Source of the DNA: Arenicella xantha
GTDB lineage: Bacteria > Pseudomonadota > Gammaproteobacteria > Arenicellales > Arenicellaceae
Assembly: GCF_003315245.1 (NCBI RefSeq)
Contig: NZ_QNRT01000006.1
Span: forward strand, 1 to 64,000
DNA: 64,000 nucleotides
Direction: 5' to 3'
Position numbers and translations under genes: made by a program. The notes under the pieces were generated by a model, which searched no databases, had not been told where the DNA came from, and saw nothing but the letters and a program-made list of their open reading frames with translations. This document shows, piece after piece, positions 1-64,000 of the stretch. Position 1 is the stretch's first letter, and each line of letters starts with the position of its first letter.

Positions 1-21
1 GTCTTGCATCTGGTTAGAACG

Positions 22-286
22 GCCTAAAACTCCCAATCCGGCTATTTACGCATCACTTCTAACCGAAACGACTCGGTCGATTTTGCAAGCAAGGTTAGGT
101 ACTGGTTTTAGTTTTGCAAACCATTCTTATCATGGGTGTCCTTGTTTGTACCATAGCAGCCTAAAACTCCCAATCCGGCTATTTACGCATCACTTCTAAC
201 CGAAACGACTCGGTCGATTTTGCAAGCAAGGTTAGGTACTGGTTTTAGTTTTGCAGACCATTCTTATAATGGGTGTCCTTGTTTGT
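22..286. repeat. 128-bp direct duplication with nested inverted repeats
   Basis: Two copies, 22-149 and 159-286, are separated by 9 bp and differ at only two positions that I can see. Each copy contains a nested dyad. In copy 1, CTAAAAC (24-30) pairs with GTTTTAG (105-111), and CTAAC (59-63) pairs with GTTAG (94-98). Inside these, an imperfect hairpin (64-85) pairs CGAAACGA with TCGATTTTG, leaving one unpaired A and a five-base loop. Copy 2 repeats this 137 bp further on. The element follows the 3' end of the toxin/immunity pair. It could be a terminator-like or recombination element. One box, GTTAGGT (94-100), fits an attC core, but the site is too short and no integrase is in view. The window edge cuts the view, so more copies may lie outside. 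Confidence 0.9.
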
Positions 287-302
287 GTTCCTTTCTTGCG
301 TG

Positions 303-860
303 TTATCCCTCTATCGGCTTAAAAACCAAGCCACGAAATTTTTCTTTTTCTAGTAACTTCTTCCATTCAACTCCCACTATAAATAATGGAAATTTACTTT
401 TACCGCTAGCGAAGGCAATATCTGTCCTGAAAAAGCCTGGCCCTATTGGTTTCTCAGACAAGAGAAATGTAGGGTGAGCACCGACAATTGACTCAAACCC
501 ACCACATAAATCACATTTGTTTACGAATTGAGTTTTTCTCCGTATCGAATCAAATTCCACTATCCTGCTAGGGAACATGTAGTTTAACGAACCGTGAGCC
601 GTTTGAATAATTTTGAACTGCTCATCACTACCTAAATTCGATTTGGCAAATGCTACAAACCTATCCGAAAAAACTCTCCTTAAGTCATCCGTAAAAGATA
701 TGTCATACATTTGAGATTTATTTATATTCAGCGATCTTGGCGCATACCCGTAGTCGTTGCATGTACCGCAATTTGAACAAATAATTTCAGCTGCATCTGA
801 CTCTCCGAAGAAAAGTCCACCATTGCTACTAGATCCAGAAAAAACGTAACCTATAATCAT
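303..860 (-). CDS. Double-CXXCG protein, probable immunity protein of the RHS toxin
   Basis: A 185-residue protein with no signal peptide, so it is expected in the cytoplasm. Two CXXCG motifs are visible, CSNCG at residues 28-32 and CDLCG at 116-120, which suggests a zinc-knuckle-like metal site. This pattern matches the double-CXXCG family, first described as a paralogous family in Myxococcus and including SitI6-type immunity proteins. The ATG lies 1 nt after the TAA stop of the RHS toxin gene, so translational coupling is likely. That position, directly behind a HINT-plus-nuclease tip, is the usual place for the cognate immunity gene. The role is inferred from the motif and the context; the partner was not tested. 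By eye the gene and the toxin tip are more AT-rich than the RHS core, as is common for exchangeable toxin/immunity cassettes. Confidence 0.75.
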   Translation of the reverse strand: MIIGYVFSGSSSNGGLFFGESDAAEIICSNCGTCNDYGYAPRSLNINKSQMYDISFTDDLRRVFSDRFVAFAKSNLGSDEQFKIIQTAHGSLNYMFPSRIVEFDSIRRKTQFVNKCDLCGGFESIVGAHPTFLLSEKPIGPGFFRTDIAFASGKSKFPLFIVGVEWKKLLEKEKFRGLVFKPIEG

Positions 861-861
861 T

Positions 862-3800
862 TTACTCTACCGGATGTTGCTCAAAGAAGTCTTTAGCTGC
901 ATCTTCATATTTCGCTCCTGGTCCATCATAAAAGTCGCAAAGAGCATCAATACATTGATCTCTCGTAAAGTTTTCTTGAATTACTTCCGCGGAATTACCT
1001 CTTCGAGGTCTCATATCGTTTCCGAAGTCATCAGTTTTGTCAGATAAAAAGTCGTTCATATCATTATGTAAATTCCTGTGATCTTCCGGATCAAGGTCGG
1101 TCAGTTTTTGCTTAGGGTCGCCTCCTAAAAACTTAGGATCTGAATGGTGACCATGATTTCCACTGTCAGGAAATGGCGATAACTCACGAGTCTGCTTGCC
1201 AGTGTTTGGGTCAACTGAATAATACCCGCCACTATCGCGCTTAATTATAGCCTGACCGCTGGTATTTACTTCGCCGGTATCGCTGCCTCGACCTCCCCGT
1301 GGTCCAGTAACCTCTAACCCACAAGCACAACTATTATGAACCCAAGCTCCCAACTCACCAACAAAGTAAGTATGAAAGCCGTCAACCTCTATATTATAAG
1401 TTATCGGGCTCTGGTTCAAACTCTCTAACGACACCACGGTAAGAATTTGACCGTCTAAGCTGTCAATCTGCATACCCGGCTTTAGATCAATTGAATCAAC
1501 CCAACCTTCTCCAATGACATTAAATGGATGGTTATCAGTGACTTCATAACTCTCAATTTCACCCGACTCAGTTTTAATAGTGAGTGAATAGGTCAAACGG
1601 TCGTCGTCAAATACGAACTTAACCGTGACTTCCTTCCACTGCATTTCACCAGTCTCGTCGTTTCTCGACGCAACGAGGTCACCTTCGGCCACTTCAGAGA
1701 TCGGTTTGAGTCCAGACTTGGTTGCCACCAGTGTTGCACCAGCGAAACAGCAGGGGCAAGTTTGCGCTGAATTACTATTGTTCGGAGTATTCTGATTCGT
1801 TCCATTGCTTGGTCCCGGAGGACTTTCTTGGGTAACGTGTTTGTCAGGTTGTGCGTCGGTTCTATTGTTCGATACCGTCTGGTTAACTTTTGTATCATGC
1901 GCATCTGGTTTCTTGCGCCAATCGCTGACTTTGTCTACGCCTCTCTCAATTAATCTCCCTGCTCCCTTGCAAACACGAACAACTCCGCAAACAGCTTTAG
2001 CACTGCCTTCGACTAACCCTTCCGCTACGCGGTCCTTGCCCCATTGCTCTATCACAACCGCTTGCTTTTCGGCCGCTCTGAACAGGGCATCCGTACCCTC
2101 AAAACCCTCATCTAACGCTTCATCATGGCTGGTCAATGAACCGCCGCTGATGAAATCGACAATTACGAACCCGCCTTGGAATAGGCTCAGAGAAATGCCA
2201 CCCATAATATCGCCGTTGTCGTAAGCATCTCTTGAGGCGTTGGCTAAATCTTCTTCCGACAAGTAACCATGCAAATCGATATAAACTGTCGGATTCCCAT
2301 AAGCATACAAATACCGATGCAAACTAGGTGGTGTATTGCCCTCCCCTAAATACGTATCCTCATTAATAAACCGCGCCGTATCTGGATCGTAGTACCGCGC
2401 CCCAAAGTAAATTAGCCCGGTGTTTTGGTCATGCTCTTGGCCGGTGAAGACTTGTCGATTGGGGCTGCTGCCTTGTTGCGCGGTGATGTGGCCCCACACG
2501 TCGGTGCGGTAGCTGACTTGCGTTGCGCCAGAGGTGTTAGTCAGGTTGGCGGTGGTTCTGAGTGCGCTGTAGTGGTAATACTGCTCATCGGTGGCAGTGT
2601 TAAGACTGATGAGCCGGTCGGTGTAGCGGTAATGCGCCAGCAGTGCGTTGTTGCCGAGCACGCGTTCTTCTAAAACTGATTTTCCATCGTAAATGTATTC
2701 GATGTCGCCACGCTCGCTGTCGAGGTGGCGCACACGCATGCCGATGGCGTTGTAATCGTACAGACCTTGAGATTCCTCCGCGGTTGGCGGCCCGCGGATG
2801 GCTTGGCTTAACTGATTGCGACTGTCGTAACGAAAGCTCGTGAACTCAGGGGCAACTTGTGTGTTGTCGGTTTTAGTGAGGGTATTGCCGTTGTTGTCAT
2901 AGGTGTAATCGATGGATTTGTTATCGGGATCGAGGTTATCAACAATCGTGGTAAGGCGATTATTTTCGTCGTAGCTGGAGGTGCGATCTTTGACCACGGT
3001 GGTCGTACCATTGACAATCGTGCGCTCGACCTCGGTTTTGCGGTTGTAGTTGGCGTCAAAGGTGTAATCAAAGGCTTGCACATCGCCACTGTCTTGATCG
3101 GTGATGGCGTAGCCGGTCATACGATCCGCGTTGTCGTAATCGTAAACCGTGGTTTGTACTTTGCTAGTAGCAAAGCCATTTTGTGTTTCGGTTTGCGTGA
3201 CGCGATTGCTGTTGTCGTCGTAGGTGTACATAAAGCTTGAGATCAGCTCGGTCACATTGCCGCTGACTTGACGCTCATTGATGGCTTCAAGCATACGGTC
3301 TGCATCATCATATTCATAGCGCGTAATCGTACCATTCGGGTATTCGACACGCGCCTGCTTACTGTCGGCTGTGTAGGTATAGCGACTCTCACCATTGCCA
3401 GTGGTGGCGGTAATCAATCTATTCCGGCTGTCGTAAGCATAGGTGGTACTGCCACCGGCAGAGCTTACTTGTTTGCGGTTACCGTTCGGGTCATACGAGT
3501 ACTCAATAACGTGACCACGTTGTGTATCTTTTGTTTGCCGATCGAGCAGATCAAACTCACGTTCACTAATGTCCGCCACCGAGCTACCATCGCGGTTGTT
3601 AATTTTATTCTCTGTGGTTTTGACTGGATTGTTGTTTCCGTCATAATCGGTGATCACACTCTGAAGCTGCATGTACGGGCTTGTTGCCGGTGGGAACGTT
3701 GCCGACACTTGGCGATTGATTTTGTCAAAACCATAGGTAAACACACGGCCATTGGGGTCAGTGCGCCGTTCCATGTTGCCTTCAGCGTCATAATTGAAGG

Positions 3801-6800
3801 TAGTAACAATGTTATTGGGTTGACGATGTTCGGTGCGGCGATCTAGTTCATCGTAAACATACGTCACCAGATTGCCGTTGGCGTCACGATGCGTCAGTTG
3901 ATTGTCGTTGCCATCGTAAGTGTAGTTCGTGACGTTTCTCTCGCCGTCATAAATTCTCGTTACTCGATTGAGCAAATCAAACTCGAACTCCATATAATTG
4001 CCTTCGGGCAACGTTGTCTTGGTCTTATTGTTATTTAGGTCGTAGTCAAACTTAGTGGTTTCGCCTTCATCATTGGTCGACGTTTCCAGACGGTTGGCGA
4101 GATCGTAGGTATTGGTGATGGTTTGTCCAGCTTCATCGGTAATGGTGAGTTTATTTCCGACGCCGTCGTAGGTGGTTGTGACTTCAGTGTTATCTGGGTT
4201 GGTTACAGTGATCTGCAGATTGCGTCCATTGTATGCGTATTTTGCGCGGTTGCCGTTCGCATCTGTGATGGCGTCAATATTGCCTTCGCGGTCATATTCA
4301 TTCTTAACAATCCGCACATCAACACCATTACCATCGGGCTTGGTACTTGTAAGCAAGCGATTCAAAGGGTCGTAGGTATTAGTGGTGACCGTACCGCGTT
4401 TGTCGGTAATCGTTAGCGCATTGCCTACCGGGTCGTAGGTACTCTCAAGTGTTTGCTCGAGTGCATCAGTCGTCTTAATTAGACGATTTAGTGCGTCGTA
4501 ATCATACGCAGTGGTATTCCCTCGGCGGTCTTTGACTGAAAGCTTGTTGCCGACACGGTCATAGGTATAGCTGGTTAATTGATCACGGGCATCAGTGACA
4601 GTTTCTATTCGATTTAGGTCATCGTAAACATAAGTTGTTGTGAATCCGCGAAAATTTTTAACAGTGAGTACATTACCATTAGGGTCGTAAGTGGTGACCT
4701 GTGAGCGTGCTATTGGTGAAAGATGTGCTTCCTCTTCGGTTATCAATCGGTCGAGAGCGTCGTATTCCTTAAGATAGATCGTGCCAACGGCATCATTAGT
4801 AGTCAGCAGATTGTTATTAGCATCATAGGTATGCGTGATCGAACCATCAACCGGTGTTGTTTCAGATAGTAAGCGGTTTAGATTGTCGTAGGTATACGCT
4901 GTTTCGCTGCCATTCCCATCAACCGATAGCGTTTTATTCCCGTTAGCATCGTACTCATATTTCCACAGAAATCCATCAGCATCCTTGGTCTCTTCCACAC
5001 GATTCACTTCATCGTAGGTATGTTCGATTACCGAGCCTCGTCGATCGGTAATGCTAGTTTTATTACCATTTCCGTCATATACGACTCTAGTATAAAACCC
5101 GCGAGCATCGCGCTCTGAAATCATTCGATTCTGGCGGTCAAAGCCATACTTTGTTACCCGACCTGCTTCATCGGTGTAACTGTCGTTATTACCACGCGCG
5201 TCATAGGTCCATTTGGCGACGCCTTCGAGCGCATTGATTTGTTCAACTTTTAGGTAACGCTTGTCATAGTCAAAGGTTGTAACGCGCCCCTCAAAGTCGG
5301 TTTGCGTGATTATATTGTTTTCTTTGTCGTAGGAGGTACGAGCTTCATCACCGGCGGGGTTTTCCTCTCGAATTCGGCGATTGCCAGTATCGTATTCATA
5401 GCTGGTTTTGAGTTGTCGATAATCGGTACTAGCGACTAGGTTATTCAACAAGTCGTAATCCATGGTCATGGTATCTCCCATCCGGTTACGAGTCGTCCGG
5501 AGGCGATACAAAGCATCATAAGTGTGTTTAGTTTCCTGCCCTTTCCAATCCGTCTCAGTAAGCAGGTTGCTTTCATTATCGTAGCTAAATTGCTGAGACC
5601 CGCCGCCAAAACTGCGAGTCACATTCTCGACTCGGTCGCGGGAGTCGTAACTGTAGGTAAGCGTTAAACCGAGCTTGTCGGTCTCGGTGATTTTATTACC
5701 TTTGTCATCATAGGTGTAGCTGTTTGAAAAACCATCTGGGTGATCAACTCGGGTGACTCGATCTAAGTCGTCATAATCATAAACAGTTGAATGTCCATTT
5801 GCGTCTTTCTCCCTGAGTTTGTTGCCGCGCGAGTCATTCGTGTAGGCGTAGTGACTACCGGCTGGGAATGAGATAGATTTAACGTTGCCGTACTGGTCAT
5901 AGTCATATTCCGTGACACCACCGTTACCAGGATGAAGAGTGGTTCGACGCAGGCCTTGTGATGAATATGTGTGGCGTGTCGTGTTCCCCTCGGCATCTGT
6001 GCTATAAGCTAAATTACCGTTATCGTCGTAGCTATTTTCAGTACTGTTGCCATTGCGGTCAGTGCGAATTAGCGGCAGGCTAAACTCTACATTCCAAGTT
6101 TGGCTTACCGTGCCAATTGCGTCGGTTTGTTGAGTGACATTACCCTGTTCATCATGGCTGTAGGTAAAAAGGCGACCGAGGGCATCGGTCATTTCGATCA
6201 TCTGAACATCATCTTCGCCACGGTCAATTGTCCACACCATTTCGGTGCGCTTACCCAGAGGCTCTTCAATAATATTGGGGTTGCCAAACTCATTCAGTGT
6301 GTAGAGCGTTGAATTACCATTCAAGTCGGTCACTCGGCGCTGATTACCGTTACCAAATAGATACTCAAATTCTGCTGTGCCTGTCCCACCAGGGTAACCC
6401 ACATGAGCAACAATATCGGTCGGTTGAGTCCCCTTGGCAAACTCCAGAAGCCCGGCAGGCGCTTGGCTTGCGCTCATGTAACCATATGACGTCGTGTTTC
6501 CAACAGCATCGGTAGCACTGGTTAGATTAGGCACCTTGTCTTCAGGAACTTTTAGGTAGGTATAGGCTTCACTAAAGTTCGAACGCTCAAACCCTGTTAA
6601 AGCCACTACTGCCGGACGCTGATTACCAGCATCAGGATCACCAGACGCTGCCACTACCGTACTGTATTCAAACTCAAGACGAATATCCGTTTCTGGGCTC
6701 TCTACCTGTGTAAGGCGATAGTCCTTGGCATTATCTGAGTAATCGTAGGTGAACTCGAGTGTTCTTGCACTCGCATCGGTAACCTTACTAACGAGCTTGC

Positions 6801-9800
6801 GCTGATTATAGCTCTCGTACTCGTAATTCATCGCGTTTCCGTTACGATCCACAATAGACTCGACCAAAAACCGCTCATCAATTTCTGACGAAACCTCAGA
6901 CTGGAAATTATATTGAGTACCGTCCTTAGAAACGTACTGATACCGGCCACCAACAAAGTTTAGAGAACCGTGAAATCCTCGAGACGGCCGCCATCTTCCC
7001 TCCCGAAAGATAAACATGCCACCATTACTTACGGTCACAAGTTGTGGGATTTGCACCGGATCTGGAAATTCATCCAACGGAGTAATAACCGGTTGTTCGC
7101 CAACTCTAAAGTCCTTAATCCACAATGGAAGATTGTTACCGTATAGACCATCGGCATCACTCTGACTCAAGATCTTAAGGTAAATATTATGGTTATGATT
7201 CCAACCAGGCCCCATCGGACTGTCTGCGTTGGTAAGTTGTTGCTCATTGCTATAACTACGAATAAAGTCTAGCTGTGGCCCTACCCCGGAAAGCTTAATG
7301 TCCTCACGGCGCAGCGTAAGCGAGCCTCTTTGGATCAATGTATCGTGCTCGATTATCTGCCCTAATACTTCACTGTCGACCCTTTCAGCCAACCGGCCAG
7401 TAAACAGTTTTCTAGATTGCTCGCCACTAAATACTCCTTCCTTGTTGACTGCTATGTAATAGGTTTCCTCAGGCTCTATAAATTCATTTAAATCTTCATA
7501 AGTAACAATAAAACCATATGCACCTGACGAGAAATCAGATGAGGTGACCAACGAGCCTAACGAACCTAAATTTTCGTCAAGTACATCAATGCTAACCGTG
7601 CTTTTCTCCTGAAGATAAAACGGCAGTTTAAGAAAGCTATCGGTAATGTCCTCAATTGAAGCAGTCGATGTTTCGGTCGAGTTAAATGTGGCAATAGAAA
7701 TAGTTCTCGAAAAAGGCGCATTGCTGGCTTCTTCGAATTGGAACTCCCACAAAGTATTGCCCTCATCATTATTTGTATACAGGCGAATATTGAGAAAGTC
7801 TTCTGGCACCAACTGGTCTAATGCATCGAGATTATCAAAAGTGATACTCCCGTTAGCGTTAATTGTGACAAGTTGCTCCGACCCGCCAAGTGACAAAATT
7901 AGTTGTTGCTCACCGTCGATGGGGGCAAGTCGATCAGCACTGGCGCTAATTAGAGAATAAAAATGCTCGATCAGATCATCGGTGGAAGCAATCACTGGGT
8001 CTGGCGAGCGAATGATGTCGACGACTGCAGGCTGCTCTTCATCATCAATGAACTCACGATTCACTTCGTCTAAAGTAAATTCAAACTGAGTGAATTGATA
8101 CTCAGGTCTAATCTGCCAAGCATAAGCGGGCAACGGTTTAACCGGCTTATTCTCATACTCTTCGGCTGTATCTATAGTGTAGTCAGATACAATTGCACGA
8201 TAGTTTCGGTAGTCTATCCAACTTTTTTGTTCGTTCCAAAGCGGTGTCCAGAACGGCGTCAATAGCGCTGGACGACCTTCTAAGTCTGGCGCGTCGCTAA
8301 GTAAACTAAAACTTGGACAGCTAGAATCCGATACACACTCTTGATCCTTTGGCTTGCCGATTACATGCACATAAAAATGATCCGTAGCTGAACTTTGCCC
8401 GCCAGAACGGATTCTAAGAACCTGCGTGTTTTGACCTGGAGCAATAGGGAATTCAGCCAAATCATCAGCCAAAGCCGCGGCACGAAGTTGATTTTCTCCA
8501 ACCACTTTGGCTAGTCGTCCGGTCAGGCCATATTGTGCTCCGTCATCCAAGCCTAATTCATCAGGTAACGGGCGACCGGACTCATCTAGCCATTCGGTGA
8601 AAATTGTCACTGTCGTGTCGCTATTGAGTGCACCGCCCTCATTGCCAATCGTGTTCTGACGTTCTTCACCTGCGGTTAATCCGGCTTCAACTTCAAACTT
8701 ACGCTCAGCCCAAACTTTAAGATTCGGCGGCATCAATGTAATTGGTGGCACTTCAACATCAAGCATGCCCGCTGTTAAGCCGTTAGTCGCAGCGCTAGTC
8801 AGTTGTACGCGCGCAGTTCCGGTGTAGCCAGTGGCGCGATTAATAGCCACGATCTTGATGAACTCACCTGGACGCGGTTGATCCGACTCGCGTGTTTGAA
8901 ACGGTTCGGTCAATTGGTATTCGGTCGCCCACTCTTCATAACTTTGACGACGGTCAACACCACCACCAATATTCAAGACAGAGTCGTCGGGTCCTCGCAA
9001 CATAACGCGATATGCTACCTTGTTGGCATCTTCATTGTATTCTATCGCTGGCCTGTACTCGGCTTCCTCTTGCTTCAGCCCCCGACGCTCCAATATTAAT
9101 TGCCCAGTGGCTTCACGAAAAAACAGAATATCTGTATTCCGCATGTCTTCTTGACTAATCGACTTCAAAACCCCAATTGCTTCGTTACGCATTTGGTGGT
9201 CTGGAATACGCACTAAGTCAGGGAAATCTCTTGAATCATCTTGGGCTCCATCAAAGAACACGCCCTGCCAAGGCCCTCCCTCTTCTGGGTCGAACGGTAA
9301 CTCAGGGTGCTTGTCAACACATGAAAAACCATCAAGGTAAGCCCCTGGAGTATTATCAACGGCATCTGTGGTTACTCCATCGGATAAAAACGCATCAATT
9401 TCCTCCGGCGGTAAGTCACTCACTTCATCGTCATCACGCACTTCCGTGCAAAGCATAATTCGCCCAGTTTGGGCGAAGTCTGATCGTCCATCGCCGTTAA
9501 AATCATAGAAAGTCGGCAAGACTCGGTCAGCATCCTCTTCAAAGGCCGTATAAGTAGTTTCGCCAATCTCGACCTCTTCACCGTTTGGGTTGCGTAGAGA
9601 AATCAAGCCAGTCACAAACATAATATCGGCATAAAGATTATGTTGTACGACCGGTGTTGCATACCCTACCAGCGTAGCCTGTACACTACTTGCCAACAAC
9701 GGCGGCACTAACGCTGCGTAGCAATAGGAATAACCCGGCGACCGAAGGTAGTAAGGTATGCTTGGCGAACCAGTGGGTAAGAAATTACGGTAACGCAATT

Positions 9801-10719
9801 CAGCCCAAACGTCGGTGGTGTACGAAAACCCACCTACAGGACACGGAGGCATCGTAAAGATAAAACTATACTGCCCGTTATCATCCGTTATAGCTGCTCC
9901 TCCGCTATAAGCAAACTGATCCACAAACACTCGAGTAAAAGGAACCGGCCCAAAAACTGTGTCTTCTTGCGATACCAAACCGGTAGCGCTAACATCTTGG
10001 GGTTCATTTGGGTTTCCGTAGAAACCCACTCGATAGCCAAAGGTCTCGTTTGAAGCATCTAAAATCTGCCCTTCTCGATTGACGATAAGACTTTTGTGAC
10101 TCTCACTGACCGAGAAATCCTGTGTTAAATCTAACCCGAATGCAATAAGAACGAGGGATTCGTACGCCGATACACCTGATTGTGTTCGATTGGCCTGACT
10201 TCTCACGAAGACGCTGTTGATGCCCTCAGGCAGCGGTTGCGGTACGATAGTAGTTAAGTTATCAGCCTTGAGGAACCGACCTTGCTCATACTCTCTACGC
10301 GACATCAACTCGGCACCTTTAGCCAATGTCTCGCGATAGTTTTGTTTGAAATCCTCGAGCTGCTGTCGATAAACTCGATACTCGTTAGCTGGGATAATAC
10401 TCAATTCAGAGGGGGTAGATGTTGGTAAATCGACGACACGAATTTCATTTCCATCACTACCAAACTCAACCAAAATAGGCAGTCCAGTCGCAGGGTCTAT
10501 CACCAACGAACGAGACATTACACGGCCCACCTTAAAATCGGCATTTGGATTTAGACCTACATATACTGGAGGGCCAATTGCTCGTGCCACATCGGGTAAC
10601 AATGCATTCACAATTATGGACAGGGCAATGAGCACGCAAACCTGCAAACTTTGGCGCATCTGACAGCGAGTAATCAGTGCAAACAATGGTGAGCTTTTCA
10701 TTAATATTCTGCGAGTCAT
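862..10719 (-). CDS. Sec-exported RHS/YD-repeat polymorphic toxin with HINT domain and GHH nuclease-like tip
   Basis: A 3,285-residue protein. A long N-terminal signal peptide probably ends at Ala47 (VARA/IGPP). Residues about 48-1130 are a unique region with Ig-like stretches and one DFNGDGRSD calcium-loop motif. Residues about 1134-1175 resemble the DUF6531-type RHS entry segment (GSLTLRRED, GPGWNHNHN). About fifty YD units span residues 1515-2680, followed by the RHS core near 2757-2817 (YFGARYYDP, RFINED). A HINT autoprotease-like domain occupies about 2990-3128, with CCFAGATL at its start, a TDNHPF block and a terminal VHN. The last 157 residues contain GHH at 3190-3192 in an HHSDPKFLGG context followed by LHNDMNDFL, typical of HNH/Endo VII-type toxin tips. 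RHS shells usually enclose and release such tips. No PAAR or VgrG domain is present, so this is not the usual T6SS form. The start lies 10 nt after the upstream stop; internal ATGs at residues 7 and 21 lack better ribosome sites. Confidence 0.9.
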   Translation of the reverse strand: MTRRILMKSSPLFALITRCQMRQSLQVCVLIALSIIVNALLPDVARAIGPPVYVGLNPNADFKVGRVMSRSLVIDPATGLPILVEFGSDGNEIRVVDLPTSTPSELSIIPANEYRVYRQQLEDFKQNYRETLAKGAELMSRREYEQGRFLKADNLTTIVPQPLPEGINSVFVRSQANRTQSGVSAYESLVLIAFGLDLTQDFSVSESHKSLIVNREGQILDASNETFGYRVGFYGNPNEPQDVSATGLVSQEDTVFGPVPFTRVFVDQFAYSGGAAITDDNGQYSFIFTMPPCPVGGFSYTTDVWAELRYRNFLPTGSPSIPYYLRSPGYSYCYAALVPPLLASSVQATLVGYATPVVQHNLYADIMFVTGLISLRNPNGEEVEIGETTYTAFEEDADRVLPTFYDFNGDGRSDFAQTGRIMLCTEVRDDDEVSDLPPEEIDAFLSDGVTTDAVDNTPGAYLDGFSCVDKHPELPFDPEEGGPWQGVFFDGAQDDSRDFPDLVRIPDHQMRNEAIGVLKSISQEDMRNTDILFFREATGQLILERRGLKQEEAEYRPAIEYNEDANKVAYRVMLRGPDDSVLNIGGGVDRRQSYEEWATEYQLTEPFQTRESDQPRPGEFIKIVAINRATGYTGTARVQLTSAATNGLTAGMLDVEVPPITLMPPNLKVWAERKFEVEAGLTAGEERQNTIGNEGGALNSDTTVTIFTEWLDESGRPLPDELGLDDGAQYGLTGRLAKVVGENQLRAAALADDLAEFPIAPGQNTQVLRIRSGGQSSATDHFYVHVIGKPKDQECVSDSSCPSFSLLSDAPDLEGRPALLTPFWTPLWNEQKSWIDYRNYRAIVSDYTIDTAEEYENKPVKPLPAYAWQIRPEYQFTQFEFTLDEVNREFIDDEEQPAVVDIIRSPDPVIASTDDLIEHFYSLISASADRLAPIDGEQQLILSLGGSEQLVTINANGSITFDNLDALDQLVPEDFLNIRLYTNNDEGNTLWEFQFEEASNAPFSRTISIATFNSTETSTASIEDITDSFLKLPFYLQEKSTVSIDVLDENLGSLGSLVTSSDFSSGAYGFIVTYEDLNEFIEPEETYYIAVNKEGVFSGEQSRKLFTGRLAERVDSEVLGQIIEHDTLIQRGSLTLRREDIKLSGVGPQLDFIRSYSNEQQLTNADSPMGPGWNHNHNIYLKILSQSDADGLYGNNLPLWIKDFRVGEQPVITPLDEFPDPVQIPQLVTVSNGGMFIFREGRWRPSRGFHGSLNFVGGRYQYVSKDGTQYNFQSEVSSEIDERFLVESIVDRNGNAMNYEYESYNQRKLVSKVTDASARTLEFTYDYSDNAKDYRLTQVESPETDIRLEFEYSTVVAASGDPDAGNQRPAVVALTGFERSNFSEAYTYLKVPEDKVPNLTSATDAVGNTTSYGYMSASQAPAGLLEFAKGTQPTDIVAHVGYPGGTGTAEFEYLFGNGNQRRVTDLNGNSTLYTLNEFGNPNIIEEPLGKRTEMVWTIDRGEDDVQMIEMTDALGRLFTYSHDEQGNVTQQTDAIGTVSQTWNVEFSLPLIRTDRNGNSTENSYDDNGNLAYSTDAEGNTTRHTYSSQGLRRTTLHPGNGGVTEYDYDQYGNVKSISFPAGSHYAYTNDSRGNKLREKDANGHSTVYDYDDLDRVTRVDHPDGFSNSYTYDDKGNKITETDKLGLTLTYSYDSRDRVENVTRSFGGGSQQFSYDNESNLLTETDWKGQETKHTYDALYRLRTTRNRMGDTMTMDYDLLNNLVASTDYRQLKTSYEYDTGNRRIREENPAGDEARTSYDKENNIITQTDFEGRVTTFDYDKRYLKVEQINALEGVAKWTYDARGNNDSYTDEAGRVTKYGFDRQNRMISERDARGFYTRVVYDGNGNKTSITDRRGSVIEHTYDEVNRVEETKDADGFLWKYEYDANGNKTLSVDGNGSETAYTYDNLNRLLSETTPVDGSITHTYDANNNLLTTNDAVGTIYLKEYDALDRLITEEEAHLSPIARSQVTTYDPNGNVLTVKNFRGFTTTYVYDDLNRIETVTDARDQLTSYTYDRVGNKLSVKDRRGNTTAYDYDALNRLIKTTDALEQTLESTYDPVGNALTITDKRGTVTTNTYDPLNRLLTSTKPDGNGVDVRIVKNEYDREGNIDAITDANGNRAKYAYNGRNLQITVTNPDNTEVTTTYDGVGNKLTITDEAGQTITNTYDLANRLETSTNDEGETTKFDYDLNNNKTKTTLPEGNYMEFEFDLLNRVTRIYDGERNVTNYTYDGNDNQLTHRDANGNLVTYVYDELDRRTEHRQPNNIVTTFNYDAEGNMERRTDPNGRVFTYGFDKINRQVSATFPPATSPYMQLQSVITDYDGNNNPVKTTENKINNRDGSSVADISEREFDLLDRQTKDTQRGHVIEYSYDPNGNRKQVSSAGGSTTYAYDSRNRLITATTGNGESRYTYTADSKQARVEYPNGTITRYEYDDADRMLEAINERQVSGNVTELISSFMYTYDDNSNRVTQTETQNGFATSKVQTTVYDYDNADRMTGYAITDQDSGDVQAFDYTFDANYNRKTEVERTIVNGTTTVVKDRTSSYDENNRLTTIVDNLDPDNKSIDYTYDNNGNTLTKTDNTQVAPEFTSFRYDSRNQLSQAIRGPPTAEESQGLYDYNAIGMRVRHLDSERGDIEYIYDGKSVLEERVLGNNALLAHYRYTDRLISLNTATDEQYYHYSALRTTANLTNTSGATQVSYRTDVWGHITAQQGSSPNRQVFTGQEHDQNTGLIYFGARYYDPDTARFINEDTYLGEGNTPPSLHRYLYAYGNPTVYIDLHGYLSEEDLANASRDAYDNGDIMGGISLSLFQGGFVIVDFISGGSLTSHDEALDEGFEGTDALFRAAEKQAVVIEQWGKDRVAEGLVEGSAKAVCGVVRVCKGAGRLIERGVDKVSDWRKKPDAHDTKVNQTVSNNRTDAQPDKHVTQESPPGPSNGTNQNTPNNSNSAQTCPCCFAGATLVATKSGLKPISEVAEGDLVASRNDETGEMQWKEVTVKFVFDDDRLTYSLTIKTESGEIESYEVTDNHPFNVIGEGWVDSIDLKPGMQIDSLDGQILTVVSLESLNQSPITYNIEVDGFHTYFVGELGAWVHNSCACGLEVTGPRGGRGSDTGEVNTSGQAIIKRDSGGYYSVDPNTGKQTRELSPFPDSGNHGHHSDPKFLGGDPKQKLTDLDPEDHRNLHNDMNDFLSDKTDDFGNDMRPRRGNSAEVIQENFTRDQCIDALCDFYDGPGAKYEDAAKDFFEQHPVE
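2680..6180 (-). repeat. YD-repeat array of the RHS gene
   Basis: About fifty YD-type units of roughly 20-25 residues lie in tandem within the RHS gene. Many alternate between a unit ending in GN (for example YDPNGN) and one ending in NR (for example YDALNR), so the effective period is often two units. YD arrays form the spiral beta-shell of RHS and TccC-type proteins. The repetition also produces several long open frames on the opposite strand, which are not genes. Confidence 0.85.
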
Positions 10720-10729
10720 AGTTCCGCGC

Positions 10730-13700
10730 CTAGTCCGTGGTGCTTGAATTTTGCGTTTGCAAAACAGCTTTTAGTTGGGGTAGTGAAAGCTCCCCATTGG
10801 CGTACTTAGCAAGGTCATTATTTAGTATGGGCAGCACAACGGCATAGCCCAGATAATCGAGTGAACTCAAATGCAACTTGCCAACGCTAGAGACCTTGAA
10901 GTTTTCGATTCGACCAACACCAATTGGTTCTACTACTTGGCCATCGACTGAGTAGCCTAGGAGCACCACATATTCATAAACGTCGGTGTTTATGTAATCG
11001 TAGCTACCGCGTAATTTAGGAATTGCGAGCTGCAAACTAGCGTCGCCTTCAAGTTTGATACCTTTTGGCTGAATGCCGAATAACCAATGCGGCAAAGCAA
11101 ATTGATAAGCGGTTACACCGATATGTTCATACGGTAAAAACTGCGCATGCACAGGACCGCTAGTGCGGTTATTCGGGAACACTGCGCGTGCGTCGCTTAA
11201 GTTAATAACGAGGTCACCGCCCAATAGCGTATTAGAGCCACCTGATGTCAAATTATTGAACGGTACTGTGTCATCCAACTCTTGTAAGGTGAAACGCGGT
11301 ATGGCGTTGATGCGATTACGCTGCAAATTGACTTTGGTGCGAATCGTGCCAAATCGTGTGCTGGCAAAGTCGTCGTTCACCAGCAGCGTGTGGCTACCAC
11401 CGGGCAGAACTTGCTCTCCGCCCTCTTGATATCCGAAGGTGAAGCCACCATCACCATTGGTAGTTGTGGTGCGGTTGAGTTCAGGTAAACTGACCTTAAT
11501 TCCACGTAAGGGTTGGCCGAATTGATCTACAACACTGCCGTTAATAAACGTAGGTAGTTCACGAACTTTGAACTTGCTACGTGACACCGACGCTTCTTGG
11601 TAGCTCACTTCAACAAATACATCGGCATGGTAGCCATAGTTACGTGATGGGCTGAAGACGACGCCCGCATTTCCAGGAATAGCGTCTACCTGACCTAGAA
11701 CAGGTTCTCGGTCTCGATTAATATCAGATAAAACATAGCCTTGTGCGCGAATAAAATCTTCGCCCAAAGGATCACCATTAAGATAGCTCTTACCGTTAAG
11801 TGTTTCCAGAACCGTGACTACGAGCTGATCTACCTCTATTGCTTGGTTAAAATACACTTCTATCGGAGTATTTGGCTCAATGTATTGCGTATTATTGGCC
11901 GGCTCTACACGAAGAACTTCTAGCGGCACATCAGCATTCTTTTTGATCTGTATACGTCGCGTATCACTGGTTACAGGCTCACCTTGAGTATTCCGTAATT
12001 CATACACGATCTCCTGAGACTCCAACTCGTCGCTAACACTCAGTTCTGCGCTGGCCAGTGTACCATTTACACTCAAGGCAACAGCGCTGGCGGCACCTAA
12101 ACTTCTAAGATACGCAACCCCAGTTAAATCATGTAAATCGCCCGCTATGCGGCCAACAACTTGCACCATCGCGACCCCATCTGTAGAAATCAGAACGGTT
12201 TCCTCGGGCGGCAACACAGCAGAGATTGATACGGTTGATTCGTTGCGAACTAAGTACTCAAGACTCCGTTGATTGCCGCTACGATCATGCGCCGAGAAAC
12301 TTACTGGAACCACGTCGTTCCCCGACAACGGCACATTAAATTCAAAGCGGTACTCACCTGGCACCGTCCCCGGCGACAAGCTCACCGACTGATTATTAAT
12401 CAACAGGCTGCTCAAATTGTTATCCGTAACTGAGCCGCTAAAGCGAACGCTATTGTGATCAACGCTCGTCACCGCTGGGCTGACCTCGAACGCTTGATCA
12501 AGCACAATAACCGGAGCTTGTGCATCGAGATAGTAAGTCGCACTGAGCTGTGATGATTTACCTAGACTGTCCTCAGCCACTATCGTCACACTCGTCAATG
12601 TTTGACCTGCGGCAAATATTAATTGCCTGTTTAAATTAAAACTTGTCCTTTGTTGATCAGCGGACAATACCGTTTCACCATTTACAGTAACCGTTAATGG
12701 TCCTGCTAGACTCTCAATCGAGCTGCCGATATTAAACATTGACACATTCAAGACCGAGCCATCTGTTGGAAATATTTGGCTAATTTTTGGTGGCCCGATT
12801 TGATCCACGATCTCAGGTAGGTAGCGTACAGTTATAACTTCCTCATCATCACCTATGGCGCTACTAACGGTCAGCTCGAAACGATTTTGACCGATGTCTA
12901 GCGGAACGTCGACAAATTCGAACTCATACACATCGGCTTGACCGGTGGCTGTGGTTACAACCTGAGAGCTGTTGATTTGTACCACAAAATCGTTCTGGTA
13001 TAAGCGTGTGCGGATAGTGCCACGCAAGGTGAACGAGGCGTCGGTTAATATTGAACCATCAGATGGGCTCACCGATTCAATAACGGGAGCTGTGCTACGC
13101 GTTAGCATCAGCACAATTTCAGTCTGGTTACCCGAGTTATCAATCGCGGCGATCGTTAGTTGATTATCACCAAATTCCAAAGGGACTTCGATTTGAAAAA
13201 CCCCAGTTTGTTGATTGAACTCGCCACTGAAGGCGGTTCCAATAAAACGGCTTGAGGTAACAGAAATGCTCTCGATTCCCGAATACGGCTGGGCTTTATC
13301 AGTCGCTGAACCGGTGAGCACAAGCTCTGACAATGAAGTCAGACCAGACGATTGATTCGTTATGTTTAGTTTAGGTTTAACCACATCGGGGTAGTCAGCA
13401 GCATTGTGGGGGTCGGTTCCTCGTTCGATCTCAAAGTCATTGGTAAAGCCATCACCATCCAAATCATCGGGGTCAACTGGATTTTCCATTAATAAACTCA
13501 AAATCGGAACTAATGCTGGCGCAATGGAACTCTCAGTTGGCTCAATTGGTATCATCCGGATAGATCGAACACTGTTTCCGAAAAGCGAAAAACGAGCAAC
13601 GTCGCCAGAAACATCGGCGGTCTGCCCCAGATAAAACGGCAGACGAAAGAGTCTAGCTTGGTAGCCATCAGAGACTTTTATCGAGGCTGCCGAAAAGCGC

Positions 13701-13882
13701 AACGGTACGAACCCTGTGCTGGTTTCAGTACAATACTCGTTACCGCCGAAGTTGGCTTGAGAATACAAACAGACTGACGGAGTCGTGCCCGCTCCGGCCG
13801 ACTGCCCGAACACGGGCGTCACACTGAAACCCATCACAAATAATGAGAGTGCTTTCAGTATGATGATGCTTAATCTATTCAT
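10730..13882 (-). CDS. Exported beta-gamma-crystallin / Ig-like / carboxypeptidase-regulatory-like protein
   Basis: A 1,050-residue protein with a signal peptide of about 26 residues (cleavage near VFG/QS). Residues about 36-113 match a beta-gamma-crystallin Greek-key pair (CLYSQANFGGNEYC, then GYQARLF and SIRMI). A TSP3-like acidic calcium motif follows near 137-160 (DLDGDGFTNDFE). Several bacterial Ig-like domains extend to about residue 640, then a Big_5/SbsA-type domain (EPANNTQYIEPNTPIEVYF). A CarboxypepD_reg-like domain comes next (NGSVVDQFGQPLRGIKVSL, with TNGDGGFTFG). The C-terminal 200 residues are not recognised. The gene starts 21 nt after the second PPIase-like lipoprotein gene and ends 10 nt before the RHS gene, so it belongs to the same operon. 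It shares Ig, Big_5 and TSP3 elements with the giant protein, which suggests an extracellular scaffold or adaptor. Its exact function is unknown. The ribosome site is weak. Confidence 0.85.
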   Translation of the reverse strand: MNRLSIIILKALSLFVMGFSVTPVFGQSAGAGTTPSVCLYSQANFGGNEYCTETSTGFVPLRFSAASIKVSDGYQARLFRLPFYLGQTADVSGDVARFSLFGNSVRSIRMIPIEPTESSIAPALVPILSLLMENPVDPDDLDGDGFTNDFEIERGTDPHNAADYPDVVKPKLNITNQSSGLTSLSELVLTGSATDKAQPYSGIESISVTSSRFIGTAFSGEFNQQTGVFQIEVPLEFGDNQLTIAAIDNSGNQTEIVLMLTRSTAPVIESVSPSDGSILTDASFTLRGTIRTRLYQNDFVVQINSSQVVTTATGQADVYEFEFVDVPLDIGQNRFELTVSSAIGDDEEVITVRYLPEIVDQIGPPKISQIFPTDGSVLNVSMFNIGSSIESLAGPLTVTVNGETVLSADQQRTSFNLNRQLIFAAGQTLTSVTIVAEDSLGKSSQLSATYYLDAQAPVIVLDQAFEVSPAVTSVDHNSVRFSGSVTDNNLSSLLINNQSVSLSPGTVPGEYRFEFNVPLSGNDVVPVSFSAHDRSGNQRSLEYLVRNESTVSISAVLPPEETVLISTDGVAMVQVVGRIAGDLHDLTGVAYLRSLGAASAVALSVNGTLASAELSVSDELESQEIVYELRNTQGEPVTSDTRRIQIKKNADVPLEVLRVEPANNTQYIEPNTPIEVYFNQAIEVDQLVVTVLETLNGKSYLNGDPLGEDFIRAQGYVLSDINRDREPVLGQVDAIPGNAGVVFSPSRNYGYHADVFVEVSYQEASVSRSKFKVRELPTFINGSVVDQFGQPLRGIKVSLPELNRTTTTNGDGGFTFGYQEGGEQVLPGGSHTLLVNDDFASTRFGTIRTKVNLQRNRINAIPRFTLQELDDTVPFNNLTSGGSNTLLGGDLVINLSDARAVFPNNRTSGPVHAQFLPYEHIGVTAYQFALPHWLFGIQPKGIKLEGDASLQLAIPKLRGSYDYINTDVYEYVVLLGYSVDGQVVEPIGVGRIENFKVSSVGKLHLSSLDYLGYAVVLPILNNDLAKYANGELSLPQLKAVLQTQNSSTTD

Positions 13883-13903
13883 AATTCGTTCAATCAGATC
13901 CGT

Positions 13904-14770
13904 CTATCGAGCTGGAAAACGTTTAACATCGGCCTGCTGTATAGCTCGATCTGATGCCAACTTAATTGACTGTCTTAATTGCTCAGCCCCCAGCTTCTGA
14001 CGAATACTCGCTCTTACTTCAGACAATGGTCTGGGTTGCAAAGTTTCTACACTCAATAACCGAAGCAAGTGCGGCCGACCGGCGATAAACACAGCCTCGG
14101 ACACTTGATTGACCTCCAAGGCGTTAACAGCCTGATCAAGCGCCACATCCAATAAGCCAGGATTGAGGTCTGCTCGCTGATAATTCAAATTAAACGGATC
14201 ACTCTCTGCATAAGTCAGCCAATCTCCTAGCTCCTTAATATTAGAAAGTTCAAGAAGAAGCTTATTACGCAACGCTTCGTCCGGTCGCTGGTCGGTGCTC
14301 AACATTTCGAATATACGTCGCTCACCACCACCGAACTCGTGCGGGTTCTGGTCGTAATAGTCTTGAATGCGACGAGATTCGACCGGCTTAGGCTGTGCGT
14401 GCACTAACAGGTATTCCTTCACATAAAGCTCCTGCTTAAACGCCGCAGTACGTAATTCGATATCTTGAATTTTGTCTGCCTCTAAAGATCCCAGCATTGA
14501 CTGTTGCATCGCCTTAGCAGAAATTAGACTCTCCAAGGCTTTTGATCGAACCGACTGATCAATTTTTGCCATATTTCTATTCGAAAACGCACGTTCCAAC
14601 ATCGCATCTAACTCAGCACTGGTAATCGATTCCCCGTTAACTGTTGCCAATGTACCTTCTTGCACTTTTGTGGAATTTATCACCGCTTGATCTGAGGGCG
14701 GAGTATCGCAGGCGCTAAGTAATAAACCCAACGTCGCCACAGTGATTCGAACTACTCTGACCATGGTCAT
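13904..14770 (-). CDS. SurA/EpsD-like periplasmic chaperone lipoprotein, degenerate parvulin domain
   Basis: A 288-residue protein with a clear lipoprotein signal peptide ending in LLSAC. The residue after the acylated Cys is Asp; in E. coli this +2 Asp retains lipoproteins in the inner membrane. The N-terminal region (ATVNGESITSAELD) resembles the SurA_N/EpsD-type chaperone segment. The part where a parvulin domain should lie (about 150-255) keeps the general length and the closing strand but lacks the HIL and GGDLG motifs, so isomerase activity is doubtful and a holdase role is more likely. Start and stop are separated from neighbours by 2 and 21 nt, which places it in the giant operon directly after the intact parvulin. 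A start at Met3 is also possible. The ribosome site is weak and translation may be coupled. Confidence 0.8.
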   Translation of the reverse strand: MTMVRVVRITVATLGLLLSACDTPPSDQAVINSTKVQEGTLATVNGESITSAELDAMLERAFSNRNMAKIDQSVRSKALESLISAKAMQQSMLGSLEADKIQDIELRTAAFKQELYVKEYLLVHAQPKPVESRRIQDYYDQNPHEFGGGERRIFEMLSTDQRPDEALRNKLLLELSNIKELGDWLTYAESDPFNLNYQRADLNPGLLDVALDQAVNALEVNQVSEAVFIAGRPHLLRLLSVETLQPRPLSEVRASIRQKLGAEQLRQSIKLASDRAIQQADVKRFPAR

Positions 14771-14772
14771 AA

Positions 14773-15582
14773 TTAATTTGCCTGTTTGGACTGATAGCCC
14801 GATAATTTCAATAAACGCTCCATTTCGGCACGTTTAGTCTTGTTGCGAAGTTGATAGCGAATATCACCCTTAAGCGTTTCAAGTGCACGAGTCACTTCTT
14901 GTGGCGGCTCAGTGATCTTAATGACATGAAACCCAAAGTCAGTTTGAAAGGGTTCAGATAACTCACCAGCTTGCATCCTAAACACTTTCTCTGAGAACCC
15001 TGGGGACACAGCACCTTCATTAAGCCAGCCAAGGTCGCCGCCTTTACTCGCTGAGATAGCGTCTTCTGATACTTCTTTTGCGACCACATCAAAGGCTTCT
15101 CCAGCAGCAATCCGACTGTGTGCTTCAGCCGCTTTGCTTAGCACAACTTGGCGCTCCGACTCATCCATTCGCGGATTAGTTCGGAATAGAATGTGCGACA
15201 CTTTCACTTTACGTGATTTATATTGGTTAATATTCTCCGTGTAGTAGTTTTGAATACCTTGCTCGGTAACAGCGGCATCTAGGTATTGCTCAAAATAACG
15301 GCTTATTAACAGCTCTTTACGAAACTCTTCGATCTCAGCGTCTAGCACCGCTGTGTCGAGGTCGCCGTTATCATAGATCGCACTCGCTAAAGATGCTCGG
15401 CGTTCAAAATCAGCGCGTAGTCGCTCTACTCTGTCGGTATCATCAACTGCCACGCGCTTAGTTTTCAAATACGCTTCAAATTTTTCTTGGTCGTTCGCGA
15501 ATTCAGGTTGTGAGCAACTAGTGGTCGCCACCACTACAACAGTGGCACATACAGCCAGTCCGGCTTTCAAGTACAATTTCAT
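14773..15582 (-). CDS. PpiC/SurA-type parvulin peptidyl-prolyl isomerase lipoprotein
   Basis: About 269 residues from the ATG chosen here. A longer frame starts at 15600 and overlaps the giant gene's stop by 8 nt. The internal ATG at 15582 is preferred because it gives a normal lipoprotein signal peptide and has GAGAG upstream. The lipid-attachment site is TTSC, with Thr at -3, which is not canonical; Ser follows the Cys, which allows sorting to the outer membrane. A SurA-like helical N-terminus precedes a complete parvulin domain with KVSHILF, SKGGDLGWL, VSPGF and FGFHVIKI. Parvulins isomerise prolyl bonds and act as chaperones for secreted and outer-membrane proteins. Its place directly behind the giant beta-rich protein suggests a dedicated folding factor; that is inference. 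Confidence 0.88.
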   Translation of the reverse strand: MKLYLKAGLAVCATVVVVATTSCSQPEFANDQEKFEAYLKTKRVAVDDTDRVERLRADFERRASLASAIYDNGDLDTAVLDAEIEEFRKELLISRYFEQYLDAAVTEQGIQNYYTENINQYKSRKVKVSHILFRTNPRMDESERQVVLSKAAEAHSRIAAGEAFDVVAKEVSEDAISASKGGDLGWLNEGAVSPGFSEKVFRMQAGELSEPFQTDFGFHVIKITEPPQEVTRALETLKGDIRYQLRNKTKRAEMERLLKLSGYQSKQAN

Positions 15583-15592
15583 ACATCTCTCA

Positions 15593-18500
15593 TTAATCAT
15601 TTGTTTTCACTGAAACCTTGGTCTCTTGAACAGGACCTTGTTTCGTTATGTCGTAGACTCTGGCGCTGCCGGAGCTATCAAACCCACCGTTATCGCTGCG
15701 TGCAGCACCAATAATGATCGCTCCTGCACTGCTATTGCTAACTGGCCCGATCACGCTAATAGATTTACCAAATTCTGAGTACGGTGTATCACCCTCTCCA
15801 CGAAAAAGAAGCCGCCAATCATCGCTCGAGTAAATTTCGATAGCTCCTTGATTTTGATCGCCGGAATTCTCTAACCCAACCGCGACATCCAATATTGAGT
15901 CTCCATTTAAGTCTACACCACCACTAATTTCACTACCTAAGTGTGAGTTACTTTCGAGGCCAACCAAAGTATGTATTAACAAACTGTCTTCACCTGAGTA
16001 AATGTAGATTTTCCCAACGCCATTGAGTACACCGTCGGCTGACGGTGCCCCCACAGCAAAATCATCTATTTCGTCTCCATTCACGTCGCCTACGTTAGCA
16101 ACCGAGGCACCGAACTCATCACCCTCCACCTCGCCAAGCAAAGTTCCAATAGACGCACCATCAGCACCTGAGTGAATATGTACTGCGCCGGCGCGACGGC
16201 CATTGTCTGAGTTACCTGGTGCACCGATAACAATGTCACGTATCTGGTCCTGGTTAATGTCACTAATACTTGCAATCGCGGTACCAAGTCTCTCAGACGC
16301 TTGCATTCCATCAATCCGATATTTAATTTCTCTAGATTGACCTGAAACCACAAAGACACTCCCCTCCAAGTAATCGCTAACGTCGGCGTTAGGCGCACCG
16401 AGTGCAAAATCGAAATAGCCATCTTCGTCTATATCGCCTAGCGGCTCCATCGAGTCACCCAACCCTTCTGTCAAACTTGTGCTTCTATACTGCTCAAACA
16501 ACGCACCTGTGTGGCCAGAAAACAGGGCTACGCCCGAGTAACTGCTCACTAAAAAATCATCATAATCATCGCCGTTAACATCCCCAGCTCCACTCACATT
16601 TCGTCCAAAATTTGCATACACATCATCACCAAAAAGGCGATGCAATATCGCGCCAGTCGCGCCAGAAACAACAAATGCCCCGCCGGTCTGAATATCGTCA
16701 TGGCGAAGGCGCTCGGCTCCAATAATTAAGTCCTCAACACCGTCATAATCCACATCACCAGCCCGATCTACCGATGAGCCAAATGATTCGTAAGAACTAT
16801 GTCCGTTGTAAAAATACACCCACTGATTAAATGTCTCCGCCTCATCACGAGGGTCAATCAATCCATCACCATCAGTATCAGCAATCAATGGATCGGTGAC
16901 GCCGATATTAGCGAACTCAATACCATCGGTTAATGTGTCATCGTCAGTATCGCTATCATTAAGCGATGTGCCGATTTGGAATTCAATCACATTACTTAGA
17001 TCATCATCATCAAGATCCAGTCCTGCATCAGCTGCATTCAACGGGTCTAGGCCTAAACTGAGTTCTAGCCCATCTGGCAATTCGTCGAAATCGGTATCGG
17101 CGAAAACGGGACTCGTACCATAATCATTCACTTCCGCACCGTCGAGCAGAGAGTCATTATCAGAATCTTCAAGCAATGGGTTACTGCCAATTGAAATCTC
17201 AAATAAGTCACCCAACCCATCACTATCGTAATCAGTGTGCTCATCCATATAAATACTCGGATATGGATCCGTCAACGCACCTAGTCCATCGAAATCCCAA
17301 TCCCCATTGCTCGATACGACACCAACAAACTCCGTCCCATAAGATTCCATACTAATCGCAATATCGCCAAAATTGTCGCCATTAACATCACCAACAGCCG
17401 TCGCACTCACCCAGGCAGGAAGACTCCAACCGCTAAACAACTCGCTTCTGTTCAAGTCATAAATCACCGAGCCATCTGCACCAGATACGATTTCAACGCT
17501 TCTGATATAGCTACCCTCTCCTCGTACGGCATAAACAAGCAAGGTATCTGCATGAAGATCATTATTTACGTCGCCAGCCGAGGTAGCAAAATATGGAGCG
17601 GCTAATTCATAGTACTCATCGTATATCTCCTTAGAAACGAAGCTACTGATTAGCTGCTGACCATCGCCGCCAGAGAAAATCTGAATCGGCACATTAAATC
17701 GGCTCTGATCAGGATGTGGTGAAACCAAAATATCTATACTCCCATCGGCATTGACATCACCAGCCTGCGAGACAATAGCACCCATTTGACTATCGTTACC
17801 TCCCGATCCGAGCGAACGCATTAGGCTGCCGTCAAGACCAGAATATAGATGTACTCGACTGCGCGTCTCACCCCAGGGGCCTTCCTGATCCGTTACCAAA
17901 AAATCATCTATTTGGTCGTCATCTACATCACCAATATAAGCAAATGACTGTCCAAAACTAGACGTATTATGTCCGTTGACAATAGCTGGTGGGCTTGACA
18001 AGGTATAAATAAACGCTCCATTCACACCTGAGTATGCATGCAACTCACCTCGCGATGGATTGCCAACGCCAATGTCGATGATATTATCGCCATTCAAATC
18101 TCCTATTGCCCCAACTACGCCGCAGGGTTGATCGCATAACTCACTGTCGAGGGAATGACCAGATAATGAAAAGATCAAACGACCAGTTTTACCAGAAATA
18201 ACATCTGCAAAAAGTTTGAGATTACCATCTTCATAGGTCGTTCTGGCAACCACTACATCACCGCCCCCATCATTATCAATATCACTCAACCCAGCCACAG
18301 AGAACGCAAAAGCCTCATCTCCATCACTGGCTAACAGATCGCGCAAGGTTAGCCCCGTCTTACCAGAAACAATTCGAGCACCTCCACCGCTCTCATCATC
18401 ACGGAAACCGATAATCAAGTCGTCGACCAAATCACCATCAACATCCTTAATACGAGCCAGGCTAGAACCAAATTCGTAATAATCACTGCCATAAGCCGTA

Positions 18501-21500
18501 TCAGACCGCATGCCAGCGGCATCTACATAGTGATACCAGTGATTGTGTGTCTCTTCATCATCATAGTCCCCATCACCATCGGTATCATCACGCAACGGAT
18601 TAAAACGACGCTCCAATTCTTCACCGTCACTCAAATCATCATCGTCAGTGTAGCGCGACCGTGGATCAGTGCCGTACAGCAATTCATCAAAATCCAAGAC
18701 TCCGTCGCCATCAAAATCGGTTGTTGAATCTGTAAAATGGTTGGGGATCGGGTCTTCAAAGTTGAGCAAACCATCACCGTCTGGGTCACCACCGATTGAA
18801 TAGACACGAGCAGTACCACTTCTGTCTCCATTATCCGTGTCTTGGGCATAGACACCAACAAGTATCTCTGCCCTGTCGTCACCTGTTACGTCACCAATGC
18901 CGGTGACTGTGAAATTATAAACACGTGAATAATATTCACTTTCCAGTTCAAATAATTGTCGGCCATCAAACCCTGAGAACAACTGCATAGACCCTGCTGA
19001 CGAACTATTTCTGACTTGGTCCGCCACAACAATTTCATCGAGTTGATCGCCATCTACATCACCAGCACTATCCACGGAAAATCCAAATTTTCCGCTTTCT
19101 CGAATTCCTACAAAACGATGTATGAGTCCAAAACCATCACTAGAATAGACATCAACGCGCCCAACTTGAGACATGCCACCTTCATCGCTATAGGGCGCCG
19201 ATACGATCAAATCTGAACGCCCATCACCGTCAACGTCTTTTGCACCTCGGACAACTTGACCAAACCCACCGCCGAACGCACTAAATTGATGATAAACAGA
19301 GAAGTCCTCTCCTGATATCACCCAAGCCGAGCCTTCAACCGATTGATCGAAAACCGGCTCACCAATAACAAAATCGGAAACATTACCATCATCAAAGTCT
19401 CCTAACGCGTCGATAGAGTAGCCGAAACGCTGACCACCAGTCAGCTCACGTAATCTTGAACCATCAAGGCCGGAGTAAACGGATACTGTCGATACCGCCG
19501 AGGGGTTGTAATTGGTACTCGTGCCGACGTAGTCAGGTGCCCCGACAGCTATATCGCCTCTACCATCCGCATTGACATCACCAATTCCAGCAATAGACCA
19601 TCCAAAATTTCTACCTTCTCCACTGTTGCCGCCATGAATTGTACGAATAGTGCTTCCATCTGCGCCAGAGACAACGACAACAGCACCCGAATAGACTTCA
19701 CCCTCATCTAACCTAAGCCCAACAGCAAAATCAGCGATTGTATCGTTGTCGATCAAGCCAACGTCTGCAACGGACAAAACATCATAATCGGAAACAAGCG
19801 GCGACTCGATCTCAGCAGGGAACGCCACCTGCAGTAGAGTGGCCCCATCAGCACCGGACACGACTCTAACCGCACCTAACTCTTGCTCACCAGTTTCGCT
19901 GCTCTTAGTGTAGATCAGCATGTCATTAACATTGTCTCCATCAACGTCACCCACTGGACTTACAAACTTGCCTAAGCCGTCATTCGGGTTTTGCCCTTTG
20001 AAGAAATAATACCAATCATTATCCAAATCATAAGCATCTGAGTGGCCATCACCATCCGTATCAGAATCATTTGGGTTGGTGCGGTGAATATGAACTTCAT
20101 CACCGTCACTCAAGCCGTCGCCATCTGAATCGCTATTGTGCGGATCAGTGCCCCACCGCGCCTCTTCATCAGCAGATAAGCCGTCGCCATCTGGGTCACC
20201 TAAATTGATTGTGTTGGTTGGCTCGCCATTGATCGACAAATATAAGTCTGTCGTCAATAAACTAGGATCACTAATTCTGAACTCAAATCCAAACTTATCG
20301 GCATTGCTTATCGCGACCAGATTACCATCTACATAAAGTATCGTATTGTCGAACTCAAGGAATCGACCTTGGACTCTAATATCAAAGAAGCCGTCAGACT
20401 CATTAATTGAAACTCCCGTTAGCGTGGCCGGATTGACAGTCGGCAGAAGTTCGACACCTGAATACAAATTAAAGATACCAACATCTGGTACAACAAATCC
20501 CGAATAGACTTCCAACAGCTCCGAATACTGCTGATGACGAGGTGAAAATAGAGTTCGAAATGCACGACCATCGGCAGTTAAAAGTAGTTCGGTAAAGCCA
20601 TCTTCAGTTTCAGAATCGTCTCGAGCATGCTCATACAGCCACACTTCGAGCTCCTCCAACGTTGATCCGGTAGGTTTACTAACAACAATGTCGACAAGAC
20701 TCTGATCAAAATTTAGTAATTTAGGTAACACTTCTGTTAACAAAGACGCATCCTCTAGAACTTCAATCGCACCAGAGCGACCATTCGAGTTGCCCTCCCT
20801 TGAGACACGCTTATAGTCGTCGTAGAAATCGTAGTTGTCTTCAGACCCTGGACTTGATTTGAACAGAGAAAACAAATCACCATAAACATCGAAAGTGCCG
20901 TCTGCGTATGGATTCGCAAGGTAAATCGCATTAATCACAATGCCTGCGGTTTGAGCATCTCGAATTGACGTAAAACCTTCTTCAGATAACGATGAAGGCA
21001 CAGGAACAATACCCGCTAGCGCTTCAGAAACAATTGAATTTGCAACTTGCTTAAAGAAACCTTGCGCTGGTGGTTCGGATACCAGTGCTGGAATATCTTG
21101 TGGGTTTTCATACAGAACCGGAGCCGACGTGCTAAGTATCAACACCATCGGAGTTGCGCTAGCGCGCGATCCTTCGCCGGACAATACCGATTGCGCGACT
21201 TCCACGCGTTGATTGTAGTTGACCAGTATAGGGTTGTCGTTGATGTCAATTCCGGCTATAGCCGCTGCAATTAACGAACGGTCATTTGTTAAGGTTTGGA
21301 TAACCGTTGTTTCATCAGATGAAACAGTAATAGCTACACGGGTAGTGGCTAGATTCAAGCCATCGACAAATGACAAGACGGCCGATTTTTGAGCTTCAAG
21401 TATCGTGACGAAATCACATATTTCGGGATCCGGTACTTCTGAATCACACTCGGGCGGAAACCCATTCACATAGGCATCAGCATCGAACGAGTTATCGATC

Positions 21501-24500
21501 ATGATGACAAGGTCAGTTGGTAGGAATGAGTAAACCGCACCATCAACCGGCGTTACCAATGCGTACTCATCCGGTAACTCGATCACCACGGTATTGTCAA
21601 CCGTGACTGGAACTGACTGGCTTAACAGCGGATTCTCAATAAATTCAACGCTCACGCTAGCGCTGCCTTCATCAATAAAGGCTAACCCACCGGTAAAGTC
21701 AGTGGTCACAACGCTTAAATCATCGCTAGCATATTCTACTAACTCAAACAGCGATTGAATTTGAACCGTTTCGATACGGCCCTGTGCTTCAAAAGTAGCA
21801 GTTACGGTTAATTGTGCAAGATCATCATTCTCACCCATCGTATGGCTAATCGCACTTGGTTCAACAGCGATCCCCGTCACAAAAAACGGGTCAACGTTAC
21901 GATCACTTGGATCGTACGCCAAAGAGCCAGATACGACCTCTATAAAGTCAGAAACACCGTCATTATCGGTATCACCGAGCAGTGGGTCGGAATCATGTAG
22001 CCTGAGCTCATCAAAGTCATTGAGGCCATCCCCATCGGAGTCTGCATTATCTAATTCAGTGCCTTGCGCTACTTCTTCGATGTTTGATAAACCATCGCCG
22101 TCTAAATCCTCTTGCCCATCAGAAAGCCCATCACCATCCGAGTCATCATTGTTCGGGTGGTAAATATCCGAGCCGAATTCATAAGCGTTGCTCAAGCCAT
22201 CACCATCGAAATCGCCGTCGGCTTGTAGCACCTGCAACCATAGAGAATTGCCTACTGTCACTGCCGCACCACTGCTCGACAGAGCGTCGATGGTGACCGC
22301 TAATGTTTGACCGTCAGTTAAGCCTTGCCCAGTATGAGTCGGTAGCTCAATCACATTATCAACGCTCGTAATCGACTGCTGCTGAACATCAGTGTACGCC
22401 AGCGGATCAACAGATTCGATACGACTAACCGATAACTGCCCGCTTATAGGATCAGCAATAGCTGCAGCTAATTCAATATTGATCGCGGTCGTAGTGCCCT
22501 CCAAGACGACCAGTGTTTGCGGAATCTCAATCCTGGCGTCGTACATGCACTGATCAATTTCTTGGCCGAGCAAATCATCATTAGCCGCTGCACCGGTCCA
22601 AACCGATGAAGCACTAGATATTTGATAACACTGTCCTAGCTCAAACGGCATCTCTGGTGTGAGAGTCGCGATTGTAGATGTTTCATCAACATAGACAGTT
22701 TCGCCGGCTACTTCTATATCCGCTAGCCGCACCTGAACTGCATCGATAGCTTGGTCGACGTTGTTTTCGATAAGCTCGGAGTACACCATTTCCAATGGTG
22801 TGATAGTACTGTTAATAGCTTTGACAAATGATTGACTAATTATCGCTGGCTTACGTTTTTCAAACTCAATCTCAAGGTCCGCAAGTGTTGTCAATGAAGC
22901 CGGAACATCGCTTCCAGAGAAGCTATCGATTGACACAACAACTGACTCTACCTCCTGATCAGTCACTGTAAACTGCCCTACACCACGATTAACTGAAACG
23001 GACTGATCACTCAAAGTAGCGCTGCCGGTCACTGACACGTCGATAGCTAAATTGGCATCAATCGACCCGTTCTCATCGGAGAAGGTTTCTACATGATTGT
23101 AAAATTGATCCAAAATAGTTGCGACCATCGTCACTGTTTCGCCAGCTTCAAGGCGTTCCGGCTCGCCGAATGGATGGTTATCTCGCACGCTCTGTTCTAG
23201 TCGAACTTGGAAAGCGACATTCGCAAGCACGTCAATCGTTAATATGCTCGATGGCTCAAAGTCTCCCGAGATATTTTCGGTTGCCGTTTGAACTGACCCT
23301 GTGGCTGTTAGAGAAGCCGCATACATTCCAGCCGTCTGACTCACCGTCAATGGCACCTGTGCGTGTCCATTTTGCAAGGTCAACACAACTTGTTCGCCAA
23401 CCGGTTCGAGAGCAGTAACCGCAGCATGGTTCGCAAACCCAAAATGAAAACCACCATGTGGGACCGCAACCGTTAATTGAGTAATCGAGTCGTCAACTAC
23501 CAAATTACCGCCACGGTCTCGTGCTGTCGCGCTAAGAACAAGTTGTTCATGCGCTCTAACAGGAGCCGAAGTTTGTATTTCAATTAGAACGGTTTCACCG
23601 GTGTCGATTCGAATGCGGCGCTCAGTTGATACGTGCGCGCGTGTAACTAAGGCTGCTCGCAACGTATACAAACCTTGTAGCTGGTTCGCATTGACGACAA
23701 TCGATGCTAAACCGTGAATATCGGAACTTGTTTGACCTAATTCAATGGTCTGCCCCGCCAAGGCACTCGAAACCGGAACCAACTGCCAGCGTATAGACTG
23801 ATTTGGAACTCGACGGTTTGCATTGTCGAGCACCTCAACTTGATAAACCGGAGTCGCATCTACTGTGAAAGCAATTGGATTAAACATCGGTTGATCAGGT
23901 GCTTTAAAGAAACGTAGTTCGTTTGGCACCCTGGTTAACGCAACCGTTTTCGTCTCAGTTTGACCTGACTGTCCAAGGTGATCGATAAGCCGAACCTGAA
24001 ACTGGTAGTCGTCGTTGGGAATGTCATCATTTGGTAGAATGAAGCTTAGATTAGCCGATCCAAACGGACTATCAACATTGGAAGATGCAACGGTTTTGCC
24101 ATTAGTTGGTGATATTTCAACCACTTCTATACGTATCGGATCATCTCCTTGGTTTGCTCCAGCTAAGCCCGCGGCCCGAACAACTAGTGGGTTGCCATAA
24201 AAGTCATTGGCATTGAAATCAAGGACTAACTGACTCGTAGCCGGTGCTAAATCAGGCTCAATAGATACCTGAATTTCGTCGCTAGCAAGTTGCCCGAGAT
24301 CATCAATTACCCTAACCGTAAGCGTTTGATCGGTCGCCATACCAAGTCGATCAGCACGCTGGTCTCTAACCCAAGTATTAACCGGCAAGCTGACAGGTCC
24401 GCTCGAACTAGGCGGCAATGCTACGGCGGTAGTAACACCATTCCAAACTACTTCAGCGTGCTCAATAGCTACTTGATCTTGAGCATTGAATAACACGTTG

Positions 24501-27500
24501 AAGCGACCACGTTCGAGCACTGGCGTATTGTTCACCTGCAAACCGGAAATTGTTGGTTTAGTGTCCTCTATAATATTGTATGTGTTTTCGATTTCGAACT
24601 CTAAGCCAGCCTTATCCGTAACCGTGAGTTTATATTTCAATACCTGATCTCGCTGCGCCGTAGTCTCCACAAAATGGATGGGGCCATCTTCAAACACAGC
24701 AGCGACAATCACGTCATTGCGTTCTAGAATCGCCGATTCGACACCACTACCTGAGTCGCTTACGACACTACTAATCACAAAATCATGACGCTCAACAATT
24801 CGATTTCCAGAGAGCAGCGGACCATCAATTGAAAATGGGCTTGCCGTTGGCAACTCGGCATCGGCCTCTCGAATAAACGGGACTACTTGAGAGGATGTTG
24901 TGTTACCAAATACGTCGACTGCACGAACTTGTAGGTAGCGCGGTGCACTGTCTGGCTCATCGGCTGGGTAGTCACGATAGATCACGTACTCTGGGCCGTA
25001 ATGCTTTCCGATAATTTTAAACTTACCAGTCGGACTCTCAGCCTCATAGTATTCAACTTGAAACACCGGCATCGTCGAGTTTGCTACTTCTGCGCGAATT
25101 TCAAGTGGCTTAGGTACAAATGTCGGAACTCCCAACTGAGGACTTACTAACGCCACTGAAAATCCATTCACAGGCAAATCTTCGCCCTGCAGAAGCACTT
25201 GTCTGGGCAACGATGCAACTATCTCACCTGTCACAGTCTCGACACGAGTAGATAACTCGAACGGTTGCCCGTTGCGCAGATTTGCAGGGACTAACAAGCG
25301 CGAGCTAAAAGGTGCACGGTCGGAACCCGATACCAGCTCACCATTTATAAGATAGTTGACTGCTACCACCCCCATGGGATCGGCGACCGACAGCGTCAAA
25401 AATTGGCCTTGTTGATACACTGTATCTTCTGAGGGCTCCAGTAATGCTGGGTTTGTAACCTCGCTTAATGCACTAACTTCAAGAACTTGAATACCATCGT
25501 TGCCCAACGCCAACGCCATTAGGCCATCGTCAATATCCATCGCCGTTATAGTACTATCGACGTTGTAAGCTGGTTGCTCAGTAAATTGCCAAGTGAGAAC
25601 ATCGATTGCACGAATACGAACATTTCCCGCTAATTTATCAGCTACCCAAACTTGCTGGTCTGCGTAAGCTAACGCGAGAATACCGTTTGTGTCGAACTCT
25701 AGCGTGGAATCAATGCCGCTTGAAATAGCATATCGGTGCAACGTGTTCCCTACACTAAAGAACAAGTAATCACCACTAGTAGCTAGATTCTTGATCTCGA
25801 GATCAGAATTGCTAAGTATTTCTCGTGCCTCGACCAGTGAGTCGACAACCGGCAAACTACCGAGCTCCATTCGGTGCAAACTGTTAATACTGGTTGCATA
25901 GAAGACAGAATCGCCAAACGCAACCAATTCAGTGATTATCGCAGACGGGTCGCCCGAATGAGCAATGCTCCCTAACTGAAGCACTCCAACCTGAGCGAAG
26001 TCATCGCGCTTAGCGATATGCAATTGATTACCCGCTGCGGCGACCACGTAGGTTTCACCAACCGCTACCTGTGTGGCGCTTAAGTCGCGGAAAACTGTTT
26101 GTTGCTCTGCAAGATGCCTATCACCACTCGAGCTCATGGTTACCGCTTCCACCACGCGACGATCCTGCTGAGAAAGATAAACAGCATTGTCATCTACCGC
26201 GGCCACATGACTAGCGACCGTATACGCTTGAGTCGGATAGCTTTCAGTTTCCCAGCGACCATCTACTGATTTTATTACCCGAGCGCCAAACTCTCGAGCC
26301 GCTGCCGCTACGACACCGTTTCTGATAGCGACACTATTTACAATACCGCGCGCCGATGACTCAGAGAACCGAGGGCTCAAACCTGTCTCACGTCGATCAA
26401 ATATAATCGCCTTGCGAGTTATGTCGCCGAACACCATACGCCCAGCAACGATGGTAGCTTTAGACACGTCAGGCAATGCCAGGCCAAAATGACGCGCCAC
26501 TAAGGTGGGCGAACTTGGGTTACCTAAATCAATAAAGGCTAGACCTGTCTCGTTCAATGCTAAGAGAATACGTCCATAACTAACTAAGGTCTGAACATCA
26601 ACACTAATTGAGTGCTCACGCGGCAGCTCACCGGAAACAATGCTAATAACTGATTGATTAGCGGTTGCTACTTGGAATACACCTTCGTGGACAACTGCTG
26701 AGCGAGCTTCTGGCGTCTCATAGGTTAACTCGACATTACCATTAAACGCATAATCAAATTCCATAAGGGAATCTTCAAACAGAACAGCAAATCCCTTATT
26801 GGTAGTCAATAATTGCACCGCATCTGAAGGTTGAACTAACAGATTTGACTGATTATTTTGACCAACAACTGACATAGACGTTGGCGAAATTTCATTACCT
26901 GACGTTTGGTATGCCTGCACATTACCGGCGAAATCTCGTGTCAAAAAGCGGTCGCCATAAACTGCTAGTTCAAGCACTTTTGAAGGCACAGAGTAAGTAC
27001 CGACCACTTGAAACTCTTCAACTGGATCTAATACCACCAAGCGATTGTCTGCAAGTGCCACCAATAAGCGATCGCCTAGCCTACTTAGAGCTAAAATATC
27101 GGCATCGAGTTCAGCTAAACGCACACCGTATTGGTCTGTAATAAAGCGCCCTTTTGTTAACCAAACCATACCAACATCGGGCAATATTTGATCAAATGTT
27201 AGGCCACTTCCGGTCTCAACATTTGGATGAATACCAGGAACCACCGTAACATGCTGCTCAACTCTACGTTGATTGCCGAATTCATCGCTCACAATTGCTA
27301 CTACTAGCAAATAGCCAGTGCCATTCGGTACGGTAAAACTAACGCCTCCAACCCCAGAGAAAATTAACTGTTGAGAATCATCATATACCTCAAAAGTAGT
27401 ACTGCTATTCGAATACACACTGCTCTCAACCAGCGACAATGATAACTCACTACCAGCAAATACTTGCCCTGCCAAGCCTTCAACCTGAGGGGTTTGAACC

Positions 27501-30500
27501 TGAAGACGAGGAGCTAAACGGATACCAATTTGGCGCTCAACAAAGGCTAATTCGTCACCGTAATAACTGCGCACCTTCAGAAAATATGTATCCAACTGAG
27601 GCACTGCAGGAAGGCGCAAATCGAGCGAACCTGATGCACTCGCAGTCAGCACGTCCGCAATTACATTCTGCTCGAAATCAACTAGCGAAATCTTACTAAA
27701 GCGATAGTCTTCGTCGGTAGCATGCAGTGACTCATAGTTAATCTGGACAACGTCGCCCTCGCGGTAGGCGGCATTATTGGTCGGTGACAGAATTTGCAGC
27801 TTAGAGGTCAAATTTGCATTGTCGATCAACACAGCATTGAGGGCTGGTTGTGCACTCCCATTCACTTCGATCGGCTCATCAAGGTTACTGCTGCCATCAA
27901 GCCGTAGCCACTGAAACCCAATCGATTGATGTTCGCCAAGCACGAGTGAAGTTTGCGTCACGCTATGAGAAGCAATGCGTGCATCCGACAAATATCGCAC
28001 CAACATTGGCACGTCTGCACCACGAGTAAGCATGGCACTAGCTACGGGCTCTATGCGTTGAATAGCCGTATTCAACGGTGCGTCAATGATGATCGTTTCA
28101 GCCACATTCACACCGTGAGAGACAGCGATAACCGAAACCTGTGAGGCATCTATCAGATCAGCATAAGCGACGTATAAACCTAGTTGACCATTACGCCACA
28201 CATGCGTGCTAGGCAGACGCAAGCCATTTTGGTCTTGTAAGTAGACTGTGTTTGCACCAAATGGCAGTCCGTCCATATGGAGTGCGAACTCTACACCGAA
28301 AACCGCTGGCTCAGCGGATACACTAAGTGTCGGTGGCGATAACACAGCATCCAACGACTCTATCGATGAATTTATTATCTGTTGCCGATCTGACTCAATG
28401 GCCGTATGGAATAGTTGGCCTGGAACAAACGCTCGTAAGGTTTCGCCTGGTAAGGTGCGTTGCACACCAAGTAGTTCTCCTGACCGGTAAGCTCGCCATT
28501 GATCACCCTGACGATTTCGAGTGTATATCCAGAACAAATCACCATCGGATACTACATCAACCACTTCTCCGTCGAACACCTGAGGCAACAAACTAGTCAA
28601 TGCGCCATCAGCCTCTAGTATATGTGCCTGTATAGAATCGGCCGTCCAACTCAGAGCTTGACTTCCTGTCACAGCCAAACCCTGCTGATCTGGCAGCGCA
28701 ACAAAGCTCACGAGCTGCAATTGAGGTGTTGTGGTAGTCGACACCGCAATCCTTGCCAGCCCCTCATCAGTCAACACCAGTAGGTCTTGGCCATGTGCTT
28801 GCGCAGCACGTATCGGGTCGGCCATATGCAACCCGAGGGTCGCAACAAACTGAGAATCGGTTGCCGTAATAAGGCTGATAGTTTCACCGTAACGCAGCCA
28901 AATTTTGTTACCCTGCGCGGCCAAAACATCACCGTATGCGGGTTGCGTAACAGGCATTTGGAGATTTTCTTTATCAAAGGCGTGGAACTCAAGACGTTGA
29001 GAACCTTGGTCTGTTATCACCACTAACAAGCCGGTGCCGGTGTTGATCATTTGGTCGAGCTTGCCACTTCCATTGGTAACTAATTCGCCCACATTACTCA
29101 CAATGCGATAACCGCCTTGCGCTAAGTTGATACCGGCAAGAACCTGTACCGCGCTGCCTAGCTGGCTGGCAGCGACTAAGTGATCAATTTTCTCATTAGC
29201 CGTCGCGGTTAAAACCACTTGCGGTGCGTCATCGGTGAAATATGCTAGCTTTTCCAGTGTCTTGTCGAAATCAATCTCATTCTGCGATCGGTCCATTAAA
29301 TGAGCAGACACTCGAACGTCATCACCTAACGCAGTTACCTTAGTACTAAACGGTTCTGCAAAAGACGCAACGGCTGCCACGACGCCATCGGCAGGGTCGA
29401 TTACAGTCACTGATGACTCACTTGAAAAGTCGGGCATTTCGTCAGGAATCGGCACGTTGACCATCAAATCGGTGCCAGTGAGTATCTGGGTCGTTGGCTT
29501 GGTAATTATACTCGCAGCTTGCTCTATGCCAGTATCATCAATCACATTCAAAAACGCGAAGCCGCGAAGCGCTCCTCGTTGCAACCGCGCCAGCACCACA
29601 ATCGATTCATCCACCGAAGGAATTGTAGCAGTTACCAACTGCCGCTCAGAGTCAGTTGGCTCACGATTGATATGAATCGCTGATTCGGCTGTTGCCGCAA
29701 CGCCACCTACATCCAGAAATAAGTCTGCTTCCAAAACATTTTTAAGCTTTACTTCAAAGGTAATGGTTTCATTTTCATAAAACGTCTCACCATTGCTCGG
29801 GCTTATGATTTCAAGGCTCGGGGCACCATCCGCCGCATTATATGGATACAGATTTACAGTAGCCGTTTCGCTGACATTACCATTGGGGTCGAAGGCGCGT
29901 GCTGCAATACTTATACCGTTAACCAAATCTATATCGGCATCAGTCACCTCAACACTGTACCGAGTAGGGTCAGCCAGTGTTTCGAACTCTCCGCCGTCAC
30001 GGCTTACTTCAACACGGTCAATACCGTACTTATCAAACGACTGTATCAAGATGTCGGTCCGTTCACCAATGGCAACATAATCGCCATCTTCAGGAGACAC
30101 AATCGATAGGCTTGGCGGCGTACTATCTAAATACAGTAGATAATCATGGTTAATAACTGTACTAAACCCAATTCCATACGTAACCGCTAAACGCGCAGTC
30201 ATGGTGTATGGTTCATCACCACCGCTTGTTAAATCCTTGATTTTAGGGTTTAAAAATGATGCTGAGACAATGCCGGATTGCGGATCATAACGATCGAACA
30301 CATCTGCCCGATAAGCATTATTGACTTCATCAACACCCATTCTCGCTTCTGTCACCAAGTCGACATCACCTTGCAAGTCAAAGGTTAGATCAACACGAGT
30401 AGATTCTTCTGGTCGCTCCGGATTTGTCACGAAGTTCTCTAATTCAACCTTCGGCTCAATCAACTTAATCTCAAACCTAGTTGGAACGCCATTACCTGCG

Positions 30501-33500
30501 CTATCTCGGACATCTAGGTCTAGGTGAAAATAGTCAAAATCAGCAGCCATAAGCACCGAGATCTGACGATTTTCCGCAATTTTAGGGCTAGACCTTGGAA
30601 CACCAAAAGCTGTCGATACCCTATAGTTGAAGACTATATCATTCAGGTCGTTGTAATTATCATCTGCCACGAATTGAATTTGATAGTACCGGCCTTGTGT
30701 CAACTTAGTATCCGGTGTAATTGGCTCTAGACTCACTCCTTTTTTGTAGTACGCGGCAACTCCGCGCGGAGCGAGTGTGTCGCGCGCGGTAAAGGTTTGC
30801 GAGAACTGCCCAACGCCGTAACCTAAGTCATCAGCCAAATTTCCGGCGACATCTTGCAGGCCGCTCATGGCGATAACATAGCGCGCATTATCGTCAAGCG
30901 CCTGATCAGATCGAAGCCGTAAAATTACTTTGTTCGGAGTTGGGTAGACTAATTCAAAGCGATTCGATACATCAACATCAGCCTCATTGTCATAGGTTAA
31001 GAACTGTTTGATTACCGTGAATGACGCATTTGCTATCGGCTCATTGAAGGCTAGGCTAAGATTTGTGCCGTACGAATAGGTTTGAATATCCTTGGTCGGC
31101 TCGAGAATACGCGGTCTAGTATCATCAATACCATTCAATAAGAGAGGTGTACTAAGTTCAACCAACTCTTGAGTTTGCAAACGCTTGATTACAATCTGAT
31201 ATGTTTGATTAGCTAACACTGGCGGTGAGCGATCGACCAGGATCGATCCATCTACTAAGCGATGTACTAGGCGATATCGGTCATCAGGCACCACTCCGCT
31301 GTCAAATGGAATCAAGTAGACGTCGAGATTACCCGTTAAACCAAGCCCGCTTATGAGTATCTGATTGTTACCGCTATCGCTCAAAGACTTGTCATTAACA
31401 CTGTTAGAGGTCACCACATCTGTCACAGTGATCGCCTGCGAGATTAATACTGCAGCAGGCAACGTCGCCGTGGCGGCAGCCCCCCCTTGATCTATCTGCA
31501 GAGTTTTATAGCCCGCAGTCAATTGAGTATCGTTAAAATTGATCTGCTCACCATTTTCGGAGACCGACAACGCACTCGGGTCAAGCTGTGAGTCGCCTAG
31601 CCTGAGCGCCGATACTGCGCCCAGTCCCCGCCCCCAAACTTGGTAGTCGATCGCACGACCGGTAATACTGTTGGTCGGAGTAATGTCAAACAAGGTTGCC
31701 GCTTGTGTATCAAAAAATACATTAGTGCCGATCTGCCAAGGCAAATCAATATCCACTTCAGCGCCAGTAATCGCCTGCACAGGATTAACCGCCAGTGACA
31801 AAGAATAAGTCTGACCTAGCTCGTAGTCGGCGCCAATAACATCAAACAACAAATTAGAGCCAACCGTACTTTGATACCCAGGCAACCGTAATCCGGTTGT
31901 TTGAGGAATAACATCAACTACCACACTTCGCCAGTTATCCGTGGCACCACTTATGCTCAGCCGCAGTGACTGCGTCGGCGAACTAATTAGCTTAGGGTTA
32001 AGTTGCCATACATTATTGAAAGGCAGGCTAATATTCCAATAGTCCCCTGCTTCCGTTACCCACTCCAACAAATCAGCATCAAATGCCAATTGGGGAGCGG
32101 TGTTCGACAAGCCTCCTTGTGTACGGATCTCAGTTAAAGCATCAAGTTGAATCTCTTGCCCAAATCGATTCATATCCAAAATCTGCACGACCGTCTGATC
32201 ATCTTGAGTCACAGCAAGTAACTCGCCATTGATTCGTGCAGATTGATGCTCCACAAAGGCTTTTCCAATCAAAACATCCTGAGCCTGGCGCTTGAGAGAA
32301 AAGGCATTCAACAATTCAATTTCGAACCCGGATCGAATAGCCAAACGCTGATCATCAACTAATAATTCTTCAGCAGCAGCCACAGTGTGCTGATAGCTAG
32401 CATCTACCGTGTTGAGTGCGGGAATTGAATAAAAGTCCAGTGACTCGTCGGTCAACACGTAAGCGCCGTTAGCATCAAACCCAATGTCGAGACTGCCAGG
32501 AACAGGCATGGCCTCAAGATGGTCGCCCATCACATAAGCACTCAATAGCTGCGGTACACCTGCAGCTTGCCCATTAGCCATAATGATATTGTCGGCTAAG
32601 AAAATGTCATTAATCGAATAACCTAGCGCATTGGAAAAGGTGTTGATTAACTGCGGCGAGTACACATTCGAAATATCATAAATCTCTATACGATGCGCCG
32701 TGGTGCCGACGACCAATGCGAGATAACTACCATCAATAGCGGCATCAACTATGTGGCCTGCCACAACGCCAGTAGCCAAGGTTTGTGGTAGCTCTGAAGC
32801 CGCCGTGGTGGTCAAACGCCAAGCGTCACTCGACGACGAAGAGTCTTTATCCACTAATAGCAACAAATCGCCTTGTCGAAATATCTGCTGCACACCAGTC
32901 AACTGCCGATTAGCAAGCAACTCGATCGACAACTCGTTATTGCTAAACAAATCCTCACCCGTGGCCGCATTCGACACGGTAATCGTAAGTTCACCGAGGG
33001 TATCAGTTGGTAATTCAAAACTAATCAGATTGGGCCCTTCAAGCACAACGCCACGCGCAAGCACTCCATTAACGTAAACGCGCGTTTGCGGACTAAAGCC
33101 AACTCCTTGAATAGCCACACGATCACGACCATTAAAGGTGAAGCGTGTGGTGTCCACTTCAATACCATCTTGATCGGAATCAAATGCGCCAACAGCCTGA
33201 ATTTGAGGATCCGCTATATAATTAAACGCCGCACGCAAGCTAGCCGACAACGGCCCGTTCTTGACCTCGACTCCCATCAGCACATTGTCGTCCGGCGACA
33301 AATCTAACGGAGGTAAAACGAAACGAAGCTGGTTCTCGGTAACACTAACAATCTGGTCATGAGGCACCCTTAAGCCACCCAGAAAAATGTCTGTTTGCGT
33401 CGAGAAATTATCACCTAGCAGGGTTATCTCGTCCCCACCGCGCCAGCTTGCAAAACTCGGCTGGACCTCGGTCAGCGCTGGGGCAGTTTGCGCGCTGGCA

Positions 33501-36500
33501 ACAAACCGGAAACTAAAATTAGCACCCAACAGCACACCTTGATTGTCGCGTAATGCGCCAGATAAACGGACTCGATAACGCAGACCATCGGTCCATGGGG
33601 CTTGTGGTCGGAAGATCAGATTCGATCCATCACGTGTAGTCTCAAGGCTAACAAAACCACTGACTTTCGCACCATTTTGAAACACTTCGAACAGTGCTCC
33701 GCCAAGTTCTTGCACTTGAGTTAAATCAAGGTGACGATTAAATTGAAGAGAAACCGGCGTGTCAGAAGAGACTATTTGTTCCGCTTTGGGCCGCTGCCCA
33801 ACAATGGTGAGCCGGTCGTTAGCCAGCGTACTAAGCCTACCGCCGAGCTGGGACGCAGCTGACGGTTCAGCAACAGGATTTTCAACCGCCGCACCCTTGA
33901 CGTAGGGAAATGCACTACCGATATACAAAGCGCGAGGATGGAACGCAAATGTTTGAGCATCACCTTGTACTGAAAAGTAGTTTGCTAGCCCAATAGTTGC
34001 ATTGTAGTCGCGTTGCAACCAAGCTGAGACATCAAATAATTGTAAGTCACCCTGCCCGCTCACCACATACAAAGTTTGTCCACGCAAATCCAGTTGACGA
34101 GCATCGAGACGTCCATTGCGTACCAGATAGGCTAAGTTCAGCGAAGCGACGGGAGTACCACTGGTGTCGTCTAAAGCAAACAGCTCAACTGTGCCACGAT
34201 CTCCGGTGGCCACGAACAGCAAATCGCCCTGCACCAAGATATCTTGAGGTTTATAGCGCGTTCCTGACGCGGTAGCGGCTGCGATGTCGCGAACGATCTG
34301 GTACCGCCCAGACATTAATTCAATTTCGACTAACCGGCGCGAATTTGGCATCGCTGCCCACAGACTGTTACCAGTCAAAAACAGGCGATCTGTGGTACCA
34401 CGCAATTCGAGACTCGATACCGTTTTAAGCAAACGAAGATCGCGCTGCTCAGTTATCTGATAAATCTGGATGCCACGAGTATCTGATATATACAACAGCT
34501 GACCGTCCAGAATCATGTGTCGAGCTGTGCCAGGTAACTGATAAGTGTTAAGTAACACGGGGTCAGCGGCTAAAGTAGTGTCGAAGTGGAACAACTGATC
34601 GCCGCCAATCGCAAATAGTTCATTGCCCGCCCCAGTGACAGAGGCAAAACCGCGTGCTCCCAACCCTCCGGTTACATCTATATGGTATGGCTGATTGGTC
34701 TCACCAAGTAGCTTCTCAACAATACGCGGGCGCACAGGGTCTGACACATCAGCCACCACTAAGCGGGCAACGTTGGAACGCAATGTCCGCTCTACCTGCC
34801 CCGTACTCGCTCCAATCACCTCATACTCCCCACCAGTGATTGAGTACACTATCTGCTCGCCCAAATGAATACCGGAAATCGGACTTGGTTTATCTGGGTC
34901 TAGGTCTACGAAACCAGTTGGCTTCGTGGCGTAAAAGTAGTCAACAGGTGAGACCGAACGCTCGCCTGCAAATTGGACGTTTTCCGCGCTAACAGATGCA
35001 AATCCGAAACTACCCGACGGCGCCCGAACTCGAATATGTCCACTACTCACAACTTCTAAGTCGCCAGCTAAGGATTCGCCAAACCTTACCGTCGTGTCAT
35101 GGTTAAAACCACTACCGAATAGCTCAACAATATTACCCCCTTGCGGTGGCCCACGTGTCGGCTGGATGTCATCGATATCGATACGTGGCAACACCACGAT
35201 ACCGCCTTGCTTGACCGCACGTAGTGATCCAACCTCAAGTGTGATTGGTAACGATGCTACGATGTTCGCTAACAGCAAATCGGGCATATCAAAATTGATT
35301 TCGCTATCCGAAATCAGCGTGATCGCCGCTTCGGAAATACGCGTCTGTCCAACCCACAACTTAACATCACTTGTGCTGTCGCCAAAACCAGACCCAGTCA
35401 ACAGCGCCGACTCTGTGCCATCAGCGTGGAAAAAATGGCGCCCTTCTCCAACAGCCGTGACACGCCGTATATCACCTAAACTAGGCCGCGTGCCATCGAC
35501 AATAGTGTAAGTTACTGACACTGCCTCGAGCAGCGGCGCTGTGCCCAATGCGCGAATATTGTCGTTGACCTCAATCGTAACGCTACCGGTGATACCACTC
35601 GATTCAATGAAACGTACTTCAATCGCGGCACCAGCTAAGGTATTAATAGCAGTCAAGCTATAATCAGATTCAGGTACAGGGTTAGACTGCGCGTCTAGCA
35701 CCGAAATTCCAGCGCGGATTACAGAGTCTTGGGTATTGATTAGGTCAGAAAAATGGATTGATATCGGCTCACCACGCGCTACAATTCCGCCACTACTCGG
35801 CACAATATTGCTCACCACTAATGACGGGCTTGGTGTATCCACCGCTCCGCCCCGTGTCCCTATGAACGTGCCGCCAGCATTGGCGAATAGCTCCGCGCCT
35901 GGAAAGTCCACGCTATTCCAATATACTGTTTGATAATCACCAGCATCGTCTAACTGTACAACCAACACCTCACGCTCTGTGGTAATAGTTATTTGACCGG
36001 TTTGAACGCGCATCGACGCGCTGTAAATTGAGTCAACGCTACCCCGTTCGATTGCATGAGTGCGATGCGTGCCTGTTATTGGGTCATCAAACACCACCAG
36101 ATGGAGTGAAGAACCGCGTTTTAGCAATACATAAAGCTGACCTTGATGCCATTGAATATCGATGGGCTGGCCGAGCAGATCACCATTATTAAACAACAAT
36201 GTTGCATAACCAGTAGGTGGACTCAACGTGTCACGGTCGAGGTCATAGAAACGTACGAAACCGGTACCCAAATCGTCGGCAGCCGACATCGCTAAGATAC
36301 GAGACTGATCATTAACAGTAACGTCGGTGGCTCGATGCCCAGGGATTGGAAAGTCTTCAATCAACAACGGTTGCTCAAGATCGGTAATGTTAACAATCGC
36401 TAAGCCACTCTCGCCGTTTGCCATATATACGGTGTTGTCAACGACAGCCAACCCACTAACCGGCTGATCACTGCGTAGCTGAGCGATTCGGATCGGATTT

Positions 36501-39500
36501 TCCCAAATTCCGATATCAAAGATCTCGAGACCCGCGTTCATCAAAAATCGATTGGCTTTTGTCGGTGAAGCGCCAGTTAACACGCCAGCGAACAAGATAT
36601 CTTCGCGCACAACTGCGGCACCTAGACGGTGCGGAGGATAGTTTGGAAGCTCAAACCCAAGTCCATTACTAAGTGTGTACACCACTTCGCCAACGGCGAT
36701 TTCGATACCATTAATTAATAACAATACCTCATAACGTTCAGGGGTTAACACGCCAGGAATTCTAAATTGGAATTCATTAAGCGATATCACATCATCTAAT
36801 AGCTCAACCTCTGCAAAGCCTAAATCATTGTAAGCCGTGCGTATTTCTTTTCCGCTGGCTGAGCGCATGATGACTGTTGAACCAGGCAAAATAACGTCTT
36901 TGGAAGCAGTAACCGTGATGTCGTTGCCCCCTTTTACATCCGCCGTATCGACACTAAGTTTGAACTGAACATCGACCAACTCGTCTGCCAAAATTATGGC
37001 ACCTGGCACGATGGTATTTAGTTCAGCGTCACTTAGACGCAAGCTATGTTGACCAACACCCAACGGCAAAAGCTCCAAAGCAGACGCCGCAATTTGTAGG
37101 GTATTAGAATCAATATAAGCAACTGGAACTGAGTAACCTCCAACTGTCGCTGAAGTATTAGCGCTGAAGCCGTCACCAGTGATGCTTATCACCGTCTGCC
37201 CGCCACGATTAAATAAATTGCCAGTCAACTCAGTGACGACGGGTCGCTGCGCTCCAGCGGTCGCAGCGATCAGAGTGTGCGAGAACGGTGCCCACATCCC
37301 GGAACCACGTAGATTTTGTGCACCGTCTATCAATACTTGATAGGTCTTGCCCGCATCGCGCTCAAAAGCGATACTAAATTCAAACGCACTCGAATCAGTT
37401 ACGTCAATGGCCGACACCGTATGTGAAACCACCTGTTGACTGTCCAGATCAATCACGCTAACCACATTGTCCGCCGTTAGTGAATCAATAGCCATCGATT
37501 CATTGAACCTAACCGTAAACAACTCTGAATCGGAAATCTTGCCCATCGCATCCACCGATGTATCAACGACAGCCGAGGCCGGCATTTGTAGTGTTCTCAA
37601 GCCAGCCTTGTCTGCTCCAACGATCAGCCGGTCTCTAAAAATATCAACCGAATCGGCATTCTCATTGTTTCCAGCTGATATCACCACCGGTTCATGTGGA
37701 TTGGTGATATCCAAAACGATGACGCCAGCCGAGTCCGCACTGATAAACAGTAAATTACCAAACACGGCTACACGCCGAGCAACCACCGGCTCGTTTTGGA
37801 ATTGATTTAGATCAACCCTAGTGCGGACTTCAGGTGAATTTTGATCGAATAACTCCACACCTTGCGTGCCGAGAGCGACGATCATAGTTTGACCATAAAA
37901 CGTTACGTCGAAAACCGTCGCGTCAAAACTAAATACTTTAGAAATTAGTGGGTCATTCAGGTCTACCCCTTGCACCGAATCCGCACCATAATTGCTCGCC
38001 TTCGATGCAGTTTCTCCAAGCCAAGTTGCTGGGCATGTCCCCCAAACTGCGCTTTGCCCGCGACCGCCGACGTACAACCAACCGTTATGCGACGCCATCA
38101 CCTCACCGCCAGCGAACGGTAAGTCCGATGACAGATAAATGGGGTCATCTGGTAGTGCAAAACTGAACTCGCTAAACGATTGAGCAGAGGACAAACCTGA
38201 CTTACTGGTACACTCTTTAGGCAACTTATCTACATCAGCGGACGACGTACCAGTGCTGAATAAGCTCAAGCCTACCTTTTCAATATCTCGCACGATTCCG
38301 CCAGCACTTACAGTATTAAGTATCTGCAATCCATTTTGTTCATTCAAATTAAGACGCGCAACACCACTATTGCCCGCCGCCACATACAGGCGCTTTTGAG
38401 CGACTCCTTGCTGATACTCGATGCCTGGTTGAAGTCGCAATGAATCGACTGAAAAATCCAGACTGGCACCATCACCAAGCGACGCCAGCTCTACCTCTTC
38501 GGCAGGCGTTAAAGGCGGCTTATCGATCAAATTCTCATTTTCTAACAATTTTGTAAGCAGCTGTTGTCGACGTACATACCGGTCAATTTCAGCTCGCCCT
38601 TGCTCACCACTTGGAAGCGTGGGCGCGCCGCCTACCAACAATGGCGACGTGGGACTCTGCACATCAAAACTCGCGGCAAACAAAGACTCATTAAATATCG
38701 GTGCACGAAATACATCGTCTGTAGACAGATCACGGAAATATCCAGTGGCCGTAATAGCAACCCCCGTCTGCTGGTCTACATACACGTCTAGTGGATTGAC
38801 TAAACTGGCCTTAACGTTAGAAAGCTGTCGTAACCCGTAGCCGAACCCCTGTTGCCCGACCAATTGCGTGCTATTCCCATAGCGGTCTTTACCGGTAACT
38901 GAATTCAGTCCGCTGACTCCACGAGGGGTAAAGACCTCAATCACATTACTCGATAACACAGTCACATTCTGTACTGGTTGCGAGCCCACTTTGACGCTGA
39001 GACCCGACATAACGGTGTTACCAGGCTCAAAACCCGCGCCATATATCGTCACTAATGTGCCGCCGCTAACTGGGCCCCACTGCGGAGCAAGAGAGTCAAA
39101 ACGAATCGGCTGATCCACTTGCAGACCCGCCCGTAACACGGCAGACTGCCAAATCCCTGAACGCTCAACCATCACCCGAACGTCGTACTGACCAGGCTGC
39201 GCTATAGTCGGTAACGCTACAGTGACGATAGCCACACGTGCATCTTCGGCACTCGCTTGAATCGTTGAAACATCGGCCTGCGCATCACCGACAAAGACTC
39301 GAACTCGAGAAGCATCTTCAGGTATACCGATTCCTGAAACAGTAATTGATGCTGGCTGCGCGACCGGAACACGTCGCGGCACCACCGCATTCAAACTCAA
39401 GGGTTCGACTTGCGACCCACGATATATAACTGGCACCCGTTGATCAAAGCCTAGCGTGTATTGCTGTATGTTGATTTGCTGACCGTCTTGCAACACCGGT

Positions 39501-42500
39501 CTACTAGCGACTAGTCCGGCTCTGGCGACCACAACCAATCGTTCACCAGAAGACAATACATCTGGGTAGCTAAGCGTTAGCTCCGCATCATTACCGTTTA
39601 TCTTAACGTTAGAAGGCACAATCGTACCAGCTTCAGAAAACACACTAAAATATTGTGAATTACTCGGATCCTGATCGATTGACTTATTGAACCGCAGACG
39701 TATTGAAACATCACCATCAATACCAACATCCAACACACCAGTTGCGGGGTCAATTGACTGTAATTTTAGGATAGCGTCAGGCGTTTCTTGAACTACCCCT
39801 AAGCCAAGTGTTGATGAACCACCACCAATCACTGAATATGGCGTGGCTAGCACTGTATCGATTATGTTTCCATCAAAGGCTTCATAGCTATCGACAATGA
39901 CCGGTGCGGAGGGATTGGTAACATCAAAACTAGTAATTCCCGAAGCTCCCGATGCGACATACAAGGTATTACCGAGTAACGAAATATCTAAGCTTTCTAA
40001 CGGAATTCGGTGAATAATTTTAGGCCTGCTCAAGTTCTGAATATCTACCACGACCACACCTATTGAGCCCGCTGATAAGTACGCCACTTTTGGCCGTGGG
40101 TTAGCAAGGTTCACCGCTTCAACAAGCACTTTGCTGGCGGGAATATCTAACGATGCGCGCACCTGCAGTCCGTCATTGGTGGTGCGTTCAATAACATGAA
40201 ATCCGCCAGCTCCGACCACTTCACTGTCTACTAAACGGTTATTGGCTAAATCGAACTCGCCGCCTACCGCTAGGTACATCGATTGCGCTATATCGAGTTG
40301 CTCAACTCTTGCTACATCAAGAGCCGCTCTGCCGCCCGGCAACTTCAAACTATCAGAAAGATAAGGCTTGCTATGCAGAAACGCATCTACAAAACCTATC
40401 CCACGCTCGGCCATAGCTATCACGGCTTGGTTATTCTCTACCTCTATACCTTTAGCGAAATTAGCACCAAGTCGAGTTTCACTAATTAGGGTGTATGAGG
40501 AAATATCCAGTGAGTCTATCGAATAAATAAACAGTTTGGCATCTGCGGCCATCGAACCGATTTTCGCCGCGGTTACAAAAATACGGTCATTGTTACGTTC
40601 AAAAAACAGATCGACACCTAGAGCTGCATAACCAGACGGTAAGGCTATGCGAGTTTCAATGCGGTCATCAACTCCATCGTCGTTACGATCGATTAACTCA
40701 CGTAGCTCGTCTGGGTTAGTCACGTCATTAACATCGGCCGTAAAAGTAGACGAGTTAATGTTAAAAATGACAACACCCCCACTACCCGCAGCGGCCACTG
40801 CATACATACCATTAGGGTCGATCGCAAAATCATAAAAATGATCAGACTTATCTGTAGTGATATTAGTTTTGACGGGCTGTAAATAAGTAAATACGTCGGC
40901 TAACTCAGCTTGTTGATTAGAGGTCTCAACACGTATTGATGCACTCCCTAATTGGCCTGGTGGTGCCACAAACTCGACAGTCTGAGAATCCAATACCTTC
41001 ACCGAGTTGTGGTCAGCCGCTTTGCCATCCACGTAAACTCGAGTCTGCATCGCCCCAGCCTGAAAACCACGCCCACGCAAGGTTACCCGCGTGCCGCCGA
41101 CTACCGAACCCTCCGCTGGCGAAATTGATTCTAAAACTAGCCGCTCAAGGTACAAAATTGCGCCAACTAAGCTTACTAGCCGCCCATCGGCATTAACCAG
41201 TTGCACGCTCGCGGGGCCAGCCAAACTTGCTGGCACACGCACTTGATATTCGAACTTTCCACCACCGAGGTCAGCACTACTAACCACTTGGGCTGCTTCC
41301 CCAGAGACTGAAAAAACCGGATCTTGGGCATTGCTCGTGACGATCGTTACTTGTCCCCCAGCGATGTCAACAACGCTAGGAGTGATTGATAAAATTTCTG
41401 GTTTCTGGCCAACCGAGCTCGCCGTGGTGAAATCAATATCCAAGTCAAATAAACCAGTAACTCGCCGCCCGCCGTCACTTGGTTCGGCCATTAGACGCAA
41501 GGTGTAGTTTGTATTCGATAACAAGTCGTCATTCGGCTGCACTCGCAGCAAGCTCGAATCAGTTGGATCAACATCAATAGCAACATCCACCAAGCTACCG
41601 TCGCTGCTGCCATCGTTTTCAATTAAGGCTAGATAGCGTGCTAAGTATTGCTGCGCCGACTGACCATCAGGAATCACGATTGGACGATTAAATTTCAGCT
41701 CAACAGCTTGATCTACACCGACACCACGCTCATTTTGCTGAGGAAATGTCGACACCAAATCCAGCGTGAAAGTATCAATCAACTTAATAGTCGACTGTTC
41801 CCCCGAGATCGCGACCGTCGCGACAAAGCCATCTTGAGAATGTATATGTGGCCAACGGTCGAGTGAATAGCGCTGATAATCCACGTGCTCATAAACAGCA
41901 TTCATCAACAACAACGAATCCTGCAGAGTCACAGCAGCTTGCCGACTCGCATCAAATAGGTTTAGGTATAGCTGCGACGGCGATTTCGTTGGCCCTTGAA
42001 CAAAATTTAGTGAATCAAGCGCCGTCGCCGAACCGCCGAGAGCTAACACGCCTCCGGGTAAACTAAACCCATTTGCGTGATATTGGCTCACCTGGCTAGA
42101 ATTCAGTATATTCGAGTCATCCAAGAGGCCTACGCCCTCGGCATAGAAAGCAGTACCCTCTAACGTGTCTAAGCCCAATAGTTCAGGTGCCATGCTTACC
42201 ATTGGATAGTCAACGACTTGCGGTGTACTTGGTTTACTCAAGTCAAAGACAGCACGACGGTAGCGCGGACGATTACCTGCTCCAGGCATTGTTGCGACCA
42301 CCGATAGATAATCACCGACTATGCTAATTGATTTGGCATTTAGGCTCTGCGGAGCACCGTTTGCGACGAATTCTTTGAGAGTTCTTATTACTGTTGGTTG
42401 TGCTGGATCGGCTAAACTAATGAGCACAATCCCCTCAACACCGGCATTTGCAATCAACAATTTGCTATGCACTAACATCTGACTCGGCGGTTCACTGACA

Positions 42501-45500
42501 GGCAGAGGAATGCTGTAGCGAATATCACGATCTTTAGAAAGTTCACTACCACTCGGGACACGTGTCTCCTTGTCATAGACTAAAAGCCAGTTAGCGTCTT
42601 CATAAGCAGTTTCAATCAGAGGAAAATGCATACCTGCAGCCGTTACGTAGACGTGCTGTTCGCCTAATACTAACCCTGCGGCGTTTAGGTCTTGAGGTAA
42701 ATCGAAGTACCCCACCCCAACTGCTGGACTCGAACTCAAGCCCTGACTTTGCTTATAGCTAAGCAACTCCAACCAGCTAGGTACAATATATTGACGCAGC
42801 GTCTGGTGGTTCTCCACATTACTGGGCACAGGTACGTTCTCACCTACCAATGGTGCACCACGTCCCAACACATAGATTAAATCCAACTCCGTATCGGCAG
42901 CCAAACCGACCACTCGGCCGGACGGCAACTTACCGGCTTCACGAGAAATACCAGATGGCAAACCGTTGGCTATTCGCTCTAACTCGTCACTAATTTCCGT
43001 AATAGTTCGACGTGCAGACAAATTGATCTCGGCATTGGCCGATAAATTACCATAAAACAGTGCTTTTGGAGCGTAGTAAAACCGACCTCTCGAGTCGCGT
43101 ATTTCAACGTCAATAAAGCCGCGAAACTCTTGCCCAAAGCTTGGAACCACCCAAGCCATTCGTTCTGCTGATTCAACATGAAGCGCATCACTGGAGGCAA
43201 ACTGCTCACCCGCCAACTCTGGGTTTCCGCTCGGGTACGACCGCAGTACTACGTCTTGATTAAAACCATAACCAATAATCTCGACCAAGTCACTCTCGCC
43301 TACTTGGCTTATATCTACGACCGACGGCGTAATAAACGATATTTGCAATAGGTCCAGATAGGTATAGGCACCAATCACTGAATCCTCTAAACCCATTTCA
43401 GTGACTACCCTGACAGCTGCCGGTCCGGCAACATTGGGTACCGTGGTGGCGGTAATGCGATCAAAGGGTATTAGTTCAGTAGCTCGCTCATAGCTATCGA
43501 TTACCAGCTTGAGCCCACCGAGGTAGATATCAGGCTGGTCACCAAAATGAGAGCCGCTTATTACGATACTTTGACCGCCTTCGATAGAGCCGGCATTTGG
43601 CTCAATCGCAGAAATATTTGGGCTTTCTGAACGTCCAGCCACAGACGTAAAAAAGGAGAATCGGTAGTCTGCGCTGAGAGCATTACCAGTAATCGGTGAC
43701 AAGCCCTGCTTTATAACAACGACATACTGCATGTCAGCGTCGAGTTCGTTGTTTGATACAATCTGGATAAATCTAGATTCTGACGCACTGTCTGATAATT
43801 TGAAGGCCACGCTGAAATTGTCAGTAACGCGCTCCCCTACCGCATAGTTCCCTTGCCCGTCCGGAACTATCGCGCCTCTATAAACATCAACAAAGTCTTT
43901 TATGTCTGCGGTACTCGGTACTAACGCAGAAAGCTCGACCTCAATCAGCGGCAAATTCGTCTTAACAACTCGCTCATCACGGCTCGGAGTATGGTCAACT
44001 ACTGTCAGTTCGGTAAACTCTATTCGATTAATACCGGCCTTACCCGCCGCAGCTTGAATAGCACCGCGTGCTAACGCAAGATCTCGCACCGCAAAATTTG
44101 TATCGTCGGCATGCCGAATAATCACCGCTGGCACGGTAGCATCGACCTCCGGTAGCCCCCATCGCTCAAGGTCAATTATTTCGATTATAGTTTGTGCCGG
44201 TGAATCTTCTTGATCTGAGTAATAGACACTTGCATAAGCCTTAGTTCCAACAATTTTTACGTCATAAACGCCATCGCTAACAAGATCTTCACGATTTGGC
44301 TCGAGGGCAATAGTTCGCTCCATCAATAAATTGAATGGGTCAGATATATCTATCACGTTAAGCTGTGATACTCGACCCGAGCCTGACATATCTGTTACGT
44401 ACAAGCGGTTCCCGACTATTTCCAGACGGTTGGCGATCCCGAGTGTATCAATAACATCAATAATAGGTAAGTTGGGATTGGCTATATCCACTACCACAAC
44501 GCCCTCAGCAGAAGCCGCAATATAGGCATAGTTATCCTTGATTTTGACATCCCGCGCAAAGCCATTAGGCTTAATAAACCCCAATTTATAAGGGTCGGCA
44601 ATATTCGAAATATCAAATACCTGAACTCCACCGTGCCCATTCGCTACGAGCACTAGGTCATCTTTTCTATCAAGTCCAAATGCCTCTGAAAAAGGTAGAT
44701 CAGCACGCCCTTTTAGTAAATACGGTAATCCAAACTGGCCATCAGCATTTTGGTTGGTGAAGATCAGCAGCTCTCCACCAAAATTTTCAGTGTGAAGGTT
44801 CTCAGGTCCAGCCGCCTCTGAAATATCACTAAGAAGTGAGATTACGAATGGCGACGTGTCGTCGCTTGTAGCGAGTGGGTTTTGAACCCCACTTTTAGCT
44901 GCCAACACGAAGTTTGCATCCGTGTGGATATTAGAAATCGTACCAGCAAATATCTCTGAATTGCCTGCCAGTAATGGTGAATAAACCAGCACGTCACCAT
45001 TATCTTCAACCGACTCGTTCATGTCGGAAAGAAACAAGCCTGTACATTCAATACATCCATCCGCATTGCTTCCGACCGAATGACCACCAAATAAGTCTTC
45101 ATGGCGACTTGGGTCATGCGTCGACCAAGCACCAACTACCGCACCTTCTCGAGTTGGGCTGACAAACTGTTCCACCGCCGTGTAATACACACTTTTCATT
45201 ATTTCTTCGCGCGGCGGCAACATCAGCCCAGGTGGTGGCTTGGGTGCAAAAAAACGACGTTCAGTAACCCGCGCTCCAACCTCATGAAAAGTGCTTTCTT
45301 TTGTCGTATGGTCTGGCGTAGACACGCTCGTATCAATACGCACACGTTCTCTAGTTCGGCCGGTACGACGTAGCACGGTGTCATTACTAAAATTGGCCCA
45401 ATAGACAAAGTAGTAATTATCGGGATCACTAACTGGCAGGTTCGGTCGATCTAGCACAGAATCATTACGCACAAGTTCAACAACCACCTCGTTCGTCGAG

Positions 45501-48500
45501 CCGTCACTAATAGGACGCCAGACACCGTCGGGGTCCTGCGCCTCTCGGATTAATCGCATTTCAACGAAACGATCTTCATCAGCGCTAATATCAATCACTG
45601 ACACCGCCAACACCAAGTCATCTTGTGCTGCGGTTAATATGTCATTATTTAGGGGCGCCAATACCGCTAATTTGGGCGCGACAGTATCGTCAATTCGGCC
45701 CAAGTTAATCACTTTCGATTGCCCAGGTTGGTTGCGCACATCGTAAGCAATAGCTTGTAATGTAAATCCATCAACATCTATCGGCGGTTCGATTGTTGCG
45801 CTGTAGTAACGCTCGCCTACCGCCAAGTCAGCGTTGGTAGCTTCGTTCTGATATACCGTCTCCACCAATTTATCATTGAGGTAAAACTCAACTCGATCAA
45901 CGCCGTCAAACCCCAAGTCGTCGGCAACCTTTGCGGTAACCTCAAGTTCCTGCCCATCAATGATCACTGAGCCTTCCAACGGAGTCACAATTTCCGTGAT
46001 TGGCGGCTGATCCTTAGTAATAGTCAAGATCTTAGTCTTACTCTCGTCGATTAGCGAGGTATTAGCGTCTAAGTCCACTGCGCTAGCACGAAACGCCAAT
46101 TGCTGACCAATCGCACCAACGGGCGCTGTCACAGTAAACTGGAATGGCGCAGAGCCGTCAGTAGCTCCCGCGACAAACTCCATCGACTCTAGATTGCTGC
46201 CCGACGCCTGATACAACGTCACGCTGTCTACTCCGACTTCAGGATCTGTCGCCTGTACCTCGACCAAGAATTCACGCCCTTCGGTAATCGTATCGAGATT
46301 ACCGAAGCTGTTTCCTTGGTTATCCAAAATTCGAATGGCTTCGATCTGCGGCGGCGAATTTTTAACCAAAACCAGCGGTTGATTCACTACCGTTTGGTTG
46401 CCCGCGCCATCCTGTGCCGTGGCACGGAATTGAAGTGCTAATTGATTTGGCAGAGTACCGCTATCAGCTAAATACCCAGCAATTGAATCAACGCTCACCC
46501 CACCGAAATATGGTGGTGATATTAGTACGCTTTCGCGCACGACCTCGGTCGCATCGAACTCACCATTTTGGTCAATATCAGCAAATAAGTTCAATCGTAG
46601 CGAGGTAACCCTAACATTGTCATCTGCTGTAATGTTGTACTCAAAACTACGTTTTTCAGCAACCGTCGGTATCACATTATTGACCACGGTAGGACTAATA
46701 ACCGTCAAAGTTGGAGACTCACTATCGGCCTCGACAATTAGTGAAACAACGTCGCGAGAACTCACCGTACGCGGTAAGGCAGGAGATCTCAGTTCCGTGA
46801 CACTAGCAGATAACGATAGAGGCTTACCTGCTTGACCATAAGGCACTTCAACAAAAAACTCGTAAGGAAATGTAACGTCAGTAAACACCTTATCACCGCC
46901 AACTAAGCCGTTTACGGCAAGTGTCACTTTATCAATACCCACGTCATCTATTGCATTGGCTTGCACTAGGAGGAACTGCCCTTCAGTGATGCGCGATCCA
47001 TCAATCGGTGCGGCAATAGTCACCTCAGGCGGCACATCACCGACTAACTTTGTAACAACGGTTTTTTCGACTATATGGTTATCAATATCGCTAGCATCAT
47101 TGCCAAAGTTGTCCTGTGCGCGAACTTTGATAACAATCCGGTTTTGACTCGGATCATCCGTATTCAAACTCGGCAAGCGATAACTAAACCCGTACGGCGG
47201 CTGGTACAACGTTATGTCACCACCTGGAAGTGGTTGTTCGAGGTTTTCAGGACCGGCTAGAACTTGGAGTTGCAAGCTATCAATGCCGACGTCATCGTAT
47301 GCGCTGACATTGATCTGGAGGTCTGTCGCCTCGACCACAGAACTATTATTAAGTGGCGTTAAAACATCTACTACGGGCGGCAAATCGTCACGCACAGGAA
47401 AACTGATTTCACGACTTCGCTGGTTATTCGATGCGTCCCGCGCTAATACCCGAACCCAAATATCGAAGCGCTCTACAGCATCGCGTTGAAGCCCGCTAAA
47501 CCGTTGTAATATTTGGCTTTGCCGCTCTGTATGCAACAGCTGTTCATAAATCAACGTGTCTATATTATTGGTAGTAATGGGCTCATGATCTATGTCTTGT
47601 ATGTTCGTAATAGTGCGTAACGGAACATCAAAATCCAATTTTTGATAATCACCATTTTTCAATAACACTCCATACGATTTTGAAAACTCAAGCTGGGTAA
47701 CCTTGACGTTGTCAAAACCCCGATAGCGTACCGTGAAATCCGAATTCTCTGGTGGCCCATAACCGACCGTTGGGCTAATGATCGCTATTTCCGGATTAAT
47801 CTGATCTGCAGCACCAATAAAAGACACCTCATGGATTGCCACTGCGCCTTCTGAGTCCTTAATCTGAGCCGTTAAAACTATGTTCTCATTTAACCGAACT
47901 AACCCACTGGGTATATTGAAGATAGCGACTTTAGCTAGAGAGTGCGGGCTAGTGCTACGCCCGTAATCTTGCGCGACTTGCACTGAATATTTATCTTCAA
48001 ATGCGTCATAAATTGAATCAAATGCCGAGTTGATGGCCGCATCACTGGGCTCAGATAAAGCGTCACCTCGCACCGTCAACTCCACGCCATCTGCGAATAG
48101 ACGTAAAAGACCAGTCGGTAACGGTCTATCGTCCGCCGCCACCACGCCCACTTCGATATTAAATGTACCCGCTACAATCAGCTGGTCGGGCGCGGGCGTG
48201 GTAATACGTATCTCTGGAGCCACGTTAGCCAATGGGTGAATCAAGAAACGTCGACGAGATACGTTGCCCGTGTTGTCTTCAACAGTTACTTCATACTGGG
48301 TTGGTTCTGACCCAGTGAACGAAATAATTTTCGAAACCGAGGGCACAAACTGAGTCGGCTTAGCGGGGCAGCTATGAGAAAAGTTAATCTCGTGCAGTAG
48401 CTGGCGCTCGCCGTCTCGCTTAATTTTCTCGAGTGCATACCGAACTAGACCAGCGTCATCACGGATTGACGCTTCAAGCGCAAAACGCTCTCCAGTACGC

Positions 48501-51500
48501 AACCAAAACTCGCCATAATTAACTCGGTCAGGCGAAGTCAACTCGGTTTGCACAGCACCATCAATGCTATAGCTGGTAAATTTGGTAAACGCTAATTCAG
48601 GATTTTTATTCTCGGCTATGGTTAAGTTAACTGATGCCGCAGCTTGACGTTGAGAAGGATCTGTTGCTACTACTGACAAATTAATTTCACCAGCCAAACT
48701 AGTCGCCGGAACGGTGTATAGAAACACGTAAGCGTCTTCGCGCTGCACGATACCTACGCGCTGAGCCACTAAGCCATTATTATCGCTGAGTGACAAATCG
48801 CGAACTGACAAGGAATCATCTTTTGCAAGCACAGATACTTCAATCGTCTGACCCGCTACCACCGCAGTACCATCGACTGGAGATACTACAACCAACGAGG
48901 GATCGGCGGCATCAATACTAAGCGTCTGATCGAATAACTTCAGCGGCGTTATCGGGCCTCTCTCCTCGGCGAAACGATCACTGCCCGCCGCATACAGCTC
49001 AACTCGATCAATGCTTGAATCAACCGGGCTTTGAACATAGTGATTACTCCGCACCTCAGCACCACTAATCGGCAACAACCACGGCACATCAATAAACGCT
49101 CTGTGACCGGATACACCCGCATCATTGACAATCAGTTGAAGTCGATCGTTACGGTTAACCTGATGATCATCTTGATTAAGTTCGAAATCAAAGACTTGTG
49201 GCTGTTCCGATTTTATTACATCAATACGCTGTAGAAATAATTGTTCTGGCGGCACTCCAACCACAATAGGTGTAACGACAATTCGACCAGCGTAGGCCGA
49301 ATACTCCAGCAAATTTAAAGTTCCATTGCTACTAGTCAGGTCACTGGCCGATTTTATGACCTGCTGATGAGTCACTACGCAAGGATCATTCGAATAAATA
49401 TCAACTTGGTAATCAACTGAATATCCGTTGACAACAAGTTTAATGGTGTTGATTTCCTGTGCTGGTAATACTTCAATCTCGCTTTGAGATGCTGAAAAAT
49501 GCCAGAAGGGTTTGCCGTTAAGCAATAACTCCCCACTGTTATCAACAGCTTCAGGATAGCTAAAAGACCACCAATGCCGATGACTATTTTGCTCTACGTT
49601 CAGTGCTAGATTACGACCTTGTTGACTGCCCATTTCTGACAGCGAACTGTAGAGTGTAGCCAAGTGATTCTGACTACTCACAGCCAGATCATCAACCGTT
49701 TCTAAACGAGAGAATAAGTGCTGCCCTTTTAGTGCTATTGGCTGAGGGCTACGGCCCAACAAACTTATATTAGGCGCACTATCTGGCAACACCTTGATCA
49801 ACTTACTTTCACTAGCCGTATTACCAGCAGTGTCGACGGCTGTCACCACAATCCTTAGCTCCAGACCCTCATCGGGGACTGGAGAATATAAATTAAGATC
49901 TAACCAATCCGCCTCAAATATATCAACGATGTCACGATCTAAGCCCTGCTCCGACAAAAGCACTCGCGTCTCACTGTCGATCAACGACACTGAGTAAGAC
50001 TCAATCGCCAAATTATCTTTGATCTTGGCCGAAAGATTTATTTTCTGGCGCTCGACGATATCTAAAGGAGGCGAGTCAATACTAATAACCGGAGGCTCAT
50101 CATCCGCCTTGATCATCAACTTAACCGTGCGCGTCTCTCGAGTGTTAACGCCATAGTCGCTAGCGCGAACTTCGAGATCAAAGGCTTCACCGGCACGCGA
50201 ACTCAGATTTTTCGGCACGCGAATCCGACCTTCAAAGTCAGCATAATGTCGCTCTGCGGCAACTATTGAACCAAATGAACCTTCATTAGCCACACGAATC
50301 TGTTCAACTCGATCACTACGTGTGAAAATTTCCCATTCCAGCGGAATTGAATCGCTATCGTCAACCAAAAATACTCTGATTTGGTCGATCGCAACATTGT
50401 CACTAGCAACGCCTGTCATTACAAATGCATCACCAGGATACAAACTTAGATCCGCGTCTGGTTTCGAGTAAGCAACTTCCGGCTTTTCTGTATCTTGCTG
50501 CACATCAAGTGCAACAGTAACCTCTTCAGTTAACTCGTTATCATCAACAGCCTCAACGCCAATACTCAGTGCGTCACCCAAGGTCAAGCTCGGCGCTCTT
50601 AACACAGCGGTAAAATATCCCCCCGCTGCCATCAATGCATTGGCCTGATTAGCTGAATAAGTCTTAACAACTTGTTTTACGCCATTTATCTGCTTAAAAA
50701 CTTCGACGGACTGTAATGCGCGATTATCATTTACTAGCGCATTCACGGTGACTCGTTCACCTTCGATTACCCGTAAGCCCGCAGATGGTTGCCGAATCGA
50801 AATCGTCGGCTTCTGGTCTTGTGCTACAGGGTACGTTGCACTTGTAGACGCCAAGTTACCTTGAACATCAGTAGCTTCGATTTGAAGCGTTACCTCAGGC
50901 ACATCTGGAATTAATAAACTTACTGTGTGTAGCTGGTTCTGCCCACCCAGCGACACATCGGTTAGCAGCTGACCTTCATAGCTCACTACAACACTAGCCA
51001 GACCACTCTCATCTTTGAGTCTAAGCGTAAAATCTACGTCGTCGCCAACATATAATAAGCCCCCTGGTGTTGGATCAAATACCGCTGCAAGCGGACCATT
51101 GTTATCGGCGACTATCGACATTTCTGCACTTGCTACTTCCGACTGCAACCCCCGACCGTCGGTTGCGGTTATGTCTATTGTCAAAATCTGATCAGCATTG
51201 GGTACTGGGGGAACCAACGTTGCTAAATCAATTGCCTCAGAGCGCTGAAGTGTCGGCATTCCTTGCAGCCCAGTCGCCGCTGATTGACTAACCGATGCAA
51301 CGATTTGATCGCCCAGTTTGTATTCAATTTCATAAGCCTCAACTGACCTGTCATCACGCATTAACACGTCGAAATGAACTTGATCTGTGCTGTAGTACCG
51401 CGTTCGGCTCGGCGTAATACTCACTACCTCAGGAGGTTGGTCAGCATAAACGCCAATAACCACATCAACGATGGAGCTATTGCCTACGTCGTCAAATACC

Positions 51501-54475: not shown

Positions 54476-54654
54476 AATCCCTTACGATAAAAATCCAAAT
54501 CCTGCCTTCCAGAGCTCGAAGCTCGGCGTAATTAGAGTTGACCAGAATGTAGGGGTCTTACTCAACGTCTAAGTGGAAGACGAAAGATATTCTAAACTTT
54601 CGTTAATGTCAAAGGCTCGCTAAATTAGATTTGATAGTTCACACAACCCATTGT

Positions 54655-54684
54655 TTTATATGAAACATCAATTACTACAGTAAA
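54655..54684 (-). promoter_or_regulatory. Candidate sigma70 promoter of the giant operon
   Basis: On the minus strand TTTACT (54684-54679) is followed after 18 bp by TATAAA (54660-54655). This would give a leader of about 170 nt before the giant gene's ATG at 54475. The match is fair (4/6 and 5/6), and no stronger promoter was seen in the intergenic region. Confidence 0.35.
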
Positions 54685-54778
54685 TTCTACGTACTCATAA
54701 CTTCATAAAAGTTAGATAAAGGTCTATTAATCCAGCAGCAACATTAATGCCTTATATCGGATAAAATTGGCCCATGAA

Positions 54779-54808
54779 TGGTGTCCAACACTACTAGAGC
54801 GGACACCA
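54779..54808. promoter_or_regulatory. Perfect 8-bp inverted repeat, possible operator
   Basis: TGGTGTCC (54779-54786) and GGACACCA (54801-54808) are perfect inverse complements with 14 bp between them. No T-run follows on either strand, so it does not look like a terminator. Its place midway between a LysR-type regulator and the giant operon fits a regulator binding site, though the centre-to-centre spacing is unlike the usual T-N11-A LysR box. Confidence 0.4.
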
Positions 54809-55212
54809 AACAACGCCAAGCAGGATGCTCCTTAGCCAATCGAAAACTCGCTAAGGTACTTCTTGAATAGCTAACAATTGCTGATGCTAAACACTTAGGT
54901 CGACCCCAGTTCGGACCAATAATTTGCGACGCTAATCGTTCGATCTCGCATCATACCTATTGAGGAGCGAGTAGAACCGCCGCCATTTTTATAGCTTTTC
55001 ACCTACGCCACTCCCATCCATAAGCAATAATTTATTTAAATCGAACTAAGTCAGACAATCTAAACAATATTGACATTCTCGCTAACACTTTTGAAAAACA
55101 CTTATTGCCGCCGCAATTATCTTCAGGTTTTTCGAGATTATTATTTGATTTATCTAAATATATTTCAGTCTGTTGATTCATATTGTCATACCAAACGGGT
55201 TGATTACGTGTT

Positions 55213-55231
55213 TGATTTTGCGCAATAATCA
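55213..55231. promoter_or_regulatory. Imperfect palindrome upstream of lysR, possible autoregulatory site
   Basis: TGATT and AATCA flank the palindromic core TTGCGCAA, with one extra base on one side. It ends 47 bp before the lysR ATG. LysR-type regulators often bind dyads of this kind in their own upstream region; that this regulator binds here is inference. Confidence 0.25.
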
Positions 55232-55278
55232 GGTACAGCACCAACGACAAATATCGCTTCAATATATAAGTATATCTT

Positions 55279-56181
55279 ATGGATAAACGTTTAAGACATC
55301 TTAGCTTAATGCGTTGCTTTGAGGCGGCAGCTCGACACAATAGTTACAGTCACGCTGCCAATGAGCTTTCGATAAGCCAAGCCGCGGTTAGCCAGCAGGT
55401 ACGCAATCTCGAGCAAGGTCTAGGCGTTAAACTGTTTGTGCGGCGCGGACATTCCATGCTCCTAACACCGCAAGGAAAAACCCTGCATGAACATGTTCAG
55501 CGCGCATTCAACGATCTATTAAATGGCTTTGACCGGATCCAAATAGAGCCTCAATCGGGGGTATTGATAGTCAGCACAACCTTGTCGTTTGCATCCATTT
55601 GGTTAGTTCCGAGACTCTGGAAGTTTGCTGAAGCCCATCCTGGAATTAAGGTGAAAGTAATGGTTTCAGACGAACTAGAAGACGTAAGGCACTCAGAAAT
55701 AGACGTGGCTATTCGCCAAGGTGACTCAACAGTCGACAATGTCGAACAACGGCTATTGTTTACTGACCCGGTATTCCCAGTATGTTCGCCAAGCCAGTTA
55801 GAACGATTTCCGCTTAGCTCCCCTGAAGCCATCGAATGTTGCAATTTGCTTGAAGCCAATAATCCTGGGCGGTTCAGCTGGGAACATTGGTTTGCGATAG
55901 TTGGCGCGGAGTACCAGCCCGACAAGCTAAGCTGGATCGAGCCGATGTCTTGGGAAATGGCGATTAATTCAGTGGTAACCGGGCAAGGCATTTGCTTGGC
56001 TCCGTCGATTTTAGTCAAACAACAAATCGACAACGGCATTCTGGTTCGTCCGTTTAAACAACAAATTGAACCCGGCCTACGCTTTACCTTTATTTACGAC
56101 CCAGAATCCCCAAGACAGCAGCGAATTAAGCTGTTTTACGAATGGTTAAAGGCAGAGCTAGACGCCTACTTCGAGGAATAA
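55279..56181 (+). CDS. LysR-type transcriptional regulator, GcvA-like
   Basis: A 300-residue protein of normal family length. The winged helix-turn-helix lies at residues about 6-65 with the typical pattern FEAAARHNSYSHAANELSIS, then QAAVSQQVRNLEQ and LTPQGK. The effector-binding domain fills residues about 90-295. The N-terminus aligns in spacing with GcvA/AmpR-type members (RLRHLSLMRCFEAAARH), which supports the ATG used even though no ribosome site is visible. It is transcribed divergently from the giant operon, a usual arrangement for a LysR regulator and its target. It also runs convergently into feoB, which has its own Fur control. That it regulates the giant operon is inferred from position only; the effector is unknown. 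Confidence 0.88.
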   Translation: MDKRLRHLSLMRCFEAAARHNSYSHAANELSISQAAVSQQVRNLEQGLGVKLFVRRGHSMLLTPQGKTLHEHVQRAFNDLLNGFDRIQIEPQSGVLIVSTTLSFASIWLVPRLWKFAEAHPGIKVKVMVSDELEDVRHSEIDVAIRQGDSTVDNVEQRLLFTDPVFPVCSPSQLERFPLSSPEAIECCNLLEANNPGRFSWEHWFAIVGAEYQPDKLSWIEPMSWEMAINSVVTGQGICLAPSILVKQQIDNGILVRPFKQQIEPGLRFTFIYDPESPRQQRIKLFYEWLKAELDAYFEE

Positions 56182-56280
56182 CTTGCGAGCCCGATCATCA
56201 ATAGCTAAGGCTGGATGCAAACCCACAGCCCCCATAGAACCCAAAACAGATAACCGCATCAACAACTTAGAGCAGCCGTG

Positions 56281-58104
56281 CTATGCAAATAACGTTACCA
56301 ATTGAAACGTGATTACGGCGCCCACGTATGCAAGTAGTGAGTAACCAATAAAACTATAAACGGGTATTCGATTGTTGCCCACCTCTTTGCGCATTACCGC
56401 CAACGTGGAGGCGCACTGCAGGGCCAACACGTAGAACACAAGCAATGCCATGCCTGACGCCATCGACAAGCCGTCGGCCTGCACATTGGCAGCTAAGCCA
56501 GCGATATTCTCATCCGCGCCGTCAATTCCAAACATGGTGCCAAGCGTGCCTACAAACACCTCTCGTGCAACGAACGATGCCAATATTGCGACTCCATAAC
56601 GCCAATCTAAATCCAGAGGTGCAAAAATTGGTTCAATTATGCGACCAAGCATCCCTAGGTAGGAACTCTCAAGGTTGCCAGCCCCATTCGGAAAATAACC
56701 TAATACCCAGACCAATACGGTGACCACAAAAATCACATTGCCCGCCTTTTTGACGAACGCCTTGGCACTATTTATCGAACGTTCGATTAACGGCTTAAAC
56801 GACGGCAAACGGTACGGCGGCAGCTCAAGAATAAACGGCACGTCTTCTTCGTTCTTAACCGCAAACTTAGACAACATCGCTGACACTACAAGCGCAGCCA
56901 CGATACCTAACATATACAAACCAAAGAACACCACACCACGCATATCGAGCAAACCACCCAATACCTTAGTCGGCGGGATCAACACCAACACAATTAAGCT
57001 ATAAACCGGTAAGCGAGCCGAGCACGACATTAAAGGTATGGTCAATATGGTCAATAAACGACGTTTTGGCGACGCAATAGTACGCGCTGCAAACATCGCC
57101 GGAATTGCACAAGCAAATCCCGACAAATACGGCACAAAGCTCATGCCACTTACCCCGGCGGCACTCAGCGCTCTATGACAGATTACGGATGCCCGCGCTA
57201 AATAACCCGAGTCTTCAAGCAAACCAATAATGAAAGTTAGTACCATAATCTGCGGCACAAACACCAGAAAAGAGCCCACACCACCAAAAACGGCATCCAC
57301 CAAGAAATCTTTAAACACGCCGTCGGACAGGTGACTAGTCGTAAACTGGCTCAACCAACTCACGCCCGCTTCAACCCCATCCATAAGGGGCACGGCCCAA
57401 GTGAAAATGGATTGGAACAATAGCAGCATGATCAGCACGAAGGCTATTCCACCCATAATGCCGGACAAAAAGAATCGATCTAAACGGTTTTGTGTGCGGA
57501 GCAAACGATCTACATTCGCTCCATACTTGGCATGTAACTGGTGCGCTCGGACTACCGGATCGAAATCTAGATCGAGTGTTGATGCCGGCAGAAACAATTC
57601 AGGATCAGTCGCCAAGGTATCGAGCGCTTCCGACAATTCCTCTAAGCCTTGGCGCTGACGCGTCGAAATAGCGTATACCTTACAACCAAGGTCCCGCTCC
57701 AAATTCTCGACATCGACGGTTTCGCCAACTCGGGCGATTTCGTCCATCATATTCAATGCGAACACAACCGGAACGTCGGCTTCTAGCGCGAATTTCTGAG
57801 CCTGTAAAGCAAACACCAAACTACGTTCCAAACGGGTCGAATCCAGCATGCACAGCACGCCTTTAACCCGCTTATTGCTTATGTAGTCGACAAACTGGTC
57901 AACCGCAATCTGCTCATCCTTGGAAATTGGATCCAGCGAATACGTACCCGGAAAGTCGATTAAAATATGCTTACGAAACGAAGCTGTTTTGATTTCTACG
58001 GTAACGCCCGGAAAATTAGCTACCTTTTGATTAACCCCGGTCAGGCGATTAAACAGGAGACTCTTTCCCGAGTTAGGTTTACCAACAACAAGAATGCTGG
58101 ACAC
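56281..58104 (-). CDS. feoB: Ferrous iron transporter FeoB
   Basis: A 607-residue inner-membrane Fe2+ transporter with an N-terminal G-protein domain. G1 is GKPNSGKS (residues 8-15), G3 is DFPG (50-53) and G4 is NMMD (near 118). The membrane part contains the typical gate segments (GGVGSFLVFVPQ, LLEDSGYLARA, and FVPYLSGFACAIPA). It is shorter than the roughly 770-residue E. coli protein. The start is GTG, with AGGT 9 nt upstream; no alternative ATG fits the beginning of the G domain. It lies 21 nt after feoA in the same transcript, and no feoC was found after it. Iron repression through the Fur box upstream of feoA is expected. Confidence 0.95.
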   Translation of the reverse strand: MSSILVVGKPNSGKSLLFNRLTGVNQKVANFPGVTVEIKTASFRKHILIDFPGTYSLDPISKDEQIAVDQFVDYISNKRVKGVLCMLDSTRLERSLVFALQAQKFALEADVPVVFALNMMDEIARVGETVDVENLERDLGCKVYAISTRQRQGLEELSEALDTLATDPELFLPASTLDLDFDPVVRAHQLHAKYGANVDRLLRTQNRLDRFFLSGIMGGIAFVLIMLLLFQSIFTWAVPLMDGVEAGVSWLSQFTTSHLSDGVFKDFLVDAVFGGVGSFLVFVPQIMVLTFIIGLLEDSGYLARASVICHRALSAAGVSGMSFVPYLSGFACAIPAMFAARTIASPKRRLLTILTIPLMSCSARLPVYSLIVLVLIPPTKVLGGLLDMRGVVFFGLYMLGIVAALVVSAMLSKFAVKNEEDVPFILELPPYRLPSFKPLIERSINSAKAFVKKAGNVIFVVTVLVWVLGYFPNGAGNLESSYLGMLGRIIEPIFAPLDLDWRYGVAILASFVAREVFVGTLGTMFGIDGADENIAGLAANVQADGLSMASGMALLVFYVLALQCASTLAVMRKEVGNNRIPVYSFIGYSLLAYVGAVITFQLVTLFA

Positions 58105-58125
58105 AGCGAACGACCTATCTGACGC

Positions 58126-58365
58126 TTAAGCGTATGAAACTTGGATTGACGAAGCGATTGATTTATCTAGAGAGAAAACTCCATCACAAATCTGAAACTG
58201 GCGCGGCGCAGAAAACGGAGGGCGGTTTACACAAATAATTTCAGCGCCGACATCAATGCCAATCTCGCGCATACGCTGCAAATAAATCGCAGAAATCCCA
58301 ACAAAACTTTGAACGGTAGCTTTGCCGCCTTTGGTCACATTCCAGAGCGATGCTGTTTGTGTCAT
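58126..58365 (-). CDS. feoA: Ferrous iron transport protein FeoA
   Basis: A 79-residue SH3-like cytoplasmic protein, normal size for FeoA. The family pattern is visible in the segment around residues 28-45 (LQRMREIGIDVGAEI) and in the pairing with feoB 21 nt downstream. FeoA is needed for FeoB-dependent Fe2+ uptake. The ATG follows an AT-rich leader with no strong ribosome site. The upstream region carries a clear Fur box. Confidence 0.9.
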   Translation of the reverse strand: MTQTASLWNVTKGGKATVQSFVGISAIYLQRMREIGIDVGAEIICVNRPPFSAPRQFQICDGVFSLDKSIASSIQVSYA

Positions 58366-58401
58366 GAAAATAATTCTGCGATTAAAACCCTATAGAAGAA
58401 T

Positions 58402-58420
58402 CTAAATGATAATCATTAGC
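58402..58420. promoter_or_regulatory. Fur box upstream of feoAB
   Basis: The 19-bp window matches the classical Fur consensus at 15 of 19 positions, with the continuous core AATGATAATCATTA (58405-58418). It overlaps the candidate -10 element of the feo promoter, so Fur-Fe2+ binding would block transcription. Confidence 0.85.
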
Positions 58421-58434
58421 ATTAAGATATGCAA
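58406..58434 (-). promoter_or_regulatory. Candidate feoAB promoter
   Basis: On the minus strand TTGCAT (58434-58429) and TATCAT (58411-58406) are separated by 17 bp. The -10 element lies inside the Fur box. The leader to the feoA ATG would be about 35 nt. Confidence 0.5.
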
Positions 58435-58544
58435 GCATAAATGTCTGGCCTATGATTTAAACGGCTCTGAAATAATCTGCCCTACGCTGTCCGCGGGCGT
58501 GCCACAAATTAATCATCCGCAGCCATAACAACTCAAGCTAGATT

Positions 58545-58898
58545 TTACACTTCAAGAATTGACTCAAAGCCGCCGTATATTAAACGCTTACCGTCAAATG
58601 GCATTGGATTTTGATCATCTTGCATTCTAGGATCTTGCATAATCGCTTGCCAGCCAGCATCGCGTATTTCTTTAGATGGCCAGACAACGCAAGAAAACAC
58701 TACTGTTTCTTGATCGCTACATTTCACCGCCAGCGGGAATGAGGTGACTTCCCCGTCAGGAACATCATCTCCCCATGCTTCGGTGATTTTAAGCGCGCCA
58801 TGCTCCTTGAAGACTAGGGAGGACAGCTTCGCGTGTTCGATATATTTTTCCTTGTTAGCCGTTGGCACAGCCGCTACAAACCCATCGATATAAGACAT
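58545..58898 (-). CDS. DUF1428 family protein (YbaA-like)
   Basis: A 117-residue cytoplasmic protein that fits the DUF1428 family along its whole length. Visible family blocks are YIDGFVAAVP at the start, DDVPDGEVTSFPLAVK in the middle and MPFDGKRLIYGGFE at the end. These proteins have a dimeric alpha-beta barrel fold; their biochemical role is unknown. AAGGAG lies 6-7 nt before the ATG, a strong ribosome site. The gene stands alone between feoA and the VOC gene. Confidence 0.9.
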   Translation of the reverse strand: MSYIDGFVAAVPTANKEKYIEHAKLSSLVFKEHGALKITEAWGDDVPDGEVTSFPLAVKCSDQETVVFSCVVWPSKEIRDAGWQAIMQDPRMQDDQNPMPFDGKRLIYGGFESILEV

Positions 58899-59100
58899 TT
58901 CGGACTCCTTCTTTACTGAGGTCGAATAACATTGATCTTCAACAGCCGCGCGATTCTAGCGAATGCCTTGCAGCTGTAGCAGACATCTATCAAATAGAGT
59001 TTACACATTTGGGCTGATTCGCACAGCTGAATTTCGACAAATTATTAACACCGACACAGGCGGGCAAGCCAGCCACCTTCTCGACTAGTTGACCACACAA

Positions 59101-59448
59101 CTAGATTTGCAATTCGGTGACATGCCAAAGCTCGCCAGAAGGCCCGGTTAAATAGATGACCCGGCCCCAGGGCTCATGCGTGATTGGCGTATATTTTAGA
59201 TTGCCCTCGTCAATGCCAGCAATGGTAGTCAATGCCTCGTCAAGATCAGCAACGACTAACTGCAAAGACAGCTCTTTCACCGACTGGTGTTGTGCATTGC
59301 GCATTAGGAAAAACGTTGATCCACCACCTATCAGAATAGCCAGATCCGCATTGGCTTCGTCTGCCTCAAAGCCCAGAGCTTTATAAAATGCCAGCGACAC
59401 GTCAAAATCATCGCAAGGGATGAATACCCGTAACTCTTTTATTTGCAT
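59101..59448 (-). CDS. VOC (glyoxalase/bleomycin-resistance) family protein
   Basis: A 115-residue single-domain protein with the vicinal oxygen chelate pattern: an opening strand LRVFIPCDDFDVSLAFYKALGFE, quoted only in part here as VFIPCDDFDVSLAFYKALGF, and a closing GRVIYLTGPSGELWHV. VOC proteins pair beta-alpha-beta-beta-beta units and usually bind a metal. The substrate cannot be told from the sequence. It has a weak GGAAG ribosome site and no operon partner. Confidence 0.85.
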   Translation of the reverse strand: MQIKELRVFIPCDDFDVSLAFYKALGFEADEANADLAILIGGGSTFFLMRNAQHQSVKELSLQLVVADLDEALTTIAGIDEGNLKYTPITHEPWGRVIYLTGPSGELWHVTELQI

Positions 59449-59606
59449 GCTTTAATGACTTCCGATAACCGATGTTTGAATTCAGCACTTTGATAATGCA
59501 AACGCTTTCCAAGCATACCGAATGCTAGCCAAAAATAGGCGCCAAACGAAAACCATATCCATAACGTCTCGCTCGGCGCCAACATACTAATCTGGCTAGT
59601 TGCGCA

Positions 59607-60878
59607 TTAAGCTTTATCTAATGCTTGGCTCACATCAGCAATAATGTCGTCGATATGTTCAATGCCCACCGATATCCTAATTAAATCAGCGCTTACACCA
59701 GCTGACGCTAGCTCTTGTTCATTCAATTGTCGATGCGTAGTTGAGGCTGGATGGCACGCAAGTGACTTCGCATCACCGATATTCACTAAACGCAAAATCA
59801 TTTCGAGCGAATCGATAAACCGCGCGCAGGCTTCTACGCCACCATCGACACCAAAACTCAAAATACCTGACGCCTTTGAATTAGTAATCTTCTGACAGTT
59901 TTCAAAGTGCGGGCTATCGGCCAATGCCGCATAACTTACCCATTTAACTTTTTCGTGTTGCTGAAGATAAGCGGCTAATTTTTCAGCATTTTCACAATGT
60001 CGATCCATACGCAACCCGAGCGTCTCAAGACCTTGTAAAATTTGAAACGCATTCATCGGCGACAACGCTGCGCCGGTATTTCTGAGCGGTACCACACGAC
60101 AACGCCCTATGTACGCTGCAGCACCTAAGGCCTCAGTGTAAACAACATCATGATACGAGGGGTCTGGCTCATTCATCACTGGAAAACGCTCCTTATTCGC
60201 TACCCAATCGAATTTACCAGAATCGACAATTGCCCCACCAATCGAGGTGCCATGGCCGCCAATATACTTGGTCAACGAGTGCACCACGATGTCTGCACCA
60301 AGCTCAAACGGTCGGCACAAATATGGTGTCGCCACGGTGTTATCGACGATCAACGGCACGCCGTGCTTATGGGCTATTTCGGCTAAGCGGCTAATATCGA
60401 CGATATTGCCAGCGGGGTTTCCGATGGATTCGCAGAACACCGCTTTGGTTTTACCATCAATGGCTTTTTCAAATCCATCAAAGTCATCGTGCGAGACCAT
60501 GCGCGCCTCAACGCCTTGCCTTGGCAAGGAGTGCGCAAAAAAGTTGTAGGTGCCGCCATACAATTCACTGGTACTAACAATATTATCGCCAACCTCACAC
60601 AAACATTGAATCGCATAAGTAATTGCGGCCATTCCAGACGCAACGCATAAGGCGCCAATCCCACCTTCCATAGCGGCAATACGCTTCTCCAACACATCAG
60701 TAGTTGGATTCATAATACGCGTGTAAATATTGCCCGGCACTTTAAGATCAAATAAATCAGCGCCATGTTGTGTATTGTCAAACGTAAACGATGTGGTCTG
60801 GTAAATCGGAACCGCGGCGGCCTTTGTGGTTTCTTCTGACTTGTAACCTTCATGCAAGGCTATTGATTCAAGTTTCAT
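59607..60878 (-). CDS. metY: O-acetylhomoserine sulfhydrylase (aminocarboxypropyltransferase)
   Basis: A 423-residue PLP enzyme of the Cys/Met metabolism family. It makes homocysteine from O-acetylhomoserine and sulfide in methionine synthesis. The N-terminal block (VPIYQTTSFTFD, then HGADLFDLK and YTRIMNPTTDVLE) and the PLP-lysine block SLTKYIGGHG, with Lys204, are typical of MetY. The C-terminal SLACHPASTTHRQL block of the family is also present. Length is normal. AGGAG lies about 9 nt before the ATG. The enzyme's close relatives include MetZ and cystathionine gamma-synthase, but the overall pattern favours MetY. The gene has a structured leader and no operon partner. Confidence 0.93.
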   Translation of the reverse strand: MKLESIALHEGYKSEETTKAAAVPIYQTTSFTFDNTQHGADLFDLKVPGNIYTRIMNPTTDVLEKRIAAMEGGIGALCVASGMAAITYAIQCLCEVGDNIVSTSELYGGTYNFFAHSLPRQGVEARMVSHDDFDGFEKAIDGKTKAVFCESIGNPAGNIVDISRLAEIAHKHGVPLIVDNTVATPYLCRPFELGADIVVHSLTKYIGGHGTSIGGAIVDSGKFDWVANKERFPVMNEPDPSYHDVVYTEALGAAAYIGRCRVVPLRNTGAALSPMNAFQILQGLETLGLRMDRHCENAEKLAAYLQQHEKVKWVSYAALADSPHFENCQKITNSKASGILSFGVDGGVEACARFIDSLEMILRLVNIGDAKSLACHPASTTHRQLNEQELASAGVSADLIRISVGIEHIDDIIADVSQALDKA

Positions 60879-61169
60879 ACTGTTTGACTCCTAGAGTGAT
60901 GATTTTTTTACTTAACGCTAAGCTAAAACGACGAGTAGTTGCACAGCGATGACTGCCGAAAGCGTACTGACAGAGCGCACTTTCGCGCATACCGGTGGGC
61001 TAAGCTATTAACGGCGTTTCAGCTTTTATTGTATTAGTATTATGGCGGACACTAAATCTAATACGATTACTTCCTTGCGGCCAGCTTTTTAAACCAAAAC
61101 ATCGGGCAAAATAAAGGGTAAAGCGCCATTTCAAACTCTGCTATGCACTTAGCCTACAGCGCCGCCCGA
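60879..61169 (-). other. metY leader / intergenic region with alternative hairpins
   Basis: About 290 bp without a gene. On the minus strand two mutually exclusive stems share the same CGAAAG segment (60985-60980): GCGC-GAAAGT-GCGC (60988-60975), and CGAAAG paired with CTTTCG (60962-60957), extended by two more pairs across a TG bulge. No known SAM or SAH riboswitch pattern and no MetJ box was recognised. A TACAAT hexamer further upstream is a weak -10 candidate. Confidence 0.35.
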
Positions 61170-61511
61170 CTACCAATCACTCCACTGCTGGAACCAAAAC
61201 CCTACTAACTCCAATTCGGCCGCATCCGACTTTGACGATGGCTCGGCACTATCATCAACAAATAATAGCAATACAAACATCAGTGATGTGACCGGCAAAA
61301 CCGCCAAAACATATTGTTTAAACCGCATCGCTAAGAAAAGCGAAGCAAGCGCAAAACTCGATAACATTAGGGTCCAGGCAACGACCTCATTATTCCATCT
61401 CATTGGCCAATCCAGACCACCATTGAGAAGTAGATGCAACAACGCGATACCTTCAGGAATTAGCGGCATAGCAGCCAACAATACAATAAGCCTACGATGT
61501 GGTTGGGGCAT
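61170..61511 (-). CDS. Small membrane protein, three predicted TM segments
   Basis: About 113 residues from the ATG at 61511. The open frame extends upstream to 61589, but that would overlap the preceding lipoprotein gene by 49 nt, and AAGG lies just before the 61511 ATG. Three hydrophobic segments are visible (starting LIVLLAAMPLIPEG, VVAWTLMLSSFALASLFL and VLAVLPVTSLMFVLLLFV), followed by an acidic tail ending in QQWSDW. No family was recognised. It follows the lipoprotein gene by 29 nt and is probably co-transcribed with it. Confidence 0.65.
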   Translation of the reverse strand: MPQPHRRLIVLLAAMPLIPEGIALLHLLLNGGLDWPMRWNNEVVAWTLMLSSFALASLFLAMRFKQYVLAVLPVTSLMFVLLLFVDDSAEPSSKSDAAELELVGFWFQQWSDW

Positions 61512-61540
61512 TACCTTACTAGAAGTTTTGGAAGATTCAC

Positions 61541-61876
61541 TTATTGCGAGACCTTGGTTAGACGTACCCCATCGACCACCATCTGCCAAGTTCCATCCAC
61601 CTCATGTGGCGCTTCGCTAACCTCAAAAGTAGTTTTAATCGGACCCAAACCAACAACAAAACTATCGCCCTTAAATTCCTGAAGTGGACCATTTACAGAA
61701 GTTGTGACGCCCTTCTTTAGTCGCTTATAAGACACACTCCCATCAGCAAGAATGAGTAAGGCCATCTCTTGGCTTCGCCAATCTCCAGCATAGATTAACT
61801 TGTCTTCCGGCAATGGCTCACTGCATGCAGTCAGCAGCGCCAGCAAAAGCGCGATTATTCCAAGTCTAAATTTCAT
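61541..61876 (-). CDS. Small lipoprotein of unknown function
   Basis: A 111-residue protein with a typical lipoprotein signal peptide (LLALLTAC, Cys18, Ser at +2, compatible with outer-membrane sorting). The mature part is about 93 residues and beta-rich in appearance. No family was recognised. A strong AGGAGG ribosome site lies before the ATG. It is followed by the small membrane protein gene, so a two-gene unit is likely. Confidence 0.75.
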   Translation of the reverse strand: MKFRLGIIALLLALLTACSEPLPEDKLIYAGDWRSQEMALLILADGSVSYKRLKKGVTTSVNGPLQEFKGDSFVVGLGPIKTTFEVSEAPHEVDGTWQMVVDGVRLTKVSQ

Positions 61877-61958
61877 CGTATCCTCCTATCTGTTCTCACC
61901 TATGATGCGAACGTAAGTTTATCATCCTAACCACCGAGTTGCTTTTGATCGTTATAGT

Positions 61959-62090
61959 GAGCCTTCAGCCATAAGAGCCGTCAGCCAATAAGAGCCATCA
62001 GCCATAAGAGCCTTCAGCCATTAAGAGCCTTCAGCCATTAAGAGCCTTCAGCCATTAAGAGCCTTCAGCCGTAAGAGCCTTCAGCCATCA
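61959..62090. repeat. Tandem array of eight 16-17 bp units
   Basis: Eight consecutive units of the form GAGCCTTCAGCCATTAA. Units 4-6 (62008-62058) are identical 17-mers; the others differ by one or two substitutions or a 1-bp length change. The array lies between the lipoprotein gene's upstream region and the 3' end of the acyltransferase gene, ending 8 bp before its stop codon. Such arrays vary in copy number by slippage. The units are contiguous, so this is not a CRISPR. Confidence 0.95.
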
Positions 62091-62098
62091 GCACTTAT

Positions 62099-63100
62099 TC
62101 AGCGCACCGTATCAGCCAACACCACACGCTTCAACCCGCACGGATTCATAATATTATCCGCGAGCTTCCTCGCGTATCGTGAGCTTAATATCGGCAGCAG
62201 CGCCAATGAACCAAGCATCAAAACTGATGCCTCCCACTCATTGCGAATATAACCGTAAAGACCCGCGGCGAGTAAGCCCTTCATAACAAACCCATGCAAA
62301 ACATATATGTACAAAGACTCTTCTCCGTACATCGTAAAAAAATGTCGATTCTTTTGCGCCAAAGTTAACAACGCCATGCCCACTGAAAAAGCCGCAATAT
62401 AGATCAACAATCGATAACCCATACCCAGCCACCATTCAACTCCCAAGCCAGAATAAGACCGGCTTCCGTAGAGCCACCGAACATTAATGTTGTTAGCATC
62501 GGGCATAACAATAAGCAGGAGAAGTATTAGCGCAATAAAGCCACCTCCAACCGCCCTACTCATGCGATATGCTTGTATCTTATCCATTATTGACGAATGA
62601 CAATAATGCCCAATAAGGAAGAAGGGGAAAAACACGAATGTCCTTGAAAAGGACAAGTTGTAATCGTAGCTATTCAGTCCACAGGCAAGCCCCAGAACAA
62701 TGGAAAGTGCGATGGGGAACTTAAACTGCGCGACAATCGGTAATAGCATCCGCCATAAAGCCAAACTAAACAGATACCAAAGAATCCAGTAAGGAATTAA
62801 AGGTGATATTACTAAAGCGGTCCTAGAAAAAGCATAATAATCAAATAGTGAATAGACTATTTCTAAACAGACATAAGGAATGACTAGGTTGCCAACGATC
62901 TTTCTGAATAAGGAACTATCAATTTTCGATGCCGTTAACACGCCGGATACATAGGCAAACATTGGCATATGAAATAAGTATATGAATACGTATACGGACT
63001 TAAGCCATTCAAACTTATCAATTAACGGCTCAATAGCATGGCCTACCACCACCAACGAAATCAGATAAAATTTAAAATTGTCTAACACTACATCACGCAT
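62099..63100 (-). CDS. Acyltransferase-3 family membrane protein
   Basis: About 333 residues. The ATG at 63100 is chosen because AAAGG lies 5 nt before it; a GTG two codons upstream is too close to that site. Roughly ten hydrophobic segments are visible. The N-terminal block (DNFKFYLISLVVVGHAIEPL, then YLFHMPMFAYVSG) is typical of the Acyl_transf_3 family, with the conserved His in the first membrane segment. These integral proteins O-acetylate sugars of surface polysaccharide or related molecules; fucose 4-O-acetylase-like members look similar. The substrate is unknown. The gene follows the CWC protein gene by 32 nt and may be read with it. Confidence 0.85.
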   Translation of the reverse strand: MRDVVLDNFKFYLISLVVVGHAIEPLIDKFEWLKSVYVFIYLFHMPMFAYVSGVLTASKIDSSLFRKIVGNLVIPYVCLEIVYSLFDYYAFSRTALVISPLIPYWILWYLFSLALWRMLLPIVAQFKFPIALSIVLGLACGLNSYDYNLSFSRTFVFFPFFLIGHYCHSSIMDKIQAYRMSRAVGGGFIALILLLLIVMPDANNINVRWLYGSRSYSGLGVEWWLGMGYRLLIYIAAFSVGMALLTLAQKNRHFFTMYGEESLYIYVLHGFVMKGLLAAGLYGYIRNEWEASVLMLGSLALLPILSSRYARKLADNIMNPCGLKRVVLADTVR

Positions 63101-63132
63101 AAACACCTTTGATGGTTAATATGTTGACCTGA

Positions 63133-63360
63133 CTAACTACCGTCGATTTTGCGCTTATGTTTCAAAGCACAAGATTTGCAAATGCAGGCTTTGTTTTTAG
63201 CGTCGTTTGGCACCTGATTTAACAAGCTATCAGGAAACGCAATATCACTACTAGTGCACCAGCAACCTCCTCCGTCACTACCAGACACTAGGTTCCCGCA
63301 GTAATTCTCGTTACCGCATAGCGGGCATGTTTTTGCCGATACATTTACGTCTAATTGCAA
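63133..63360 (-). CDS. Cysteine-rich CWC family protein
   Basis: A 75-residue cysteine-rich protein. The motif CPLCGNENYCGN, then GGGCWCTSS, and a C-terminal CICKSCALKHKR identify the Cys_rich_CWC family; the cysteines suggest metal binding. Its function is unknown. The start codon is TTG, supported by AAGGA 6 nt upstream and by the absence of any in-frame ATG. It precedes the acyltransferase gene by 32 nt. Confidence 0.85.
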   Translation of the reverse strand: MQLDVNVSAKTCPLCGNENYCGNLVSGSDGGGCWCTSSDIAFPDSLLNQVPNDAKNKACICKSCALKHKRKIDGS

Positions 63361-63720
63361 AACTGATCCTTAGAAAAAAGTTCGAGTGAATTTCTATATA
63401 GCTTGATAAGATACCTAAAAACTACAAACTTTCCAGCATCACAAACCATCTGAAAAACAACCCATGAACATCTGTTCTTATTTAACTTTTAAGTTCAACT
63501 GCACTCCCGTCGATATCAGCAGTAATGGGTAGTGATTCGTCACGGGACTTAGTAACGAGTATATTTGTTGTTGCCTAACACAGCCGCTAGTAATGCAAGC
63601 ACCAACCTCATTTTGATTATTCAGATACCAAAATCAACGCTCTGCTGTTCAGTTGAAGCACTCGCGATTAATACATCGCAACGGCCATCTGAATTTACCG
63701 CTTGAGTTATTTGCTAATGA
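63361..63720. other. Intergenic region with nothing recognised
   Basis: About 360 bp of AT-rich sequence between two minus-strand genes. No coding frame, hairpin with T-run, repeat or clear promoter was recognised. Confidence 0.5.
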
Positions 63721-63969
63721 TTACTGACCCATTATTTTTAAAGCGATATATGGCGCCACAAAAAACACCAATGTCATAACTTTATAATGACTCAGAAAGT
63801 CAAAATACTTGGCATCAAGTTCCTTTGTACCGACCCCAAACACCTTATTGTGGATCGATATTATCGCTCCCCTCATGAAAACAATAACAATAGTCGCCAA
63901 CATAAGATAAGCAATATTGACCAGTGACGCCCAACCTATTAACTCTGTTAACTGTGAAAGTGTCATCAT
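63721..63969 (-). CDS. DUF6868 family small membrane protein
   Basis: An 82-residue protein with two hydrophobic stretches. The pattern LIGWASLVNIAYLML at the N-terminus, FGVGTKELDAKYF in the middle and VAPYIALKIMG at the C-terminus agrees with DUF6868, small membrane proteins common in gammaproteobacteria, with unknown function. AGGA lies 8 nt before the ATG used; Met2 is an alternative start. Confidence 0.8.
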   Translation of the reverse strand: MMTLSQLTELIGWASLVNIAYLMLATIVIVFMRGAIISIHNKVFGVGTKELDAKYFDFLSHYKVMTLVFFVAPYIALKIMGQ

Positions 63970-64000
63970 AATTTCATTCCTATCGGTGTAGCACTGCGTT

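What the first reader, a model, noticed from the sequence alone, without database searches (positions are those of the whole stretch)
15593..54475. Intact 12,960-codon open reading frame
The frame covers 38,883 nt with no stop or frameshift, a good signal peptide and a good ribosome site. Proteins of this length are very rare in bacteria. Keeping such a frame open implies selection.
Basis: seen in the sequence. Interest (0 to 1): 0.8.

Follow-up and report, generated by a model that had tools for sequence, protein, structure and literature searches.

The report
Giant protein beside a bacterial toxin
A 12,960-residue secreted protein in a marine bacterium is real and, with partner genes that include a variable toxin-like protein, recurs in distantly related bacteria with a core of almost unchanged length, so it looks like the scaffold of an undescribed surface weapon or adhesion machine.

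Summary
The frame is real: 12,960 codons, minus strand, no internal stop. The genome is probably Arenicella (inferred from named same-genus records). It is the first gene of a tight operon: giant, two parvulin isomerases, a multi-domain Ig-type protein ("CPR"), an Rhs protein with HINT and a toxin-like tail, and a small candidate immunity gene. The first five recur in this order in five other genomes. Homologous frames of 12,790, 12,701, 12,771 and at least 13,617 codons exist in four other genomes. A 10,919-residue core aligns end to end with these four at 35-54% identity; their cores are 10,841-10,904 residues and no gap run reaches 60 residues, so no whole domain was gained or lost. The C-terminal tip (about 2,000 residues), the CPR front and the effector end vary instead. 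Best reading: the fixed-size scaffold of a polymorphic effector system with exchangeable tips and cargo (Rhs/HINT in some hosts, alpha/beta hydrolase-like in others). Frame, gene order and colinearity are shown. Surface location, export, toxicity and immunity are inferred; the window's toxin tail and immunity candidate match no known family. Both structure predictions failed. Eight full-text searches found no description of the module.

The parts
15593..54475 (-). giant protein gene, 12,960 aa
   Evidence: homologous long frames in G015, G133, G579, G261
54476..54484 (-). in-frame stop and SD-like TAAGGGATT before the ATG
   Evidence: similar in G015
54584..54612 (-). sigma-70-like promoter match (TTGACA-17-TATCTT), weak
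   Evidence: 4 promoter-like sites found in the region against 2.8 in shuffles; no proof of function
54386..54475 (-). Sec signal peptide, aa 1-30 (by eye)
   Evidence: comparable N-termini followed by a DIR-type motif in several homologues
21629..54385 (-). colinear core, aa 31-10949
   Evidence: 35-54% identity with four full-length cores, no gap run of 60 aa or more
45872..53116 (-). array of 16 Big_7-like Ig matches, aa 454-2868
32645..44653 (-). LVIVD-propeller and TIG/Big_5 zone, aa 3275-7277
15596..21628 (-). variable C-terminal tip, aa 10950-12960 (TSP3, weak VWA match, FG-GAP)
21134..21406 (-). VWA_2 match, below Pfam cut-off, aa 11024-11114
   Evidence: 21.3 bits, cut-off 27
15653..19972 (-). 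20 FG-GAP repeat matches, integrin-alpha-like propellers, aa 11502-12941
   Evidence: PDB integrin alpha chains, best E 1.7e-12
14773..15600 (-). parvulin PPIase 1 (275 aa), overlaps the giant's end by 8 nt
   Evidence: Rotamase 4e-26; orthologues
13904..14770 (-). parvulin PPIase 2 (288 aa), SurA/EpsD-like
   Evidence: orthologues
10730..13882 (-). CPR protein (1,050 aa): variable N-terminus, TSP3, Ig-like, carboxypeptidase-regulatory-like match, conserved C-terminus
862..10719 (-). effector, Rhs protein of 3,285 aa
7732..10719 (-). conserved effector N-domain, aa 1-996
2266..7326 (-). DUF6531 and Rhs repeats to the Rhs core end, aa 1132-2818
1330..1731 (-). pretoxin HINT domain, aa 2997-3130
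   Evidence: 67 bits, cut-off 27.7
865..1329 (-). C-terminal toxin-like tail, aa 3131-3285, with a GHH...H motif; no family match
   Evidence: motif likened to Tox-SHH of PMC3482391 (passage)
303..860 (-). candidate immunity gene, 185 aa, two CxxC-type motifs; no family match
   Evidence: position only

Best explanation
The giant is the secreted scaffold of a conserved polymorphic effector module. Shown: it is the first gene of a tight operon with two PPIases, the CPR protein, an effector with a conserved N-terminal domain of about 1,000 aa and a variable C-terminus, and a small downstream gene. Inferred: giant, CPR and effector cross the inner membrane by Sec; the PPIases, mostly lipoproteins by their lipobox, help the beta-rich chains fold in the periplasm; the three assemble at the cell surface; the giant's core forms a size-constrained rod or shell of Ig domains and beta-propellers; its tip and the CPR front bind target surfaces; the Rhs cage with HINT carries the effector tail to a neighbouring cell or prey, and the last gene protects the producer. 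Type II secretion is the likeliest route across the outer membrane, but this was not shown.
For: Tight spacing of the window's six genes: 8-nt overlap, then gaps of 2, 21, 10 and 1 nt. Order giant-PPIase-PPIase-CPR-effector also in G015, G133, G579, G261 and G441, and as far as the CPR in G347 (the giant is seen only as its tail in G441, G347 and on the operon contig of G261). In a sample of 369 genomes of the class, strong matches to core, CPR and effector N-domain were 6, 6 and 7, all three in 5 genomes, 8 genomes in the union. Variable ends: tip, CPR front, effector end: Rhs+HINT here, Rhs followed past an N-run by an ORF with HINT, a GmrSD_C nuclease domain and then a SUKH-1-like gene in G015, alpha/beta hydrolase matches in G441 and G261, Invasin/Big_1 in G579. 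Cys at a lipobox-like place in 12 of 14 PPIases by eye. GspD matches in 9 of 9 hosts, 8 over the cut-off. Integrin-alpha-like propellers in the tip.
Against: No toxicity, expression, surface location or binding was tested. The window's tail and immunity candidate match no Pfam model up to E 10; the SUKH-1 match of G015 and the DUF900 match of G261 are below cut-off. G133's effector has Rhs repeats but no HINT match, and G579's has no Rhs match, so 'toxin' may not fit every host. G251 has the core but no effector N-domain was found in it; G209 has the effector N-domain in pieces without a core match; G441 has no match to core aa 2801-3800 in its assembly. The two PPIases of G347 show no clear lipobox as called. 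GspD is common: the control rang in 6 of 14 genomes, 2 over the cut-off. Trees of the parts do not agree in their deep splits.
Confidence: 0.55

Rival explanations
1. A giant adhesin or matrix protein for attachment to cells or surfaces; the Rhs or hydrolase protein is a structural or enzymatic partner (as YD-repeat shells can be) and not a toxin.
For: Tip with integrin-alpha-like propellers and TSP3; CPR front with an ice-binding-like adhesive domain in G133; Invasin-like end in G579; weak matches of the tip to Myxococcus motility and cohesion proteins CglD and MtsD, far below cut-off.
Against: Pretoxin HINT, HINT plus nuclease domain plus SUKH-1-like neighbour in G015, exchange of the effector end between hosts.
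Confidence: 0.3
2. Two units side by side: a giant surface protein with its foldases, and an unrelated Rhs toxin locus that uses its own N-domain and the CPR.
For: G251 has core without a found effector N-domain, G209 the reverse, both in fragmented assemblies; deep splits of the trees differ.
Against: The same order recurs in five other genomes at about 30-40% identity between families, which chance or recent juxtaposition does not explain.
Confidence: 0.13
3. Long frame kept by drift or an assembly error, without a product.
For: None found; G251's copy is broken as assembled.
Against: Long open homologues in four other genomes, pN 0.33 against pS 0.81, colinear core.
Confidence: 0.02

Closest known systems
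Rhs polymorphic toxins with HINT and immunity (Zhang et al. 2012, PMC3482391; passages seen)
   Same: Rhs repeats and core end, DUF6531, pretoxin HINT, variable C-terminal tail, small gene directly downstream.
   Different: Conserved N-domain of about 1,000 aa that matched no Pfam family, joined in an operon to a 12,960-aa scaffold, two PPIases and the CPR protein. The words isomerase, PPIase, prolyl and Ig-like are not found in the held text of that review.
CdiA / two-partner secretion (recalled)
   Same: A long surface protein and a variable C-terminal toxin-like domain.
   Different: No TPS or filamentous-haemagglutinin match and no CdiB gene among the window's annotated ORFs; the long protein and the cargo are separate genes.
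Tc toxin complexes (recalled; a listed toxin, named only)
   Same: Rhs-type cage for a C-terminal effector, large multi-gene complex.
   Different: No SpvB/TcdB or TcA-type match in the Pfam scans of this operon.
Repeat-built giant adhesins (RTX/BapA type, DDxP proteins PMC7730722, Apilactobacillus Giant1-5 PMC12863079; passages seen)
   Same: Very long, secreted, beta-rich, many Ig-type domains.
   Different: DDxP proteins are reported to vary strongly in length among isolates of one species; here the core keeps its length between families. No RTX match in the Pfam scans.
Integrin alpha / thrombospondin modules
   Same: FG-GAP propellers and TSP3 repeats in the Arenicella tip.
   Different: Limited to the variable tip; FG-GAP counts at i-E below 0.01 are 20 and 13 in the two Arenicella giants and 0, 2 and 1 in three others.

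Membership tests
Rhs polymorphic toxin system | Rhs repeats and Rhs-associated core end | tested here: met
   RHS_repeat 382.5 bits; Rhs_assc_core 62.6 bits, cut-off 32.5
Rhs polymorphic toxin system | pre-toxin processing domain before the tail | tested here: met
   PT-HINT 67 bits, cut-off 27.7
Rhs polymorphic toxin system | conserved N-terminus with variable C-terminus between relatives | tested here: met
Rhs polymorphic toxin system | recognisable toxin domain | tested here: inconclusive
   none at E up to 10 in the window's tail; GmrSD_C 27.9 bits, cut-off 23, in G015
Rhs polymorphic toxin system | adjacent cognate immunity gene | tested here: inconclusive
   185-aa gene 1 nt downstream without family match; SUKH-1-like match in G015 at 21.6 bits, below the cut-off of 25.4
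Rhs polymorphic toxin system | toxicity and protection | not testable with these tools
   needs an experiment
T6SS Rhs effector | PAAR domain or VgrG/T6SS neighbour | tested here: not met
   no PAAR or VgrG among the Pfam matches of the nine other window proteins scanned at E up to 0.001; effector has a Sec-type signal by eye
Tc toxin complex | TcA and SpvB/TcdB-type subunits | tested here: not met
   no such Pfam match in the window's operon nor in the CPR and effector proteins of G133, G579, G441, G261 and the G015 effector scanned
CDI / two-partner secretion | TPS domain and CdiB-type transporter | tested here: not met
   no such Pfam match in the giant or the nine other window proteins scanned; genes elsewhere in the genome not searched
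T1SS/RTX giant adhesin | RTX repeats, T1SS genes beside it, no Sec signal | tested here: not met
   no RTX match and a Sec-type signal; no T1SS gene among the nine neighbours scanned
Repeat-variable giant adhesin | domain number differs between relatives | tested here: not met
   core: no gap run of 60 aa or more in five pairwise alignments, one of them partial; the tip does vary
T2SS substrate | export lost in a gsp mutant | not testable with these tools
   only presence of GspD matches shown

The most novel reading that the evidence does not exclude
The module is a distinct, undescribed delivery apparatus: a single polypeptide of about 1.4 MDa folds, with two dedicated isomerases, into a size-constrained extracellular machine whose tip selects the target and whose cargo protein is interchangeable. 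One chain would do what multi-subunit injection systems do.
Probability: 0.22. Interest if true: 0.92.

Novelty: new variant of a known kind. Interest (0 to 1): 0.72.

Why it matters
Giant repeat proteins are usually thought of as elastic strings whose domain number drifts. This one keeps about 10,900 residues, domain for domain, between bacterial families, which calls for a reason: a defined fold or assembly. Its place in an operon with dedicated foldases and a variable Rhs or hydrolase protein would give giant genes a testable job in antagonism or predation, and would add a delivery scaffold to the known list for Rhs effectors.

Tried and rejected
Isolated adhesin: rejected, because the gene order around it recurs. 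Chance or assembly error: rejected. Internal tandem repeats: TRF found none inside the gene, and a self-BLAST listed no off-diagonal pair at E 1e-3, so the domains are strongly diverged. Mobile carriage: CPR not found in viral contigs or plasmids, tail plus small gene not in plasmids; a core piece rang only weakly in three cyanobacterial plasmid records (30-38% identity over 14-28% of the query). PADLOC: no match in the five other operon proteins scanned. Structure prediction: CPR mean pLDDT 39.9, effector N-domain 31.7; no fold search was run on them. PDB sequence search: nothing useful for the core (best E 0.035), effector N-domain (best E 0.97) or CPR (none at E up to 0.1). Control for domain stability: I looked for a second long Big_7 protein in G000 and found none, so there is no matched control protein; the tip of the same gene and published statements serve instead. 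Numeric dN/dS: not possible, pS saturated. Horizontal transfer: not decided; trees of 5-6 taxa differ in deep splits. Literature: eight searches, of which I saw the listings; passages of four papers read. bioRxiv is not held, so preprints on giant genes were not checked.

Full report
OBSERVATION. The frame at 15593..54475 is real and lies on the minus strand: 12,960 codons, no internal stop, 1.39 MDa, pI 4.27. Simulated windows gave a longest frame of at most 252 codons in 100 runs. Signal peptide and ribosome site were judged by eye. The window begins at base 1 of contig C6 of a 4.44-Mb genome in 29 contigs, 99.3% complete. The genus is probably Arenicella: a genome of the same genus (G001) holds a contig of the same length and content as a record named 'uncultured Arenicella sp.'.

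OPERON. Downstream on the same strand follow a parvulin PPIase of 275 aa (overlap 8 nt), a second PPIase of 288 aa (2 nt), a 1,050-aa protein that I call CPR (21 nt), an Rhs protein of 3,285 aa (10 nt) and a 185-aa gene (1 nt). Pfam gives Rotamase for the first PPIase and a weaker Rotamase_2 for the second; TSP3, Glucodextran_B and carboxypeptidase-regulatory-like matches for CPR, of which TSP3 and the regulatory ones are under the curated cut-off; and RHS_repeat, DUF6531 and PT-HINT for the Rhs protein. The 185-aa gene has no match in Pfam (E up to 10), NCBIfam (E up to 1) or PADLOC. The Rhs tail (aa 3131-3285) has no Pfam match; it carries GHH...H, like the [SG]HH, H motif listed for Tox-SHH nucleases in PMC3482391 (passage), which is only a lead. 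Rhs repeats occur at no other place in this genome: 24 matches, all in this gene.

DOMAINS OF THE GIANT. Own profiles seeded on the Pfam matches and searched at i-E below 0.01 give 21 Big_7-like Ig, 9 TIG, 2 Big_5, 10 LVIVD, 12 TSP3 and 20 FG-GAP matches (Pfam itself). The order is an Ig array (aa 454-2868), then propellers alternating with TIG/Big_5 (aa 3275-7277), then mixed Ig and propellers, then TSP3, a sub-threshold VWA match and FG-GAP propellers. The last 1,960 aa match integrin alpha chains in the PDB: 62 distinct sequences at E up to 0.01, the 60 shown all integrin alpha, best 1.7e-12.

RELATIVES. Same genus: strong CPR matches in 4 of 18 genomes (G000, G001, G007, G015; a fifth, G010, is weak). 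Of 100 relatives searched, 7 matched at E up to 0.001, three of them weakly. Order: PPIase 1 at E up to 1e-25 in 3 of 109. Class sample of 369: CPR profile 15 matches at E up to 1e-6, of which 6 are long (G000, G015, G133, G261, G347, G441) and 9 short or weak; core profile (aa 2801-3800) 24 matches at E up to 1e-10, of which 6 are full length (G000, G015, G133, G251, G261, G347) and 18 weak at 41-54 bits in the propeller part of shorter proteins; effector N-domain 7 matches. All three are in G000, G015, G133, G261 and G347; the union is 8 genomes. Some of these genomes supplied rows of the profiles and match by construction: G000 and G015 in all three, G133 in the core and effector profiles, G261 and G441 in the effector profile. 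Phylum sample of 398: core in G000 and G579, and weakly in G796. Order of G133: 1 of 85, G133 itself, which supplied a profile row.

GENE ORDER ELSEWHERE. Giant, PPIase, PPIase, CPR, effector follow each other in G015, G133 and G579 with the whole giant. In G261 and G441 the operon contig shows only the giant's tail; in G347 tail, PPIases and CPR, with the contig ending after the CPR and an effector-like frame on another contig. The giant body of G261 and a 6,474-codon part of that of G347 lie on other contigs. In G441 core aa 2801-3800 was not found; its tail resembles that of G133. In G007 an N-terminal piece and a C-terminal piece with PPIases, CPR and effector start lie on separate contigs and the middle was not found (the N-terminal piece was recognised by eye). 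G251 has the core in three successive ORFs. In G579 a 205-aa piece similar to the giant's N-terminus lies just upstream, perhaps a relic of a second copy.

FIXED LENGTH. Core aa 31-10949 (10,919 residues) against G015: 54.4% identity, 10,904 residues, 32 gap runs, longest 7. G133: 35.8%, 10,841, 178 runs, longest 28. G579: 35.0%, 10,848, 193, longest 19. G261: 37.3%, 10,888, 190, longest 34. G347 (part): 37.3%, 6,474 against 6,513, 102, longest 24. No run of 60 or more in any. 1,574 of 10,919 columns are identical in the five full-length cores, with G, W, P and C best kept. The tails beyond the core are 2,011, 1,855, 1,834, 1,874 and at least 2,691 residues with different content: FG-GAP and TSP3 in the window's giant, no Pfam match at E up to 0.001 in G133, a sub-threshold G8 in G579, TSP3, Big_7 and a regulatory domain in G261, PPC in G441. 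So the core is under a constraint on size and order, and the tip is not. There is no matched control protein. Published comparison: DDxP giant proteins are said to vary significantly in length among isolates of one species (PMC7730722, passage).

SELECTION. pN 0.326 and pS 0.805 against G015 over 10,908 codons; pN 0.471 and pS 0.797 against G133 over 10,598. Synonymous change is saturated, so the ratio cannot be given.

VARIABLE CARGO. The effector N-domain aligns in seven sequences from seven genomes at 28-64% identity to the window's. Behind it stand: Rhs, HINT and an unknown tail (window); Rhs, then after an N-run an ORF with HINT and a GmrSD_C nuclease domain, then a gene with a sub-threshold SUKH-1 match (G015); Rhs without HINT match (G133); alpha/beta hydrolase matches (G441 at cut-off, G261 below it), both followed by a related secreted-looking protein (27% identity); Invasin_D3/Big_1 without Rhs (G579). 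CPR keeps its last 900 residues and changes its front.

MECHANISM. Inferred: Sec export, folding by the paired PPIases, assembly at the surface, target binding by tip and CPR, cargo release through the Rhs cage and HINT. GspD matches exist in 9 of 9 hosts searched, 8 over the cut-off, which allows but does not show type II secretion. Two AlphaFold2 runs with three sequences each gave unusable models.

KNOWN OR NEW. Its cargo is of the Rhs polymorphic toxin kind by Rhs, HINT and a variable end; toxin and immunity remain untested. It fails tested features of T6SS Rhs effectors, Tc complexes, CDI and RTX adhesins within the proteins scanned. No paper on the combination turned up in eight searches of an open-access library; subscription papers and preprints are outside it. 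I rate it a new variant of a known kind, with a real chance of being a new kind of apparatus.

Noticed in passing
window 22-286: A 137-bp unit in 1.9 copies (98% alike) right at the contig start, beside the candidate immunity gene; perhaps why the assembly breaks here.
   Followed up: partly
window 61959-62088: Array of a 17-bp unit (GAGCCTTCAGCCAATAA, about 7.8 copies) next to the end of an acyltransferase gene.
   Followed up: no
L098 9136-9753 (G579): A 205-aa ORF similar to the giant's N-terminus just upstream of the intact giant, in another frame: possible relic of a second copy.
   Followed up: partly
L063 14336-15262 (G441) and L065 11880-12905 (G261): Related proteins of 308 and 341 aa directly after the two hydrolase-type effectors; possible partner or immunity proteins, no family match above cut-off.
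   Followed up: partly
window 56281-58104: FeoB-like protein of 607 aa with GTG start, unrelated to the operon.
   Followed up: no
L073 7302-16640 and L073/L074 17877-26915 (G006): Two further long frames (3,112 and 3,012 aa) in a same-genus genome; weak CPR and tip-region matches respectively.
   Followed up: no
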